Part shown: piece by piece, positions 1-64,000 of the stretch | Layout of the letters: each line of letters begins with the position of its first letter | Position numbering within the stretch: position 1 is the first letter of the stretch | Assembly (NCBI GenBank): GCA_030653975.1 | Contig: JAURYH010000021.1 | Span: forward strand, 124,001 to 188,000 | Source: Hydrogenophaga sp. | GTDB taxonomy: Bacteria; Pseudomonadota; Gammaproteobacteria; Burkholderiales; Burkholderiaceae_C | Reading direction: 5' to 3' | Length of the DNA: 64,000 nt | Notes under the pieces: generated by a model | The model's database searches: none | What the model saw: the letters and a program-made list of their open reading frames with translations, nothing else | Told to the model about the DNA's origin: nothing | Translations under genes and position numbers: made by a program

Positions 1-431
1 AGCTGCACTTCAAAACGCACCGGCTGACCCGCCAGCGGGTGGTTGAAGTCGAACAGCACCGCGCCGTCTTCGCGCACCTCCACGGCCGAGCCGGCGAAGC
101 TGCCCAGGCCGTCGGGCGTGGGGAACTGCACCACGTCACCGGCCGCGTACTGCTCGTGCGGGTCGCCCAGCTTGTTGAGCAGCTCGCGCGCCACCCACTG
201 CACCATGTCCGGCTGGCGCTCGCCAAAAGCCTCCCCCTCGTCCAGATCGATCACGGTGCGGCTGCCCTCCTCCAGACCGATCAGGTGCTGCTCGATGGCC
301 GGCGAGAGCTGACCCGACCCCAGACTCAGCGTGGCGGGCTGGCCTTCAAAGGTGTCGATGATCACCTGGCCCTGCGGACCGGACATGCGGTAGTGCAGGG
401 TGAGAAAGGAACCTTCTTGGACTTGGGACAT
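1..431 (-). CDS. fkpB: FKBP-type peptidyl-prolyl cis-trans isomerase, SlpA/FkpB-like (3' end cut)
   Basis: Cytoplasmic proline isomerase of the FKBP/SlpA family. The start is the ATG complementary to 429-431, and 143 residues are visible before the gene leaves the left edge. The N-terminus (MSQVQEGSFLTLHYRM) and the segment LIGLEEGSRTVIDLDEGEAF match the FKBP core. The following stretch with GERQPDMVQWVARELL matches the inserted-in-flap domain of SlpA proteins. The Phe/Asp isomerase-site pattern (DFNHPLAGQ) lies near the visible end. In many beta-proteobacteria ispH follows this gene, but that side is outside the window. It is divergent from radC across 129 bp. Confidence 0.88.
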   Translation of the reverse strand, partial: MSQVQEGSFLTLHYRMSGPQGQVIIDTFEGQPATLSLGSGQLSPAIEQHLIGLEEGSRTVIDLDEGEAFGERQPDMVQWVARELLNKLGDPHEQYAAGDVVQFPTPDGLGSFAGSAVEVREDGAVLFDFNHPLAGQPVRFEVQ

Positions 432-560
432 GGTGTTCAGACGGGGGTTCGGAGTGGTGAAGGGTATGAATCGGCGTGCCGGGCATCACGGCGGCGGAAG
501 CGGCAACGCGCCGATGAGAACCCCGTATTGTAAAAAGCAGGCTGGACCAGGGAGAAAAAC

Positions 561-1253
561 ATGAATGACCTTGCCGGAACCGGGCTGAAAAGCCTGCCCC
601 ATGAGTCGCGCCCGCGCGAAAAACTGCTCGCACGCGGCCCGTCGGCGCTCAGCGACGCCGAGCTGCTGGCGCTGCTGCTGCGCACCGGCATTCCCGGCAA
701 ACACGTGGTGCAGCTCGCGCAGGAGCTGCTGGACACCTTCGGTGGTGTCGGCGGCCTGCTGCACACCGGGGCCGAGGCGCTCAGGGTCATCAAGGGCCTG
801 GGGCCGGCCAAACGCGCCGAGGTGGTGGCCGTGCTCGAACTCGCGCGCCGGGCGCTGGCGCAGGAACTGCAGCAGAAAGCCCTGTTCGACAGCCCGAAGG
901 CGGTGCGCGAATACCTGCAGCTGCAACTGGGCGCCCGCAACCACGAGGTGTTTGCCGTGCTGTTCCTCGACAGCCAGAACCGGCTGATCGCGCTCGAAGA
1001 ACTGTTCCGCGGCACGCTCACACAGACCAGCGTCTACCCGCGCGAAGTGGTGCTGCGCGCCCTGCACCACCACGCCGCCGCCGTGGTGCTGGCGCACAAC
1101 CACCCCAGCGGGACCGCGCAACCCTCACGCGCCGACGAGGCACTCACCCAATCGCTCAAGGCGGCGTTGTCTTTGGTGGACGTGCGCGTGCTGGACCATT
1201 TCATCGTGACGCGGGACAACGCAGCCTCCATGGCAGAGCTCGGTCTGATCTGA
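561..1253 (+). CDS. radC: RadC-family JAB1/MPN-domain protein
   Basis: A 230-residue protein of usual family length. Residues 1-75 form the N-terminal helix-hairpin-helix-like region ([11 protein letters not shown], then [19 protein letters not shown]). The C-terminal JAB domain carries the metal motif AHNHPSG followed by SRADEALT (HxH...SxxD), plus the typical [20 protein letters not shown]. The name suggests DNA repair, but the molecular role of RadC is unsettled in the literature; it is a predicted metalloprotein. The start at 561 follows a GGGAGAA ribosome site. An Smr-domain gene follows 33 bp downstream on the same strand. Confidence 0.93.
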
Positions 1254-1286
1254 AGGTCTTGGCGCCTGCGCGAGAATCGCGCCACC

Positions 1287-1922
1287 ATGAAACTGCGCTC
1301 GTTCGCCGAACTCAAGACGCTGCAGAAGGTGATCGCCCAGCGGGCGGCCGCCGAGGCAGCAGCGCGCGAGGCCGAGCGCCTGCGCCTGCAGCGTGTGGAC
1401 CGGGAGAAGCGCCTGTTCGAACTGGCGGTGGGCCCGGTGAAACCCCTGATCACGCCGCGGCGCGTGCACCACCCGCCTAGGCTTGTCGACCCCTTGCCGC
1501 GCCAGCGCCAGCTGGACGAGGCGTCCGTGATGCGCGAGGCGCTGTCCGACGACTTCGACGTCGAAACCCTGCTGCACACCGACGACCAGCTGAGCTTTCG
1601 CCGCCCCGGCCTCGGGCCCGACGTGGTGCGCAAGCTGCGCGAGGGCCGCTGGAGCATCCAGCGCCAGATCGACCTGCACGGCCTGCGCATCGACGAGGCG
1701 CGCGAGGCGCTGGGCCGCTTCGTGCGCGAGGCGCACCAGCACGGGCTGCGCTGCGTGCGCGTCGTGCACGGCAAGGGCCTGGGCTCGCCCGGCCGCATGC
1801 CCGTGCTCAAGGGCCGCGTGCAGCGCTGGCTGGTGCAGAAGAACGAGGTGCTGGCCTTCGTGCAGGCCCGCCCCGCCGACGGCGGCGCCGGGGCCATGGT
1901 GGTTCTGCTTCGCCCCGCCTGA
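1287..1922 (+). CDS. Smr/MutS2-domain protein
   Basis: A 211-residue stand-alone Smr-domain protein. Residues 1-55 are charged and helical (Arg/Glu/Ala-rich). The C-terminal Smr domain starts at the DLHG motif (residues 129-132), continues through DEAREALGRFVREA and reaches the HGKG motif (161-164), ending GRVQRWL. Smr domains bind or cleave nucleic acids, and the one in MutS2 has endonuclease activity. The substrate of this short form is unknown. A repeat of the 3'-end family starts 7 bp after the stop. Confidence 0.88.
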   Translation: MKLRSFAELKTLQKVIAQRAAAEAAAREAERLRLQRVDREKRLFELAVGPVKPLITPRRVHHPPRLVDPLPRQRQLDEASVMREALSDDFDVETLLHTDDQLSFRRPGLGPDVVRKLREGRWSIQRQIDLHGLRIDEAREALGRFVREAHQHGLRCVRVVHGKGLGSPGRMPVLKGRVQRWLVQKNEVLAFVQARPADGGAGAMVVLLRPA

Positions 1923-1929
1923 AATGAAA

Positions 1930-2053
1930 CACCCCCGCCGCGCTGCGCGCGTCCCCCTCAAGTGGGCGGCACTGGCCGTCCGGCAAAGCCGGCCCGGCGG
2001 TGCCCTGGGCTGCACCGTTGCATGCGTCGGCGCTGCGAAGCGCTGCGGGGGTG
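1930..2053. repeat. Composite palindromic repeat, copy R1, between convergent genes
   Basis: It starts CACCCCCGC (1930-1938) and ends GCGGGGGTG (2045-2053), so its ends are inverted. Inside are the core hairpin sequence (CCGGCAAAGCCGG as read on +) and GCGCTGCGAAGCGC. It fills the gap between the smr stop (1922) and the protease stop (2061), about 7 bp from each. It reads like two stop-proximal ends of the family joined tail to tail. Confidence 0.75.
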
Positions 2054-2060
2054 CTCCTTC

Positions 2061-2585
2061 CTAGCGCGGGATCAGTCGCATCTCGCCCTGCAGTATCTGG
2101 ATGTCGAAGCGCTTGAGAAAACTCTGCCCGAGCAGCGCCTGCCCACTGTCTTCACCCACCAGCCCCACGGCCACCGTGGTGCCGGCCAGCCCGAGGTGGG
2201 CCGCCTGCACCGGCACGTTGCGCAGCAGCCGCCCGGGTATCGGGCCATTGGCGGTCTGGAATGTGACGCTCTGCCCGCCGTCCAGCCCCGCGCTGCGGGC
2301 AAAGGCTTCGCTCACCGTGACCGAGCTGGCTCCGGTGTCGACCAAAAACTCCACCGGCTGGCCGTTGACGCGGCCGGCCACGCGGAAATGGCCGTCCGGT
2401 CCGCGCGGGATCACCAGTTCGCCGTCACCGCCCTCGTGGGCCACATAGCTGGCCTGCTGCCTGCTCTCCAACTGGTCAAAACCCAGGTAGAGCACCCCCA
2501 TGAGCGCGAGCCAGAACAGCGTGATGCCCAGTGCGCCGCGGCGCGTGGTCCGTGCCACGCTGGTGCTGGTGTCCGGCTCGCTCAT
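2061..2585 (-). CDS. Membrane-anchored retropepsin-like aspartic protease
   Basis: A 174-residue protein of the single-domain clan AA aspartic protease family (TIGR02281-like). One hydrophobic segment at residues 18-37 anchors it, probably with the protease domain in the periplasm. The catalytic motif DTGAS is at 83-87, preceded by GQPVEFLV. A second hydrophobic glycine motif, LLGQSFLKRFDIQI, lies near the C-terminus. Such proteins act as dimers like retroviral proteases. The substrate is not known. It starts 12 bp after the end of the truncated haemoglobin gene and is probably co-transcribed with it. Confidence 0.85.
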   Translation of the reverse strand: MSEPDTSTSVARTTRRGALGITLFWLALMGVLYLGFDQLESRQQASYVAHEGGDGELVIPRGPDGHFRVAGRVNGQPVEFLVDTGASSVTVSEAFARSAGLDGGQSVTFQTANGPIPGRLLRNVPVQAAHLGLAGTTVAVGLVGEDSGQALLGQSFLKRFDIQILQGEMRLIPR

Positions 2586-2597
2586 GTGTGGGTGCCT

Positions 2598-3011
2598 TCA
2601 GACGCCGCCGGCGCGGTTGCGCATCCAGTCGGCGGTCTTGAAGAAGCTTTCTTTCAACCGCACACGCAAATCCTCGGGCACACCGGTCTCGCCCATCGCC
2701 TGGTCCATGCAGGCCAGCCACTGGTCGCGTTCCTGGACGCCGATGGCAAACGGCATGTGGCGCTGGCGCAGGCGCGGGTGGCCGAAGCGGTCTTCGTAGT
2801 GCGACGGCCCACCGAGCCAGCCACAGAGAAACCAGAACAGCTTCTGCCGTGCGTCGTCCAGCGTGCTGCCGTGGGCAAGGCGCAGCTCGCGGTAAGCGGG
2901 CTCGATGTCCATCAGGTCGTAGAAGCGGTCCACCAGCGCACGCACGCGCGCTTCGCCGCCGATCCATTCGAACGGGGTGGTGGGTGATGCAGCGGTCTCG
3001 GATGAGGTCAT
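2598..3011 (-). CDS. Group II truncated haemoglobin
   Basis: A 137-residue globin. The segment from FEWIGGEARVRALVDRFYDLM through YRELRLAHG and the GHPRLRQRHMPFAIG motif identify a 2/2 haemoglobin of group II; the His in RHMPF is the predicted proximal haem ligand. I chose the ATG at 3009-3011, giving MTSSETAASP, over one nine codons upstream because it fits family length. Related proteins bind O2 or NO, but no physiological role can be read from the locus. A repeat copy (R2) separates it from the upstream permease gene. Confidence 0.87.
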   Translation of the reverse strand: MTSSETAASPTTPFEWIGGEARVRALVDRFYDLMDIEPAYRELRLAHGSTLDDARQKLFWFLCGWLGGPSHYEDRFGHPRLRQRHMPFAIGVQERDQWLACMDQAMGETGVPEDLRVRLKESFFKTADWMRNRAGGV

Positions 3012-3044
3012 GGAATTGATCAGAAGTGTCTTGGTCAAGAGCCA

Positions 3045-3113
3045 GCGCGGAACCGGCTTGGCCGGGCCGCTGCTGGCGCCCCTGGGGGGTGACGCCGCAG
3101 GCGGCGCGGGGGG
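3045..3113 (+). repeat. Composite palindromic repeat, copy R2
   Basis: It contains the core GGAACCGGCTTGGCCGG, a GCCCCTGGGGGG hairpin and GCCGCAGGCGGC, and ends GCGCGGGGGG immediately before the complement of the permease stop codon at 3114. Orientation and position match the other copies: the G-run end touches the stop codon of the minus-strand gene. Confidence 0.7.
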
Positions 3114-5657
3114 TCAAACGGACGCACGGCGCAGGGTTTCAACCACGGGCGTTTTCAGGATGCTGCGCAGCCCCCACCAGCCCGCCATCAGGGCCAGCAG
3201 CCCTCCGGTCACGCTGCCCGCCAGCGGCACCCACAGCGAAGGCTGCCAGCTGAACTGGAAGGCGTATTTCGCCAGCGCCCAGCCCACGGCCATGGCCACC
3301 AGCGAAGCCAGGAAACCGGCCAGCAGGCCCACACCGAGCAGCTCGATGCGCTGCACGTTGCGCAGCAGCTGCGAGCCCGCACCCACCGCGCGCAGGACCG
3401 CAAACTCGCGCTCGCGCTCGCCGCGCGTGGCGGTGATGGTGGCCAGCAGCACGATCAGGCCCGCCGCGAGCGCAAAGGCAAACAGGAACTCCACCGCCTG
3501 GATCACCTGGCCCAGCACGCGCTGCACCTGGCCGATGGTCTGGCTCATGTCGACGTTGGTGATGTTCGGAAACTGGCGCACCAGCGCGTTGTCGAACTGC
3601 GCTTGGCCCTGCGGCGCCTGGAAGGCGCTGATGTAGGTGACGGGCACCTCGGGCAGATCGGCCACCGGGAAGATGACGAAGAAGTTCACGCGCATGGAAC
3701 CCCAGTCCACCTTGCGCAGGCTGGTGATGCGGCCCTGCACCGGCTGGCCGGCGATGTCAAAGCCGAGCAGGTCGCCGAGCTTCAGGCCCAGCTCTTCGGC
3801 CAGGCCTTCTTCCACGCTCAGGCCACCCGCTTCGTCTTCGGTCCAGCGCCCCTGCGTGACCTCGTTGTGCGGCGGCTTCTGAGCGGTGTTCGACAGGTTG
3901 AACTCGCGCTCCACCAGGCGCTGAGCCCGGTCGGTGGCGTAACTTTCGGGCGCCACCGGCTGCCCGTTCACCGACACCAGCCGGCCGCGGATCATGGGGT
4001 ACCAGTCGAAGCGCTGCACACCCGCCTGGCGCAGCGCCTGCTGGAAGGGCTCGCCCTGCTCGGGCTGCACGTTGATGACAAAGCGGTTGGGCGCGTCGGG
4101 CGGTGTGGCGCTGCGCCAGCTGGCGATCAGGTCGGTGCGCAGCAGCACCAACAGCACCAGCGCGAGCAGGCCCACGGCCAGCGAACTGATCTGCACCACC
4201 GCGTAGGCCGGCCGCGCCGAGAGCTGGCGCGTGGCCAGCACCAACGCGCGCGGCGCCGTGGCCTCGTTCACGCTGGCACGCAGCAGGCGCACCGCGCCGT
4301 AGCTGGCGAGCGCGAACACGGCCACCGCGGCGGCAAAACCACCCACGGCGATCAGCCCCAGCATCAGGTCGCGGCTGGCGGCGAGCAGCAGCGCGGCAAA
4401 GCCCGCCACCCCCAGGCCCAGCACCGCCAGCGTGGCCGGCTTGAGCTGGCCGACGTCGCGGCGGATCACGCGCAGCGGCGGCACCTGGGCCAGTTGCAGC
4501 ACCGGCGGCAGGCCAAAGGCCAGCATCAGCGTGAGCCCCATGCCCAGGCCCAGCAGCACCGGCCAGATGCTGGCCGCCGGCAGCGCCGACTCCACCAGCC
4601 CGGCCAGCAGCAAGACAAACACGTGGTGCAGCGCAAAGCCCAGCACCACGCCCAGCACGCTCGCTCCCAGGCCAACCAGCACGAACTCGAAGGTGTAGGC
4701 GCGCGCCATCGTGCCCTGCGACAGGCCGAGCACGCGCAGCATGGCGCAGTCGTCCAGGTGGCGCTGTGCAAAACCACGCGCCGCGATGGCCACCGCGACC
4801 GCCGACAGCAGCGCCGCGAGCAAGGCCACGAGGTTGAGGAATTTTTCGGCGCGCTCCAGCGTCTGCTGCATGGCGGGCTGGCCACCTTCGAGCGATTCCA
4901 GCCGCAGGCCACGCACGCCGGGCATCGCGATCTGCGCCTGCGCCCATTGCACGAACTGGCTCACCGCCGGGTCGCTGCCAGCCACGGCCAGGCGGTAGGT
5001 CAGGCGGCTGGCGGGCTGCACCAGACCGGTGGCCGGCAGGTCGGCGGCGTTGATCATCACGCGCGGTGCAAAGGTCAAAAAGCCGGCGCCCCGGTCCGGT
5101 TCGACCACGATCACCTTGTCGATGCGAAAACGGCTGTCCCCCATCAGCAGCGGCGAGCCGACCTGCAGGTCGAGCGCCACCAGCAGGGCCGCGTCCACCC
5201 AGGCCGTGCCGGGCGCAGGGATGTCGCGCGTGGGCGCGTCCGGCGCCTGCGGTCCGTCGGCCACGCGCAGGCTGCCACGCAAGGGGTAGCCGGTGTCCAC
5301 CGACTTCAGCGCCACCAGCTTGGCGGCGCCGCCGTCTTCATCGCGCGCGCGACCCATGGTGGGGAAACCCAGCGTCTGCGTGGTCTGCAGCCCCAGCGCC
5401 TGCGCCTGCTGCGCGAACGCGGGCGGCGTGGCGTTGTCGCTGCTGATCACCGCATCGCCCCCGATCAGCGCCCGCGCGTCGCGCGCCAGACCGCCCTGCA
5501 ACCGGTCGGCAAAAAAGCCCACCGCGGTGAGCGCAGCCACCGCCAGCGTCACCGCGACCAGCAGCAGCCGCAATTCACCCGCGCGCCAGTCGCGCAAGAG
5601 CGAGCGCCAGCCGAGAGACCAGAAGGAAACGGGAAGTGGAGCGGGTGCGACAGCCAT
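3114..5657 (-). CDS. FtsX-family ABC transporter permease (YbbP-like)
   Basis: An 847-residue inner-membrane protein starting at the ATG complementary to 5655-5657 (MAVAPAPLPVSFWSLGWRSL). It has an N-terminal membrane segment (LLLVAVTLAVAALTAVGFF), a large periplasmic region and two FtsX-type four-helix blocks (about residues 260-430 and 720-840, the second with ATRGEREREFAVLRAVGAG). This arrangement is that of YbbP-like permeases, which work with a YbbA-type ATPase to move lipophilic material. No ATPase gene lies beside it here. The substrate cannot be inferred. Confidence 0.85.
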   Translation of the reverse strand: MAVAPAPLPVSFWSLGWRSLLRDWRAGELRLLLVAVTLAVAALTAVGFFADRLQGGLARDARALIGGDAVISSDNATPPAFAQQAQALGLQTTQTLGFPTMGRARDEDGGAAKLVALKSVDTGYPLRGSLRVADGPQAPDAPTRDIPAPGTAWVDAALLVALDLQVGSPLLMGDSRFRIDKVIVVEPDRGAGFLTFAPRVMINAADLPATGLVQPASRLTYRLAVAGSDPAVSQFVQWAQAQIAMPGVRGLRLESLEGGQPAMQQTLERAEKFLNLVALLAALLSAVAVAIAARGFAQRHLDDCAMLRVLGLSQGTMARAYTFEFVLVGLGASVLGVVLGFALHHVFVLLLAGLVESALPAASIWPVLLGLGMGLTLMLAFGLPPVLQLAQVPPLRVIRRDVGQLKPATLAVLGLGVAGFAALLLAASRDLMLGLIAVGGFAAAVAVFALASYGAVRLLRASVNEATAPRALVLATRQLSARPAYAVVQISSLAVGLLALVLLVLLRTDLIASWRSATPPDAPNRFVINVQPEQGEPFQQALRQAGVQRFDWYPMIRGRLVSVNGQPVAPESYATDRAQRLVEREFNLSNTAQKPPHNEVTQGRWTEDEAGGLSVEEGLAEELGLKLGDLLGFDIAGQPVQGRITSLRKVDWGSMRVNFFVIFPVADLPEVPVTYISAFQAPQGQAQFDNALVRQFPNITNVDMSQTIGQVQRVLGQVIQAVEFLFAFALAAGLIVLLATITATRGEREREFAVLRAVGAGSQLLRNVQRIELLGVGLLAGFLASLVAMAVGWALAKYAFQFSWQPSLWVPLAGSVTGGLLALMAGWWGLRSILKTPVVETLRRASV

Positions 5658-5727
5658 GGCGCGACCATAACGCAAGCCGATCAACCTCGCGGCACAAAGC
5701 GGTTTGGAAAGAACTGGGCACGCGTTG

Positions 5728-5764
5728 CCCTCACCCCCGCCCTCTCCCAGAGGGAGAGGGAGAA
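5728..5764. repeat. REP-like hairpin (CCCTCTCCC/GGGAGAGGG)
   Basis: Perfect 9-bp arms CCCTCTCCC (5740-5748) and GGGAGAGGG (5752-5760) around AGA, preceded by CCTCACCCCCG. I recognise this as a motif scattered in intergenic DNA of many proteobacteria. It lies between upp and the permease gene and could fold in a transcript of either strand. Confidence 0.75.
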
Positions 5765-5814
5765 ATACACCGCATGCCGGAAAGGTCACCGGCGTGCGTG
5801 CCCCCACAGGTCCA

Positions 5815-5900
5815 GGATGCGGTGGAACCGGCTTTGCCGGGCCACTCGCATCGCCCCTTGAGGGGCGGAGCGGCTACACGCAGTGAGCCGCGATGGGGGT
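5815..5900 (+). repeat. Composite palindromic repeat, copy R3
   Basis: It shares about 42 identical bases with the copy at 24236, including GGAACCGGCTTTGCCGG. A CCCCTTGAGGGG hairpin follows, and the copy ends GATGGGGGT 5 bp before the complement of the upp stop codon. Confidence 0.8.
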
Positions 5901-5905
5901 GTGCG

Positions 5906-6538
5906 TCACTTCGTGCCGAAAATGCGGTCGCCCGCATCGCCCAGGCCGGGCACGATGTAGCCGTGCTCGTTCAGGCCGCGGTCCACCGCCGGGGTGTAGA
6001 CCGGCACGTCCGGGTGGTGATCGTGGAAGGTCTTGAGGCCTTCGGGGCAGGTCACGAGGCAGACGAAACGGATCGAGCGCGGGTTCGTCTGCTTGAGCCG
6101 GTCCACCGCGGCCACGGCGGAGTTGCCGGTGGCCAGCATGGGGTCGAGCACGATCACGTCGCGATCGGACATGCCACTGGGCATCTTGAAGTAGTACTCC
6201 ACGGCCTGCAGCGTCTTCGGATCGCGGTAGAGACCGATATGGCCCACGCGCGCACCCGGAATCACCTGCAGCATGCCGTCGAGAAAACCGTTGCCCGCGC
6301 GCAGGATGGAGGCGAGAACGACCTTCTTGCCGTCGATCACGCGCGAGGTCATTTTCTCCAGCGGGGTCTCGATCTGAATCTCCTGCATCGGCATGTCGCG
6401 CGTGATCTCGTAGGCCAGCAGGGCGCTGAGTTCGTGCACCAGCTCGCGGAAACTCTTGGTGCTGGTGTCCTTGCGGCGCATCAGCGTGAGTTTGTGCTGG
6501 ACCAGGGGGTGATCGATGACGTGGACGTCGCGGCTCAT
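5906..6538 (-). CDS. upp: Uracil phosphoribosyltransferase
   Basis: A 210-residue cytoplasmic enzyme making UMP from uracil and PRPP (pyrimidine salvage). It begins [18 protein letters not shown], the standard family start, with the ATG complementary to 6536-6538. The PRPP-binding loop [10 protein letters not shown] and the uracil-binding C-terminus [16 protein letters not shown] are intact. The longer open frame upstream of this Met has no family similarity. A repeat copy follows its stop. It is probably monocistronic. Confidence 0.97.
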
Positions 6539-6662
6539 CGGCAGACTTTCAAAAAACGGGGTGAACGGGGCATGGCCGGAACAGCTCTGCCGACAGGAAG
6601 TCGAGTTTATGCCCGATGCATCCCGCTGCGGGCGAGGCCGCAGAGCCGCGCTGAACGGCGCC

Positions 6663-7604
6663 TCAGGCGACAGCGGCCACCGGAGCCACGCCCAGCGGCT
6701 TGGGCACGGCATCGAAGACGATGCGCTGCGGATGTGAATAACACAGGAAGCGCATGTGGGTTGCACGACCGATGGCGCAGAGCCCCACGCGCTGGGCAAC
6801 TTCGAGCCCCATCTGGGTGATGCCGCTGCGCGAGATCACCACCGGCACCCCCATCTGCGCCGACTTGATGACCATTTCACTGGTCAGGCGGCCCGTCGTG
6901 TAGAACACGCGTTCACCCGCCGGAAGGCCAGACGGTCGATCCGGCGCCGGGCCGCCCCAAGCCGGATCAGCCCCCTCGGGGGGCAGCGACCCGCGTGAGC
7001 GGTGGAGCGTGGGGGCCTCGTTGATGGCCATCCAGCCGGCGATGGTGTCCACCGCGTTGTGGCGCCCCACATCCTCGACGAAGAACTGCAGCTTGCCGCC
7101 GACGAACAGCGCGCAGGCGTGCACCGAACCCGCCACCTTGTAGGTGGTGTCGCGCAGCCGGATGGTGTTGACGATGTCGTAGAGGCTGGACTGGCGCAGC
7201 ACCGCGTCGGGCGGCAGGCGGATGCTGTCGACGTCGTCCATCAGGTGACCGAACACGCTGCCCTGGCCGCAGCCAGTCGTGACCACCTTGTGCGCGGTGC
7301 GGTCCTCGATGCGGTGAATGCCGTGGCGGGTCTTGACCGAAGCCGCGCCCACGTCCCAGTCCACGGTGATGGATTCGATGTCGTCCACCGACGCCACCAG
7401 CCGCTGGTTGAGCAGGTAGCCCAGCACCAGCCATTCGGGATGGCCACCCAGGGTCATCAGCGTCACCAGCTCGCGCTTGTCCACATACACCGTAAGGTCG
7501 CGCTCAGCGGGGATGAAGATCGACTCGCGCAGGCCATGCTGGTTCATGACCTCAACTTCGCGGGTCAAAGGTGCATGGGCCTGGGTGAGGTGGGGCAAAG
7601 GCAT
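6663..7604 (-). CDS. fdhD: FdhD sulfurtransferase for formate dehydrogenase, with an in-frame repeat insertion
   Basis: A 313-residue protein, last gene of the fdh operon. FdhD passes sulfur from IscS to the molybdenum cofactor of formate dehydrogenase and is required for activity. The diagnostic segments [18 protein letters not shown] and [16 protein letters not shown] are present. The active-site loop reads TTGCGQGS: Cys112 corresponds to the first Cys of the E. coli CxxC loop, and the second is absent. Residues about 199-231 (rich in Pro, Gly and Arg) replace the short linker of other FdhD proteins and are encoded by copy R4 of the dispersed repeat. The frame stays open, so the gene is probably functional. 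Confidence 0.93.
6946..7016 (+). repeat. Composite palindromic repeat, copy R4, inside fdhD
   Basis: Aligned with the copy at 10243, it shares CCGGGCCGCCCCAAG, CCCCTCGGGGGGCAGCG and AGCGTGGGGG in the same order and spacing. It lies wholly within the fdhD coding region and adds codons without a stop or frameshift. Confidence 0.8.
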
Positions 7605-7712
7605 GGCAGCAGACTACAACAAGTTCGAGGGGAACAAAGTCAAAGGGCCGGCAACCGAAGGTGCGGCCCTTTCAAACACAGGCAAACCGGAAAAGGGCAG
7701 CGCCGTGGTGAA

Positions 7713-8108
7713 TCACTTGCCAGTGGGAACAGCCGCCGGCGCCGTGGCGCTGGGTGGACTGGCGGCCGTCGCCGCCGGAGAGTGCGCTCCCGCGGCTTCG
7801 ACCGGCTTGGCCACGGCGGTCGCAGCGGCCGCCACATACGTGAACGGCCCCGGATCGGCACAGGCCGGCAGCGCTGCAGCGGGCTTGACGGTCTTGCCAC
7901 TGGCCGCAGCGGTCTTGAAGTAGCTGGCCGCAGCGCGGTCCATGGACAGGCAGAGCTTGTAGGCATCGACCTTGCCGGCGTGCGCGGTCTTGGCCTTGGC
8001 TTCCTCGGCCTTAGCTTTGGCCGCGTCGTCCAGCACCGGAGCGGGCAGCTTGGCCATCACGCTGGCCGAACCGGCGAGCAGCAGGGAGATCAGCAGGATT
8101 CGTTTCAT
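7713..8108 (-). CDS. Small secreted protein of the fdh operon, unknown function
   Basis: A 131-residue protein that I do not recognise. The start (complement of 8106-8108) gives a clear signal peptide, MKRILLISLLLAGSASVMA, with a likely cut after AMA-type residues. The mature part is Ala/Lys-rich with two Cys (in YKLCLSM and PACADPG) that could form one disulfide, followed by an Ala/Pro/Ser low-complexity tail. It lies 22 bp after fdhC and 108 bp before fdhD, on the same strand. That position and the export signal suggest a periplasmic accessory of the dehydrogenase; this is inference. Confidence 0.75.
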   Translation of the reverse strand: MKRILLISLLLAGSASVMAKLPAPVLDDAAKAKAEEAKAKTAHAGKVDAYKLCLSMDRAAASYFKTAAASGKTVKPAAALPACADPGPFTYVAAAATAVAKPVEAAGAHSPAATAASPPSATAPAAVPTGK

Positions 8109-8130
8109 CGCAAATGTCCTTGGAGGGGGT

Positions 8131-9354
8131 TCAGGCTTTGGCCACCGCGTCGGCGGTGGGCACCGACCGGGCGGGCTGGCTGCGCTGGGCCGGGATCTTG
8201 CCGGCCTTGACGTCGTCGTACCAGAGCTCGTGGTGCTCCTTGGCCCAGGCCTCGTCCACATAACCGGTGCGCATGGCACCGTACGCGCCCTTCATGCCGA
8301 CCGTGCCCATGTAGATGTGGCCCATGATCAGCGCCATCATGATCAGCGCGCCCACGATGTGCAGCATGTGGGCGATCTGCATGTCGCCCCGCAGGTACAA
8401 CATGCCGGGTACCAGCTTGTCGAGGAACAGGCCGGAGCCCACCACCACGATGCCGGGGATGGTCACACCCCACCAGAACAGGCCTTTTTCACCAGCGTTG
8501 AAGCGGTGCGAAGGCACTTCCTTGTCGCCCAGCATGCCGCCCAGTTTGGACAGCCACACGAAGTCGGCGGCGCTGGCGATGTTGTCCTTGATGAAGGTCA
8601 AGACCACGATCAGCAGCGACACGGCGAACAGCGGGCCCATGAAGTTGTGCGCGTTCTTCAGTGCGAACGTGAGCCAGCCGAACAGCGTGCTGCCGATCAC
8701 CGGCAGGATGAAAAACTTGCCGAAGGCCATCACGATGCCCGAGATGGCCAGCACCACGAAAGCAATCGCGTTCGACCAGTGCGCCGCGCGCTCGAAGGGC
8801 GTGAAGCGCTCGATCTTGCGCCCGGTGTCCTTCAGGTGGCCACCCAGCGGACCCTTGGTCATGTAGAAGATGGCCAGGGCCAGCAACACGATGAACAGCA
8901 GCGCGCCGCCATAGGGAATGAGCCAGTTGTTGCGCACCTGGCGCCAGGCTTCACCGGCGTTGGTGAGACGCGAACCCGGGTACTGCACGAAGGGCTGGAT
9001 CAGGTTGCCGGCTTCCGGCGCCTGGCTCACCGGCAGGCTGCTGTAACCGGTGACGCCCTTGCCCACGTCGCGCCACATCGGCGCGTTGTTGCCCGGCTGC
9101 ACCTGCTTGCGCTGGGCGTTGGTCTGGTTCGCGTAATCCGGATCGTTGCTCGCATCGGGCGCGATCTCGAAGATGTTGGCACTCTTGATGCCGCCAACGG
9201 CCGCGGGGGCGGACTGAGCGGGAGGTGCCGGATCGTCGGGCACGGGTGGTGTCTGGGCCGTCTGGGCGCTGACCCAGCTGGCGGCAAGCACCAGCAGGAC
9301 TGCGACGCCCCAGCCACGCCAGGCCGCGGAGTTGAGGATGGGGTGCCGGTTCAT
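8131..9354 (-). CDS. fdhC: Formate dehydrogenase gamma subunit (cytochrome b)
   Basis: A 407-residue inner-membrane dihaem cytochrome b that passes electrons from FdhB to quinone. A signal-like N-terminus (residues 1-33) is followed by about 100 residues of predicted periplasmic sequence, then at least four membrane helices beginning at PYGGALLFIVLLALAIFYM. Candidate haem ligands are the His in ERAAHWSNA, in NAHNFMGP and in AHMLHIVGA. The E. coli FdnI/FdoI subunits are about half this length; the long N-terminal region is usual for the beta-proteobacterial form as I recall it. It lies between the small lipoprotein gene and the small secreted-protein gene. Confidence 0.92.
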   Translation of the reverse strand: MNRHPILNSAAWRGWGVAVLLVLAASWVSAQTAQTPPVPDDPAPPAQSAPAAVGGIKSANIFEIAPDASNDPDYANQTNAQRKQVQPGNNAPMWRDVGKGVTGYSSLPVSQAPEAGNLIQPFVQYPGSRLTNAGEAWRQVRNNWLIPYGGALLFIVLLALAIFYMTKGPLGGHLKDTGRKIERFTPFERAAHWSNAIAFVVLAISGIVMAFGKFFILPVIGSTLFGWLTFALKNAHNFMGPLFAVSLLIVVLTFIKDNIASAADFVWLSKLGGMLGDKEVPSHRFNAGEKGLFWWGVTIPGIVVVGSGLFLDKLVPGMLYLRGDMQIAHMLHIVGALIMMALIMGHIYMGTVGMKGAYGAMRTGYVDEAWAKEHHELWYDDVKAGKIPAQRSQPARSVPTADAVAKA

Positions 9355-9364
9355 GGCTGTCCCT

Positions 9365-9619
9365 TCAAGGCTTGGCGCCCATGCGGGTGTAGTCGTTCTG
9401 GCCGTACTGGGCGCGGCTCTTGAGCTGCTGCTCCCAGCTGCCCTTGTCACCGGCCTTCCAGCCGGTCTGGGCGTACTGGCTGCTGCCCACGCCCTGGTAA
9501 GGGGCGCTGTCCTGTTTGACGCCCCCACCGGTCATGTCCTGCGGCTGCTCGCCACAGGCCGCCAGACCCAGCACCGCGGTCAAGGCCAACAGACGCATGG
9601 TGATCCTGGTTTTCATCAT
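9365..9619 (-). CDS. Small lipoprotein of the fdh operon
   Basis: An 84-residue protein (MMKTRITMRLLALTAV...). The segment LGLAACGEQ supplies a lipobox-like LAAC, so it is probably a lipoprotein anchored at Cys22. The mature part is short, polar and rich in Gln, Gly and Tyr (ending NDYTRMGAKP), with no domain that I recognise. Its ATG overlaps the fdhB stop as ATGA, so translation is coupled. It lies 10 bp upstream of fdhC. A role in assembling the membrane-bound enzyme is possible but unproven. Confidence 0.75.
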   Translation of the reverse strand: MMKTRITMRLLALTAVLGLAACGEQPQDMTGGGVKQDSAPYQGVGSSQYAQTGWKAGDKGSWEQQLKSRAQYGQNDYTRMGAKP

Positions 9620-10218
9620 GACTTGGTCTCCTGTGCGGTGCCGTAAGCGGTGCCCCAGCCCCAGACTTCGGCGCCCTTGCCACGGCGCAACACGCGGGTG
9701 CGGAAGATGTCGGCCACCACGTCGCCGTCGCCGGCGATCAGCGCCTTGGTCGAGCACATCTCGGCGCAGGCCGGCAGCTTGCCTTCGGCCAGGCGGTTGC
9801 GGCCGTATTTTTCGAACTCGGCTTCGCTGCCGTGCTCTTCCGGGCCACCGGCGCAGAAGGTGCACTTGTCCATCTTGCCGCGCACGCCAAAGGTGCCCTC
9901 CGAGGGAAACTGCGGGGCGCCGAAGGGACAGGCGTAAGAGCAGTAGCCACAGCCGATGCAGACGTCCTTGTCGTGCAGCACCACCCCTTCGTCGGTGCGG
10001 TAGAAGCAGTTGACCGGGCAGACCGCCATGCAGGGTGCGTCGCTGCAGTGCATGCAGGCCACCGAGATGGATTTTTCGCCCGGCACGCCGTCGTTGAGGG
10101 TGACCACGCGGCGGCGGTTCACCCCCCAGGGGACTTCGTGTTCATTCTTGCAGGCCGTGACGCAGCCGTTGCACTCGATGCAACGCTCGGCGTCACAGAT
10201 GAATTTCATTCTTGCCAT
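9616..10218 (-). CDS. fdhB: Formate dehydrogenase beta subunit (four 4Fe-4S clusters)
   Basis: A 200-residue iron-sulfur protein that carries electrons from FdhA to the cytochrome b subunit. Cys groups in order are CIECNGCVTACK, CMHCSDAPCMAVCPVNC, CIGCGYCSYACP and CTFC...CAEMC, enough for four 4Fe-4S clusters. It lacks the C-terminal membrane helix of E. coli FdnH. A clear AGGAG site precedes the start at 10218; a second in-frame ATG lies three codons later. It is separated from fdhA by repeat copy R5. Confidence 0.94.
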   Translation of the reverse strand: MARMKFICDAERCIECNGCVTACKNEHEVPWGVNRRRVVTLNDGVPGEKSISVACMHCSDAPCMAVCPVNCFYRTDEGVVLHDKDVCIGCGYCSYACPFGAPQFPSEGTFGVRGKMDKCTFCAGGPEEHGSEAEFEKYGRNRLAEGKLPACAEMCSTKALIAGDGDVVADIFRTRVLRRGKGAEVWGWGTAYGTAQETKS

Positions 10219-10242
10219 GGTGTCGTTCTCCTGATTTTTCCG

Positions 10243-10314
10243 CCGGGCCGCCCCAAGGAAAAATGCGTCCCCTCGGGGGGCAGCGCATTACACGAAGTGA
10301 AAAGCGTGGGGGTC
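10243..10314 (+). repeat. Composite palindromic repeat, copy R5, between fdhA and fdhB
   Basis: It contains CCGGGCCGCCCCAAGG, CCCCTCGGGGGGCAGCG and AGCGTGGGGG. The G-run end is 5 bp from the complement of the fdhA stop codon. In the fdh transcript it would form hairpins directly after fdhA and before the fdhB ribosome site. Confidence 0.8.
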
Positions 10315-10318
10315 ATGG

Positions 10319-13285
10319 TTATGCCCGCTCTACATTGCAGACCGTCGTCTTGGTTTCCTGCATCATCGTGACGATGTCGTAACCGTAGGTGGTGGCCGTG
10401 TTCACCGCTTCACCGCGAACCACCGGGAAAGCGCCATCCGGGTAGTGCGGCTTCATGTCCTGGCCCTGCCAGTGTCCCGAGAAGTGGAACGGCAGGAACA
10501 CCGTGTCGGGACCCACGCGATCCGTCACCAGCGCCTGCACATTGATGCGTGCTCCGGTGGGGGTGTGCACCCAGACGCGCTCGCCGTTGCGGATGCCGCG
10601 CTCGCTCGCTGCCGCCGGGTTGATCTCGACGAACATCTCCTGCTGCAGCTCGGCCAGCCAGGGGTTGGAGCGGGTTTCCTCGCCACCGCCCTCGTACTCG
10701 ACCAGGCGGCCCGAGGTCATGATCAGCGGGAATTTTTCGTGGACCTTGTCGTCCACGTTCTTCTGCTGCAGCGACTTGTAGAGCACCGGCAGGCGCCAGC
10801 GGTTCTTCTGGTCATCGTGGCTGGGGTACTTGGCCACGAGATCAGGGCGCGTGCCGTAGATCGGTTCGCGGTGCTGCGGAATCGCGTCGGGGAAGTTCCA
10901 TACCACGGCACGGGCCTTGGCATTGCCGAACGGATGGCAGCCGTGCGCCATGGTGACGCGCTGGATGCCACCCGAGAGGTCGGTCTTCCAGTTCTTGCCT
11001 TCGGCGGCGGTTTTCTCGGCCTCGGTCAGGTCGTCCCACCAGCCCAGCTTCTTCAGCAGCACATGGTCGAACTCGGGGTAACCGGTGGTGATCTCCGAAC
11101 CCACCGAGTACGAACCGTCTTCGGCCAGCAGGCTCACGCCTTCGCGCTCGACGCCGAAGTTCGCGCGGAAGTTGCCGCCGCCCTCCATGACGTGCTTGGA
11201 GGTGTCGTACAGGTTGGGCGAGCCCGGGTGCTTGATGGCGGCGCTGCCGTAACACGGCCAGGGCAGACCGAAGTAGTCACCGCTCATGTCGTAGCCGGTT
11301 TCCTTGTCCACCACCTTGCCCTTGCACTTGAGCGACTTCACATCGAAGGCACCCATGTTCCGCATGTGCGCTTTCAGGCGCTCCGGGCTCTGGCCGGTGT
11401 AGCCGATGGTCCAGACCGAGGCGTTGATTTCGCGCAGGATGTCTTCGGGCACGGGCTCGTCCAGGCCCTTCACCTTCTGCATCTTGTAGTTCTTCGACAG
11501 CTCGGCGCCAAAGCCCAGCTTCTCGGCGAACTGGTGCATGATCATGTGATCGCTGCGGCTCTCCCACAGGGGTTCGATCACCTTCTCGCGCCACTGCAGC
11601 GAGCGGTTCGACGCGGTGCACGAGCCGCTGGTTTCGAACTGCGTGGCTGCCGGCAGCAGGTACACCGCGCGGTTGGGGTTGAGGTCTTCGGGCTTGCCGG
11701 GCATGGCCGCCATCGACGCCGTCGCCGAAGGGTACGGGTCCACCACCACCAGCAGATCGAGCTTGTCCATCGCCCGCTTCATCTCCAGACCCCGCGTCTG
11801 CGAGTTGGGCGCATGGCCCCAGAAGAAGATGCCGCGCAGGTTGGGGCCCTGGTCGATCAGCTCGTTGTTCTCCATCACGCCGTCGATCCAGCGCGAGACG
11901 GTGATGCCGGGCTTTTCCATCATGCCTTCGGCGTACTGGGCCTTGATCCAGTCGTATTCCACGCCCCAGACCTTGGCAAAGTGTTTCCACGAGCCGGCGG
12001 CCAGGCCGTAGTAGCCCGGCAGCGAATCGGGGTTGGGGCCGACGTCGGTCGCGCCCTGCACGTTGTCGTGGCCGCGGAAGATGTTGGTGCCGCCGCCGCT
12101 CTTGCCCACGTTGCCCAGCGCCAGCTGCAGGATGCACGAGGCGCGCACCATGGCGTTGCCGATGGAGTGCTGCGTCTGACCCATGCACCAGACGATGGTG
12201 GCGGGCTTGGCTTCGGCCAGCATCTTCGCCACCTTGAACATCTGCTCTTCCTTGACGCCGCAGGCCTCTTCGACCTTGTCCGGCGTCCACTTGGCCAGCA
12301 CGTCTTCGCGCACCTTGTCCATGCCGTAGACGCGGTCGTTGACGTACTGCTTGTCTTCCCAGCCGTTCTTGAAGATGTGGTGCAGCAGGCCGAACAGGAA
12401 CGGGATGTCGGTGCCCGAGCGGATGCGCACGTATTCGTCGGCCTTGGCCGCGGTGCGGGTGAAGCGCGGATCGACCACGATCATCTTGCAGCCGTTTTCC
12501 TTGGCGTGCAGCATGTGCAGCATCGAGACCGGGTGGGCCTCGGCGGCGTTGGAGCCGATGTACAACGCGCACTGGCTGTTCTGCATGTCGTTGTACGAGT
12601 TCGTCATGGCCCCGTAACCCCAGGTGTTCGCGACGCCAGCCACCGTGGTGGAGTGGCAGATGCGCGCCTGGTGGTCGCAGTTGTTGGTGCCCCAGAAGCT
12701 CACGAACTTGCGCAACAGGTAGGCCTGTTCGTTGTTGTGCTTCGAAGAGCCGACGAAGTACACCGAGTCGGGGCCGCTGGCCTCTTTCAGCTCGTTCATC
12801 CTGGCGGTGATCTCGTTGAGCGCCACGTCCCAGCTGATGCGCTGGTACTTGCCGTTGACCAGCTTCATCGGGTAGCGCAGGCGGTATTCACCGTGGCCGT
12901 GCTCGCGCAAGGCGGCGCCCTTGGCGCAGTGGGCACCGAGGTTGATCGGCGAATCGAACACCGGCTCCTGGCGCACCCAGACGCCGTTTTCAACGATCGC
13001 GTCGGTGGCACAGCCCACCGAGCAGTGGGTGCAGACGGTGCGCTTGACTTCGATCTTGCCGGTGCCGTCGATGGACTTGCCTTCGGCGGCCTTGGCCTTC
13101 TTCACCAGCGTGAGCTGCGTGGCGGCCAGGCCCACACCGACCCCGAGGCCGGAGCGGCGCAGAAAGCCGCGGCGGTCCATGGTGGGCAGCGCGGCCGACA
13201 GGCCCCGCTGCAGGCTGTGGACAAAGGAGGTTTGTGCACGGGCGCCGTGGGCACCGGGCGTGGAGGACTTTTTGGTCAGCAACAT
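10319..13285 (-). CDS. fdhA: Formate dehydrogenase catalytic alpha subunit (Tat-exported, Cys type)
   Basis: A 988-residue molybdopterin oxidoreductase that oxidises formate to CO2. A twin-arginine signal (Arg38-Arg39, RRGFLRRSG, then a hydrophobic stretch to about residue 67) predicts export, so the active site faces the periplasm as in E. coli FDH-N/O. The N-terminal 4Fe-4S site is Cys85, Cys88, Cys92 and Cys120. The metal ligand is Cys210 followed by His211 (RICHSTT), so no selenocysteine is needed. The C-terminal molybdopterin-dinucleotide domain includes TSGRLVEYEGGGEETRSNPW. The upstream ATG gives 37 residues before the RR pair; a Met at residue 36 is an alternative start. Mo versus W cannot be decided from sequence. 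Confidence 0.96.
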   Translation of the reverse strand: MLLTKKSSTPGAHGARAQTSFVHSLQRGLSAALPTMDRRGFLRRSGLGVGVGLAATQLTLVKKAKAAEGKSIDGTGKIEVKRTVCTHCSVGCATDAIVENGVWVRQEPVFDSPINLGAHCAKGAALREHGHGEYRLRYPMKLVNGKYQRISWDVALNEITARMNELKEASGPDSVYFVGSSKHNNEQAYLLRKFVSFWGTNNCDHQARICHSTTVAGVANTWGYGAMTNSYNDMQNSQCALYIGSNAAEAHPVSMLHMLHAKENGCKMIVVDPRFTRTAAKADEYVRIRSGTDIPFLFGLLHHIFKNGWEDKQYVNDRVYGMDKVREDVLAKWTPDKVEEACGVKEEQMFKVAKMLAEAKPATIVWCMGQTQHSIGNAMVRASCILQLALGNVGKSGGGTNIFRGHDNVQGATDVGPNPDSLPGYYGLAAGSWKHFAKVWGVEYDWIKAQYAEGMMEKPGITVSRWIDGVMENNELIDQGPNLRGIFFWGHAPNSQTRGLEMKRAMDKLDLLVVVDPYPSATASMAAMPGKPEDLNPNRAVYLLPAATQFETSGSCTASNRSLQWREKVIEPLWESRSDHMIMHQFAEKLGFGAELSKNYKMQKVKGLDEPVPEDILREINASVWTIGYTGQSPERLKAHMRNMGAFDVKSLKCKGKVVDKETGYDMSGDYFGLPWPCYGSAAIKHPGSPNLYDTSKHVMEGGGNFRANFGVEREGVSLLAEDGSYSVGSEITTGYPEFDHVLLKKLGWWDDLTEAEKTAAEGKNWKTDLSGGIQRVTMAHGCHPFGNAKARAVVWNFPDAIPQHREPIYGTRPDLVAKYPSHDDQKNRWRLPVLYKSLQQKNVDDKVHEKFPLIMTSGRLVEYEGGGEETRSNPWLAELQQEMFVEINPAAASERGIRNGERVWVHTPTGARINVQALVTDRVGPDTVFLPFHFSGHWQGQDMKPHYPDGAFPVVRGEAVNTATTYGYDIVTMMQETKTTVCNVERA

Positions 13286-13302
13286 GGGGTTCTCCTGCTG
13301 GC

Positions 13303-13530
13303 TCAGATCTGGGTGGTCTTGTAGTACTGCTTGACGTGGTCCGACAAGCTGTAACCACCGCCCTTTTCAGGCGCCGGCCGGGCCGCCACCTCGGCCGGTT
13401 CTGCGGTCTGCACGCGGGGCAGGAGGGTGGCGACCGCCGCCAGGGCCCCCACAGTGGAAGCGCCGGCGAACAGTCGGCGGCGGTTCAGGCGGGTGCGGCC
13501 TTCAGGGGCCTCGGGAAGGGGCTTGCTCAT
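13303..13530 (-). CDS. Small Tat-signal protein preceding fdhA
   Basis: A 75-residue protein, MSKPLPEAPEGRTRLNRRRL..., starting at the complement of 13528-13530 after a GGAGACATG ribosome region. It has a twin-arginine motif (NRRRLFAGAS) and a hydrophobic stretch to about residue 42. The short mature part ends YSLSDHVKQYYKTTQI. Proteins of this kind (formate-dehydrogenase-region Tat-signal family) typically precede Tat-exported FDH alpha subunits. The function is unknown; a chaperone or small structural subunit is possible. It is the first gene of the fdh operon, 17 bp upstream of fdhA. Confidence 0.85.
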   Translation of the reverse strand: MSKPLPEAPEGRTRLNRRRLFAGASTVGALAAVATLLPRVQTAEPAEVAARPAPEKGGGYSLSDHVKQYYKTTQI

Positions 13531-13723
13531 GCATGTCTCCTGGTTGATCGAAAGCCCTGAGGACACCGGATGTAACGACCTGCGGGCTTTTTGTACATGC
13601 GAATCTAACCGGCGCACCGACTCTGTGCAAGCGAGACCTGACACTCTTGACAGGGGTATGCCCAGCCCTGCCATGCGGGTGGCATGCGGCGCTGCAGCAT
13701 CAGGGGCTGCTTCGAAATTCATA

Positions 13724-13738
13724 GCCAAAATCGTGCCA
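13724..13738 (-). promoter_or_regulatory. Sigma-54 promoter for the fdh operon
   Basis: The minus strand reads TGGCACGATTTTGGC. Consensus is TGGCAYG-N4-TTGC; the -24 element is perfect and the -12 GC pair is at the right distance, with one mismatch in TTGC. Transcription would start near 13712, about 180 nt before the first fdh gene. The adjacent NtrC-type activator supports the call. Confidence 0.65.
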
Positions 13739-13887
13739 TCAGTGTTGGCTTATGAAGCATCCGGCGACAGGGTTGGCAGACAGCCCGTCACCATGGGCGT
13801 GACAGCCCGGCACTCCTGCTGAACTTCAGGGATAACCCGCATACCGTTGCCGCGAGGCTTCGCATCCCGCGTCAAACTGTCCAAGCC

Positions 13888-13910
13888 GCTTGCGACAAGT
13901 TGTCGCAAGC
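13888..13910. promoter_or_regulatory. 23-bp palindrome, candidate enhancer site for the NtrC-type regulator
   Basis: Perfect 11-bp arms GCTTGCGACAA (13888-13898) and TTGTCGCAAGC (13900-13910) around one base. It lies about 150 bp upstream of the sigma-54 promoter, the usual enhancer distance, and about 100 bp before the regulator gene. Confidence 0.6.
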
Positions 13911-14006
13911 CGGCCATCACGACCGCGGTGTCAACCCGTGCCCAGGTGTCGTGTATTGGTCAATGACCCAGTGTTTTGATCGGCTTTATCCGTAGAATCC
14001 CCGGCG

Positions 14007-15392
14007 GTGGAACCCACCTCATTCACCCCCTTCCCCGAAAAGAACCTCGAAGGCTGGCCCGACTGGTCGATCCTGATCGTCGACGACGAACAGGGCATGC
14101 TCAACTTCCTGGTCAAGACCCTCGCCCCGCGTTGCCAGTTCGTGATGAGCGCGAGCAGCGCCGAAGAAGGCGCGGAATGGCTGCGCGGCCACCACGCCGA
14201 TCTGGTGATCCTGGACATTTCCCTGCCCGGCAAGAACGGCGTGCGCTGGCTCAAGGAACTGCGCGAACAAGGCTTCACCGGCGAGGTGATCCTGATCACC
14301 GCGTTTGCCGATCTGGACACCGCCATCGAGGCCCTGCGCGCCGGTGCCTCGGACTTCATCCTCAAACCCTTCCGGGTGCCGCAGATCCTCAACGCCGTGA
14401 AGCACTGCTACGAGCGCTCGCGCCTGCGCCGCGAGAACTTCGTGCTCAAGCGCGCCGTGGCGCCGCTGGCCATGGGCGGCCCGGCGCTGGTCGGCGGTTC
14501 CGCCGCGATGCAGCAGTTGCGCGAAGCCATCGCCCGCGTGGCGCCGGTGAACAGCACGGTGCTGTTGCAGGGCGAATCGGGCACGGGCAAGGAGCTCGTG
14601 GCGCGTGAACTGCACGCACAGGGCCCGCGCGCGGCCGGTCCCTTCGTGCCGGTGAACTGCGCGGCCGTCTCGCCCGAGCTGATCGAGAGTGAACTCTTTG
14701 GCCATGCCAAGGGCGCGTTCACCGGTGCCACCCGCGCACGCGACGGCCTGTTCCACTACGCGCAGGGCGGCACCTTGTTTCTCGACGAAGTCGCCGAACT
14801 GCCGCTGCCCATCCAGGCCACGCTGCTGCGCGCCATCGAAGACCTGCAGATCCGCCCGGTGGGCAGCGAACAGCTGATGCCGGTGAACCTGCGCATCATG
14901 GCCGCCACCAACCGCCGCCTGGCCGATGAAGTGGCGGCCGGGCGCTTTCGCAAGGACCTCTTCTTCCGCCTGCAGGTGGTGGACCTGACGTTGTCGCCGC
15001 TGCGCGAGCACAAGGACGACATCGCCCCGCTGGTCGAGCATTTCATGGGCCAGCTCGCGCCCGCGCTCGGCGTGGCGCCGCTGCAGATCAGCGGACCGGA
15101 AATGGACTTCCTGCGCCAGTACCACTGGCCCGGCAACGTGCGTGAGCTGCGCAACCTGATCGAACGCTCGCTGATCCTGGGCTCACTCAACGTGTCGGCG
15201 CTCTACCCGGGCGACACCCCCCGGCAGGCCGCCGCCCCCGGCGGGGATCCGACCGACCTGCACACGCTGGAGAAACGCCACATCCTCGCTGTGCTGGACT
15301 CGGTGCTGGGTGACAAGACACGCGCCGCGCAGTTGCTGGGCGTTTCGCGGCGCACGCTGGAGCGGCGCGTGGCCGAATGGAACACTTTGTGA
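14007..15392 (+). CDS. NtrC-family sigma-54-dependent response regulator
   Basis: A 461-residue activator. The receiver domain (about residues 20-135) has acidic Asp26/Asp27, phospho-acceptor Asp70 (LVILDIS) and Lys120 (ILKPF). The AAA+ domain has Walker A GESGTGKE (189-196), the sigma-54 contact loop GAFTGA (236-241) and Walker B TLFLDE. A Fis-type helix-turn-helix closes it (AAQLLGVSRRTLERRVAEW). The only conventional start in frame is a GTG at 14007; no ribosome site precedes it. The sensor kinase follows 34 bp downstream and the fdh operon is divergent, so formate dehydrogenase is the likely target. The signal is unknown. Confidence 0.92.
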   Translation: MEPTSFTPFPEKNLEGWPDWSILIVDDEQGMLNFLVKTLAPRCQFVMSASSAEEGAEWLRGHHADLVILDISLPGKNGVRWLKELREQGFTGEVILITAFADLDTAIEALRAGASDFILKPFRVPQILNAVKHCYERSRLRRENFVLKRAVAPLAMGGPALVGGSAAMQQLREAIARVAPVNSTVLLQGESGTGKELVARELHAQGPRAAGPFVPVNCAAVSPELIESELFGHAKGAFTGATRARDGLFHYAQGGTLFLDEVAELPLPIQATLLRAIEDLQIRPVGSEQLMPVNLRIMAATNRRLADEVAAGRFRKDLFFRLQVVDLTLSPLREHKDDIAPLVEHFMGQLAPALGVAPLQISGPEMDFLRQYHWPGNVRELRNLIERSLILGSLNVSALYPGDTPRQAAAPGGDPTDLHTLEKRHILAVLDSVLGDKTRAAQLLGVSRRTLERRVAEWNTL

Positions 15393-15395
15393 AGT

Positions 15396-15420
15396 CACCC
15401 CCGCCGCGCTGTGCGTGGCC
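15396..15420 (-). repeat. Fragment R6 of the composite repeat
   Basis: CACCCCCGCCGCGCTG is identical to the start of copy R1 and begins 3 bp after the regulator stop codon. The remainder is missing, and the kinase ATG follows at 15427. Confidence 0.55.
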
Positions 15421-15426
15421 AGCAGC

Positions 15427-17547
15427 ATGACGCTCTGGCGCACGCCCCGCTGGCTCGCCACCTCGGTGCGCAACAAGCTGCTGGCGATGGCGCTGCTGCC
15501 GCTGCTGGTGGTGTTCCCGCTGCTGGTGCTGGCCATCGCGGTCTGGAGCAACATCACCTACGACCGACTGCTCATCACCAAGGTGCGCAGCGATCTGGCC
15601 GTGGCACGCGGCTATTTCGACCAGGTGCTGATCGAGGTCGGCAGTGGCACGCGCGGCGTGGCGGGATCGCAGCGGCTGCTGAGCGCCCTGCAGCCGCCGG
15701 AGAAGGTCCACAACAAGGGCCAGGCCGATGTGGCGGCGCTGCGCGAACGCCTGAGCGAGGCCCGGCGCGAGCTGCGGCTGGACTTCCTGCTCCTCTATGG
15801 CACCGACGGCCAGCCGCTCGGCAGTGCCGAAAACGACGGTCCCCATGCCGCCCTGCCGATGGCGCTCCAGCGCCTGGTGCCCGAGGCCCGCCAGGACAGC
15901 GGGCCGCGCTCGGCGCGCCTGATGCGGCTGGACACCATGGCCATCGCCCAAATAGCACCCCAGCTGCTGCCACGCCTGCACATCCCGCTGGTGCCCACGC
16001 GCAACGCCGCACCCGACGCGCGCACCACCGAAGACCGCGCCATGGTCGTGATCTCGCTGCAACCGGTGCACGACGCATCGGGGCAGGTGGTGGCCCTGCT
16101 GGCGGGCGGCCTGCTGCTCAACCAGAACCTGGATTTCATCGACCACATCAACCGCATCGTCTACCCCGAAGGCTCACTGCCCTTCGACAGCGAAGGCACA
16201 GCCACGCTGTTCCTCGACGACGTGCGCATCACCACCAACGTGCGCCTGTTCCAGGACCAGCGCGCCATCGGCACACGCGTCTCGCAGACCGTGCGCGACC
16301 GCGTGCTCGGCGGGGGCCAGACCTGGCTGGACCGCGCCTTCGTGGTCAACGACTGGTACGTGTCGGCCTACGACCCGCTGCTCGACGCTGCCGGGCAGCG
16401 CATCGGCATGCTCTACGTGGGCTACCTCGAAGCGCCGTTCCGTCTCGTGCGCCTGGCCATGATCGGCGTGATGGGACTGATCTTTCTGGCCGTCATGGCG
16501 GTGTCGGCCTGGTTCTCGGTGCGCTGGGCGCGCAGCATCTTCAAGCCCGTGCAACAGATGAACCTGACCATGCAGCGCGTCGAAGACGGCGAGAACCGGG
16601 CGCGCGTCGGCGCCCTGCCCGCGCGCGACGAACTCGGCGCGCTGGCCGGCCACCTGGACCAGCTGCTCGATGCGATCGACGAGAAGACGCACGCGCTGCA
16701 GCGCTGGGGCGAAGAGCTCGACGGCAAGGTGGCCGAGCGCACGCGCGAACTCGAAGCCAGCAACGCCTCGCTGCAACTGGCGCAGCAGCAACTCGTCAAG
16801 AGTGAGAAGCTCGCGGCTATTGGCCAGCTCACCGCCAGCATCGCGCACGAGATCAACAACCCCATCGCCGTGATGCAGGGCAACCTGGACCTGATGCGGG
16901 AAACCCTGGGCGGACACAGCCGGCCGGTGCAGGGCGAACTCAGGCTGCTGGACGAACAGGTCGAGCGCATGCGCATCATCGTGACGCAGTTGCTGCAATA
17001 CGCGCGCCCCACCGAATACGCGGGCTATGTGGAAAGCCTGGACCTCAACCGCACGGTGGATGACAGCCTGGTGCTGGTGGCGCACCTGCTCGCGCAGACC
17101 CGCATCGAGGTGGTGCGCGAACTGCAGGCCAGACAGCCCGTGGGCTTCAACCGCCAGGAACTGCAGCAGGTGATCATCAACCTGCTGATCAACGCCATCC
17201 AGGCCATGCCGGAAGGCGGCACGCTGCGGCTGGTCACCGCGGACTGGTGCACCGAGGACAGCGCCATGCGCGGCGCCGAACTGAGCGTGCAGGACACCGG
17301 ACCGGGACTGGCCCCCGGCGTGCAGGAGCGGCTGTTCCGGCCCTTCTTCACCACCAAGAACGACGGCAACGGCCTCGGACTGTGGATCAGCCAGGGCCTG
17401 CTCGAACGTTACGGTGGCGGTATCACGGCCGAAAATCGCAGCGACTGCCGCGGCGCCACATTCAGCGTGCGTCTGCTGACCGAACCGCGGGCACCCGACG
17501 CCGCGCGTGCGGGCACCCACGATGGCCGACCCGGAGCCATGGCGTGA
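15427..17547 (+). CDS. Membrane sensor histidine kinase, partner of the NtrC-type regulator
   Basis: A 706-residue kinase. It has a membrane helix at about 20-40, a roughly 300-residue periplasmic Cache-like sensor region (with AIGTRVSQTVRDRVLGGG and YVSAYDPLLDAAGQRIGML), a second helix at about 343-363, HAMP at 364-417 and a coiled coil to about 460. The phospho-acceptor is His474 (SIAHEINNPIAVM). The ATPase domain has the N box (LLINAIQAM), DTGPGL and FFTTKNDGNGLGLW. The start at 15427 avoids overlapping the regulator gene. Such Cache sensors often bind small organic acids; formate or a benzoate-related acid would suit the neighbourhood, but nothing visible proves the ligand. Confidence 0.92.
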   Translation: MTLWRTPRWLATSVRNKLLAMALLPLLVVFPLLVLAIAVWSNITYDRLLITKVRSDLAVARGYFDQVLIEVGSGTRGVAGSQRLLSALQPPEKVHNKGQADVAALRERLSEARRELRLDFLLLYGTDGQPLGSAENDGPHAALPMALQRLVPEARQDSGPRSARLMRLDTMAIAQIAPQLLPRLHIPLVPTRNAAPDARTTEDRAMVVISLQPVHDASGQVVALLAGGLLLNQNLDFIDHINRIVYPEGSLPFDSEGTATLFLDDVRITTNVRLFQDQRAIGTRVSQTVRDRVLGGGQTWLDRAFVVNDWYVSAYDPLLDAAGQRIGMLYVGYLEAPFRLVRLAMIGVMGLIFLAVMAVSAWFSVRWARSIFKPVQQMNLTMQRVEDGENRARVGALPARDELGALAGHLDQLLDAIDEKTHALQRWGEELDGKVAERTRELEASNASLQLAQQQLVKSEKLAAIGQLTASIAHEINNPIAVMQGNLDLMRETLGGHSRPVQGELRLLDEQVERMRIIVTQLLQYARPTEYAGYVESLDLNRTVDDSLVLVAHLLAQTRIEVVRELQARQPVGFNRQELQQVIINLLINAIQAMPEGGTLRLVTADWCTEDSAMRGAELSVQDTGPGLAPGVQERLFRPFFTTKNDGNGLGLWISQGLLERYGGGITAENRSDCRGATFSVRLLTEPRAPDAARAGTHDGRPGAMA

Positions 17548-17565
17548 TCCTGCGCGGCCGCAGGA

Positions 17566-18183
17566 TCAGGCCAGCATGTCGAAGCCCTGCATCTCCACCC
17601 CGATGAAGGCGCGCGTGAACCCGGCCAGTGCGGCATAGAAGCGCGCCTTGGGGTGGGCCGCAATGGCATCGCACATCGCCGGTGCCCAGGGCTGCACGTG
17701 GGTGGTAAAGAACTTCTGCTGCTGGGTCAGATTGGCCACCTCGACCTCTTCGCCCGCGATCAGGTAGCGCATGACTTCGCACAGGTAGGCGAAATGGTCC
17801 TCGGTTTCCGACATCGTGTCGTCGCGCCCGAGCCCGAGCGCGGCAAGGTCGCTGCGCAAGGCGGCCAGCGGCTTTTCGTTCAGGAAACCGCTGAGGTAGT
17901 GGGAGCCAAACAGAAACACCTCGGCCCGGCCCACGCCGCCGAACAGGGCGTCGAACTCGGCCGACACGGCCACATCGTCGATCGCACGTGCCGCGGCCAC
18001 CACTTCGCGCCAGGGTTCTTCGAGAAAACCGCCCGCCGCGGGCGCCTCGGTCACGGCCACACGCAGCTGGGCCATGAGCGCCGGCGACGGTGCGGCGTAA
18101 TACAGCGCGGCCAGCAGGCCATAGACCTCGGCGCGGGCGGTTTCTTCGTCGAGCGCGGAGGAGACGGAAATTGAATCGTTCAT
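17566..18183 (-). CDS. TorD/DmsD-family redox enzyme maturation chaperone
   Basis: A 205-residue, all-helical cytoplasmic protein of the TorD family. These chaperones bind Tat signals and apo-molybdoenzymes until the cofactor is inserted. Family features are AEVYGLLAALYYAAPS near the start, AEFDALFGGVGRAEVFLFGSHY in the middle and FFTTHVQPWAPAMCDAI near the end. I chose the ATG complementary to 18181-18183 (MNDSISVSS). It lies downstream of the polyferredoxin gene and convergent with the kinase gene (18 bp apart). FdhA is the obvious client. Confidence 0.88.
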   Translation of the reverse strand: MNDSISVSSALDEETARAEVYGLLAALYYAAPSPALMAQLRVAVTEAPAAGGFLEEPWREVVAAARAIDDVAVSAEFDALFGGVGRAEVFLFGSHYLSGFLNEKPLAALRSDLAALGLGRDDTMSETEDHFAYLCEVMRYLIAGEEVEVANLTQQQKFFTTHVQPWAPAMCDAIAAHPKARFYAALAGFTRAFIGVEMQGFDMLA

Positions 18184-18243
18184 ATCGTTTGCTCGTTCGG
18201 TTGAGGCATCACCACAAAACCAGGAAAGCCAGGGTCCGGTCAA

Positions 18244-18318
18244 GGCACGCCGTGGAACTGGCTTTGCCAGGCCACAGGCGTGGTCCCCCTGGGGGAAGAC
18301 GCGAAGCGGCGCAGGGAG
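18244..18318 (+). repeat. Composite palindromic repeat, copy R7
   Basis: It contains GGAACTGGCTTTGCCAGG, TCCCCCTGGGGGAAG and GACGCGAAGCGGCGCAGGG. The last element is identical in copy R8. It ends directly at the complement of the polyferredoxin stop codon (18319). Confidence 0.8.
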
Positions 18319-20427
18319 TTACACATCCGTAATGCGGGTCTCGCCCGGGTTCGAATAGATGTCCACCACGCGGCAGTCGCCGCACATTTTCAGGCGTTCC
18401 AGCGCCTCGCCCTGGAACATCGCGTGGCCGCCGAGCTTGGCCAGCATGACTTCGATGCCCTTGAGCGTGCCGAACGGTTTGCTGCAGCGGATGCACAGGT
18501 AAGGCAACGCTTCGTTGAGCACGCGCAGCTGCTTGCGCTGCTCGCCCAGCAGCAGGCGCGGTTGCAGCGTGATGGCGTTTTCCGGGCAGGTCTTTTCGCA
18601 CAGACCGCACTGCACGCAGTTCTTTTCGATGAAGCGCAGCTGCGGGCGTTCGGCGTTGTCCTGCAGCGCGCTGGCCGGGCAGGCGCTGACGCAGCTCAGG
18701 CACAGGGTGCAGCTGTCCTTGTTGACGTTGATCGTGCCCAGCAGCGAGGCCGCGGGCAGTTCGATGATGTCGGCGGTGCGGGGGCGGGTGGCGCTGTCCT
18801 GCAGCAGGTGATCAATGGCGAGCTCCACCGTGGCGCGTTTCTCGGCCTGCACCGCGAAACTGGCACGGCGCTGCACACCCTGGGCCGGCGCTTCGCCCAG
18901 CTCGGCGTCGAGCGCCATCAGGTCGCGCGCATCGCGGGCTTCGATCAGCTTGAAGTGGCGCCCGCTGTAACCCAGGCCGCTCACGATGGCCTGCGCGACC
19001 GCCATCTGCTCGCGCACAGCGTCGCGGTACTGCGGCGCTTCTTCGCCCGTCATCAGCACCCAGACCTGCGAGGCGCCGTAGGCGAAGGCGGTGAGCCAGA
19101 CGTCCAGCCCCATGGACGCGGTGTGCCACAGCGACAGCGGGATCACGCGCGCGGGCACGCCGCGCACCGACTTGTCGAGCGCGGCAGCGCGGCCCAGGTC
19201 GCCAACCAGCGCCGCGCCGGCTTCCTGGCTGTGCAGCAGAAAGGCCGCGTCTTTGCCGCCCGCCTTGGCGTAGGTGGCCAGCAGGGTGCGCAGCTTCACA
19301 CCCTGCTCGCTGGCGCGCGGGTAGGCGTAGCTCAGCGCGCCGGTGGGGCAGACGGTGGTGCAGGTGCCACAGCCGACGCAGAGGTTGGGGTTGACAACGA
19401 TCTGGTTGCGCTTGAGGTCGCTGCTGATGGCCGAGGCCGAACAGATGTCGACGCAGGCGTTGCAGCCCACTTTCTCGTTGCGGCCGTGGGCGCAGAGCTT
19501 CTGCTTGTAGGTGAAGAACTTCGGCTTCTCGAACTCGCCCACCAGGTCGCGCAACTGGATCAGTGCCTGCATGGCGGCCGCATCCTTCAGGCCGCCGGGC
19601 AGGTGCATATAGCCTTGCGGCAGCGCATGCTGGCTGAAGGCCGGTGTCTTGCGCAGGTCCAGCACCAGGTCGAATCGGTCGCTGTGCGTCTGCGGCTCGC
19701 GCTGGAAGTTGATGGCCCCCACCGCTTCGCAGGCCTTGACGCAGGCGCGGTGCGAGCGGCAGCGGTCCATGTCGATCTGGTAGTCAAGGCCGATCGCGTC
19801 TTCGGGGCAGGCGGCGATGCAGGCGTTGCAGCGCGTGCAGAGGTCGAGGTCGATCGGGTTGCGGGTGGTCCAGCTCACGTCGAAGGCGCCGAGCCAGCCC
19901 GTGATGTGCGGCGCCTCGCCGCCGATGACGGGGTAGCGGCGCGCCTGCATGCCGGCGCCACCCACGGCCATGAGGGTCACGTCCAGCGCGTCGTTCAGCA
20001 GCGCCGCGGCGCGTTCGGCGTCTTCCAGCGCCCCGATGATGAGCAAGCGGCCTTCGCTGGTGTAGGTCACCGTGGGCACGGGTTCGGCGTCGGGCAGGCG
20101 GGCCGCAGCCAGCAGCGCGGCCATCTTGGGCGTGGCCATCGCGGCCTCGCGGCCCCAGCCCCCGGTCTCGCGGATGTTGACGAAGCGGATCGGCCGCACA
20201 TCGAGCGAGACCGCGCCCTCGGTCTGCTCCGAAAGTTCGGCAAACAGCCGGCTCTCCTGCGTGCAGGCCACCACCAGCTCTTCACTGCTGCGGCAGGCCT
20301 TCTGGAAGGCGGGCGCGTCGCGGCGGCAGAGCGAGGTGTGCAGGGTCAGGTCTTCATCCAGCGCCTCGCCCAGGGCCTTGGGGTTCAGGGGCATGGTCTG
20401 GTTGCAGTTGCAGATCAGCGTGGTCAT
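18319..20427 (-). CDS. Polyferredoxin-like multi-4Fe-4S protein of the fdh cluster
   Basis: A 702-residue cytoplasmic iron-sulfur protein. Cys groups include CTRCNACIAACPE (197-209), CRSHRACVKAC (223-233), CNACVDIC (322-329), CVGCGTCTTVCPTG (350-363), CTLCLSCVSACPAS and CVQCGLCEKTCPEN. A C-terminal pair CIRC...CGDC could bind another metal. At least six clusters are possible. No transmembrane helix or flavin motif is seen. It starts inside the DUF3306 gene (74-nt overlap) and is followed by the TorD-type chaperone. Related genes accompany FDH operons in beta-proteobacteria. A role in maturation or in a second electron route is inference. Confidence 0.88.
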   Translation of the reverse strand: MTTLICNCNQTMPLNPKALGEALDEDLTLHTSLCRRDAPAFQKACRSSEELVVACTQESRLFAELSEQTEGAVSLDVRPIRFVNIRETGGWGREAAMATPKMAALLAAARLPDAEPVPTVTYTSEGRLLIIGALEDAERAAALLNDALDVTLMAVGGAGMQARRYPVIGGEAPHITGWLGAFDVSWTTRNPIDLDLCTRCNACIAACPEDAIGLDYQIDMDRCRSHRACVKACEAVGAINFQREPQTHSDRFDLVLDLRKTPAFSQHALPQGYMHLPGGLKDAAAMQALIQLRDLVGEFEKPKFFTYKQKLCAHGRNEKVGCNACVDICSASAISSDLKRNQIVVNPNLCVGCGTCTTVCPTGALSYAYPRASEQGVKLRTLLATYAKAGGKDAAFLLHSQEAGAALVGDLGRAAALDKSVRGVPARVIPLSLWHTASMGLDVWLTAFAYGASQVWVLMTGEEAPQYRDAVREQMAVAQAIVSGLGYSGRHFKLIEARDARDLMALDAELGEAPAQGVQRRASFAVQAEKRATVELAIDHLLQDSATRPRTADIIELPAASLLGTINVNKDSCTLCLSCVSACPASALQDNAERPQLRFIEKNCVQCGLCEKTCPENAITLQPRLLLGEQRKQLRVLNEALPYLCIRCSKPFGTLKGIEVMLAKLGGHAMFQGEALERLKMCGDCRVVDIYSNPGETRITDV

Positions 20428-21019
20428 CGTGGTTTTCTTCTGGTTCCGGCTGGGCAACCGGCTCGGGTGCATCAGCCTGGGGGGCCGGGGCCTCTTCGGG
20501 CACGTCGGCGTGTTCTTCGACGGCGGCAATGGGGGCCACCGCCGGGGTTTTCACTTCGTTGGGGTCGTCCACCAGTTTCAGGAACTGGGCACCCACCATC
20601 TTGGCCATTTCGGCTGCGGACAGCGGGCTGGGCTTCGAATAATCGTCGATGTAGATGTCGAGCCCGTCCATCACGTTGTAGTGCGGGTCGGTGAAGAGCT
20701 TTTTCACGGCCGCGTTGCGCACCTCGGCGGGCACGCCGCGCGCCACGAAGGGCTTGAAGTCACCTTCCAGCGAGAGGCGGGCCACGTCTTCCAGCGTGGG
20801 TGCGGGCGGGGCTTCGGCCGGTTCGGCGGGTGCCGGCGGCAAGGACACGGCGGGCGCGACGGTCGGGGTCAGCCCTTGGACGGCGCCGGGCGCCATCACC
20901 GGAGCCACCGCCGCCGGGGGCTCGGGGGCCGGAGGCTCGGCGGGCAAGGGCTGCCCGGTGCGCACCCGCACCTTGCGGCGCGACCAGCGCGAGAAGAAGT
21001 TGTCGTCTTCGGACGTCAT
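20354..21019 (-). CDS. DUF3306-domain protein
   Basis: A 221-residue protein, function unknown. It begins MTSEDDNFFSRWSRRKVRV, the family signature. Residues 25-75 are Pro/Ala-rich. The conserved core is about 75-160 (LARLS-type start, DFKPFVARGVPAEVRNAAVKK, then DGLDIYIDDYSKP). The tail is acidic with Pro, Gln and His repeats. DUF3306 and DUF3305 genes occur together in formate dehydrogenase clusters, which is the only functional hint. Its start overlaps the amidotransferase stop (ATGA) and its last 74 nt overlap the polyferredoxin gene. Confidence 0.88.
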   Translation of the reverse strand: MTSEDDNFFSRWSRRKVRVRTGQPLPAEPPAPEPPAAVAPVMAPGAVQGLTPTVAPAVSLPPAPAEPAEAPPAPTLEDVARLSLEGDFKPFVARGVPAEVRNAAVKKLFTDPHYNVMDGLDIYIDDYSKPSPLSAAEMAKMVGAQFLKLVDDPNEVKTPAVAPIAAVEEHADVPEEAPAPQADAPEPVAQPEPEENHDDHADLQLQPDHAPEPQGPGRGAG

Positions 21020-21858
21020 GTTCGCGCAGGCAGGGGCAGGCCGGGGTGCACCTCGGCCACGCCGCTCTGGTGGCGGTCGGCCCGGGCGCGCGCGGCGCGC
21101 AGAAAATCCATCATCATCGGGCCGCTGTCGAGCAGGCCCTGCATCTCTTCACCCTGCGTGAGGTGGAACTCGGGATGCCACTGCACGCCGAACACATAAC
21201 CGGGACCGGTGTGGCGGATGGCTTCGATGATGCCGTCCTGCGTACTGATGGCTTCCACCACCAGCCCCTCGCCCAGCCGGTCCACGCACTGGTGGTGGAT
21301 GCTGGTGACACGGTGCGGCGCGCTGTTGCCGTACAGGCGGTGCAACGTGGATCCGGTCTCGAATTGCACGTCGTGTATCAGCCGTTCATAGCGCGTGGTG
21401 TCCTGGTGGTCGGTTGCCCCGGGGCGCTGGGACGGAATGTCCTGCACCAGGCTGCCACCAAAATAGACGTTGATGAGCTGTGCGCCCCGGCACACCCCGA
21501 ACACCGGTTTGCCCGCCTCCACGAAACCGCGCAGCAGATTGAGCTCATAGCGGTCGCGGATGGCGTCGCCGGCCCAGGCCGGGTCGCGCAGCGTTTCGCC
21601 ATAGGCCTCCGGACAGATGTCGATGCCGCCCTGCAGGACCAGCCCGTCGAGCAGGTCAACGATCTCGGTCATGGGCGCGCGGTTGGCCGACAAGGGGCTC
21701 TCCTCGTCGACGAAGGGCACCATCAGCGCGATAGCGCGGTGGGCCATGATCCAGTGCGCCATCGTGCTTTCCAGAAACTGCAGCCGCTTCTGCGGCAGCC
21801 CCAGACCGGCCGGGGGGTGGTGCAGCAGACGGGCGCTGATGCCGATGCGAAGTGTCAT
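21016..21858 (-). CDS. Class I glutamine amidotransferase, peptidase C26 (PuuD-like)
   Basis: A 280-residue enzyme of the gamma-glutamyl-gamma-aminobutyrate hydrolase type. The nucleophile is in FGVCRGAQLINVYFGGS, and the His/Glu of the triad are in GVQWHPEFHL. Upstream, LVLQGGIDICPEAYGE fits the substrate-site region of PuuD proteins. It is joined by ATGA overlaps to both neighbours (DUF3305 upstream, DUF3306 downstream), so it is translated as part of that operon. Hydrolysis of a gamma-glutamyl amide is the family expectation. Why it sits among formate dehydrogenase accessory genes is unclear. Confidence 0.88.
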   Translation of the reverse strand: MTLRIGISARLLHHPPAGLGLPQKRLQFLESTMAHWIMAHRAIALMVPFVDEESPLSANRAPMTEIVDLLDGLVLQGGIDICPEAYGETLRDPAWAGDAIRDRYELNLLRGFVEAGKPVFGVCRGAQLINVYFGGSLVQDIPSQRPGATDHQDTTRYERLIHDVQFETGSTLHRLYGNSAPHRVTSIHHQCVDRLGEGLVVEAISTQDGIIEAIRHTGPGYVFGVQWHPEFHLTQGEEMQGLLDSGPMMMDFLRAARARADRHQSGVAEVHPGLPLPART

Positions 21859-22478
21859 GGTTTCGGACCTGTGCCGTGTTTTTCGGTGGAGATGCGCACT
21901 GGCTGACCGAAGCGGTCGGTCAGCGGCTTGAAGCTGTCGGGCCGCTTGCGGCGTTTGGGTTCGGGCTGGTAGGTGGTGTCCACAAAACCGCGCAGCCAGT
22001 CCACCACCTCGTCGGCCGCCGGGACTTGGTCCACGCGCTCCTGCGCGTCGAGCCAGCGCCCGGCATCGTGGTAGCTCAGCGTCACGGTCTGCGGCACCGC
22101 CATGGGCTCGCCATCGAGCAGCCGCTCCTCGTCGGCGCGCCAGACGACCCAGAAACAGGGCTGGGGACTGTTCAGGTTGAGGAAATACCCTTCGGCGTCA
22201 TCGCGGAACAGCTCGACGCGAAAGCGCGGGAACAGCCAGTGGGTGGATGACGGATCGGCCGCGGGCTGCAAGGGCTCGACGGCCTGCGGCTCGTGCAGCG
22301 TGTCGGGCGTGGCGGATCCGGTGTCTTCGGGGCTGCCGCAGGGCAGCACATCGGCGAGCACCCAGCGCCAGGGCTGCCAGCGGCTCATGGGGCCACTGAC
22401 GGGTTCGCGGCGCATGACCACATCCACCTCAATGGCCGGGCGGTGTGGGGTTGAGGTCTGTATGGGTTCGGTTGTCAT
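21855..22478 (-). CDS. DUF3305-domain protein
   Basis: A 207-residue protein of unknown function, first gene of the accessory fdh operon. The conserved part begins IEVDVVMRREPVSGPMSRWQ and continues with WRWVLADVLP, FLNLNSPQPCFWVVWR and VTLSYHDAGRWLDAQERVD, typical of DUF3305. The tail is basic (PEPKRRKRPDSFKPL). I chose the ATG complementary to 22476-22478 (MTTEPIQ); an ATG at 22502 is an alternative. Its stop overlaps the amidotransferase start. The family co-occurs with DUF3306 and FDH genes. Confidence 0.85.
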   Translation of the reverse strand: MTTEPIQTSTPHRPAIEVDVVMRREPVSGPMSRWQPWRWVLADVLPCGSPEDTGSATPDTLHEPQAVEPLQPAADPSSTHWLFPRFRVELFRDDAEGYFLNLNSPQPCFWVVWRADEERLLDGEPMAVPQTVTLSYHDAGRWLDAQERVDQVPAADEVVDWLRGFVDTTYQPEPKRRKRPDSFKPLTDRFGQPVRISTEKHGTGPKP

Positions 22479-22632
22479 GGGCAGACCCGCAATGTAAGCC
22501 ATCGCCCAGCGGCGCCGCACGACCCACCGGGTTCACCCCAGCACCCTTGGTGTCTTGCGCGGGAAAACCCGAAGGCCGGACGCATGGCCCGGCGGCGCTT
22601 CAGAGGCCGAGCGCTTTTTTGCTCATGCCCGC

Positions 22633-23946
22633 TCAGTAGGTTTCCAGGTGCAGGCGCCCTTCGCGCTTGAGCGATGCCCCCACCGTGTCCCAGTTCAGAC
22701 CCGCCTGCGTGGCCACGTCGTGCAGCGCCAGCACCACACCCTCTTCCATGCTCTTCAGGCCGCACACGTAGAAGTAGGTGTTCGGGTCCTGCAGCAGCAC
22801 GGCCAGGTCGGCCGCGCGCTCGCGCATCGCGTCCTGCACGTAGCGTTTGGGCTGGCCCGGCGTGCGGCTGAAGGCGAAGTGGGTGTCGATGAAGTCCTTG
22901 GGCAGGTTCTGCAAGGGGCCGAAGTACGGCAGCTCTTGCTGTGTGCGGGCGCCGAAGAACAGCATCAGCTTGCCGCCCTCGAACTTGCCGCTGGTGCGCA
23001 GGCGGCGGCGCCATTCCGTCATGGCGCGCATGGGGGCGCTGCCGGTGCCGGTGCAGATCATGACGATGTTGGACCTGGGGTGGTTGGGCATCAGGAAGCT
23101 GGTGCCGAACGGGCCGATCACCTCAACCTTGTCGCCCACCTGCAGGTCGCACATGAAGTTGCTGGCCACGCCGCGCACGGGCTGGCCCGAATGGTCTTCG
23201 AGCACGCGTTTGATGGTGAGCGAAAGGTTGTTGTAGCCGGGGCGTTCGCCGTTGCGCGGACTGGCGATGGAGTACTGGCGTGCGTGGTGCGGCCGGCCTT
23301 TGGCGTCGGTGCCGGGTGGCACGATGCCAATGCTCTGGCCTTCGAGCACCGGGAAGGGCATGCTGCCGAAGTCGAGCACGATGTGGTGGGTGTCGTAGTC
23401 GTGGCCGGCCTGTTTGCCGACTTCGGTGACGCGCACGTTGCCGGTGACGGTGGCGGTGACGGATTTCTGCACGGCCTTGGGGCCATAGAGGTTGGTGTAG
23501 GCGTGGGCGGCGCTCCAGGGCGGGAGGGTGGCGCCGTAGGCGGCGGACTTGAAGGTGTCCTGGCCGGTGGGGTCGACTGGTGCTTCGACGGCGGGTTCGG
23601 GTTCTGCCTCGGCCTCGGTGGTGACCGGTTCGGCTGCGGCATCGCCCATGAGCGCTGCGCGCTCGGCCGCCGACAGCTCGACGGGCAACGCGTCCCAGCT
23701 GAGCTGCTCGGCCAGCGAGTAGGCCTTGATGCGCGGCATGGTGCGGTAGTTGTCGATCGAGCCGGTGGGGCACGGCGAGATGCAGTCGTTGCACCAGTTG
23801 CACTTGTCTGCATCAACCACGTAGTTGCGCGAGTCGTGCGTGATGGCCTGCACCGGGCAGATCGCCTCGCAGGTGTTGCAGCGGATGCAGATTTCGGGGT
23901 CGATCAGGTGCTGCTTGATGACGGCGGCTTCGGCTGGGGCGTTCAT
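22633..23946 (-). CDS. boxA: Benzoyl-CoA 2,3-epoxidase reductase component BoxA
   Basis: A 437-residue NADPH-dependent reductase that feeds electrons to BoxB in the aerobic box pathway. Residues 1-65 hold a two-cluster ferredoxin domain ([12 protein letters not shown] and [14 protein letters not shown]). A variable Glu/Ala/Pro linker (about 95-125) leads to a ferredoxin-NADP reductase module with [16 protein letters not shown] for FAD, and [15 protein letters not shown] and [11 protein letters not shown] for NADP. The ATG complementary to 23944-23946 has a GGAG site. It is 365 bp from boxB, an unusually wide gap filled with repeats. Confidence 0.95.
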
Positions 23947-24311
23947 CGTGTGTCTCCGTGGCTTTTTTGGCAGTGTAGGTCTGAGTTCGGCAGATGGTTC
24001 ACGGAAGTGTTTTTGCGTTGGCGCTGGATTTTGGGTTTTTTGCTCGCCCCCGCCACTGCGTTGACGTGGCGCCGCGCGACACGGCGCGGCTGACGCCGTT
24101 CGTGTCCCCCGCCGGCCTGCGGCCGGCTCCTCCTTGACCTCACTGCGCCAGCCACACCGCGTCGCGCTCGTGGGCGTAAGTGCGAGTGGGATACCGAAAC
24201 ACCCACCGCCTATCCGGAGCGAGTGACCCCACCCAGGATGCGGTGGAACCGGCTTTGCCGGGCCACTCGCATCGTCCCCCTGAGGGGAAGACGCGAAGCG
24301 GCGCAGGGGGG
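23947..24311. other. Repeat-rich gap between boxB and boxA
   Basis: A 365-bp region without a gene. The boxA-proximal part (to about 24050) is T-rich on the + strand and contains the boxA ribosome site. Positions 24060-24180 are palindrome-rich (for example CCGGCCTGCGGCCGG). Positions 24236-24311 are repeat copy R8. Confidence 0.7.
24236..24311 (+). repeat. Composite palindromic repeat, copy R8
   Basis: The fullest example. GGAACCGGCTTTGCCGG is followed by a CCCCCTGAGGGG hairpin, then GACGCGAAGCGGCGC and a G-run that touches the complement of the boxB stop codon at 24312. It shares about 42 identical bases with R3 and 22 with R7. Confidence 0.85.
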
Positions 24312-25739
24312 TTACCCGAATCTTACGTACTCGAAGTCCACCGGCTGGCGGTTGATGCCCATGACCGGTGGCGCGATCCAGTTGGCGAACTTGCCGGGAT
24401 CGACCACGCGGCCCATCAGGCTGGCGACGAAGGCGCGGTCGCCTTCGCTGGGCAGCCAGTTGTCGCGGTTGGCGGCCCATTCGGACTCGGACACCACGCG
24501 GCCATCGGGCGCGACCTTCACGCCCTTGAGCAGGCCGATGTTGCGGTGGAAGGCCTTGTGCGGCACGGTGAGGCGGAACGGGATGCCGGCTTTTTCGATC
24601 ACCTTGTTCCAGCGCTCCACGCCACCGATGCTGTCCTTGATGTAGTCGTCGCGCAGCACTTCGTTGAGCGCGTTGAGCATGGGCACTTCTTTTTCGACGA
24701 GTTGGCCGTTCTGCACGTTGAGCACTTTGTAGAACTGGCCGCGCAGCTGGTGGTCGTCTGCGCGTTTGCCTTCTTCGTAGCGGCCCTTCAAGCCGGTGCT
24801 GTAGAAGGTGGCGGCGTTGCTGGATTCGTCGGCACCGAACAGGTCGATGGTCACCGAGAAGTGGAAGTTCAGGTAACGCTGGATGGTGGGCAGGTCGATC
24901 ACGCCGGCGGCGCGCAGCTTGGCCGGGTCGTCGGTTTTCAGTTCGTTCATCACCTGGCAGGTGCGGTTGATCACGCGGCTCACACCCGACTCGCCCACGA
25001 ACATGTGGTGCGCTTCTTCGGTCAGCATGAACTTGGTGGTGCGCGCCAGCGGATCGAAGCTGCTCTCGGCCAGGGCGCAGAGCTGGAACTTGCCGTCGCG
25101 GTCGGTGAAGTAGGTGAACATGAAGAAGCTCAGCCAGTCGGGCGTCTCTTCGTTGAAGGCTTCCAGGATGCGCGGGTTGTCGGCGTTGCCGCTGTTGCGT
25201 TCCAGGAGGGCTTCGCCTTCTTCGCGGCCGTCCTTGCCGAAGTACTTGTGCAGCAGGTAGACCATGGCCCACAAGTGGCGGCCCTCTTCCACGTTCACCT
25301 GGAACAGGTTGCGCAGGTCGTACTGGCTCGGGCAGGTCAGGCCGAGGTGGCGCTGCTGCTCGACGGACGCCGGCTCGGTGTCGCCCTGCGTCACGATGAT
25401 GCGGCGCAGGTTGGCGCGGTATTCGCCGGGGATGTCTTGCCAGGCGGCTTCGCCCTTGTGGTCGCCGAAATGGATCTTGCGGTCTTTTTCAGCCGGATTC
25501 AGGAAGATACCCCAGCGGTAGTCGGGCATCTTCACATGGCCGAACTGCGCCCAGCCCTGCGGATCGACGCTGACCGCCGTGCGCAGGTAGACATCAAAGT
25601 TCTGGCTGCCGTCCGGGCCCATGTCGTCCCACCACTTCAGGTAGTTGGGCTGCCACTGCTCCAGCGCGCGCTGAAGCGTGCGGTCTTCGCTCAAGTTGAC
25701 GTTGTTCGGGATCTTGTCGCTGTAGTCGATGGTGGACAT
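24312..25739 (-). CDS. boxB: Benzoyl-CoA 2,3-epoxidase oxygenase component BoxB
   Basis: A 475-residue di-iron oxygenase that forms 2,3-epoxybenzoyl-CoA with O2 and electrons from BoxA. The carboxylate/His iron-ligand pattern is visible as EEGRH (151-155) and TEEAHH (240-245), with further Glu residues between. The start (complement of 25737-25739, [13 protein letters not shown]) follows a strong AGGAG. It lies 97 bp downstream of boxC and shares its transcript on position. Length is normal for BoxB. Confidence 0.96.
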
Positions 25740-25836
25740 GGTGGTCTCCTGCGGGTTTCTCGTCGGTGGACTGCTCTGTGGTTGCGGCTGGCTCCACCGG
25801 GAAACCCACCGCACAACAAGAATTAAAAAGACTGAC

Positions 25837-27492
25837 TCAGACGCGGTTCATGTCAAAGACGGCCTTGTCGCCCTTGCCGTAGACCTTCAGGGCACCTTTT
25901 TCGCCGACAGCGTTGGGGCGCTGGAAGATCCAGTTTTGCCAGGCAGTGAGGCGGCCGAAGACGCGGGTGGCCATGTTTTCTTTCTGCGCAAAACGCAGGT
26001 TGGCTTCCAGGCCGGTGAGGGCGTCGGGTGACATGGCGGCGCGCTCTTCCAGCGCCATGCGCACCTCGTCGGCCCAGTCGATGTCGTCGGGCGCAGCGGT
26101 CACCAGGCCCAGGGCCAGCGCGGCGTCGGCATCGAGTGCCTTGCCGATGGCGCCGCGTGCGGCTTCCATCGGGCCGGCTTCTTCGTAAAAGCGGCGCTGC
26201 AGGCGCGACTGGTCGTTCACCATCGGCAGGAAGCCGAAGTTGAATTCGCTCAGTTGCAGCTTGGGCGCTTTGTCGGCGTCGTCCGGCAGCGCCAGCATGT
26301 AGGCGCGGTCGGCGCAGAAAGCCAGTTCGGCCAGCGTGCCGGCGAAGCAGGAACCGGCTTCGATCAGCGCGAACAGGCTGCGCGACGACACGTCCAGGCG
26401 GGCGAAGGTGCGGCGCAGTGCGCCGATGGTTTCACGCACGAACCAGTGGTCTTTGTGCGCCAGCATCAGGGCGTCGTTGGCCAGCACGGCAGCGGCGTCG
26501 CCTTCGGTCTTGAGCACCCAGGTGCCGATGTCGAGTTCGTTGGTGCGCAGGTTGAGGATGGCGTCGTCGAGCTCGCGCGCCATCTGCAGCGGGTACCAGG
26601 CGGCGCCGGCGGCTTCGATACCGGCGATGTCGGTCGGTTGCGCACCGTTCGGGGCCTTGAGCGTGATCGTCGCATGGCGCCTGGCGCGGTCGATGGCCAC
26701 GTTCACATGGGTGTAGGCGATGCCGTCGGCGCTGTCGCTGCGTTCGATGCGCGGCAGTGCCACGCCCTTGGCACTGGCCGGACGGTCGCTCTGGGCAGCG
26801 AGCTTGGCGGCGCGCTCGCTCACGGCGGCGGCGAACTGCTGCGGCTTGGCGACCGCGTCCACCAGGCGCCAGTCCACGGCCTTCGAGCCGCGCACACCTT
26901 CGCTGGTGGTGCAGAAGATGTCGGCCAGGTCGTGGCGCACATGGCGCTTGTCGGTCACGCGGGTCAGGCCACCGGTGCCGGGCAGGACGCCGAGCAGCGG
27001 TACTTCGGGCAGGCTCACGGCGCTGGAGCGGTCGTCCACCAGCAGGATCTCGTCGCAGGCCAGGGCCAGTTCGTAACCGCCGCCGGCGCAGGCGCCGTTG
27101 AGCGCGGCCAGGAATTTGAGGCCCGAGTGTTTGCTGGTGTCCTCGATGCCGTTGCGGGTTTCATTGGTGAACTTGCAGAAGTTCACCTTCCAGGCGTGGC
27201 TGGAGACACCGAGCATGAAGATGTTGGCGCCCGAGCAGAACACGCGGTCCTTGCCGCTGGTGACGACCACGGTGCGCACTTCGGGGTGCTCGAAACGCAC
27301 ACGGTTGAGGGCGTCGTGCAGTTCGATGTCCACGCCCAGGTCGTAGCTGTTGAGCTTGAGCTTGTAGCCGGGGCGGATGCCGCCGTCTTCGTCGATGTCG
27401 ATCGCCAGCGTGGCGGTCGAACCCTCGCAGCTGAGTTTCCAGTGGCGGTACTGGCTGGGGTCGGTTCGGTAATCGACGGTATTGGGGTTCAT
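25837..27492 (-). CDS. boxC: Benzoyl-CoA-dihydrodiol/epoxide lyase BoxC
   Basis: A 551-residue protein of the enoyl-CoA hydratase superfamily with two crotonase-like regions. It opens the epoxidised ring to 3,4-dehydroadipyl-CoA semialdehyde and formate. Residues 1-290 hold the first crotonase fold (VTSGKDRVFCSGANIFMLG; LNGACAGGGYELALACDEI). The second (about 300-500) carries SRSLFALIEAGSCFAGTLAE. The start complementary to 27490-27492 has an AGGAG site. A sigma-70 promoter with a BoxR-type operator lies about 90 bp upstream. Confidence 0.96.
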   Translation of the reverse strand: MNPNTVDYRTDPSQYRHWKLSCEGSTATLAIDIDEDGGIRPGYKLKLNSYDLGVDIELHDALNRVRFEHPEVRTVVVTSGKDRVFCSGANIFMLGVSSHAWKVNFCKFTNETRNGIEDTSKHSGLKFLAALNGACAGGGYELALACDEILLVDDRSSAVSLPEVPLLGVLPGTGGLTRVTDKRHVRHDLADIFCTTSEGVRGSKAVDWRLVDAVAKPQQFAAAVSERAAKLAAQSDRPASAKGVALPRIERSDSADGIAYTHVNVAIDRARRHATITLKAPNGAQPTDIAGIEAAGAAWYPLQMARELDDAILNLRTNELDIGTWVLKTEGDAAAVLANDALMLAHKDHWFVRETIGALRRTFARLDVSSRSLFALIEAGSCFAGTLAELAFCADRAYMLALPDDADKAPKLQLSEFNFGFLPMVNDQSRLQRRFYEEAGPMEAARGAIGKALDADAALALGLVTAAPDDIDWADEVRMALEERAAMSPDALTGLEANLRFAQKENMATRVFGRLTAWQNWIFQRPNAVGEKGALKVYGKGDKAVFDMNRV

Positions 27493-27579
27493 GGCGGTCT
27501 CCTGTTTGTGTGGCAACGCGGGGGGCGAGGGAAACAAGGGGTGCCAACCAGCTTTTCATCACCGGTGGGCACCGCGTGA

Positions 27580-27597
27580 TGTGAATAATAATTCACA
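27580..27597. promoter_or_regulatory. Inverted repeat overlapping the boxC -10 element
   Basis: 7-bp arms TGTGAAT (27580-27586) and ATTCACA (27591-27597) around four A/T bases. It covers the predicted -10 of boxC. The spacing (8 between TGTGA and TCACA) does not fit CRP or FNR. Confidence 0.45.
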
Positions 27598-27613
27598 TTG
27601 CCAAGTTCGTCAA
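27585..27613 (-). promoter_or_regulatory. Sigma-70 promoter of boxCBA
   Basis: The minus strand has TTGACG (27608-27613) and TATTAT (27585-27590) separated by exactly 17 bp, a near-consensus sigma-70 promoter about 90 bp upstream of boxC. Confidence 0.7.
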
Positions 27614-27627
27614 TGCACTTTTGTGCA
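27614..27627. promoter_or_regulatory. BoxR operator upstream of boxC
   Basis: TGCA (27614-27617), six bases, TGCA (27624-27627). Published work on BzdR/BoxR of Azoarcus describes TGCA repeats as the operator. This one abuts the -35 element, so a bound repressor would block RNA polymerase. Confidence 0.7.
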
Positions 27628-27640
27628 TGTTTTGGAAAAA

Positions 27641-28582
27641 TCAGGCCGGCAGACCCAGTTGTTCCCGCACCTGTGCGCGCAGCGCGACAAAGGCGTCGTC
27701 CACGTTGTCGCGGTAAGCACTGGTATTGAAGTGCATGTCGGCCTTGGAATAAAAGGCCGAGCGCCCGGCGAGGATGCGCTTCAGGTCTTCCATGGCTTCG
27801 CGGCTGGCGGCCATGGGCCGCATGTCGCCCTGGGCCGCCACGCGGCCCATGTGGTCGGCCGCATCCGCCTGCAGCCAGATGGTGGTGCAGTGCGAGAGCA
27901 GCAGGTTGAAGTTGGCGGCGTCCGACACCAGGCCACCCGGCGTGGCGATCACCACTTCGGGATAGATCTGGATCGCTTCTTCCAGCGCCCGACGCTCGTA
28001 GCGGCGGTAGGCCGGCGTACCGTAGAGCGCATGGATTTCGTCGATGCTGCAGCCGGCGAATTTTTCGATCTCGCGGCTGAGCTCGATGAAGGCGTAACCC
28101 AGATCGTCGGCCAGGCGCTGGCCCAGGGTGGACTTGCCCGCGCCGCGCAGGCCGATGAGCGCGATGCGCGCATGGCGGCTGCCGTCTTCGGCGCTGGCAC
28201 TGGCACCGCCACCGAGCAGTCCACCGATGGCGATGCGCGCGCGGCGCAGGTCGGCTTCGTTGCGGTGCTCCAGCAGCTCGCGGATCAGCAGCCATTCGGG
28301 CGACGAGGTCGTCACGTCGCCCAGCAGTTCGGTGAGTGAACATTGCAGCGCCTGCGCCACCTGCAGCAGCACCAGGATCGAGGCGTTGCCGGTGCCGTAC
28401 TCCAGATTGGCCAGGTGGCGTTCGGACACATCGGCCGCCAGTGCCACGGCCTTGCGCGTCATGCCTCGGCGCGAGCGCAGGGTGCGCACCCGCTCGCCCA
28501 GCGCCACCAGAAAGGGATGGCGCGGGCTGTCGTCAATGGCCGGGGCCTCGGGAGCCACTTCCAGGGTTGCCAGGTCTTTCAT
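27641..28582 (-). CDS. boxR: BoxR-type benzoyl-CoA-responsive transcriptional regulator
   Basis: A 313-residue repressor of the BzdR/BoxR family. An N-terminal XRE-type helix-turn-helix (about 26-90; RKAVALAADVSERHLANLE) is joined to a C-terminal shikimate-kinase-like domain (about 136-310) with P-loop GLRGAGKST. In this family the kinase fold has become an effector-binding domain for benzoyl-CoA. It starts at the complement of 28580-28582. It lies between boxC (149 bp downstream) and the divergent boxD, with TGCA operators on both sides, so it probably also controls itself. Confidence 0.93.
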   Translation of the reverse strand: MKDLATLEVAPEAPAIDDSPRHPFLVALGERVRTLRSRRGMTRKAVALAADVSERHLANLEYGTGNASILVLLQVAQALQCSLTELLGDVTTSSPEWLLIRELLEHRNEADLRRARIAIGGLLGGGASASAEDGSRHARIALIGLRGAGKSTLGQRLADDLGYAFIELSREIEKFAGCSIDEIHALYGTPAYRRYERRALEEAIQIYPEVVIATPGGLVSDAANFNLLLSHCTTIWLQADAADHMGRVAAQGDMRPMAASREAMEDLKRILAGRSAFYSKADMHFNTSAYRDNVDDAFVALRAQVREQLGLPA

Positions 28583-28618
28583 CGGGTGTCGGTGCTTGAG
28601 GGTTAACCCTGATCGGGC

Positions 28619-28647
28619 TTGCTTTCTGCGCAAACATGCACTTTAAT
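28619..28647 (+). promoter_or_regulatory. Candidate promoter of boxD
   Basis: TTGCTT (28619-28624), 17 bp, TTTAAT (28642-28647). The -35 is weak and the -10 good; it is about 90 bp upstream of boxD and overlaps the operator at 28637-28650. Confidence 0.45.
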
Positions 28648-28676
28648 GCATAAATGACCAGACGCAGAATAGTGCA
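28637..28676. promoter_or_regulatory. BoxR operator between boxR and boxD
   Basis: TGCA (28637-28640), six bases, TGCA (28647-28650), plus a third TGCA at 28673-28676. The spacing equals that of the boxC operator, so one regulator could control both divergent genes. Confidence 0.7.
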
Positions 28677-28736
28677 TTTATAGCGCCAATCCCGCGCGCC
28701 GACCAGCCCTGTTGATCAACCCACCCGAGTCCCGAC

Positions 28737-30314
28737 ATGACCCCAACGCCCCTGCTTCCCAATTTCCTCGCCGGCCGCTGGCAAGACGGCACCGGCCACG
28801 GCGCCACCCTGCTCGATCCGGTGCTGGGCACGCCGCTGGTGCGCGTGAGCAGCGCCGGACTGGACCTGGCCGAAGGTTTTGCCTTCGCCCGCGAACAGGG
28901 CGGCGCCGCCCTGCGGGCACTCACTTACCAACAACGCGCCGCGCTGCTGGGCGACATCGTGAAGGTGCTCCAGGCCAACCGCGACGCCTACTACGCCATC
29001 GCCACCGCCAACTGCGGCACAACCACCAAGGACTCGGCGGTGGACATTGACGGCGCCATCTTCACCCTGGGCTACTACGCCAAGCAGGGCGAGGCCCTGG
29101 GCGACGCGAAGCTGCTGCTCGACGGTGAGCGCATCCGCATGGCCAAGGACCCGGTGTTCCAGACCCAGCACATCCTGAGCCCCACGCGCGGCGTGGCGCT
29201 GTTCATCAACGCCTTCAACTTCCCGAGCTGGGGCCTGTGGGAAAAGGCCGCGCCGGCCCTGCTCTCGGGCGTGCCGGTGATCATCAAGCCCGCCACCGCC
29301 ACCGCCTGGCTGACCCAGCGCATGGTGAAGGACGTGGTGGACGCCGGCATCCTGCCCGCGGGCGCGCTCTCGGTGGTCTGTGGCTCTTCGGCCGGTCTCA
29401 TGGACCAGCTCGGCCCGTTCGACGTCGTGAGCTTCACCGGCTCGGCCGAAACGGCGCGCATCATCCGCAGCCACCCGGCGGTGGCGCAGCGCTCGGTGCG
29501 CTGCAACATCGAAGCCGACAGCCTGAACAGCGCCCTGCTCGACCCGGCCGCCGCTGCGGGCGACGAAGCCTTCAACCTGCTGGTGAGCGAGGTGGTGCGC
29601 GAAATGACGGTCAAGAGTGGCCAGAAATGCACCGCGATTCGCCGCATCTTCGTGCCACGCGCGCTGTACGACGCCACCGCCCAGGCCATCGCCGCCAAGC
29701 TGGGCAAGACCACGGTGGGCAACCCGCGCAACGAAACCACCCGCATGGGCGCGCTGGTGAGCCGCGAACAGTTCGACAGCGTGTTGGCCGGCATCGCCCA
29801 CCTGAAGACCGAAGCCGAGGTGTTGTTCGACGGCAGCTCTGCCGCGCTGGTGGACGCCGACCCGGCCGTGGCCGCCTGCGTGGCGCCGGTGCTGCTGGGC
29901 CACCGCCAGCCGGCGCAAGCGAAGGTGTTGCACGAGGTCGAGGTGTTCGGCCCCGTCGCCACGCTCATGGCCTTCGACAGCCTGGAGCAGGCGCTGGAAC
30001 TGATCCGCCGCGGCGAAGGCTCGCTGGTGGCTTCGGTCTACAGCAGCGACCCGGCCTTCATCGCGCTCGCCGCCGCCGAACTGGGCTCCAGCCACGGCCG
30101 CGTGCACGCCATTTCGCCCGACGTGGCCGCCGTGCAGAGCGGCCACGGCAACGTGATGCCCATGAGCCTGCACGGCGGCCCGGGCCGCGCCGGTGGCGGC
30201 GAAGAACTGGGCGGCCTGCGCGCGCTGGGCTTCTACCACCGCCGCTCGGCCCTGCAGGGCAGCACGGCGGCGCTGGACGTGCTGGCGGCTTCCGGCACAC
30301 CATTCAAACCCTGA
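28737..30314 (+). CDS. boxD: 3,4-dehydroadipyl-CoA semialdehyde dehydrogenase BoxD
   Basis: A 525-residue aldehyde dehydrogenase that oxidises the BoxC product to 3,4-dehydroadipyl-CoA (NADP-dependent in Azoarcus). It resembles the dehydrogenase half of PaaZ. The catalytic Cys is 298 (SGQKCTAIRR) and the general base is Glu259 (NIEADSLN). Other family segments are FNFPSWGLWEKAAPALL and VVSFTGSAETAR. The start at 28737 opens an operon with the ligase gene downstream. Divergent from boxR. Confidence 0.94.
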   Translation: MTPTPLLPNFLAGRWQDGTGHGATLLDPVLGTPLVRVSSAGLDLAEGFAFAREQGGAALRALTYQQRAALLGDIVKVLQANRDAYYAIATANCGTTTKDSAVDIDGAIFTLGYYAKQGEALGDAKLLLDGERIRMAKDPVFQTQHILSPTRGVALFINAFNFPSWGLWEKAAPALLSGVPVIIKPATATAWLTQRMVKDVVDAGILPAGALSVVCGSSAGLMDQLGPFDVVSFTGSAETARIIRSHPAVAQRSVRCNIEADSLNSALLDPAAAAGDEAFNLLVSEVVREMTVKSGQKCTAIRRIFVPRALYDATAQAIAAKLGKTTVGNPRNETTRMGALVSREQFDSVLAGIAHLKTEAEVLFDGSSAALVDADPAVAACVAPVLLGHRQPAQAKVLHEVEVFGPVATLMAFDSLEQALELIRRGEGSLVASVYSSDPAFIALAAAELGSSHGRVHAISPDVAAVQSGHGNVMPMSLHGGPGRAGGGEELGGLRALGFYHRRSALQGSTAALDVLAASGTPFKP

Positions 30315-30318
30315 ACGC

Positions 30319-30396
30319 CCGTTCGCCCTGAGCTTGTCGAAGGGAATGAATTCCGATCATCCAGAACTTGTCGAAGGACAGGCTCAGCCCGAACGG
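30319..30396. repeat. REP-like inverted repeat (GTTCGCCCTGAGCTTGTCGAAGG family)
   Basis: The left arm starts at 30319 (CCGTTCGCCCTGAGCTTGTC). The right arm ends at 30396 and matches it in reverse complement at 17 of 20 positions. I recognise this element as widespread in proteobacterial intergenic DNA. It separates boxD from the benzoate-CoA ligase gene. Confidence 0.8.
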
Positions 30397-30428
30397 TGCT
30401 TTTGCAGCAGTACAAACAGGAGACAGAC

Positions 30429-32006
<1,578 letters not shown>

Positions 32007-32137
32007 CACCGCCTGAAACGCCGCTCGTCCCGTTCACGACCCAAGCCCCGGGAAAACCCGGGTGTCGCAGACTTGATCTGGTTCTGAAATATAACGAAAC
32101 TCACACCCCATCGGAGACAACAGACAAGGGTTTGAAC

Positions 32138-33268
32138 ATGGCGCGCAGATGGGGACTGGTACTGGGATTTGCGCTCGCCGCGGCGGCACACGCGGGCGAC
32201 GAAGGCGTCACACCCACCGAGATCCGGCTCGGTGCCTCGCAGGTGCTCTCGGGTCCACTGGGGCCGCAGACCGTGCAGTACGGCGCGGGCGCGCGGCTGC
32301 TGTTCGACGCGGTCAACGCGGCCGGCGGCGTCCACGGGCGCAAGATCAGCTTCACCACCCTGGACGACGGTTTCGATCCCCAGCGGGCGGTGGAGAACAC
32401 CCGCAAACTGCTGGATGAACACAAGGTTTTCATGCTCTTCAACAGCACCGGCACCGCCCAGACCGCGGCCGTGCTGCCCCTGCTCAAGGAGTCGAAAACC
32501 ATCCTGTTCGGTCCGGTCACGGGCGCATCGGCCCTGCGTGACAACGTCAACCCCCACGTGTTCCATGTGCGCGCCGGTTACGCCAACGAAGCCACCCGCA
32601 TCCTGTCCCAGCTCAAACAGATTGGTGTCACCCGTGTCGCCTTTTTCTACCAGGACGACGGGCTGGGCAAGGCCCTGCTGGCCGAAGTCAGGAAGTCCTC
32701 TGCGGCGGAGCATCTGCCGCTGGCCGTCGAGGTCAAGGTGGATCCGGCTGCGCCCGATTTCGCGGCCGCTGCGGCCGCCACGGCGCAGGCCAATCCCCAG
32801 GCCGTCATCGTCGGCACCGCGGGACTGACGTTCACGAACTACGTCCAGGCCGTGCAGGCCACCACCACCCGCCCGGTGTTCTACGGCTTCTCGGTCGCCA
32901 GCGTGGACGGCATCAACCGGGTGCTGAAAGACAAGGCGCGCGGCATCGTGCTCGCGCAGATCATGCCCTCGCTGCGCAACAACGCGGTGCCCGTGGTGGC
33001 CGAATACCTGAAGCTGCACGCCGCCCAGTCGCCCGATGCCCCTCCATCAGCCTCCCAGTTCGAAGGTTTCGTGCACGCCCGCCTGCTGATCGAAGGCCTC
33101 CAGCGCACGGGCCGGGAGTTGAGCACCGCCAGCTTCATCCGGGCCATGGAAGGTGCGGGCGAAATCGCCTTCGGCCGTTTCACGGCCCACTACTCGCCCC
33201 GATCACACAACGGCTCAAACTACGTGGAGCTGGCGATCATCGACGCCGCGGGACGCTTGCGCTACTGA
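32138..33268 (+). CDS. ABC transporter solute-binding protein, branched-chain amino acid/aromatic acid type
   Basis: A 376-residue periplasmic binding protein (type I fold, LivJ family). The signal peptide spans about residues 1-19 (LGFALAAAAHAG). The mature protein starts TPTEIRLGASQVLSGPLGP and has AVNAAGGVHGRKI and VAFFYQDDGLGKALL. Relatives in aromatic gene clusters bind benzoate or phenyl acids. It follows the ligase gene by 131 bp, with a CCCGGGAAAACCCGGG hairpin at 32047-32062 between them. No permease or ATPase follows. The ligand is inferred from context only. Confidence 0.85.
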   Translation: MARRWGLVLGFALAAAAHAGDEGVTPTEIRLGASQVLSGPLGPQTVQYGAGARLLFDAVNAAGGVHGRKISFTTLDDGFDPQRAVENTRKLLDEHKVFMLFNSTGTAQTAAVLPLLKESKTILFGPVTGASALRDNVNPHVFHVRAGYANEATRILSQLKQIGVTRVAFFYQDDGLGKALLAEVRKSSAAEHLPLAVEVKVDPAAPDFAAAAAATAQANPQAVIVGTAGLTFTNYVQAVQATTTRPVFYGFSVASVDGINRVLKDKARGIVLAQIMPSLRNNAVPVVAEYLKLHAAQSPDAPPSASQFEGFVHARLLIEGLQRTGRELSTASFIRAMEGAGEIAFGRFTAHYSPRSHNGSNYVELAIIDAAGRLRY

Positions 33269-33293
33269 TGCCGGCGGCGACCGGCTGACACCC

Positions 33294-33749
33294 TCAGAAG
33301 GCGCCGGCGTCAGGGCGCGCCAGCGCCGATGCGGGCAAGCCAAACACGCGGTCGAAGAGCCAGGTGAAGACCACCGTGTAGACCAGGAAAAACAGCAGCA
33401 GGCCCAGATTGGCCACCAGCGCCGCCCACCACGAAATGCCGAGCCAGACGGCCATCACCGGCAGCAGGATCATCGCCAGCCCGCCTTCGAAGCCGATGCC
33501 GTGCGCCGCCCGTCGCCAGCGCGAGCGGCCCTTGACCGGCTGCCGGTCTTCCCAGCGCTCGAAGAGGGCGTTGAACCCGTAGTTCCAGGCCAGCGCGATG
33601 CTCGACATGCTGAGTGTGAGCGCCAGCGACGACAGCGGCGCCTGTCCAAACACGAGCATGAGAACCGGCACGACAAAGGCGACGGCAAAGCTTTCGTAGA
33701 GGACCGCCTGGACGATCCGGCGGGAGCGGGGGGCAAGATGAAGTGGCAT
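33294..33749 (-). CDS. PACE-family efflux transporter
   Basis: A 151-residue inner-membrane protein with four predicted helices in two repeated halves (bacterial transmembrane pair domains). Halves begin RRIVQAVLYESFAVAFVVPV and RRAAHGIGFEGGLAMILLPV; the conserved Glu (YESF and FEGG) and Asn/Trp (ALAWNYGFN) positions of PACE proteins are present. Some family members export chlorhexidine and other biocides. Substrate here is unknown. The stop is 25 bp from that of the convergent solute-binding protein gene. Confidence 0.88.
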   Translation of the reverse strand: MPLHLAPRSRRIVQAVLYESFAVAFVVPVLMLVFGQAPLSSLALTLSMSSIALAWNYGFNALFERWEDRQPVKGRSRWRRAAHGIGFEGGLAMILLPVMAVWLGISWWAALVANLGLLLFFLVYTVVFTWLFDRVFGLPASALARPDAGAF

Positions 33750-33898
33750 GGTGAGGGCGCGATTGTGCCGCCTCCCGCAACCGTTGCCCGGACGCCCGCC
33801 CCTCAAAGCGTGGAGAGACCGCCGGCAGGCGACTTGCAAGAAACCAACCGCATCGCCAGCTGCGGGCCCTTTTGGCTGGAAGCGACAACCGGCCGGCT

Positions 33899-34990
33899 TC
33901 AGGTTTCTTTCGAGATCTTGATGCTCGGAAACTTCGAGGAAAAGTCCTTGGCCTGCTTCGCGATCTTGATCGCCACCTGGCGCGCCACGGTCTTGTAGAT
34001 CTCGGCGATCTCGCCATCGGGGTCGGACACCACCGTGGGCATGCCGCTGTCGGCCTGCACCCGGATCGACATGTTCAGCGGCAGTGCGCCCAGGTAATCC
34101 ATGCCGTACTCGGCCGCCATCCTCTTGCCACCGTCGGCGCCGAAGATGTGTTCGGTGTGGCCGCAGTTGGGGCAGCAGTAAACCGCCATGTTCTCGACGA
34201 TGCCGAGGATGGGAACGCCCACCTTCTCGAACATCTTGATGCCCTTGCGCGCGTCGAGCAGGGCGATGTCCTGCGGCGTGGTCACGATCACGGCGCCGGT
34301 CAGCGGCACGCGCTGGCTCAGCGTGAGCTGGATGTCGCCGGTACCGGGTGGCATGTCGACGATCAGGTAATCCAGGTCTTTCCAGTTGGTCTGGCGCAGC
34401 AGTTGCTCCAGCGCCTGTGTGGCCATGGGGCCACGCCAGATCATGGCTTCGTCCTTGTCGACCAGGAAACCGATCGAGATCACCTGCACGCCGTAGTTCT
34501 CCAGCGGCTCCATGGTCTTGCCGTCGACGCTTTCGGGTCGGCCTTCCACACCCATCATCATGGGCTGGCTGGGGCCGTAGATGTCGGCGTCCAGGATGCC
34601 GACCTTCGCGCCCTCGGCGGACAGCGCCAGCGCCAGGTTGACCGCCGTCGTGCTCTTGCCCACGCCGCCCTTGCCCGAGGCCACGGCGATGATGTTCTTC
34701 ACGCTCGGCAGCAACTGCACGCCGCGCTGCACCGCGTGCGGAATGATCTTGCTGGTCATGTTGATCGACACGTTCTCCACCCCGGCCACGCCCTTGGCAG
34801 CGGCAATCAGCTCGCGGCGCAGCGACGGGATCTGGCTCTTGGCCGGATAGCCGAGTTCGACATCGAACGACACGTCGCCGTACTGTTCGTTCAGGTTCTT
34901 CAGTGCCTTGGTGGACACAAAGTCCTTGCCCGTGTTCGGGTCGGTCACGGTCTGCAGGGCATTGAGCAGCGCTTGTTGGTCGACGGCCAT
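33899..34990 (-). CDS. apbC: Mrp/ApbC iron-sulfur cluster carrier ATPase
   Basis: A 363-residue P-loop ATPase that carries 4Fe-4S clusters to apo-proteins. An N-terminal DUF59/MIP18-like domain (about 1-90) precedes the deviant Walker A GKGGVGKST. Further motifs are DADIYGPSQPMMMG and VDMPPGTGDIQLTL, and the C-terminal CPNCG supplies the cluster-binding CxxC. This locus encodes many iron-sulfur proteins (FdhA, FdhB, BoxA, polyferredoxin), but the gene is a general housekeeping factor. It is divergent from metG across 184 bp. Confidence 0.95.
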   Translation of the reverse strand: MAVDQQALLNALQTVTDPNTGKDFVSTKALKNLNEQYGDVSFDVELGYPAKSQIPSLRRELIAAAKGVAGVENVSINMTSKIIPHAVQRGVQLLPSVKNIIAVASGKGGVGKSTTAVNLALALSAEGAKVGILDADIYGPSQPMMMGVEGRPESVDGKTMEPLENYGVQVISIGFLVDKDEAMIWRGPMATQALEQLLRQTNWKDLDYLIVDMPPGTGDIQLTLSQRVPLTGAVIVTTPQDIALLDARKGIKMFEKVGVPILGIVENMAVYCCPNCGHTEHIFGADGGKRMAAEYGMDYLGALPLNMSIRVQADSGMPTVVSDPDGEIAEIYKTVARQVAIKIAKQAKDFSSKFPSIKISKET

Positions 34991-35174
34991 CGAAAGATCT
35001 CCTGAGGGAAAAACGTGGGTGGATATGCAGAAGTGGCCCGAAGTCTAACGCCCCGATGCCACGGCCCCCGCCGCACAGGCAAACACACAGCGGACGTGAG
35101 GACTTGGCGCGTCAGGCGCTGGCGACCGGGGCCGCCTAAAATCACGGGTTCCCCTGATAGAAAGCCCCCCAGCC

Positions 35175-37229
35175 ATGAGCCCGCGTCGCCTGTTTGTCAC
35201 CACCGCCCTGCCCTACGCCAACGGCCATTTCCACATCGGCCACATCATGGAGTACATCCAGGCCGACATCTGGGTGCGGTTCCAGCGCATGCAGGGCCAC
35301 GAGGTGCATTTCGTCTGCGCCGACGACGCGCACGGTGCACCCATCATGATTGCGGCCGAAAAGGCCGGCAAGACACCCCAGCAGTTCGTGGCCGACATCG
35401 CCGCCGGGCGCAAGCCCTACCTGGATGGTTTCCACATCGGCTTCGACAACTGGCACAGCACCGATGGCCCGGAAAACCACCAGCTCGCGCAAGACATCTA
35501 CCGCGCGCTCAAGGCCAACGATCTGATCGAAACCCGCACCATCGAACAGTTCTTCGACCCACAGAAGAACATGTTCCTGCCCGACCGTTTCATCAAGGGC
35601 GAGTGCCCGAAGTGCGGCGCCAAGGACCAGTACGGCGACAACTGCGAGGTCTGCGGCGCGGTCTACGCACCCACCGAACTGAAAAACCCCTATTCGGCGC
35701 TCTCTGGCGCCGAGCCGGTGCTGAAAAGCTCGGACCACTTCTTCTTCAAGCTGTCCGACCCGCGCTGCCTGGCCTTCCTCGACCAGTGGACGCAGAGCGG
35801 CGCCGTGCAACCCGAGGTGCTGAACAAGATCGCCGAGTGGATCGAGCCGGGCGAAGACGGCAAGCCCAGGATGGGTGACTGGGACATCAGCCGCGATGCG
35901 CCCTACTTCGGCATCGAAATCCCGGACGCGCCGGGCAAATACTTCTACGTCTGGCTGGACGCACCCATCGGCTACCTCGCCTCATTGAAGAACTACTTCG
36001 GCAAGACGGGCCGCGACTACGACGCCTTCATGGCCGACCCGACCACCGAGCAGTTCCACTTCATCGGCAAGGACATCATCACCTTCCACACCCTGTTCTG
36101 GCCCGCGATGCTGAAGTTCAGCGGCCGCAAGGTGCCCAACGCGGTGTTCGTGCACGGCTTCCTCACCATCAACAACGGCGAAAAGATGAGCAAGAGCCGG
36201 GGCACCGGCCTGAATCCCCTCAAATACCTGGAGCTCGGCATGAACCCCGAGTGGCTGCGTTATTACCTCGCGGCCAAGCTCAGCGGCAAGAACGAGGACG
36301 TGGACTTCAACCCCGAAGACTTCATGTTGCGGGTCAACAGCGACCTGGTGGGCAAGTTCATCAACATCGCCTCGCGCGCCGCAGGCTTCATCACCAAGCG
36401 CTTCGATGGAAAGCTGGGCGAGGTCTCGGCCGACGGCGATGCGCTGCTGGACCACCTCGAAGTGGCCGCCCCCAGCATCACCGAGCTCTACGCCGAGCGT
36501 GAATACGGCAAGGCCCTGCGCGAGATCATGCTGCTGGCCGACCGTGTGAACGCCTACGTGGACCAGAACAAACCCTGGGAACTGGCGAAGAAGGAGGGCA
36601 TGGAAGGCCGGCTGCACGACGTGTGCACCACCTGCATCGAAGCCTTCCGCCTGCTCACGCTCTACCTCAAACCTGTGCTGCCCGCGCTGGCGAAAGACGT
36701 GGAAGCTTTCCTGAACACTGCGCCGCTGCAGTTCGCCGACGCGAACCGCCTGCTCGGCGCCGGCCACGCCATCGGCGCCTACCAGCACCTGATGCAGCGC
36801 GTGGACGTGAAACAGCTCGACGCCCTGTTTGAGCCGCCACCCGCCCCCGCCGTGGAGCTGGTGGAGCCCGGCGGCGAACCGATCGCCGACACCATCTCCA
36901 TCGACGACTTCAGCAAGATCGACCTGCGCATCGCGTTGATCGTCAACTGCGAAGCGGTGGAAGGCTCCACCAAACTGCTGCGCCTCACGCTCGACGTGGG
37001 CGAGGGCAAGACGCGCAACGTGTTCAGCGGCATCGCCAGCATGTACAAGCCGGAAGACCTGGTGGGCCAACTCACCGTGATGGTCGCCAACCTGGCACCA
37101 CGCAAGATGAAGTTCGGCGTCAGCGAGGGCATGGTGCTCGCCGCCAGTCACGCCGACGAAAAGGCCCGGCCCGGCATCCACATCCTCAACCCCTGGCCGG
37201 GCGCCCAGCCGGGCATGCGGATCCACTGA
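35175..37229 (+). CDS. metG: Methionyl-tRNA synthetase
   Basis: A 684-residue class I aminoacyl-tRNA synthetase. The HIGH motif is in FHIGHIMEY, and the KMSKS loop is at residues 337-341. Paired Cys of the zinc knuckle are in [19 protein letters not shown]. The C-terminal tRNA-binding (EMAP/Trbp111-like) domain covers about 585-684. The start at 35175 is ATG ([17 protein letters not shown]). Confidence 0.97.
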
Positions 37230-37238
37230 CCGCGATCG

Positions 37239-37979
37239 ATGTTCGAACCCATTCGCGGCTTCACCAGCCTCAAGCGCACGCCGCAGGCCGACCTGAAGCT
37301 CGGCACGGTGCTGGCCTTTGTGGCCGGCGCGACCAACGCGGGCGGTTTTCTGGCCGTGGGCCAGTACACCTCGCACATGACGGGCATGGTGTCTGCACTG
37401 GCCGACAACCTGGTGCTCGGCCAGTTCGTGTTGGCCGGCGCCGCACTGGCCGCGGTGCTGGCCTTTCTGCTGGGTGCCATGAGCACCGCCTGGCTGGTGA
37501 ACTGGGGCATGCGCCTCAAGCTGCGCAGCGCCTACGGTTTGCCGCTGGTGATCGAAGCCGCCCTGCTGCTGGTGTTTGGCCTGTTCGGCGCCGCGATGAG
37601 CCTGTGGCACACCGTTTTCCTGCCCGTCACGGTGGTGCTGCTGTGTTACATCATGGGCCTGCAGAACGCGGTGATCACCAAGATCTCGCAGGCGCGCATC
37701 CGCACCACCCACGTCACCGGTCTGGTCACCGACCTGGGCATCGAACTGGGCAAGCTGCTTTACGTGAACCGCCACCCGGAGATGCAGCCGGTGCTGGCCG
37801 ACCGTGCGCGACTGCGGGTACATGCCCAACTGGTGATCAGTTTCCTGGTGGGCGGCATCGCCGGTGCGCTCGGCTTCAAGCACCTCGGCTACATCAGCAC
37901 CCTGCCGCTGGCGATCACGCTGCTGTTGCTGGTGATGCGCCCGGCGCTGGACGACTGGAAGCGGTTGCGCGCGGCCTGA
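37239..37979 (+). CDS. YoaK/DUF1275-family membrane protein
   Basis: A 246-residue integral inner-membrane protein with about six helices. AFVAGATNAGGFLAVGQYTSHMTGMV is the DUF1275 signature region (its N-terminal part), and GLQNAVITKISQARIRTTHVTG the second conserved block. Function is unknown; transport is a guess. It follows metG by only 9 bp, so the two may be co-transcribed. Confidence 0.88.
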   Translation: MFEPIRGFTSLKRTPQADLKLGTVLAFVAGATNAGGFLAVGQYTSHMTGMVSALADNLVLGQFVLAGAALAAVLAFLLGAMSTAWLVNWGMRLKLRSAYGLPLVIEAALLLVFGLFGAAMSLWHTVFLPVTVVLLCYIMGLQNAVITKISQARIRTTHVTGLVTDLGIELGKLLYVNRHPEMQPVLADRARLRVHAQLVISFLVGGIAGALGFKHLGYISTLPLAITLLLLVMRPALDDWKRLRAA

Positions 37980-37985
37980 ACGGGC

Positions 37986-38498
37986 TCAGCGGCTGCGGTC
38001 CAGGTCCGGGTCGCGCACCGACATCGTGGAAACCACGCGCAGATCGGGCGAGAAAATCACCGTGAAAACCTTGGCGTCGCCCTCGTTCGGGCCGTCGCGC
38101 CAGCGCCAGTCGTAGTGCGTCTCCTGCTTGAGATCGTAGGTGGTGATCTTCATCGGCTTGCCCAGCATGCGCCGCACCTGCTCCATCGGCATGCCGGGCT
38201 GGATGCGCTCGAAGTTGTGCGGTGCGAGCACCTGGCGCAGCGCGGCCATCTTGCCGTCGGCCCCGATGGTGATCTGGTAGTTCTGATACCCGGCGGGCTG
38301 CCGGTTGTACTCGTAGATCTGAGCCCCGTCGTCGCCCTCCCACACCGCTTCGGGCGCGCCGAAACGCTCGCGCACATCGGCCTCGGTGGAGACGCCTTCT
38401 TCCAGTTCGCTGATGTTCTGCGGGTCGCAGGCTGTCACTCCCAGCAGGAGGCCCAGCGCCAGGGTCAGCCCAGCGAATCGGTGTGGTTGGCTTTTCAT
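37986..38498 (-). CDS. BamE-like lipoprotein with tandem SmpA/OmlA modules
   Basis: A 170-residue lipoprotein. The signal peptide ends at the lipobox region GVTACDPQ. Two similar segments follow, LEEGVSTEADVRERFGAPEA and IQPGMPMEQVRRMLGKPMKI, each like the conserved turn of SmpA/OmlA domains. BamE itself has one such unit and is shorter, so this is a relative rather than BamE. An envelope role is likely. It is convergent with the YoaK gene (6 bp apart). Confidence 0.82.
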   Translation of the reverse strand: MKSQPHRFAGLTLALGLLLGVTACDPQNISELEEGVSTEADVRERFGAPEAVWEGDDGAQIYEYNRQPAGYQNYQITIGADGKMAALRQVLAPHNFERIQPGMPMEQVRRMLGKPMKITTYDLKQETHYDWRWRDGPNEGDAKVFTVIFSPDLRVVSTMSVRDPDLDRSR

Positions 38499-38608
38499 GG
38501 TCGGGGGTCCCTTCATGCCGTTTGCAACGGGAAAATCAGTGTAAACCCCCATCCAGAACCGTTCTGCCTGTAAGTTCCGGTCATCGTCGCCAAAGGTAAC
38601 ATTTGCGC

Positions 38609-40252
38609 ATGCTGAAAAACCTGCCTCCGCTGGCCCCGTTTCGCCCCCGACTGCTGAACGACCTCAAGGGCTACAACGGCGAGAAACTGGTCAAGGACAT
38701 GGGCGCCGGTGCCACCGTGGGCATCGTGGCCCTGCCGCTGGCGATGGCGTTTGCCATCGCCAGCGGGCTCAAGCCCGAGGCGGGCCTGTGGACGGCCATC
38801 ATCGCGGGCTTCATCATTTCCGCCCTGGGTGGCACCTCGGTGCAGATCGGTGGCCCGGCCGGTGCCTTCATCGTCATCGTCTACGGCATCGTCGAGCGCT
38901 ATGGCGTGGCCAACCTGCTGATCGCCACCGCCAGCGCGGGTGTGCTGCTGTTCCTGCTGGGCCTGTTCCGGCTCGGCACCCTGGTGCGCTACGTGCCGGT
39001 GAGTGTGGTGATCGGGTTCACCAACGGCATCGCGGTGCTGATCGGCCTGTCGCAGGTGCGCGACTGGCTGGGGCTGGACATTGCCAAGATGCCGGGCGAC
39101 TTCTTCGGACAGATCGGCGCGCTCAGCCAGCACCTGCACAGCATCAACGCCCATGCCTTCGGCCTCGGCGCCCTCTGCGTGATCGGCCTGTTCATCTGGC
39201 CCCGCCTGTGGGCGGTGGATTCGCAGTTTCGCCGCCAGCTCGACCAGATCGACACCGTGAGCGCGCTCAAGGCCACCTCGCGCCTGCCCGCCCCGGTGGT
39301 GGCGCTGGTCACGCTCTCGCTGCTGGCCTGGGCCCTGAGCATGCCGGTCGAAACGATCGGCTCGCGCTTTGGCGGTATCCCGCAGGGCGTGCCGGCCTTC
39401 GAGCTGCCCGACTTTTCCTGGGAAACCGTGCGCCTGCTGGTCACGCCCACCCTCACCATCGCCATCCTCGGCGCCATCGAGTCGCTGCTGTGCGCCCGCG
39501 TGGCCGACCAGTTGAGCGACACCCCCAAACACGATCCCAACCAGGAACTCATGGCGCAAGGCGTGGCCAATGTGGTGGTGCCCTTTTTTGGTGGCATGCC
39601 CGCCACCGGCACCATCGCACGCACCGTGACCAATATCCGCTCGGGTGCGGTGTCGCCCGTGGCGGGCATCGTGCACTCGGCCACCCTGGCCGCGGTGGTG
39701 CTGATCGCCGCGCCGCTGGCGGCGCACATTCCGCTGGCCGTGCTGGCGGGCGTGCTGCTGTTCGTGGCCTGGAACATGGGCGAATGGCGCGAGTTCGGCC
39801 GCCTCAAGCAGTTCACCAACCACTACCGGCTGATGATGGTGTCCACCTTCCTGGTAACCATCATTTTTGACCTGACGGTGGCGGTGGAGCTCGGCCTGGT
39901 GCTGGCCTGCTTCCTCTTCGTGCGGCGCCAGAGCGACATTTTCCGTGCCGATCCGCTGGCCAGCAACGAACACCAGCTCACCTACCGCCTCTACGGCTCG
40001 CTGTTCTTCGGCGCCGTGGCCAAGATCGATCCGATCGTGAACGCGGTGGAGCAGGGCCCCGCCGGCCTGAACGTGATGCTCGACGCCAGCCAGCTGATCT
40101 CGCTCGACACCACCGGGCTCGACGCCCTGGAGCAGTTGCACAAGGCGGTGGCCAAGCGCGGCGGACACCTGGGCATGGTGGGCGTGAACCCCCAACCGCG
40201 ATCGCTGATCGAGCGCTCGGGTTTTGCCGCCCACCTGCACACCTTCCACTGA
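38609..40252 (+). CDS. SulP-family anion transporter with STAS domain
   Basis: A 547-residue inner-membrane protein. Residues 1-430 form the SulP core of about 12-14 helices (ALPLAMAFAIASGLKPEAGLW; GGTSVQIGGPAGAFIVIVYG). Residues 440-547 form the cytoplasmic STAS domain (MLDASQLISLDTTGLDALEQL). SulP proteins move sulfate, bicarbonate or dicarboxylates. A carbonic-anhydrase-like gene starts 25 bp downstream, which favours bicarbonate. The start is ATG 38609. Confidence 0.9.
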   Translation: MLKNLPPLAPFRPRLLNDLKGYNGEKLVKDMGAGATVGIVALPLAMAFAIASGLKPEAGLWTAIIAGFIISALGGTSVQIGGPAGAFIVIVYGIVERYGVANLLIATASAGVLLFLLGLFRLGTLVRYVPVSVVIGFTNGIAVLIGLSQVRDWLGLDIAKMPGDFFGQIGALSQHLHSINAHAFGLGALCVIGLFIWPRLWAVDSQFRRQLDQIDTVSALKATSRLPAPVVALVTLSLLAWALSMPVETIGSRFGGIPQGVPAFELPDFSWETVRLLVTPTLTIAILGAIESLLCARVADQLSDTPKHDPNQELMAQGVANVVVPFFGGMPATGTIARTVTNIRSGAVSPVAGIVHSATLAAVVLIAAPLAAHIPLAVLAGVLLFVAWNMGEWREFGRLKQFTNHYRLMMVSTFLVTIIFDLTVAVELGLVLACFLFVRRQSDIFRADPLASNEHQLTYRLYGSLFFGAVAKIDPIVNAVEQGPAGLNVMLDASQLISLDTTGLDALEQLHKAVAKRGGHLGMVGVNPQPRSLIERSGFAAHLHTFH

Positions 40253-40277
40253 AACCCCCGGCCGCAGGGTGACCGCC

Positions 40278-41348
40278 ATGACCGCTCAAACCCTGCCGCA
40301 CGACCACCCCATTGCGGCGCGCATCGACTGGCTGTTCGGCCTGGCCGAACGCCACGCCCAGGAATACGCGAGTCCCGAAGCCTCGCTGGCCCGGCAACGT
40401 CACCTGGCCCGTCATCCGACGGCCATCCTGGTGCTCAAGTGCATGGACGGGCGCATCAACATCCCGGTGGCCACCCAGACACCCAAAGGCATCATCCAGC
40501 CGTTTCGCAACCTCGGTGGTTTCTTCCAGCTCGGCTGGCCCCACCTGGGCGAGACCCTGGTGGCCAGCGTGGACAAGGTCATGCGCTCGGGCCGGCAGGC
40601 GCTGGTGCTCATCACCTACCATTTCTCGCGCGGCGACGAGCGGCGCGGTTGCGCCGGGTTCCATTACCGCACGGCAGACGCCCAGGCCCACACCTTCGAG
40701 ATCCAGCGCGAAGTGTCCACGCTGTTCGGCGCCGGGCATGGCAACGTGTACCCCCTGGTCTGTGGCTTCGAGACCGACGAAGACGCCCTCGTCGTGCACG
40801 GGCAAGACGGCCAGACACTGAACATGGCCCATCTGGGCGTCCAGGACATCGACAGCCTGCCGCAGCGCCTGCAGCAGTTGCTGCCCGACATGCCGACCCA
40901 GATCCGGCACGACCTGCTGCCGCTGCTGATCGGCAACCTGGCCCACATCGAAGACATCCGCCGCCAAACGCGTCGGCTGGACATCGAGCACCGCGAGTGG
41001 ATGATCTGCGTCGGCCGCGGCTTCGACTGGCTGCACCTGCCCAACGTGGCGCTCATCATCGGCCCCTACAGCCCCGATCTCGCCGATCCGATCCGCCAGG
41101 CGGCCGGCATCATCCAGGCCAACATGCGTGCCGGGCGCATCCCGAACGACGGCTTCCTGCTCTTTTCGTCCGTTCCCTATGAAGACATCGGCGTCGACCG
41201 TGCCCGCGCGGTGCTCAAATCGCGCTTCATGGCCCGGTTCGCTGGCGAAGTGGTGCGAGAGTCCTATCCCGACCTGGCTGCGCGCATGACGGTGCGCCAG
41301 ACGGTTCTCAACTGGCACAGTCGGGCGGTGGAGGCCCTGGACCGCTAA
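40278..41348 (+). CDS. Divergent beta-carbonic-anhydrase-like protein
   Basis: A 356-residue protein. Cys55-x-Asp57-x-Arg59 (KCMDGRI) is the start of a beta-carbonic-anhydrase site, and FRNLGG resembles the conserved RNAGN stretch. Candidate second ligands are His115 (TYHFS) and Cys125 (RRGCAG), but the spacing is nine residues where classical enzymes have two. The remaining 230 residues show no motif I can place. Pairing with the SulP gene suggests CO2/bicarbonate exchange. Activity is inference; an unrelated zinc enzyme is possible. Confidence 0.7.
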   Translation: MTAQTLPHDHPIAARIDWLFGLAERHAQEYASPEASLARQRHLARHPTAILVLKCMDGRINIPVATQTPKGIIQPFRNLGGFFQLGWPHLGETLVASVDKVMRSGRQALVLITYHFSRGDERRGCAGFHYRTADAQAHTFEIQREVSTLFGAGHGNVYPLVCGFETDEDALVVHGQDGQTLNMAHLGVQDIDSLPQRLQQLLPDMPTQIRHDLLPLLIGNLAHIEDIRRQTRRLDIEHREWMICVGRGFDWLHLPNVALIIGPYSPDLADPIRQAAGIIQANMRAGRIPNDGFLLFSSVPYEDIGVDRARAVLKSRFMARFAGEVVRESYPDLAARMTVRQTVLNWHSRAVEALDR

Positions 41349-41389
41349 AATCGCCGCTGCAGCCCGAACCCACCTATCGATTGAACGCC

Positions 41390-41602
41390 ATGTCCTTCTT
41401 TGCCCGCCCGCATTACGCGTCTGACGCGACGCAGTTCCTCGACAAGCTCAAGGCCGACAAGCCCCAGCTGGAGCAGGAGCAGCGCCAAGGCCGTTCGCTG
41501 CTGTGGGACAAGCAGATCGACCGCGATTTCCAGGCCCAGGCCACCGCCTCGACCGTGCCCCAGCAACCCTACGTGTACCAGACCGTCTCCGACCACACCT
41601 GA
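41390..41602 (+). CDS. DUF3460-family small protein
   Basis: A 70-residue protein common in Burkholderiales. It reads MSFFARPHYASDATQFLDKL and then LLWDKQIDRDFQAQA, both conserved. Function is unknown; no signal peptide or membrane segment. The start is ATG 41390; a TTG three codons upstream is an alternative. It precedes scpA by 25 bp. Confidence 0.83.
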   Translation: MSFFARPHYASDATQFLDKLKADKPQLEQEQRQGRSLLWDKQIDRDFQAQATASTVPQQPYVYQTVSDHT

Positions 41603-41627
41603 GCGCCAGGGCCCGCGGGTTCCACCC

Positions 41628-42482
41628 ATGAGCAACGAGGCCAGCACACTCGACGTCGCCCCCGACGGGCTCGACGCGGTGATGCCCGCTGTGGTGGACC
41701 AGGTGGCGCTGGCCCGCCTGTACGGTGAACCGCTGTTCACCATGCCGCGCGACCTGTACATCCCGCCGGATGCGCTGCAGGTCTTCCTCGAAGCTTTCGA
41801 GGGCCCGCTGGACCTGCTGCTCTACCTGATCCGCAAGCAGAACTTCAACATCCTCGACATCCCGATGGCCGCGGTGACGCGCCAGTACCTGAGCTACGTG
41901 GACGAGATCCGCGCCAGCAACCTGGAACTGGCGGCCGAATACCTGCTCATGGCGGCGATGCTGATCGAGATCAAGTCGCGCATGTTGTTGCCCCCCAAGA
42001 GGACAGCCGAGGGCGAAGAAGCCGAAGACCCGCGCGCCGAACTCGTGCGCCGCCTGCTCGAATACGAGCAGATGAAACTGGCTGGCCAGCGTCTGGCCGA
42101 GATGCCGCAGTACGGCCGCGATTTCCTGCGTGCACAGGTCTACGTGGAGCAGGCGCTGGCGCCGCGTTTTCCGGACGTGGCTGTGCTTGATCTGCAAAGC
42201 GCCTGGCGCGACATCCTCAAGCGCGCCAAGCTGGTCCAGCACCACAAGATCAGCCGCGAAGAACTCTCGGTGCGCGAGCACATGAGCATCGTGCTGCGCC
42301 GCCTGCAGGGCAAGAAGTTCGTCGAATTCGGCGAACTCTTTGACCCGGCCCGGGGCCAGCAGGTGCTGGTGGTGACCTTCATTGCCATGCTGGAGCTGGC
42401 CAAGGAAACCTTGATCGAACTGACCCAGGCCGAGGCGTTTGCCCCGATCTACGTGCGCCTGGCCTACACCCCGAATCCATGA
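41628..42482 (+). CDS. scpA: Segregation and condensation protein A
   Basis: A 284-residue kleisin that bridges SMC heads together with Scp[23 protein letters not shown] is the ScpA signature region, and [19 protein letters not shown] the second. The C-terminal winged-helix segment is near the end ([15 protein letters not shown]). The ATG at 41628 was chosen by family alignment. The stop overlaps nadB as ATGA. No scpB is seen here. Confidence 0.94.
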
Positions 42483-44080
42483 CCACCCATTCCTTTGACG
42501 TCCTCATCATCGGCAGCGGCCTGGCTGGCCTCACGGCCGCCCTGCGCCTGGCGCCCACCCACCGCGTGGCGGTGGTGACCAAGCGCGGCATCTCCGACGG
42601 CTCCAGCAACTGGGCCCAGGGTGGCATCGCGGCCGTGCTGGCCGAAGGCGACAGCTACGCCTCGCACGTGGACGACACGCTGGTCGCAGGCGCCGGCCTG
42701 TGCGATCTGGAGGCCACCCGCTTCACAGTGGAAAACGCCCCAGCGGCCATCGCCTGGCTGCAGGAACTGGGTGTGCCCTTCTCCACCGAAAACGGCGCCC
42801 TGCACCTCACCCGAGAGGGCGGCCACAGCCACCGGCGCATCGTTCACGCCACCGATGCCACGGGCGCGGCCGTGCAGACCACGCTGAGCCAACTGGCACG
42901 ATCCACCCCCGGCATCACGTTCTTCGAGAACCACATGCTGGTCGACCTGATCACCGACAGCAAGCTGCCTGGCCACAAGCCGAGCGCAGCCGCCATGCGT
43001 TGCCACGGGGCCTACGTGCTCGATGTCGACCGCGACGAGGTCGAAACCTTCAGCGCACCGCACACCATCCTGGCCACCGGCGGCGCGGGCAAGGTCTACC
43101 TCTACACGACCAACCCCGACACGGCCACCGGCGACGGCATCGCGGCCGCCTGGCGCGCGGGCTGCCGGGTCGGCAACATGGAGTTCATCCAGTTCCACCC
43201 CACCTGCCTGTACCACCCGCACGCCAAAAGCTTCCTGATCACCGAGGCGGTGCGTGGCGAAGGCGGCCAACTCAAGCTGCCGCCGCGGCTGGGCAGCCAC
43301 CGCTTCATGCCCGACCACGATCCGCGCGCCGAACTGGCGCCGCGCGACGTGGTGGCCCGTGCCATCGACTTCGAGATGAAGAAACACGGCTTGGACTGCG
43401 TGCACCTGGACATCTCGCACCACAGCCCCGAATTCCTGCAAGAACACTTCCCGAACATCCTGGCCCGCTGCGCCGAGCTGGGCATCGACATCACCCGGGA
43501 GCCGATCCCGGTGGTGCCCGCCGCGCATTACACCTGTGGCGGTGTGGTCACCGACCTCGAAGGTCACACCGACCTTGAAGGCTTGTACGCCGTGGGCGAA
43601 ACCACCTGCACCGGCCTGCACGGCGCCAACCGCCTGGCCAGCAACTCGCTGGTGGAGTGCATGGTGTTTGCCCAGGCCGCCGTGGGCGCGATTCGGGCGG
43701 CCGATGCGCCCCCGGCTCCCGCGCTGCCGCAGTGGGACGAAAGCCGCGTCACCGACGCCGATGAACAGGTGGTGATTTCCCACAACTGGGACGAACTGCG
43801 CCGTTTCATGTGGGACTACGTCGGCATCGTGCGCACCGACAAGCGCCTGGAGCGCGCCGCGCACCGCATCACGCTGCTGCAACGCGAGATCCACGAGTTC
43901 TATTCGCAGTTCCACGTCACGCGCGACCTGCTCGAACTGCGCAACCTGGTGCAGGTGGCCGACCTGATCGTCATGTCGGCCATGATGCGGCACGAAAGCC
44001 GCGGCCTGCACTTCAGCCGCGACTACCCCGACCTGCTGCCCGAAGCCAAGCCGACCATCCTGGTGCCTCCGGCACGGTGA
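42479..44080 (+). CDS. nadB: L-aspartate oxidase
   Basis: A 533-residue flavoprotein catalysing the first step of NAD synthesis, aspartate to iminoaspartate. It has the FAD-binding [14 protein letters not shown] at the N-terminus and [12 protein letters not shown]. Active-site segments include [20 protein letters not shown] and [17 protein letters not shown]. Length matches the family. No nadA or nadC lies in this window. Confidence 0.96.
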
Positions 44081-44181
44081 AACGGCGCCCAAGGACCGCG
44101 AATCGCGCTTAAGTGCACCCATCTGGGGCCATGCGGGCGTTGCAGCCAGCGCCGGCGCGGTTCTCGCGCTAAAGTAGGGGC

Positions 44182-46431
44182 ATGCCCACCACCGCCGATC
44201 CGGACACCGTGAAGTCGACCACCGCACAGGCCCATCCCGCGGCCAGTGCGGCTGCGGCCAGCTTTGCTGCCCTGGTCGGCAAGCTGGACTACCTGAGCGC
44301 GCCCGAGATCGAAAGCGTCCGCCAGGCCTACCGGTTCGCGGACGAAGCCCACCTGGGCCAGATGCGAAAGAATGGTGACCCCTACATCACCCACCCGATC
44401 GCGGTCGCCGCCCAGTGCGCCGAATGGAAGCTCGATGCCCAGGCCCTGATGGCCGCTCTGATGCACGACGCCATCGAAGACTGCGGTGTCACCAAGCAGG
44501 ATCTGGTGGAACGTTTCGGCGCCCCGGTGGCCGATCTGGTCGACGGACTGACCAAGCTGGAAAAGCTGGAGTTCGACACCCGCGAGCAGAACCAGGCCGA
44601 GTCGTTCCGGAAAATGCTGCTGGCCATGGCCAAGGATGTGCGCGTCATCCTGATCAAGCTGGCCGACCGCACGCACAACATGCGCACCATGGGCGACATG
44701 CCGCGCAACAAGTGGAAGCGCATCAGCAGCGAAACGCTGGAGATCTACGCTCCGATCGCGCACCGCCTGGGCCTGAATTTCACCTACCGCGAACTGCAGG
44801 ACCTCGCCTTCCGCTTCCTGCATCCGTGGCGTTACGAGATCCTGTCCAAGGCGCTGAACAAATCACGCAACCGCCGCAAGGACCTGATCGCCCGGGTCCA
44901 GGGTGAAGTGGAGTCCGCGTTCCGGAAGTTCGGGCTTTCCGTGCGCACCATGGGCCGCGAGAAAACGCTCTACTCCGTCTACCGCAAGATGGACAGCAAA
45001 CACCTGTCGTTTTCTCAGGTGACCGACATCTACGGCTTTCGCATCGTCGTACCCGAACTCAGCGACTGTTACACGGGCATGGGTGTGTTGCACCAGCTCT
45101 ACAAACCGCTGCCTGGCAAGTTCCGCGACTACGTGGCCATCCCCAAGGTCAACGGCTACCAGTCGCTGCACACCACGCTGATCGGCCCCTTCGGCACCAA
45201 CATCGAATTCCAGCTGCGCACCCACGCCATGGACGTGGTGGCCGAATCCGGTGTGGCCGCGCACTGGCTCTACAAGGCCAGCGAACCCAACAGCGACACC
45301 TCGCAACGCCTGGGCACGCAGTGGCTGCAGTCCTTGCTCGACATCCAGCAGGAAACCCACGACGCCAGCGAGTTCTGGGACCACATCAAGATCGACCTGT
45401 TCCCGGACGCGGTCTATGTGTTCACCCCCAAGAGCAAGATCATGGCGCTGCCCCGGGGTGCGACGGTGATGGACTTCGCCTATGCGATCCACAGCGGCGT
45501 GGGCAACCGGGCCGTGGCCGCCCGGATCAATGGCGAACAGCGTCCCCTGCGTACGGAGCTGAACAACGGCGACATCGTCGAGATCATCACCGGCGACAAC
45601 GCCGAGCCCAACCCAGCCTGGCTCTCGTTCGTGAAGACCGGGCGCGCGCGCTCCAAGATCCGCCACCACCTCAAGACCCTGGCGCAGGAAAAGTCGAACG
45701 AGTTGGGCGAGCGCATGCTGGGTCAGGCCCTGCGATCGGAAGGCATCGCCACCCTGCCAACCGAAGACGGCCCCTACAAGACCACCTGGGAAAAGCTGCT
45801 GCGCTTCACCGGCAACAAGTCACGCAGCGAGCTCCTGTCGGACATCGGCATGGGCAAGCGCATCGCCAGCATGGTGGGCAAGAAACTCGCGGTGCTGCTG
45901 TCAGAAACCGGGCTCAAGCCCGACGCCCTGCTGATCAGCACCGAACGCTACGCCAGCGGAGAAGACGAATCGGTCTCCCAGGGCGTGGTCAGCCTGGACG
46001 GCAGCGAAGGCCTGTCGGTGCAATACGCATCGTGCTGCAAACCCATTCCAGGCGACCGCATCGTCGGCTATCTGGGGCGCGGCGAAGGCCTGACGGTGCA
46101 CGCCGAAGACTGCCCCACGGGCAGACGCCTGCTCACGCGTGACAGCGAGCGTTTCCTGCAGGTGGAGTGGGCCGACGAACCGGTGCGCCCGTTCGAAACC
46201 ATGGTGCTCGTCACCGTGACCAACGGCAAAGGCGTGCTGGCGCGCGTGGCCTCGGCCATCGCAGCGGCCGAAGCTGACATCACCCACGTGGACATGGGCG
46301 ACGAACCGGCCCAGACCGCCACCGACATCCGCTTCTCGATCTCGGTGCGCGACCGCCAGCACCTGGCCGACGTGCTGCGCAGCCTCAAACGCACCACCTC
46401 GGTCCTCAAGGCCCAGCGTTTCAAGCCCTGA
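44182..46431 (+). CDS. spoT: Bifunctional (p)ppGpp synthetase/hydrolase
   Basis: A 749-residue Rel/Spo protein. The hydrolase HD domain is intact (ITHPIAVAAQ; MHDAIEDC; KLADRTHNM). The synthetase domain has GREKTLYSVYRKM and YGFRIVVPE, and the TGS domain has VYVFTPKSKIMALPRGATV. A C-terminal ACT domain follows. Both activities are expected, so SpoT rather than RelA. greB follows on the opposite strand with 13 bp between stops. Confidence 0.95.
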   Translation: MPTTADPDTVKSTTAQAHPAASAAAASFAALVGKLDYLSAPEIESVRQAYRFADEAHLGQMRKNGDPYITHPIAVAAQCAEWKLDAQALMAALMHDAIEDCGVTKQDLVERFGAPVADLVDGLTKLEKLEFDTREQNQAESFRKMLLAMAKDVRVILIKLADRTHNMRTMGDMPRNKWKRISSETLEIYAPIAHRLGLNFTYRELQDLAFRFLHPWRYEILSKALNKSRNRRKDLIARVQGEVESAFRKFGLSVRTMGREKTLYSVYRKMDSKHLSFSQVTDIYGFRIVVPELSDCYTGMGVLHQLYKPLPGKFRDYVAIPKVNGYQSLHTTLIGPFGTNIEFQLRTHAMDVVAESGVAAHWLYKASEPNSDTSQRLGTQWLQSLLDIQQETHDASEFWDHIKIDLFPDAVYVFTPKSKIMALPRGATVMDFAYAIHSGVGNRAVAARINGEQRPLRTELNNGDIVEIITGDNAEPNPAWLSFVKTGRARSKIRHHLKTLAQEKSNELGERMLGQALRSEGIATLPTEDGPYKTTWEKLLRFTGNKSRSELLSDIGMGKRIASMVGKKLAVLLSETGLKPDALLISTERYASGEDESVSQGVVSLDGSEGLSVQYASCCKPIPGDRIVGYLGRGEGLTVHAEDCPTGRRLLTRDSERFLQVEWADEPVRPFETMVLVTVTNGKGVLARVASAIAAAEADITHVDMGDEPAQTATDIRFSISVRDRQHLADVLRSLKRTTSVLKAQRFKP

Positions 46432-46444
46432 CACCCTGTTGGGC

Positions 46445-47005
46445 TCAGGATGCCGCCGGGTATTCCACCGACAGAATCTCCAGTTCCTGCACCCCGCCCG
46501 GCACGACCAGGCGCACCACGTCGCCCACACGCGCCTTGAGCAGGGCCCGCGCCACCGGCGAAACCCAGCTGATCTGGCCTTGGGCGCTGTCGGCCTCGTC
46601 CACACCCAGGATGGTGACGGTGGTTTCAGCACCCGACCCGTCGGCATAGCAGACCGTGGCGCCAAAAAACACCTGTTCACCCCCGTGGTGCATCGACGAG
46701 TCGACCACCTCGGCGATCTCCAGACGTTGGGTCAGAAAGCGGATGCGTCGGTCGATCTCGCGCAAGCGCTTCTTGCCATAGAGGTAGTCGCCGTTTTCGG
46801 AGCGGTCGCCGTTGCTGGCCGCCCAGTGCACGATCTCCACGATCCTGGGGCGCTCGTCGTCGATCAGGGTGAACAGTTCGCTGCGCAGGCGCTCGTAGCC
46901 GGCGCGCGTGATGTAGTTGATACCTGAAGGTGCGGATGGTGGCGGTGCAACAGCACCATCTTCATCACCGTCGGCATCGGACTCGCGGGTGAAGGCCTTG
47001 CTCAT
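46445..47005 (-). CDS. greB: Transcription elongation factor GreB
   Basis: A 186-residue factor that rescues backtracked RNA polymerase. After a 25-residue acidic/proline extension, the coiled coil starts NYITRAGYERLRSELFTL and contains GDRSENGDYLYGKKRLREID with the acidic tip. The C-terminal domain ends VRLVVPGGVQELEILSVEY. The start (complement of 47003-47005) gives MSKAFTRE. Confidence 0.94.
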   Translation of the reverse strand: MSKAFTRESDADGDEDGAVAPPPSAPSGINYITRAGYERLRSELFTLIDDERPRIVEIVHWAASNGDRSENGDYLYGKKRLREIDRRIRFLTQRLEIAEVVDSSMHHGGEQVFFGATVCYADGSGAETTVTILGVDEADSAQGQISWVSPVARALLKARVGDVVRLVVPGGVQELEILSVEYPAAS

Positions 47006-47043
47006 GATTGCCGGGCTCCTGGACGATGGACGCGACAGAAACG

Positions 47044-47074
47044 AAAAAGCCTGCAGCTTTTGGCTGCAGGCTTT
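47044..47074 (-). terminator. Rho-independent terminator after the tRNA pair
   Basis: The minus-strand stem AGCCTGCAGC/GCTGCAGGCT is flanked by A- and T-runs, ending TTTTTCG. It lies just downstream of tRNA-Arg and upstream of greB. Confidence 0.8.
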
Positions 47075-47079
47075 CCATT

Positions 47080-47156
47080 TGGTGCGGCTGGCAGGAATTG
47101 AACCCACGACCCCTTGGTTCGTAGCCAAGTACTCTATCCAGCTGAGCTACAGCCGC
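47080..47156 (-). tRNA. tRNA-Arg (ACG)
   Basis: 77 nt with encoded CCA. Acceptor arms GCGGCTG/CAGCCGC pair fully. The anticodon loop CTACGAA lies in a CTTGG/CCAAG stem, giving ACG. It is the second gene of a tRNA pair. Confidence 0.95.
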
Positions 47157-47184
47157 TAAGCTTTGAATTATAGCACGGGTTTTC

Positions 47185-47261
47185 TGGTAGGCCGTGTTGG
47201 ACTTGAACCAACGACCAAAGGATTATGAGTCCTCTGCTCTAACCAACTGAGCTAACGGCCC
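47185..47261 (-). tRNA. tRNA with CAT anticodon (elongator Met or Ile2)
   Basis: 77 nt with encoded CCA. The anticodon loop CTCATAA sits in a GAGGA/TCCTT stem. It lacks the initiator features (C1-A72 mismatch, three G-C pairs in the anticodon stem). The first acceptor pair is G1-T72, a wobble. Met and lysidine-modified Ile2 tRNAs cannot be told apart safely by eye. Confidence 0.85.
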
Positions 47262-47306
47262 GCAAGGCGACGATTGTAGGGGCAGCGACCGTGACGCCGT
47301 CGGGCT

Positions 47307-48341
47307 TCAGCCCTGTTTGCCATGGCTCAGGGCGTTGCTCACCAGCTTGGCCGTCACGTCGACGATCTGGATCATGCGGTCGTAGGGCATGCGCTGTGGT
47401 CCAATCACGCCCAGTGTGCCCACCACCTGGCCATCTACCTCGTAGGGTGCTGTGACCACCGACAGGGCTTCGAACGGCACCACCTGGCTCTCGCCACCGA
47501 TGTAGATGCGCACCCCGTCGGCCTGCGCCGATACGTCGAGCAGGCGGATGAGCTGGGTCTTCTGTTCGAACAGGTCGAACATCCGCCGCAGGTTGCCCAT
47601 GTCGCTGGAAAATTCGCTCACCGAAAGCAGGTTCCGCTCACCGGACACCACCACCTCGTCCTGTTCACCCGTGGCGTCATCGCCGATGTTCACTGCGGCC
47701 TGCATGAGCGAGGCGATCTCGCCCCGCAACGCATCCACCTCGACTTTCAGGCGCGCGCGCACCTCCTCCATCGTCAGCCCCGAGTAGTGGGCATTGAGGA
47801 AGTTGGCCGCCTCCTGCAGCTGGGTCTGGGTGAAGTTCACCTGCGTGTGGATGATGCGGTTCTGCACATCACCATCGGGTGACACCAGGATCACCAGCAC
47901 ACGGCGCTCGGACAGGCTCAGGAATTCGATGTGCCGGAACACCGAAGCGCGTCGCGGCGCCATCACGACGCCCACAAAATGCGACAGGCTGGACAACATC
48001 TGGGCGGCGTTGCTGATGACGCGCTGGGGCTGCCCCGCTTCGATGCCGTGCGTCCCCATGTCGCCCACCGCGGAGAACCCTTCCCGCCGCACCGTGAGCA
48101 TCGTGTCCACAAACAGCCGGTAGCCCCGCGCCGTGGGAATGCGGCCCGCCGAGGTGTGCGGACTCGCGATGAGGCCCAGCTCTTCCAGGTCGCTCATCAC
48201 GTTGCGGATGGTGGCCGGCGACAGCTCCAGCCCCGCGGCCTTGGCCAGCGTGCGCGAACCCACGGGCTGCCCGTCGGCGATGTATCGCTCGACAAGAGCC
48301 TTGAGCAACAGTTTGGCGCGGTCATCCAGCATGACAGCCAT
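47307..48341 (-). CDS. hrcA: Heat-inducible transcription repressor HrcA
   Basis: A 344-residue repressor of groE/dnaK operons that binds CIRCE elements. The N-terminal winged helix has [21 protein letters not shown] and [19 protein letters not shown]. The GAF-like domain ends with [20 protein letters not shown] took the ATG complementary to 48339-48341 ([10 protein letters not shown]); one three codons later is equally possible. No CIRCE site is seen nearby. Confidence 0.95.
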
Positions 48342-48454
48342 TCTAAGGAAGCGCAGCACCCCAACACCGTCCAGTGCGTTTTGTACACAACAACTGTATT
48401 CACTGGCACACGAATTGCTGAGCAGATCGAAAGGCCATTCGTGCCAGCGGTTCG

Positions 48455-48490
48455 TGCACCAAGGGCGCCCAGACGCCCACCCTTGGTGCA
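48455..48490. promoter_or_regulatory. Stem-loop in the hrcA-porin intergenic region
   Basis: Perfect 11-bp arms TGCACCAAGGG (48455-48465) and CCCTTGGTGCA (48480-48490) around 14 nt. It is 115 bp before the porin ATG. It could be an operator or a leader hairpin. Confidence 0.5.
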
Positions 48491-48605
48491 ACGAGCGGCC
48501 ACGGATCCGTCGAGCGCAGCGAAGTGCCCCCGTGACGCTCCGCTATCGCCGGCCGGATGGCCTTTGTCGTGTCCCCCACCCTGTTGTTCAACTGGAGAAA
48601 AATTC

Positions 48606-49601
48606 ATGAAGTCTGCTTTCAAACATCTGGCCCTCGGCTCTGCCGTTTTCCTGACCGCACTCGGTGCGCAGGCCCAGAGTTCCGTTTCGGTCTACGGCCT
48701 GCTCGACCTCAGCATGGGCTCGACCAAGGCCCCGGGTGGCGCATCGGTCAAGTCTGTTGACAGCGGAAAAATGACCACCAGCTATTTCGGCTTTGGCGGC
48801 AAGGAAGATCTGGGCGGCGGCCTGTCGGCGGTATTCAAACTGGAGAGCTTCATGCGCGCCAACACCGGCGCCCAGGGCCGGTTCGACGGAGACCCCGCCT
48901 TCTCACGTTCGGCCAACGTCGGTCTGTCCCACCAGGACTACGGCACGTTGACCTTCGGGCGCAACACCACCGCGCTGTTCGTTTCCACACTCATGTACAA
49001 CGCCTTCGGCGACTCCTTCGGCTACTCCCCCAGCATCCGCCACTACTTCACCAGCGGCACCACCACCGGTGACACCGGCTGGAGCGACTCCTTCGCCTAC
49101 GCCAGCCCGACGTTCGGCGGCGTGCGTTTTGGTGTCTCGGGTGCGAACAAGAACAGCGGTTCCGCCGTCAGCAACGGCGGCAACTGGAGTGCCAACGTGG
49201 GTTATGGCGCTGGCCCCGTGTCGGCATCGCTGGTGGTGCAGCGTGTGAAGAAAGACGGCGCCAGCCCGGTGGCCGACACCCGCACCACCCAGCTCGGCGG
49301 CTCTTACGACTTCGGCGTGGTCAAGGCCTTCGCCCAGTACGGCGAAGTCGAAAACCTGAGCACGCCCAACACCTACAAGATCAGCGGTCTGGGCGCACGC
49401 TTCCCCATCGGCACAGGGGCCCTGCTGGCGCAATGGGGCCAGATCAGCCCCGAGAGCGGCGCGGATCGCAAAACCCTGTCGTTCGGCTATGTGCACTCGC
49501 TGTCCAAGCGGACCGAGCTGTACGCCGTGGGCATGAGCGACAAGGTGGAAGGCCTGTCCAGCGGCTCGGGTTACTCCCTGGGTATCCGTCACCGCTTCTG
49601 A
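48606..49601 (+). CDS. Gram-negative porin (Comamonadaceae type)
   Basis: A 331-residue outer-membrane beta-barrel. The signal peptide is MKSAFKHLALGSAVFLTALG plus AQA. The mature start QSSVSVYGLLDLSMG, the segment YFGFGGKEDLGGGLSAVFKLES and the C-terminal Phe (GIRHRF) are typical of general diffusion porins. A GGAG site precedes the ATG at 48606. It lies between hrcA and nadK, which are adjacent in many related genomes. Confidence 0.93.
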   Translation: MKSAFKHLALGSAVFLTALGAQAQSSVSVYGLLDLSMGSTKAPGGASVKSVDSGKMTTSYFGFGGKEDLGGGLSAVFKLESFMRANTGAQGRFDGDPAFSRSANVGLSHQDYGTLTFGRNTTALFVSTLMYNAFGDSFGYSPSIRHYFTSGTTTGDTGWSDSFAYASPTFGGVRFGVSGANKNSGSAVSNGGNWSANVGYGAGPVSASLVVQRVKKDGASPVADTRTTQLGGSYDFGVVKAFAQYGEVENLSTPNTYKISGLGARFPIGTGALLAQWGQISPESGADRKTLSFGYVHSLSKRTELYAVGMSDKVEGLSSGSGYSLGIRHRF

Positions 49602-49636
49602 TGCAATAGGGGCGTTGGGCACCCCTCTTGAACAGG

Positions 49637-49669
49637 GCTGTCCGGTCTGGCGCGAGCCGTCCGGACAGC
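49637..49669. terminator. Stem-loop after the porin gene
   Basis: GCTGTCCGG (49637-49645) pairs with CCGGACAGC (49661-49669), 36 bp after the porin stop. No long T-run follows, so termination efficiency is uncertain. Confidence 0.45.
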
Positions 49670-49774
49670 TCCAGTTTGTCTGTCGCGCACAGGAACGCAC
49701 CCCTCGTGCAGTGCGGCTGAATCACAAGGGTTTTCAGGCGGGTCGGTGCCTTGCGGCTATGTTGTAATTTGTGC

Positions 49775-50692
49775 ATGAGTCTGCAGCCCGACACCCGCTC
49801 CGCACCCGCCCCTGCCGTGCGAACCCTGCGTTTTTCGCATGTGGCCATCATCGGGAAATACCAGGCGCCTGGTTCGCGCGACGTGGTGGACGAGGTCGCC
49901 CACTTCCTGCACGCCGAAGGCTGCGATGTTTCACTGGAGCGCGAAACCGCGCTCAACACCGGCCTGCTGCAATACCCGTCGCTGGACGTGCCCGCCATGG
50001 GCCAGGCCTGTGATCTCGCGCTGGTGGTCGGTGGCGACGGCACCATGCTGGGCATCGGCCGGCAGCTCGCGCGCTATGGCGTGCCGCTCGTGGGCATCAA
50101 CCAGGGGCGCCTGGGTTTCATCACCGATATCCCTTTCGGCAGCTACCGAGAAAAGTTGCGCGCCATCCTGCACGGTGAATACGAAGAAGACCCTCGCGCC
50201 CTGTTGGCGGCCAGCGTCTGGCGCGACGGCCGCTGCGTGTTCGAGGCCACCGCACTCAACGACGTGGTGGTCAACCGCGGTGGGGTGGCCAGCATGATCG
50301 AGCTGCGCGTGGAGGTGGACGGCCATTTCGTGGCCAACCAGCGCGCCGACGGCCTGATCATCGCCACCTCGACGGGCTCCACCGCCTATTCGCTGTCGGC
50401 CGGCGGTCCGCTGCTGCACCCGGCCATTGGCGGCTGGGTGATGGTGCCGATCGCCCCGCACACGCTGTCCAACCGCCCCATCGTGCTGCCGGCCCAATGC
50501 GAAATCGCGGTCGAGATCGTGTCGGGCAAAGACGCCAGTGCCAATTTCGACATGCAGTCCCTCACCAGCCTGCTGCACGGTGACCGCATCGTGGTGCGGC
50601 GCTCCGAGCACACGCTGCGGCTGCTGCACCCGGTGGGCTGGAGCTACTTCGACACGTTGCGCAAGAAACTGCACTGGAACGAAGGCGGCTGA
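49775..50692 (+). CDS. nadK: NAD kinase
   Basis: A 305-residue enzyme phosphorylating NAD to NADP. The GGDGTMLG motif is in [14 protein letters not shown], followed by [13 protein letters not shown] and the conserved [18 protein letters not shown]. The start at ATG 49775 (MSLQPDTRS) was preferred over an upstream TTG. It is followed by recN, as in many beta-proteobacteria. Confidence 0.96.
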
Positions 50693-50749
50693 AATACCGG
50701 TCAAAATACGACCGCTTCATCCACCGCTGCTCCTCTCCCTTTCACGCCC

Positions 50750-52393
50750 ATGAGCCTCAGACGCATCGTTTTGCGCGACTTCGTCATCGTGCAGTCGCTG
50801 GACCTGGAACTGAACCAGGGCTTTTGCGTGCTCACGGGGGAGACCGGCGCCGGCAAGTCCATCCTGATCGACGCCCTGCAGCTGGCGCTGGGTGCGCGGG
50901 CCGACAGCGGTGTGGTGCGCGAAGGGGCTGCGCGGTGCGAGATTGCCGCTGAATTTGATCTGCCGCCCCACCTGGCACCGTGGCTGGAAGAACAAGGGTT
51001 CACGCACGACGACCAACTGCTGCTGCGGCGCACCGTGGACACCGATGGCCGCAGCCGCGCGTGGATCAACGGCAGCGCCGCCACCATGGCGCAGCTCAAG
51101 GCCCTGGCCAGTGACCTCGTGGACATCCATGGCCAGCACGCCTGGCAAAGCCTGACCCGGTCCGATGCCGTGCGGGCCCTGCTCGACGGCTACGCCGGCA
51201 TCGACACCACCGCCGCCAACCAGGCCTGGACCCAGTGGCGGCTGCGCCGCAAGGCGCTGGAAACGGCCACCGAGCGCCAGAGCACCCTGCGGCAGGAGAG
51301 CGAACGGCTGGCCTGGCAGATCGCCGAGCTCGACAAGCTCCAGCCCGCAGCCGGTGAATGGGAAGAGCTCAACAGCCAGCACAGCCGTCTGGCCAATGCC
51401 CAGGCCTTGCTGGACGCGGCCAACGCGGCCACGCTGGCGCTGGAAGAGGAGGAGCCCAGCGCAGCAGCCCTGATCCACCGCGCGCTGTCAGCCTTGCAGG
51501 CCCAGGCCAGCATCGAACCCCAGTTCAGCGGGCCGGTGGAAGCACTGGAAGCCGCCCTGGCTCAGGTACAGGACACCGTGCACAGCCTGCACCAGTACAG
51601 CCGCCGCACGGATCTGGACCCCGCCGGCCTGGCTGCGCTGGACGAGCGGATGGGTCTCTGGATGTCGCTCGCCCGGCGCTACCGTCGGCCCCCCGAGGAG
51701 CTGGCCGCGCTGCATGCGCAGTGGCAGTCGGAGCTCGCCGGCGTGGATCAGGCGCTGGATCTGGCCGCTCTGAAGGCCGCCGAGCGCGAGGTCTGGCAGG
51801 CTTTCACCGCCGAACTGCAGACGCTGAGCAAACGGCGCCAGCAAGCCGCGCCCAAACTCGCCAAAGCGGTCACCGAAACCATGCAGACCCTGGGCCTGCA
51901 GGGTGGCCGCTTCGAAGTCGCGCTGCAGAGGCTCGACGAACCGCAGGCCCACGGCTGGGAACAGGTGGAGTTTCTGGTGGCGGGCCACGCCGGCGTGAGT
52001 CCGCGCCCCGTGGGCAAGGTGGCATCGGGGGGCGAGCTCTCGCGCATCGCGCTCGCCATCTCGGTCGTCACCAGCCAGCTCGGGCAGGCACCCACGCTGA
52101 TCTTTGACGAAGTGGACGCGGGCATCGGCGGCGCCGTCGCCCACACCGTGGGCCAACTGCTGCGCCAGCTGGGCCAGGACCGCCAGGTGCTCGCCGTGAC
52201 CCACCTGCCCCAGGTCGCCGCCTGCGCCGACCACCACCTGCTGGTGAGCAAACAGCTGCAGGGCCCGCAGACCCTGAGCACGGTCGCCCCCATCACCCGC
52301 GATCACCGGGTGGTGGAACTCGCCCGCATGCTCGGCGGCAACGAACGCTCCGAAGTTTCGCTCGCCCACGCCCGCGAGCTGCTCACGCCATGA
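50750..52393 (+). CDS. recN: DNA repair ATPase RecN
   Basis: A 547-residue SMC-like protein for double-strand break repair. Walker A is [20 protein letters not shown] at the N-terminus. The signature [15 protein letters not shown] and Walker [14 protein letters not shown] are in the C-terminal half, with coiled coils between. The start is ATG 50750. Its stop overlaps the rapZ start (ATGA). Confidence 0.96.
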
Positions 52394-53337
52394 ACGCCAC
52401 CGTTCTCCCGCCTGCCGCCGTCGCCAGCGAAGCGTCCCCCGCGATCGAGCTGGTGCTGATCACCGGCATGTCGGGCTCGGGCAAGTCGATCGCGCTGACC
52501 GCACTGGAGGATCTCGGTTTCTATTGCGTGGACAATCTCCCACCGGAGCTGCTGGCCCCATTCATCGCCCTGGAGCAGACTCATCGCGCCAGCAAAGTGG
52601 CCATCGCCATGGATGTGCGCAGTGCAGCCTCCCTGCCGGGTCTGCCCGAACGGCTTGAGCAGGTCAGGAAGCAGCCTGGAGAGAACATCCACCTGCGCAC
52701 CGTGTTCCTGGAAGCGACCACCGACACCCTGGTGAGGCGCTTCTCCGAAACGCGGCGCCTGCATCCGCTTTCGCTCAAACAAGCCGACGACCAGCACCGC
52801 GCGCTCACCGACGCCATCGAACACGAACGAGAGCTGCTGTCGGAGCTGCGTGAACGTGCGCTGGTGCTTGACACCAGCCTCATCCGGCCAGCCCAGCTGC
52901 GCAGCCACATCAAGGACCTGCTGGGTACCGGACAAGCCCCGCTCACCCTGGTGTTCGAGTCCTTTGCCTTCAAGCGTGGCGTGCCGATGGACGCCGACTT
53001 CGTCTTCGACGTGCGCATGCTGCCGAACCCGCACTACGAACCCGCACTCAAACCCCTGACCGGGCGCGACGAACCGGTGGCCCGCTACCTGGCCGAACAG
53101 GCCGAGGTGCAGGCCATGGAACAGCAGATCGGCGCATTCCTGCGCCACTGGCTGCCCCAGATGCTGAGAGACCACCGCAGCTATGTCACCGTGGCCATCG
53201 GCTGCACCGGCGGGCAGCACCGCTCGGTCTACCTGGTCGAGCGGCTGGCACAGGCTTTTGCGGCCGACTGGGCCACCCGGCTGCGGCACCGGGAAATCGA
53301 TGGCTGGCCAGCCTCCGCGCGATCCGCCATGCCGTGA
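52390..53337 (+). CDS. rapZ: RNase adapter protein RapZ (YvcJ family)
   Basis: A 315-residue P-loop protein with Walker A GMSGSGKS near residue 27 and the conserved GFYCVDNLP. The C-terminal domain has [20 protein letters not shown] and [15 protein letters not shown]. In E. coli RapZ directs RNase E to GlmZ; in beta-proteobacteria the partner is not established. Overlaps recN by 4 bp. Confidence 0.95.
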
Positions 53338-53370
53338 TCCAAGGCGCATGGCGCATGGCCATGCGGAACC

Positions 53371-54471
53371 TCAATCGGGCAGCTGCATGAGCAACTGGCG
53401 CACGGGTGCTGGCAGGCCCAGCGCGTCAAGGCCCTCCATGTCCACCCAGCGCCCGCTGCCATCGCCAGACACCGGCGTGTGAGGCATCTCCAGCAACAAC
53501 GGATGCAGGCGCAGTTCACGGTGCGTGAGGCTGTGCGCCACCGGCGCCAAGGCCTGCATGCGGCCGGTGTTCGGCGGCAGTACCGCCAGGGCCGAGGCCT
53601 CGTCGGCAAACACGGGCGTGCAAAACAGCCCGGCCCAGATGCCCGGGTTCGGACGGCGCTCCAGCCAGATCCGGTGCGCCCCGTCGTCCGACGCTGAACG
53701 CAGCACGAGCAGCCACCAGCTTTCGTGTCGCCGTTTGAGGGTTCGGGTCTTGACGGGATAGCGGTTGGCCGTGCCGTCCTGACCCGACCGGCACAGGGCC
53801 AGCACCGGACACGCCGCACACGACGGCCGGCTGCGCGAGCACAGCGTGGCGCCCAGGTCCATCAGCCCTTGCGTGTAGGCCACCATGTCGCCCGCTGCGG
53901 GTTGCTCGGGCAGCAAGGCCTGTGCGATCTCCCACAGACGGCGCTGCTGCGCGGCCTGTGCCAGGTCCCCGTCAAACGCCAGCAGACGCGTGAGCACGCG
54001 CCGCACGTTGCCATCCAGAATCGACACCCGCTCGCCATGGCAGAACGCGGCAATCGCCGCCGCTGTCGATGCACCGATGCCCGGCAGGGTCTGCAGTTCG
54101 CTGGACGTTGACGGGAAAACCCCCGCGTGCTGCGCCACCACCACCTGGGCGCAGCGGTGCAGGTTGCGCGCCCGGCTGTAGTAACCCAGGCCACTCCAGA
54201 GCGCCATCACCTCATCGGGTGTTGCGACGGCCAGGGCCTGCACATCCGGAAACCGAGACAGGAAGCGCGGGTAGTAGTCCAACACGGTGCTGACCTGTGT
54301 CTGTTGCAGCATGACTTCGGACAGCCACACGCGGTAAGGGTCGCGCGTCCCCTGCCAGGGCAGTCCATGGCGCCCGCTGTGGCGTTGCCACTGCATCAGC
54401 ACCTGTGAAAATTCGACAGGCAGGGTGGCTCCGGCAACCGCTGGTTTCCCGCATTCCGGCGCAACGCTCAT
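53371..54471 (-). CDS. mutY: A/G-specific adenine DNA glycosylase
   Basis: A 366-residue enzyme that removes adenine mispaired with 8-oxoguanine. The helix-hairpin-helix and catalytic region read LQTLPGIGASTAAAIAAFCHG and VSILDGNVRRVLTRLLAFDG. The 4Fe-4S loop is CSRSRPSCAACPVLALC (Cys-x6-Cys-x2-Cys-x5-Cys). The C-terminal MutT-like domain contains WLERRPNPGIWAGLF. Its start overlaps the stop of the dynamin-like gene by 4 bp. Confidence 0.96.
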   Translation of the reverse strand: MSVAPECGKPAVAGATLPVEFSQVLMQWQRHSGRHGLPWQGTRDPYRVWLSEVMLQQTQVSTVLDYYPRFLSRFPDVQALAVATPDEVMALWSGLGYYSRARNLHRCAQVVVAQHAGVFPSTSSELQTLPGIGASTAAAIAAFCHGERVSILDGNVRRVLTRLLAFDGDLAQAAQQRRLWEIAQALLPEQPAAGDMVAYTQGLMDLGATLCSRSRPSCAACPVLALCRSGQDGTANRYPVKTRTLKRRHESWWLLVLRSASDDGAHRIWLERRPNPGIWAGLFCTPVFADEASALAVLPPNTGRMQALAPVAHSLTHRELRLHPLLLEMPHTPVSGDGSGRWVDMEGLDALGLPAPVRQLLMQLPD

Positions 54472-56402
54472 GCCGCGATGGATTGGGTTTCGGGCGCGGC
54501 AAGAAGGTGGTTGGTCAATTCGGCCAGCTTGGCGTCGGCCAGGTTCAGCTGGCTTTGCTGGCTCTGCAACTCGCGGATGCGCTCATCCAGCCCGCCAGCG
54601 GCCTGCTGGATGCGCGAGACGGCTTCGATGCGGCGGGTGAAGTTGCGCCGACGCTCGCGCAGTTGTGCATCCAGCTGGGCCGCGGCCGACTTGTTCCAGA
54701 GCTCCACTTCATTGACTGCGGTGTCGTACACCACGCGCAGACGGCTCATGAGCGCGCGCGCCAGCCGTTCGGCAAACTCGGGTTGCGCCAGCCGCAGGGC
54801 GTTGCCCAGGCTCAGGTACTGCAGGTGGCTTTTTTCGATCAGCGCCAGGTCTTTGTGGTACGCCGCCAGTTGGGGCGGCTCGGGCGGTTGCAAAGAGAAC
54901 CCGTACTCCGCGTTCAGGTTCTTGAAACTGCCCTTCAGCATGGCCTGGATCTCTGCCGCCAACTGATCGGCCCGGTTCAGATCGACGGCCAGCCGCTCGA
55001 AGGCCTTGCGGTAGGCGCTCCGCACACCGAGCTTGATACCCGGCTGCTTGAGCGCTCGCGCCAGCTCCGACACGCGGTCCTTGAGATGCGTGTTGCCCAA
55101 CAGGGCAAACAGGTCCTTGAGCAGACGCAGGTGCACCGAACGTACCGCCTGGATCTTGGCACCGCTGGCATCAAAGTCGGCCTGCTCCTGTTCGATGCGC
55201 AGTCGCATCTGCTTGATCACGCCGGTGTTCTTGCCCCGCAGGCCGTCAAGTTCCTGGATCTGCTCCAGGATGTCGCGGGCCCGGGTGTGCACCAGCCGAC
55301 CGGTTTCCTGGCGCAACGACTGGATGCCTTTGGACACCGATTCGGCCAGGATGCGCCGGCGCTGACCCAGCAAGCCTTCCCCAAGAGCGGTTTCGAGTTC
55401 CATCAGGTTGCTCGCCTGCAGCAGCTTGTCGTCCCGGCTGACCTTGGCCAGCAAACCCTTTTGCGCCGACACCGCCAGCACCTGTTGCGGCGACAGCCCC
55501 AGGATCTCCGCCGAATCGGAGCGCTGCGACGCGATCTGCAATTGCACCTGCTCGGGCGAGCTCAGCGCATCCCACATGGTGTCGATCTTGTTGAGCACCA
55601 CCAGGCGCGAGGCCTTGTCCTCCCCCACGACAGACAGGTGCTCCCGCCAGATGCCGAGATCGGACTTGGTCACGCCGGTGTCGGCCGCCAGGATGAAGAC
55701 CACCGCGTGCGCCTGGGGCAGCAGGCTGACCGTCAACTCGGGTTCGGCACCGATGGCGTTGAGCCCCGGGGTGTCCAGGATCACCAGTCCCTGCTTGAGC
55801 AGGGGATGGGCCATGTTGATCAGCGCATGGCGCCACCTGGGAACCTCGATCAACCCGTCCGAGCCCACCAGGGGGTTTTCGTTCGGCGTTTCGTGGTTCC
55901 AGAAGCCCAGGGAAGTGGCCTCGGCCTGGCTGACGCGGCGCACTTCGGCGACCTTCTGGATCGCGCGCGCGAGTTGCTGGGGATCGTTGACGTCCAGGTC
56001 CACCCGCTCCCATTTGTCGGGGGCGTTGCGCCAGTCCAGCAGCGACCGGGGTTGCAAGCGGGTTTCAATCGGCAGCAGCCGCAGGCAGGGTGGCACTTCA
56101 GCGTCGTAACCCAGCTCGGTGGGGCACATGGTGGTGCGCCCGGCACTGGCCGGCATGATGCGCCGCCCGTAACCGGCAAAAAAAACCGCATTGATCAGCT
56201 CGGATTTGCCTCGCGAGAACTCGGCCACGAAGGCCACCATGATCTTGTCGTTCTTGACCTGGGTATGCAACTGGTCCAGCCGTTCCCGCACCCCCGCTTC
56301 CAGCAGGTCGTGGTCGCTCAGCCAGTCGGACAGGAGCTTGAGTCGCAGGGCAAACTGCTTGCGCCAAACACTGTGCTCGTCAAATTCCTGATTGAAAGTC
56401 AT
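54468..56402 (-). CDS. Dynamin-like GTPase
   Basis: A 644-residue protein. The GTPase domain (about 55-330) has P-loop AEFSRGKSELINA, G3 VILDTPGLNAIG and G4 VVLNKID. The C-terminal half is helical with long coiled-coil stretches (VSRIQQAAGGLDERIRELQS). No transmembrane segment is visible. The family acts in membrane remodelling or stress response in some bacteria; the role here is unknown. It lies between mutY (4-bp overlap) and mutM (44 bp), so it may be co-expressed with two 8-oxoguanine repair genes. Confidence 0.85.
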   Translation of the reverse strand: MTFNQEFDEHSVWRKQFALRLKLLSDWLSDHDLLEAGVRERLDQLHTQVKNDKIMVAFVAEFSRGKSELINAVFFAGYGRRIMPASAGRTTMCPTELGYDAEVPPCLRLLPIETRLQPRSLLDWRNAPDKWERVDLDVNDPQQLARAIQKVAEVRRVSQAEATSLGFWNHETPNENPLVGSDGLIEVPRWRHALINMAHPLLKQGLVILDTPGLNAIGAEPELTVSLLPQAHAVVFILAADTGVTKSDLGIWREHLSVVGEDKASRLVVLNKIDTMWDALSSPEQVQLQIASQRSDSAEILGLSPQQVLAVSAQKGLLAKVSRDDKLLQASNLMELETALGEGLLGQRRRILAESVSKGIQSLRQETGRLVHTRARDILEQIQELDGLRGKNTGVIKQMRLRIEQEQADFDASGAKIQAVRSVHLRLLKDLFALLGNTHLKDRVSELARALKQPGIKLGVRSAYRKAFERLAVDLNRADQLAAEIQAMLKGSFKNLNAEYGFSLQPPEPPQLAAYHKDLALIEKSHLQYLSLGNALRLAQPEFAERLARALMSRLRVVYDTAVNEVELWNKSAAAQLDAQLRERRRNFTRRIEAVSRIQQAAGGLDERIRELQSQQSQLNLADAKLAELTNHLLAAPETQSIAA

Positions 56403-56446
56403 GTAGCTGTTTTCTGCGTTCTGGGCAATATAGCATCGGACCGCTT

Positions 56447-57262
56447 TCAGGCACGTTGGCATTGTGGGCAGAAAAACGACGAGCGCTGGCCCTGCCGGAT
56501 GGACCGGATCGGCGTCGCACAAACCCTGCAGGCCTGCCCCTCCCGACCGTACACCATGGCATCGAGCTGGAAATAACCGGTCTGACCCTCGGCGCTGGAA
56601 AAGTCACGCAATGTGCTTCCGCCCAGCGCCAGGGCGCGCTGCAAAACCGCCACGATGGCGCCATGCAGGCGCACCGCCCGGGGCCTGCTGATCCGGTCAG
56701 CCCTCAGCGTGGGGCGCAGACCCGCCATGAACAGCGCCTCCGACGCGTAGATATTGCCCACACCCACGACGATATCGCCCGCCATCAGCACCTGCTTGAT
56801 GCTGGCGCGGCGTTGCTGCAAGGCCTGATGGAACATGACCGGATCAAACCCGACTTCCAGCGGTTCGACGCCCAGACTGCCCAGCAGCTTGAGCGCCCGT
56901 GGGTCGTCCAGGGAATCGACATGCACCACAGCGCCAAAACGCCTCGGGTCGTGCAGCCGCAGCGTGCCGCGGCTGGTCTGCAGCTCAAAATGGTCGTGCA
57001 CCCCACGGGGCGCCAACCCGGGGGCGAACTGCAGACTGCCCGACATGCCCAGGTGCAACAACAACAGACCCCGATCCAGGTGCAGCAGCAGGTATTTGCC
57101 ACGCCGCGCGACACGGCCCACGTTTTGCCCGATCAATGCCTCGGGCGCACAACCCAGCGGCCAGCGCAGGGGTTTGCCCAGTTGCACCCCCAACACACGG
57201 GCACCCGCAATGCGATCGGCAAAACTCCGGCGGGTGACTTCAACTTCGGGCAGTTCGGGCAT
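56447..57262 (-). CDS. mutM: Formamidopyrimidine-DNA glycosylase
   Basis: A 271-residue bifunctional glycosylase/lyase for 8-oxoguanine and formamidopyrimidines. The catalytic N-terminus [16 protein letters not shown] is intact (Pro1 after Met removal, Glu2). The helix-two-turn-helix contains [18 protein letters not shown]. The C-terminal zinc finger is CRVC and CPQC around [12 protein letters not shown]. Confidence 0.97.
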
Positions 57263-57354
57263 GGAGCAAGGTGTTTTTTCGGTGGATGCCGGAACAGTTC
57301 ACAGGCCTTCGGATCACACCCCGTACCCATCCACCCTTCCATTATCATGAACGA

Positions 57355-59181
57355 ATGAATACCCTGCACAGCCCCGTCGCCACCCCGGCCCACGGGCGCC
57401 TGAAACCCCTCGCCTGGTGGCTTCGCGGCCTGTTGGGCGCGTCGCTGCTGGCGGGTGCCTGCGCCTCCCAGGCCCAAGGCACGCCTTCCCCCTTGGATGC
57501 CGCCCCAGCCGCCACCGGGACACCCGAGGTTCGCAACTCCGACCTGAATGCCCCGCTGTTCTACCAGTTGTTGCTGGGTGAGCTCAATGTGGGTTCCGGC
57601 GAACCCGGCACCGGTTACTCCCTTTTCCTCGACGCGGCACGCAAACAGAAGGACGCCCAGCTGTACCGGCGAGCCGTGGACATTGCCCTGCAGGCGCGCT
57701 CGGGCGAAGCGGCCCTGACCGCGGCCCAGGCCTGGTCCAGGGACTTGCCCGACTCGATCGACGCCGACCGCTTCGTGCTGCAGATCCTGCTCGCTCTCAA
57801 CCGGCCCGGCGAAACAGGTCCGGTCTTGAGCTCCCTGCTCGCCCGCTCACCGGCCGCCGAACGCAACGACTCCATCAACGCGATTCCACAAACCTATGCC
57901 CGTGTCGCCGACAAGGCCCTCGCACTGAAGGTGGTCCGGGAGGCGATGACGCCCTTCCTCCGGCAACCGAAGCACGCCGCGGCAGCCTGGACCACCCTGG
58001 GCCGCATGGAACTCGCGCAGGACCAGCTCACCCAGGCGCTGCAATCGGCCCGCCAGGCACAGGCGGCTGAGCCCGGATCGGTGTTTCCGGCCCTGCTCGC
58101 CCTGGAGTTGATGGAGCGGGGACAGAAAGACGCCGAACCCCTGGTGCGCACGCAATTGCAGGCCAGCCCGCCTTCCGTTGCCAACGGCACCGCCGTGGCC
58201 CTGACCTACGCGCGCATCCTGCTCGACCTGCAGCGCAACGCCGAAGCCCGCGCCCTGCTGGAGCGCCTGACGCAGGCGCAACCCGACCTGCCCGAACCCT
58301 GGCTGCTGCTCGCCTCGCTGCAGGTGCAGGACAGCACCGCCCATGCCGCCGCCACCGCCTCGCTGCAGAAGTACATGGGCCTGGCCCGCCAGTCCGGTGA
58401 CGAACGCAGCGCCCGCGGCCTGACCCAGGCCTATCTGCTGATGGCCCAGATCGCCGAAAAGCAGAAGGATTTTGTGGCCGCCAACGCCTGGCTGGACCGG
58501 ATTGAAAATGCCGACGAGATCATGGCGGCCCAGATGCGGCGCGCTTCGCTGCTGGCGCGCCAGGGACAGATGGCCCAGGCGCGTGCGCTGCTGCGCAGCC
58601 ATCCCGAACGCCGCCCCGAAGACGCCCGGCTAAAACTCGTGGCCGAAGCGCAACTGCTGCGTGATTTCAAAGACTGGCAGCAGGCCTACGAGGTGTACGG
58701 CGAAGCCGTCACCCGCTTCCCGAACGACAACGACCTGATCTACGACCAGGCCATGATGGCCGAGAAAGCGAACCGGCTGGACGCGATGGAAAACCTGTTG
58801 CGCCAGCTGATTGCCACCAAACCGGATCACCACCACGCGTACAACGCCCTGGGCTACTCGCTGGCCGACCGCAACGTGCGCCTGCCCGAAGCCAAGCAGC
58901 TGATTGAAAAGGCCGTGGAACTCGAACCCGATGACGCCTACATCCAGGACAGTCTGGGCTGGGTGGAGTTCCGGATGGGCAATGTCCAGCGGGCGCTGGA
59001 CATCCTCCAGGGCGCCTATGGCAAACGCCCCGATGCCGAAATCGCGGCCCATCTCGGGGAGGTGTTGTGGGCACAGGGCCAACGCGAACAAGCGCTGAAG
59101 ATCTGGCGTGAAGGCCTGCTGCTGTCAAGCGACAACGAGACCCTGCAAGGCACCCTCAAACGCCTGCGGGTCCAGCCATGA
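57355..59181 (+). CDS. Tetratricopeptide-repeat protein, exported
   Basis: A 608-residue protein with a signal sequence at about residues 20-45 (GLLGASLLAGACASQAQG); a lipoprotein attachment at the Cys is possible. The rest is helical TPR repeats, clearest at the end (ALGYSLADRNVRLPEAKQLI; DSLGWVEFRMGNVQRALDIL). This gene stands upstream of lolB in many beta-proteobacteria, suggesting envelope work. The start is ATG 57355. The stop overlaps lolB (ATGA). Confidence 0.88.
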   Translation: MNTLHSPVATPAHGRLKPLAWWLRGLLGASLLAGACASQAQGTPSPLDAAPAATGTPEVRNSDLNAPLFYQLLLGELNVGSGEPGTGYSLFLDAARKQKDAQLYRRAVDIALQARSGEAALTAAQAWSRDLPDSIDADRFVLQILLALNRPGETGPVLSSLLARSPAAERNDSINAIPQTYARVADKALALKVVREAMTPFLRQPKHAAAAWTTLGRMELAQDQLTQALQSARQAQAAEPGSVFPALLALELMERGQKDAEPLVRTQLQASPPSVANGTAVALTYARILLDLQRNAEARALLERLTQAQPDLPEPWLLLASLQVQDSTAHAAATASLQKYMGLARQSGDERSARGLTQAYLLMAQIAEKQKDFVAANAWLDRIENADEIMAAQMRRASLLARQGQMAQARALLRSHPERRPEDARLKLVAEAQLLRDFKDWQQAYEVYGEAVTRFPNDNDLIYDQAMMAEKANRLDAMENLLRQLIATKPDHHHAYNALGYSLADRNVRLPEAKQLIEKAVELEPDDAYIQDSLGWVEFRMGNVQRALDILQGAYGKRPDAEIAAHLGEVLWAQGQREQALKIWREGLLLSSDNETLQGTLKRLRVQP

Positions 59182-59690
59182 ATCTGGCAGCGGATGGGGG
59201 CGCATGGTCACGCCGCCACGCGATACTGGCAGGCCTGACAACAGCCATCCTGCTCGCCGGCTGCGCCGCCCCCCAGCGCAACACCGTCCCGGGTGAAGCC
59301 TTCTGGAGCGGGCGACTGGCCCTGATTGTCGAAAGCGACCCACCCCAGTCCTATTCCGCCAGCTTCGATCTGCGCGGCTCACCCGATGCGGGCGAACTGC
59401 AACTGAACACGCCACTGGGCAACACCCTGGCCCGGGTGCTGTGGCAACCGGGCAGCGCCGAACTGCACCAGGGAGAACGCGTCACCCGGCGCCAGAACCT
59501 CGACGAACTGACCACCGAATTCGGTGGCACCGCGCTGCCCGTGGCGGCCCTGTTTGCCTGGCTCCAGGGGCAGGCCCGCGAGGCCGATGGCTGGCAAGCC
59601 GATCTTTCGCGCCAGCCCGAGGGGCGGGTGAACGCCCACCGCCGTCAGCCGCTGCCCGCCGCCGAACTGCGCATCGTGTTCGAGCCATGA
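59178..59690 (+). CDS. lolB: Outer-membrane lipoprotein LolB
   Basis: A 170-residue lipoprotein with lipobox LLAGCAAPQ. It accepts lipoproteins from LolA and inserts them into the outer membrane. Family segments include FWSGRLALIVESDPPQSYSA and LNTPLGNTLARVLW. It is coupled by ATGA overlaps to both the TPR gene and ispE. Confidence 0.92.
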   Translation: MNLAADGGAWSRRHAILAGLTTAILLAGCAAPQRNTVPGEAFWSGRLALIVESDPPQSYSASFDLRGSPDAGELQLNTPLGNTLARVLWQPGSAELHQGERVTRRQNLDELTTEFGGTALPVAALFAWLQGQAREADGWQADLSRQPEGRVNAHRRQPLPAAELRIVFEP

Positions 59691-60592
59691 CACCGGCCCA
59701 CCCCCGCCCGGTGCTGCGGCACCTGCACGGCGTCCCTGCGCCAGCCAAACTCAACCTGTTCCTGCACATCACGGGTCGCCGGGCCGACGGCTACCACCTG
59801 TTGCAGTCGGTCTTCATGCTCATCGACTGGTGCGACCGGCTGGATGTCGAACTGCGCACCGACGGTGGCATCAGCCGCCATGACCTGCGGCCGGGACGCC
59901 TGCCCGCCGAAGACCTGACACTGCGTGCCGCCCGGGCCTTGCAGCAAGCCACCGGCTGCACACTGGGCGCGCACATCACGCTGGACAAACACATACCGGC
60001 CGAAGCCGGCATGGGTGGCGGCTCTTCGGATGCGGCCAGCGTGCTGCTGGCACTCAACCGGCTCTGGGGCCTCGGTCTGCCGCGAACCGCGTTGTCCGCC
60101 ATCGGCTTGCAGCTGGGTGCCGACGTTCCCTTTTTCATCGGTGGTCACAACGCCTGGGTCGAAGGCATCGGCGAGCAGATCACGCCCGTTTCCCTGCCCC
60201 CTGCCCGGTTTCTGGTGATCAAACCGGCTGGAGGCGCATCCACCCAAACCATTTTTGCTTCACCGCTGCTGAAGCGCGATACAAAAACTGCTACAATCCA
60301 AGGCTTTGCTGCAAACGACACACGAGATCTGCCACGGCTTGATATCCAGAAGATTCTGGACTTCGGCCACAACGATCTTCAGCCGGTGGCCCAGGCGATC
60401 TGTCCCGAAGTGGGTCAATGCCTGGACTGGTTGTCCGCTCAGGGCCTGCAAGGCCGCATGACCGGATCGGGCACCGCGGTGTTTGCGCAAATGCCGCATC
60501 CGCTGGATGGCTCCGATGTCCCTGGTGACTGGACTGTCCGCGAATGCAGCAACATGGATGCACATCCATTGCTTGACTGGTGCAGCGATTAG
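59687..60592 (+). CDS. ispE: 4-diphosphocytidyl-2-C-methyl-D-erythritol kinase
   Basis: A 301-residue GHMP kinase of the MEP isoprenoid pathway. PAPAKLNLFLHITGRRADGYH is the N-terminal substrate site; the ATP loop PAEAGMGGGSSDAAS and C-terminal GRMTGSGTAVFA are intact. The start at ATG 59687 overlaps the lolB stop. Confidence 0.96.
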   Translation: MTPAHPRPVLRHLHGVPAPAKLNLFLHITGRRADGYHLLQSVFMLIDWCDRLDVELRTDGGISRHDLRPGRLPAEDLTLRAARALQQATGCTLGAHITLDKHIPAEAGMGGGSSDAASVLLALNRLWGLGLPRTALSAIGLQLGADVPFFIGGHNAWVEGIGEQITPVSLPPARFLVIKPAGGASTQTIFASPLLKRDTKTATIQGFAANDTRDLPRLDIQKILDFGHNDLQPVAQAICPEVGQCLDWLSAQGLQGRMTGSGTAVFAQMPHPLDGSDVPGDWTVRECSNMDAHPLLDWCSD

Positions 60593-60689
60593 AATATCGG
60601 CTTGCGCACAGCCCAGGCAGTTGATGCGCAACCTGCGACATGTTTTTGGGTTGTCTGTCTGGCTTCACCGCCGGACAAATGACCTGCGT

Positions 60690-60766
60690 AGGGGAGTCGC
60701 CAAGTTGGTAAAGGCACTGGATTTTGATTCCAGCATGCGAGGGTTCGAGTCCTTCCTCCCCTGCCA
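60690..60766 (+). tRNA. tRNA-Gln (TTG)
   Basis: 77 nt with encoded CCA. Acceptor arms AGGGGAG/CTCCCCT pair fully with G73. The anticodon loop TTTTGAT is in a CTGGA/TCCAG stem. It is located between ispE and prs, as in many beta-proteobacteria. Confidence 0.95.
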
Positions 60767-60847
60767 CCATTTTTTGAACCACACCACACAGCGGCCCCGC
60801 CGCTGAGCGGCCACCGCTCAGGCCGTTGAGATACAGCTGGGAACACC

Positions 60848-61822
60848 ATGCAAGTTCAGCCCCCGGATTTCATGATCTTCACCGGCAACGCCAATCCGGT
60901 GCTGGCGGCTGAAATTGCCCAGCACCTCGGCACCCAGCTCGGTTCGGCCAACGTAGGCCGCTTCTCCGACGGCGAAGTCACCGTGGAAATCACGCAAAAC
61001 GTGCGCACCCGCGAAGTTTTCGTGATCCAGTCGACCTGCGCGCCGACCAATGAGAACCTGATGGAACTCATCATCATGGTCGATGCGCTCAAACGCGCTT
61101 CGGCCTCGCGCATTTCCGCTGTCATCCCCTATTTCGGCTATGCCCGCCAGGACCGCCGCCCACGTTCGAGCCGCGTGCCGATCACGGCCAAGGTGGTGGC
61201 CAACATGCTGCAGGCGGTCGGTGTCGATCGCGTGCTGACCATGGACCTGCATGCCGACCAGATCCAGGGTTTCTTCGACATCCCGGTGGACAACATCTAC
61301 GCCTCGCCGGTGCTGCTGGGCGACCTGCGCGCAAAGAACTACACCGACCTGTTGGTGGTTTCGCCCGACGTCGGCGGCGTGGTGCGTGCGCGCGCGCTGG
61401 CCAAGCAGCTCAATTGCGACATGGCCATCATCGACAAGCGCCGCCCCAAGGCCAACGTGTCGGAAGTGATGCACGTGATCGGTGACATCGAAGGCCGCAA
61501 CTGCGTGATCATGGACGACATGATCGACACCGCCGGCACGCTGGTGAAAGCCGCGGAAGTGCTCAAGGAGCGTGGGGCCAAGAGTGTTTATGCCTACTGC
61601 ACCCATCCGATTTTTTCCGGCCCGGCCATTGAACGCATCGCCAAGGGCAACGCGCTGGACGAGGTCGTGGTGACCAACACCATTCCGCTGTCGCAGGCCG
61701 CCCAGGCTTGCTCCAAGATTCGCCAGCTCTCCGTGGCGCCGCTGATGGCCGAAACCATCGCGCGCATTGCCTCGGGTGAGTCGGTCATGAGTTTGTTTGC
61801 CGATCAGGACAACCTTTTCTAA
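60848..61822 (+). CDS. prs: Ribose-phosphate pyrophosphokinase
   Basis: A 324-residue enzyme making PRPP for nucleotide, His and Trp synthesis. [18 protein letters not shown] opens it; [19 protein letters not shown] is the ATP flexible loop. The PRPP site is [18 protein letters not shown]. The start is ATG 60848; a terminator follows. Confidence 0.97.
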
Positions 61823-61844
61823 GGCCTGCACGCAACCAAAAAGC

Positions 61845-61868
61845 AGGCCGCCATGGGGCGGCCTTTTT
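61845..61868 (+). terminator. Rho-independent terminator after prs
   Basis: AGGCCGCC/GGCGGCCT stem with a four-base loop, followed by TTTT. 22 bp after the prs stop. Confidence 0.85.
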
Positions 61869-61914
61869 CAACCCGAGGCGTTCTGGTCGCGGAACCCCTC
61901 AACAGGAGTCAGTT

Positions 61915-62541
61915 ATGCAATTTGTCGCTTTTGAGCGCGCCAAGCAGGGTACGGGTGCGAGCCGCCGTCTCCGCATCACCGGTCGCACGCCCGGTATCGT
62001 TTTCGGTGGCGAAACGCCCGCCGCCACGATCGAACTCGATCACAACGCCTTGTGGCATGCCCTGAAGAAAGAAGCCTTCCACGCTTCGATCCTGGACATG
62101 GAACTCGCCGGCACGACCCAGAAAGTGTTGCTGCGCGACGTGCAGTACCACCCCTTCAAGCCCCTCGTGCTGCACGTGGACTTCCAGCGCGTGGACGACA
62201 AGACCCGCCTGCACAAGAAGGTGCCGCTGCACTTCGTCGGCGCTGAAGAGTCGCCGGCCGTCAAGACCGACAAGTGCGCTGTCAGCCACGTGATGACCGA
62301 AATCGAAATCGAGTGCCTGGCCACCCAGTTGCCCGAGCACATCACCGTGGACCTGAGCCAGGTCACCACGGGTTCGACCGTCCACACCGGCGACATCGTG
62401 CTGCCCAAGGGCATCAAGCTCGTGCTGCACGGCCGCAGCAACCTGACGGTTGCCACGCTGGTTGAGCCGATCAAGGAAGTGGTTGTCGCTCCGGTGGTGG
62501 CCGCTGCCGACGACAAGAAAAAGGGCAAAGGCAAGAAGTAA
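61915..62541 (+). CDS. rplY: 50S ribosomal protein L25/Ctc
   Basis: A 208-residue L25 of the long Ctc type. The 5S-rRNA-binding domain spans 1-95 ([20 protein letters not shown]) and the TL5 C-terminal domain 100-190 ([15 protein letters not shown]). A Lys/Gly-rich tail ends it. A GGAG site precedes ATG 61915. Confidence 0.96.
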
Positions 62542-62583
62542 GCTCTGCCTTGGTGGTCCGGCACCGGATCACTTTGCTCTCAG

Positions 62584-62607
62584 AGGCCCGCTCATGCGGG
62601 CCTTTTT
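62584..62607 (+). terminator. Rho-independent terminator after rplY
   Basis: AGGCCCGC/GCGGGCCT stem, TCAT loop, then TTTT. It ends 27 bp before the pth start. Confidence 0.85.
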
Positions 62608-62633
62608 CATTTCCGCCACCCGATAATCTGCGC

Positions 62634-63302
62634 ATGATCAAGCTCATCGCCGGCCTCGGCAACCCGGGCCCTGAATACGAACACACACGCCACAACGCCG
62701 GCTTCTGGTGGGTGGACGAAGCGGCGCGCCTGCTCAAGGTCTCGCTGCAGATGGAGCGCAGCCACTTCGGCCTGGTGGCGCGCACATCGGTGGGTGGGCA
62801 GAACGTCTGGCTGGTCGAGCCGCAGACCTTCATGAACCTCTCGGGCAAGTCGGTGGGCTCGCTGGCGCGCTTTTTCAAGATCGCGCCAGAAGAAGTGCTG
62901 GTGGTGCACGACGAGCTCGACCTGCCGCCCGGCGAAGTGAAGCTCAAGAAGGGGGGCGGTCATGCTGGCCACAATGGCCTGCGCGACATCCACGCCCAGC
63001 TGGGCAGTGCCGACTACTGGCGGCTGCGCGTGGGCATCGGGCACCCGGGTGACAGGAGCGAAGTGGCCAACTGGGTGCTGAAGAAGCCTTCACAGGACGA
63101 CCGCATCGCCATCGCCCAGGCGCTGGACCGCAGCCTCAAGGCACTGCCCCAGCTGATCGCCGGCGAAATGGACAAGGCCACCGCGTTGATCCACACCAGC
63201 AAACCGCCTCGGCCCAAACCGCCCAGGCCGCCGAAGATGGATGCGGTGAACGATCAGGTGGCCGGAGCCGATGGCGCGTCGGTCGCTGCCGACAAGGGCT
63301 GA
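62634..63302 (+). CDS. pth: Peptidyl-tRNA hydrolase
   Basis: A 222-residue enzyme that frees peptides from dropped-off peptidyl-tRNA. [20 protein letters not shown] carries the catalytic His. FMNLSGKSV and [20 protein letters not shown] are conserved. A 30-residue Pro/Lys tail extends past the usual end and overlaps the converging ferredoxin gene by 49 nt. The start is ATG 62634. Confidence 0.95.
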
Positions 63303-63550
63303 CCCGCTTTCAGCAGGCGCTGGTATTTCTGCCAGAGCGTCTCGTGGCTCTCGATGTACTCGGGGTTCACCGGGATGCAGCTGACCGGGCAGACCTGCAT
63401 GCACTGGGGTTCGTCAAAATGCCCGACGCACTCGGTGCACTTGGCGGGGTCGATTTCGTAAATCTCTGCGCCCATGTAAATGGCCTGGTTCGGGCACTCG
63501 GGCTCGCAGACGTCGCAGTTGATGCACTCGGCGGTGATCATCAGGGCCAT
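63254..63550 (-). CDS. YfhL-type 2[4Fe-4S] ferredoxin
   Basis: A 98-residue ferredoxin starting [20 protein letters not shown]. The second cluster is [21 protein letters not shown]. This longer loop is typical of Allochromatium-type ferredoxins. The C-terminal tail overlaps pth on the other strand. It lies 15 bp from coaD, its likely operon partner; the redox partner is unknown. Confidence 0.94.
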
Positions 63551-63565
63551 GGTTTGTGCTCCTGA

Positions 63566-64000
63566 TCAGACCTGGAGGGGGCTGGGCGCGAGACGCCTGG
63601 CCACGGGCGCACTCACCATCTGCGACACATCACCACCGAGGGTGGAAATCTCGCGCACCAGCGTGCTGGAAATGCACTGCAGCTCGGCCTGCGGCAGCAG
63701 GAACACGGTCTCCACGGCCGGATTGAGTTTGCGGTTCATCGCGGCCATCTGGGTCTCGTAGTCGAAGTCGGTCAGGTTGCGCACACCGCGCACCACGGCA
63801 CAGGCGCCCTGCTGCCGGCAAAAATCCATGATCAGGCCTTCGAACGGCAGCACACGGATCTGCCCGCCCAGGCTGGCCACGGCTTCGGCGGCCATGTCCA
63901 TGCGCTCCCGAAGGCTGAAGCGGGTCTTCTTGTGGTGGGCCATCGCCACGGCGATGATCACGTCGTCGAACAGCAGCGCGGCACGGCGCGCCACGTCTTC
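63566..64000 (-). CDS. coaD: Pantetheine-phosphate adenylyltransferase (5' end cut)
   Basis: 145 codons are visible; the start and the HxGH motif lie past the right edge. The enzyme makes dephospho-CoA. Visible family parts are EDVARRAALLFDDVIIAVA, GLIMDFCRQQGACAVVRGVR, NLTDFDYETQMAAMNRKL and the ISSTLVREI loop. Confidence 0.94.
   Translation of the reverse strand, partial: EDVARRAALLFDDVIIAVAMAHHKKTRFSLRERMDMAAEAVASLGGQIRVLPFEGLIMDFCRQQGACAVVRGVRNLTDFDYETQMAAMNRKLNPAVETVFLLPQAELQCISSTLVREISTLGGDVSQMVSAPVARRLAPSPLQV

Follow-up and report, generated by a model that had tools for sequence, protein, structure and literature searches.

In the first 24.3 kb of a 64,000-nt stretch of Hydrogenophaga sp. 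DNA (hereafter the window), GC-rich palindromic repeats stand directly behind the stop codons of several genes; the question is what these repeats are and how they came to be placed there. The initial annotation described a single composite repeat and proposed either a mobile palindromic element with insertion preference or a functional 3′-UTR module. The copies exist, but they make up two families and a remnant rather than one set (Table 1): those at 1930, 3045, 5815, 18244 and 24236, with the remnant at 15396, belong to family I, while those at 6946 and 10243 (family II) differ in the 3′ half and are not matched by R1, the covariance model of family I. The long identity noted between the copies at 5815 and 24236 (∼42 bases) was recovered as 98% identity over 46 nt. 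R1 has five matches in the window at 64–103 bits, the sole other one up to E = 1 being at 51633–51729 (14.7 bits); the statement that no copies follow 24.3 kb holds within the window but not for the genome, where they are frequent elsewhere. The fragment at 15396 is indeed partial and looks like a deletion remnant, with complete elements present there in congeners L289, L290, L291, L298, L299 and L306. In the gap 1923–2060 between convergent genes, where both ends had been read as alike, one complete element faces the upstream plus-strand gene, while the far end seems to hold the remains of an element facing the opposite gene.

Table 1. Family I and family II copies and apparent remnants in the window
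Feature	Position	Strand	Placement	R1 match	Remarks
Family I	1932..2012	+	C-run 9 nt after stop (1920-1922) of gene 1287-1922 (read as Smr-like)	1927-2012, 65.7 bits	
Apparent family I remnant (arm + G-run)	2029..2052	-	Faces stop of gene 2061-2585		Read from sequence; congener L291 complete here, same orientation
Family I	3033..3113	-	C-run directly behind stop of gene 3114-5597 (read as permease-like)	3033-3117, 64.1 bits	
Family I, longer arm type A	5790..5899	-	C-run 6 nt after stop of upp (5906-6538)	5808-5891, 71.3 bits	Right end read from sequence
Family II	6939..7015	-	In frame within fdhD (6663-7547)		Encodes 26 residues
Family II	10232..10312	-	C-run 6 nt after stop (10319-10321) of gene 10319-13285		Too divergent for stricter family II pattern
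Apparent family I remnant (C-run + first arm)	15398..15426	+	Behind stop of gene 14007-15392		Complete elements in six congeners
Family I	18238..18316	-	C-run 2 nt after stop of gene 18319-20472	18238-18322, 86.3 bits	
Family I, best model match	24214..24311	-	C-run directly behind stop of gene 24312-25739	24229-24314, 102.6 bits	

The family I element is ∼100–110 bp long and runs from a C-run through a variable arm hairpin, a CCCCC/GGGGG hairpin and a 15-bp covarying hairpin to CGCKCCGG. The C-run at the left end is conserved among the copies; the right end is recognisable in about half of them. Pairing in the central 15-bp hairpin is kept through compensatory changes: in alignment A2, with 97.5% of cells paired, there are 128 double-sided changes vs 36 in shuffles, and the covariation score is 0.328 vs 0.026–0.090 in slid controls, although the number of pair types (18) is not above that of shuffles (16.7; reached by 121 of 500). 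The tetranucleotide GYGG at the base of the inner stem pairs with CCRC and covaries with it (20 double changes). A2 has no excess of G-U cells (5) over A-C mismatches (7), and selection on the RNA form is thus not indicated; the excess of G-U over A-C in alignment A1 (17 vs 1) comes mostly from one doubtful first-arm pair. In A2 the rows from the window, and in alignment A3 several rows from the own genome, lack the 3′ part, which was treated as gaps. Inspection of family I revealed no recognisable terminal inverted repeats or target-site duplication, and Rfam covariance models gave two weak matches in window positions 1–26000, neither of them at an element.

At a threshold of at least 40 bits, R1 finds 60 family I copies in 739 kb of the own genome, which extrapolates to ∼330 per genome; 149 of the 150 candidates scored genome-wide match the family. 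No score in the own-genome sample falls between 45.2 and 30.7 bits. The clean gap indicates that family I is not a chance match of GC-rich sequence, the outcome that the initial annotation had named as fatal to its repeat. Just one of 62 matches lies within a called gene, and the start of that gene is probably over-extended. Family I is thus extragenic as well as short, palindromic and high in copy number, as REP/BIME sequences are. It occurs across the bacterial family in genus-specific forms, while 35 of 120 genomes have no R1 match (strict filters, 37 scored candidates per genome). Neither a description of the element nor a text match to a set of its 12–15-letter core stretches was found in the open-access literature searched, and as far as that search goes the sequence is new.

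The profile scan and table of stop distances that the annotation had called for gave a placement far from random. By the model edge, 45 of the 60 own-genome copies start 0–15 nt behind a stop codon on the same strand (3.4% under random placement); measured by the first C-run, which allows for longer arms, 51 of 60 are stop-adjacent (matched control, 5.1%). The same holds for 36 of 40 copies in congeners (matched control, 7.5%). Among 78 cores from named genera, 64 have a stop <110 nt upstream, and the C-run lies 0–11 nt behind it in 63 of these 64 (matched control, 14%). The end described as the G-run, a C-run in the sense direction, is the one that faces the stop, as annotated. Since CCC occurs within 15 nt behind the stop in 327 of 727 own genes generally, the C-run measure is weak taken alone. 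The element often still hugs the stop in long intergenic gaps (e.g. 368, 325 and 272 nt), and of the 51 stop-adjacent copies 49 have the first base paired in the MFE fold within 15 nt of the stop, the stem-loop distance characteristic of translation-modulating REPs. Nine of the 60 own copies have no called same-strand stop within 70 nt upstream; one of them is 274 nt from a stop in a 428-nt gap and two are between divergent genes.

GC-rich hairpins behind stops invite the reading that family I is a family of intrinsic transcription terminators, and placed elements are over-represented in convergent gaps (14 of 58, compared with 89 of 724 gene pairs), which would suit it. Yet there is no U-tract in alignments A1–A3, and gene ends with a same-strand element have terminator-like sites about as often (8 of 50) as those without an element (36 of 180); where the element is on the other strand the count is 1 of 16. 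In the eight ends with such a site the T-run starts 99–195 nt from the stop codon, either level with the right edge of the element or past it, and intrinsic terminators, where present, would generally lie there. Gene ends and terminator-like sites were called with home-made tools. We regard the terminator reading as very improbable, and the termination role suggested for the repeat finds no support in its intrinsic form.

Comparison of orthologous gaps shows how the copies differ among congeners. Six gaps are empty in some congeners and filled in others, and differing fillings, inversions and remnants were observed as well. Of the 30 genomes compared at upp, 21 have a complete element, two have remnants and seven have none; two arm types are found behind the same stop, with the end of the protein unchanged. 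The genes flanking site 3033..3113 overlap by 4 nt without an element in six congeners, and eight congeners have a gap of 1–26 nt without an element at site 18238..18316. In the convergent gap the own genome and L291 carry complete elements in opposite orientations, each adjoining its own stop. On a tree of 19, six changes of arm state are needed at upp and five changes at site 14007/15415; against this, a single change suffices for the FtsX-like site. The range of states fits well with the mobile element of the initial annotation, and we consider it likely that family I represents a REP-like palindromic mobile element that is non-autonomous and unusually locked to stop codons.

Family II consists of the 5′ module of family I joined to a different 3′ half. 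It adjoins stops and also occurs in frame within genes. Twelve of 16 fdhD orthologs are without the insert; L300 and L307 have family II at the same loop, and L302 has a remnant. At two family II sites ATGAG flanks the element on both sides.

The other proposal, a 3′-UTR module selected by the host, would have recombination or gene conversion produce new copies only rarely, each being kept for the benefit of its gene, mobility being incidental. Candidate benefits are mRNA protection, ribosome recycling, insulation between genes and help in Rho-dependent termination, which REPs are said to facilitate (PMC2817692). Position and orientation are held in many long gaps, the spread is family-wide with genus-specific forms, and stop codons at elements shift away from TGA (96 of 148 vs 1232 of 1497, congeners not being independent). 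Fixed position, sense orientation and strong predicted folding are all compatible with such a module. Against it stand the patchy presence at orthologous stops, including the overlapping gene pairs that are empty in six congeners, the occurrence of remnants, the 35 family genomes without an R1 match and the insertion of the sibling family II within genes. We therefore hold this explanation to be rather unlikely.

What might move the element is a separate question. High-copy short palindromes behind genes, with GYGG at the base of the inner stem, recall classical REP/BIME sequences moved by a RAYT (Y1/TnpA-REP) transposase, and a single Y1_Tnp gene is present in the own genome. A RAYT gene is typically flanked by REP repeats; here R1 has no match in the own Y1_Tnp locus and R2 has none in 31 Y1_Tnp loci, own included (∼3.3 kb each, a part of all Y1_Tnp matches). 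Y1_Tnp is found in 23 of 29 element-rich genomes (at least 20 R1 matches) and in 27 of 35 without an R1 match, as counted by hand over 120 genomes with unlisted genomes assigned by elimination, and there is thus no association with family I. Two element-rich genomes (G018 and G053), both 100% complete, have no Y1_Tnp match. Moreover, GYGG is paired and covarying, not a free tag. Mobilization by RAYT, the link the annotation had pointed to, is accordingly improbable. No mobilizing gene for family I was found; a composite transposon was considered and rejected, the genes between neighbouring copies in the own sample not being transposase-like by eye (first 60 residues).

A mobile family I would spread as DNA, by hairpin-dependent copying or gene conversion, presumably assisted by a helper factor that is probably not a Y1/RAYT transposase. 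What the insertion process recognises might be the gene 3′ end itself (the stop codon, or the terminating transcript or ribosome) rather than any DNA sequence. We put this forward quite tentatively, on the grounds that the three stop codons share no common motif, that the distance from stop to element varies over 0–13 nt and that orientation follows the gene. A same-strand stop is already the upstream neighbour of 17 of 20 copies in the best-scoring third (the remaining thirds give 20 of 20 and 15 of 20), and the element in the convergent gap faces either gene across species, which point the same way.

An element behind a stop would form the first part of the transcript's 3′ UTR. Its first stem would be placed within ∼15 nt of the stop, a distance at which REPs in E. 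coli reportedly cause ribosome stalling and reduced translation (PMC12306157), and its GC-rich hairpins should slow 3′-to-5′ exonucleases on the message. By this analogy the probable effect of family I is to hinder ribosomes or to shield mRNA 3′ ends. If the mobile reading is right, a large group of environmental bacteria (Variovorax, Hydrogenophaga, Polaromonas, Acidovorax and their relatives) harbours a mobile element that remodels the initial hundred nucleotides of many 3′ UTRs, and one may ask how such DNA locates stop codons. Its differences among congeneric species would offer natural pairs of genes with and without it, which in hosts other than E. coli would allow tests of what stop-proximal hairpins do to termination, to the recycling of ribosomes and to mRNA decay.

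Among known systems, MITEs are small non-autonomous elements with terminal inverted repeats and a target-site duplication. Family I resembles them in size, lack of autonomy and polymorphic insertions, but neither terminal feature was seen by inspection. The Rickettsia palindromic elements are in-frame palindromic inserts within protein genes, as family II is in part; family II also lies behind stops, and the likeness is one of arrangement. The GTAG/CGTC-tagged palindromes are located near or overlapping ORF ends, and some supply the stop codon (PMC3733652). Family I shares the position at ORF ends but no GTAG or CGTC tag was seen at its own ends, and the text of PMC3733652 mentions none of Variovorax, Acidovorax, Polaromonas, Comamon- or Burkholderi-. 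The closest likeness is to the REP/BIME sequences of E. coli and Pseudomonas, short imperfect palindromes that are extragenic, high in copy number and downstream of genes, a share of them no more than 15 nt from a stop. A REP has an unpaired 5′ GTRG tag beside its hairpin, while the tetranucleotide of family I is paired and no Y1/RAYT association was found. Family I is also a longer composite (∼100–110 bp) of other sequence in sense orientation. Finally, for REPs within 15 nt of a stop PMC12306157 gives 446 of 4072 (260 of 496 in earlier work), and the stop-locking of family I, with 45 to 51 of 60 copies within that distance, is tighter.

Family I is an abundant, structured palindromic element of ∼100–110 bp that mostly lies behind stop codons and is polymorphic at orthologous sites. 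A covariance model (R1) was built from an alignment (A1) of 29 copies in the source genome (4.09 Mb in 74 contigs, of which the window makes up 64 kb), which probably belongs to a Hydrogenophaga-like member of the Comamonadaceae, judging by the element forms at loci from named genera. The genome scan with a profile proposed in the initial annotation gave, with R1, at least 149 matches among the best 150 candidates scored; a blast search with the window copy at 24225–24320 gave at least 44 (40 candidates scored). Five R1 matches fall in the window. The copies at 6946 and 10243, initially placed in the same repeat, form a separate family II: the C-run and the CCCCCC-GAGGGG hairpin are common to both families, while the ending differs. 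No description of family I was found in the open-access literature searched.

On the gene strand, family I consists of the stop codon, 0–13 nt, a C-run, a variable arm hairpin (GCGCCG...CGGCGTC, or ATCGCNGGCTCACTGCGTGTAGCC in arm type A), a CCCCC/GGGGG hairpin and a central hairpin made of six variable base pairs, GYGG/CCRC and CCGGC/GCCGG around a three-base loop. The right end is a short spacer followed by CGCKCCGG, beyond which there is no conservation. Allowing one mismatch at most, 23 of the 50 own-genome copies that score 60 bits or more have CGCKCCGG (mean in shuffles 3.4); the other 27 match it less well. In several copies (loci L009, L013 and L020 and own contig C24:1621) another C-run, truncated and bearing a GCGCCGCA arm, stands ahead of the element; the short 5′ piece thus placed between stop and element resembles an older remnant.

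Position was assessed in a sample taken without regard to where elements lie: five whole contigs (739 kb, 18% of the genome), several of them long contigs on which earlier matches had been listed; genes were called by a home-made codon-hexamer finder. R1 gave 69 rows here, 62 of them distinct and 60 scoring at least 40 bits. The initial claim that copies abut stop codons holds: judged by the model edge, 45 of the 60 start 0–15 nt past a stop on their own strand (12 of these 45 at 0 nt), against 3.4% for random placement in gaps of at least 90 nt. Measured by the first C-run behind the stop, which accommodates longer or doubled arms, 51 of 60 are stop-adjacent (matched control 5.1%), and for the remaining nine no stop was called on the same strand within 70 nt. 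Since CCC within 15 nt behind stops is common in general (327 of 727 own genes), the model edge carries more weight. Copies often remain at the stop even in long gaps (368, 325 and 272 nt); exceptions include a 428-nt gap with the copy 274 nt from the stop and a 1251-nt gap with no same-strand stop adjoining. Among 20 congeners, 36 of 40 copies have their C-run no more than 15 nt from a stop on the same strand (matched control 7.5%). For named genera, a core pattern gave at least 120 stretches, of which the 80 listed were used; dropping 9 of 87 cores within 150 nt of a stretch end left 78. Among these stretches listed, a same-strand stop is the nearest upstream gene edge for 69 of 78 cores and is <110 nt away in 64, and in 63 of those 64 the C-run begins 0–11 nt behind it (matched control 14%).

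Such locking to stops could arise by targeted insertion or by loss of all other insertions. Targeting is slightly favoured, because the best-scoring third is already stop-bound (17 of 20; other thirds 20 of 20 and 15 of 20) and at most one of the 62 distinct copies lies inside a called gene (C17:24974–25059), whose start is probably over-extended.

Turnover is evident at orthologous sites. Behind upp (gene names other than fdhD were assigned by reading of the sequence), 30 congeneric genomes, own included, of 56 with a match were compared by eye: 21 have complete elements, of two arm types, two have remnants and seven are empty, the Upp end being unchanged throughout. In orthologous 20-kb regions of 20 congeners, eight gaps (each in at least five genomes) hold family I in at least one genome; six show both states and two are filled in every genome compared (6/6 and 5/5). 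Some unfilled gaps hold remnants, apparently including the window's 15396 copy, first recorded as a fragment. The same unusual element occurs at the convergent pair in the window genome and in a congener (L291); its orientation is opposite in the two, and each copy lies behind its own stop. On a tree of 19 genomes, with site states entered by hand, the upp site requires six changes of arm state and three of presence, and site 14007/15415 five; site 3114/2598 requires only one, so not every site turns over fast.

Palindromic elements and orthologous gaps (window coordinates; gaps named by flanking genes)
Feature	Position	Remark
Family I copy	1927-2012	R1 match
Family I copy	3033-3117	R1 match
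Family I copy	5808-5891	R1 match
Family I copy	18238-18322	R1 match
Family I copy	24229-24314	R1 match
Family II copy	6939-7015	in fdhD, in-frame; family also on own contigs
Family II copy	10232-10312	
Gap	3114/2598	4/19 filled; six of the unfilled are genes overlapping by 4 nt
Gap	at upp	13/17 filled
Gap	14007/15415	6/16 filled
Gap	561/1287	2/15 filled
Gap	18319/17566	1/9 filled
Gap	1287/2061	convergent pair; 2/7 filled

R1 matched 85 of 120 genomes drawn from the window's family. A second model, R2, built from many genera, matched 10 of 300 drawn from the order (seven in the window's family; G270, G305 and G392, all of one other family, are the sole ones outside it) and 2 of 184 drawn from the class, both of the window's genus. 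Absences in these searches are soft, as few candidates were scored per genome (37, 17 and 28 in the family, order and class draws) under stricter filters, and one genome, G115, had seven R1 matches in the family draw and no R2 match in the order draw.

In an alignment of 63 copies from many genera (A2; three rows are incomplete window copies), 97.5% of central hairpin cells are paired, double-sided changes occur in 128 cells versus 36 shuffled, and the covariation score is 0.328 versus 0.026–0.090 when slid. Pair types number 18, no excess over shuffles (16.7). In A1, 7 of 23 pairs show double changes. G-U pairs (5) are not commoner than A-C mismatches (7) in A2, and the pairing may therefore be maintained at the DNA level. 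Family I is probably a non-autonomous palindromic mobile element that would spread as DNA with help from another factor.

Behind a stop, the element would act in the transcript. The first predicted paired base is within 15 nt of the stop in 49 of 51 stop-adjacent copies, and the folding energy of the 110 nt that follow the stop averages −52 kcal/mol at 63 gene ends with family I on either strand, versus −40 at 127 without. A passage of the RepRanger paper (PMC12306157) reports that E. coli REPs within 15 nt of a stop codon stall ribosomes and lower translation. Taken together, these points lead us to expect, by analogy, that family I slows ribosome release and protects from 3′ exonucleases. 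TGA is rarer beside family I, and TAA and TAG commoner, than in other genes: 29 of 45 versus 578 of 682 in the own genome, and 96 of 148 versus 1232 of 1497 over three pooled sets, in which congeners share ancestry. Stronger termination beside a structured UTR is one possible cause.

A role as intrinsic terminator is not supported. In gaps of at least 80 nt, gene ends with same-strand family I have a terminator-like site downstream in 8 of 50 cases, against 36 of 180 where the element is lacking and 1 of 16 where it is on the other strand. In the eight, the T-run starts 99–195 nt downstream of the stop, level with or past the right end of the element.

Family II (6946, 10243) ends in CTTGGGGCGGCCCGGC inside another palindrome, and occurs both behind stops and in frame within protein genes, as in an fdhD loop peptide. 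Under a stricter pattern, which does not pick up the 10243 copy, the own-genome sample has 14. Four are inside genes, three of them on the gene strand in one frame, coding GSLPP(E/K)GADP(A/S)W(G/D)G. The other ten are intergenic: seven of them neighbour a stop on the same strand that lies no more than 54 nt from where the pattern starts, two form the second unit of a tandem, and one lies far away. Of 16 fdhD orthologs, three carry the insert, all at one loop, one has a remnant and 12 lack it. Copies on own contigs C15 (near 65826) and C24 (minus, near 47654 and 47738; positions on the strand read) are flanked on both sides by ATGAG, one being a tandem double; this setting suggests insertion at an overlapping stop/start ATGA that was duplicated in the process, leaving both genes intact.

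The suggested link to a RAYT-like transposase found no support: the single Y1_Tnp match in the own genome has no R1 match within ∼1.5 kb, no R2 match occurs in the 31 Y1_Tnp loci examined, and a tally by hand, with genomes absent from the list assigned by elimination, shows no association, Y1_Tnp occurring in 23 of 29 genomes that have at least 20 R1 matches and in 27 of 35 that have none. We group family I with REP-like repeats, not as a RAYT-REP; family II resembles in its habit the Rickettsia palindromic elements.
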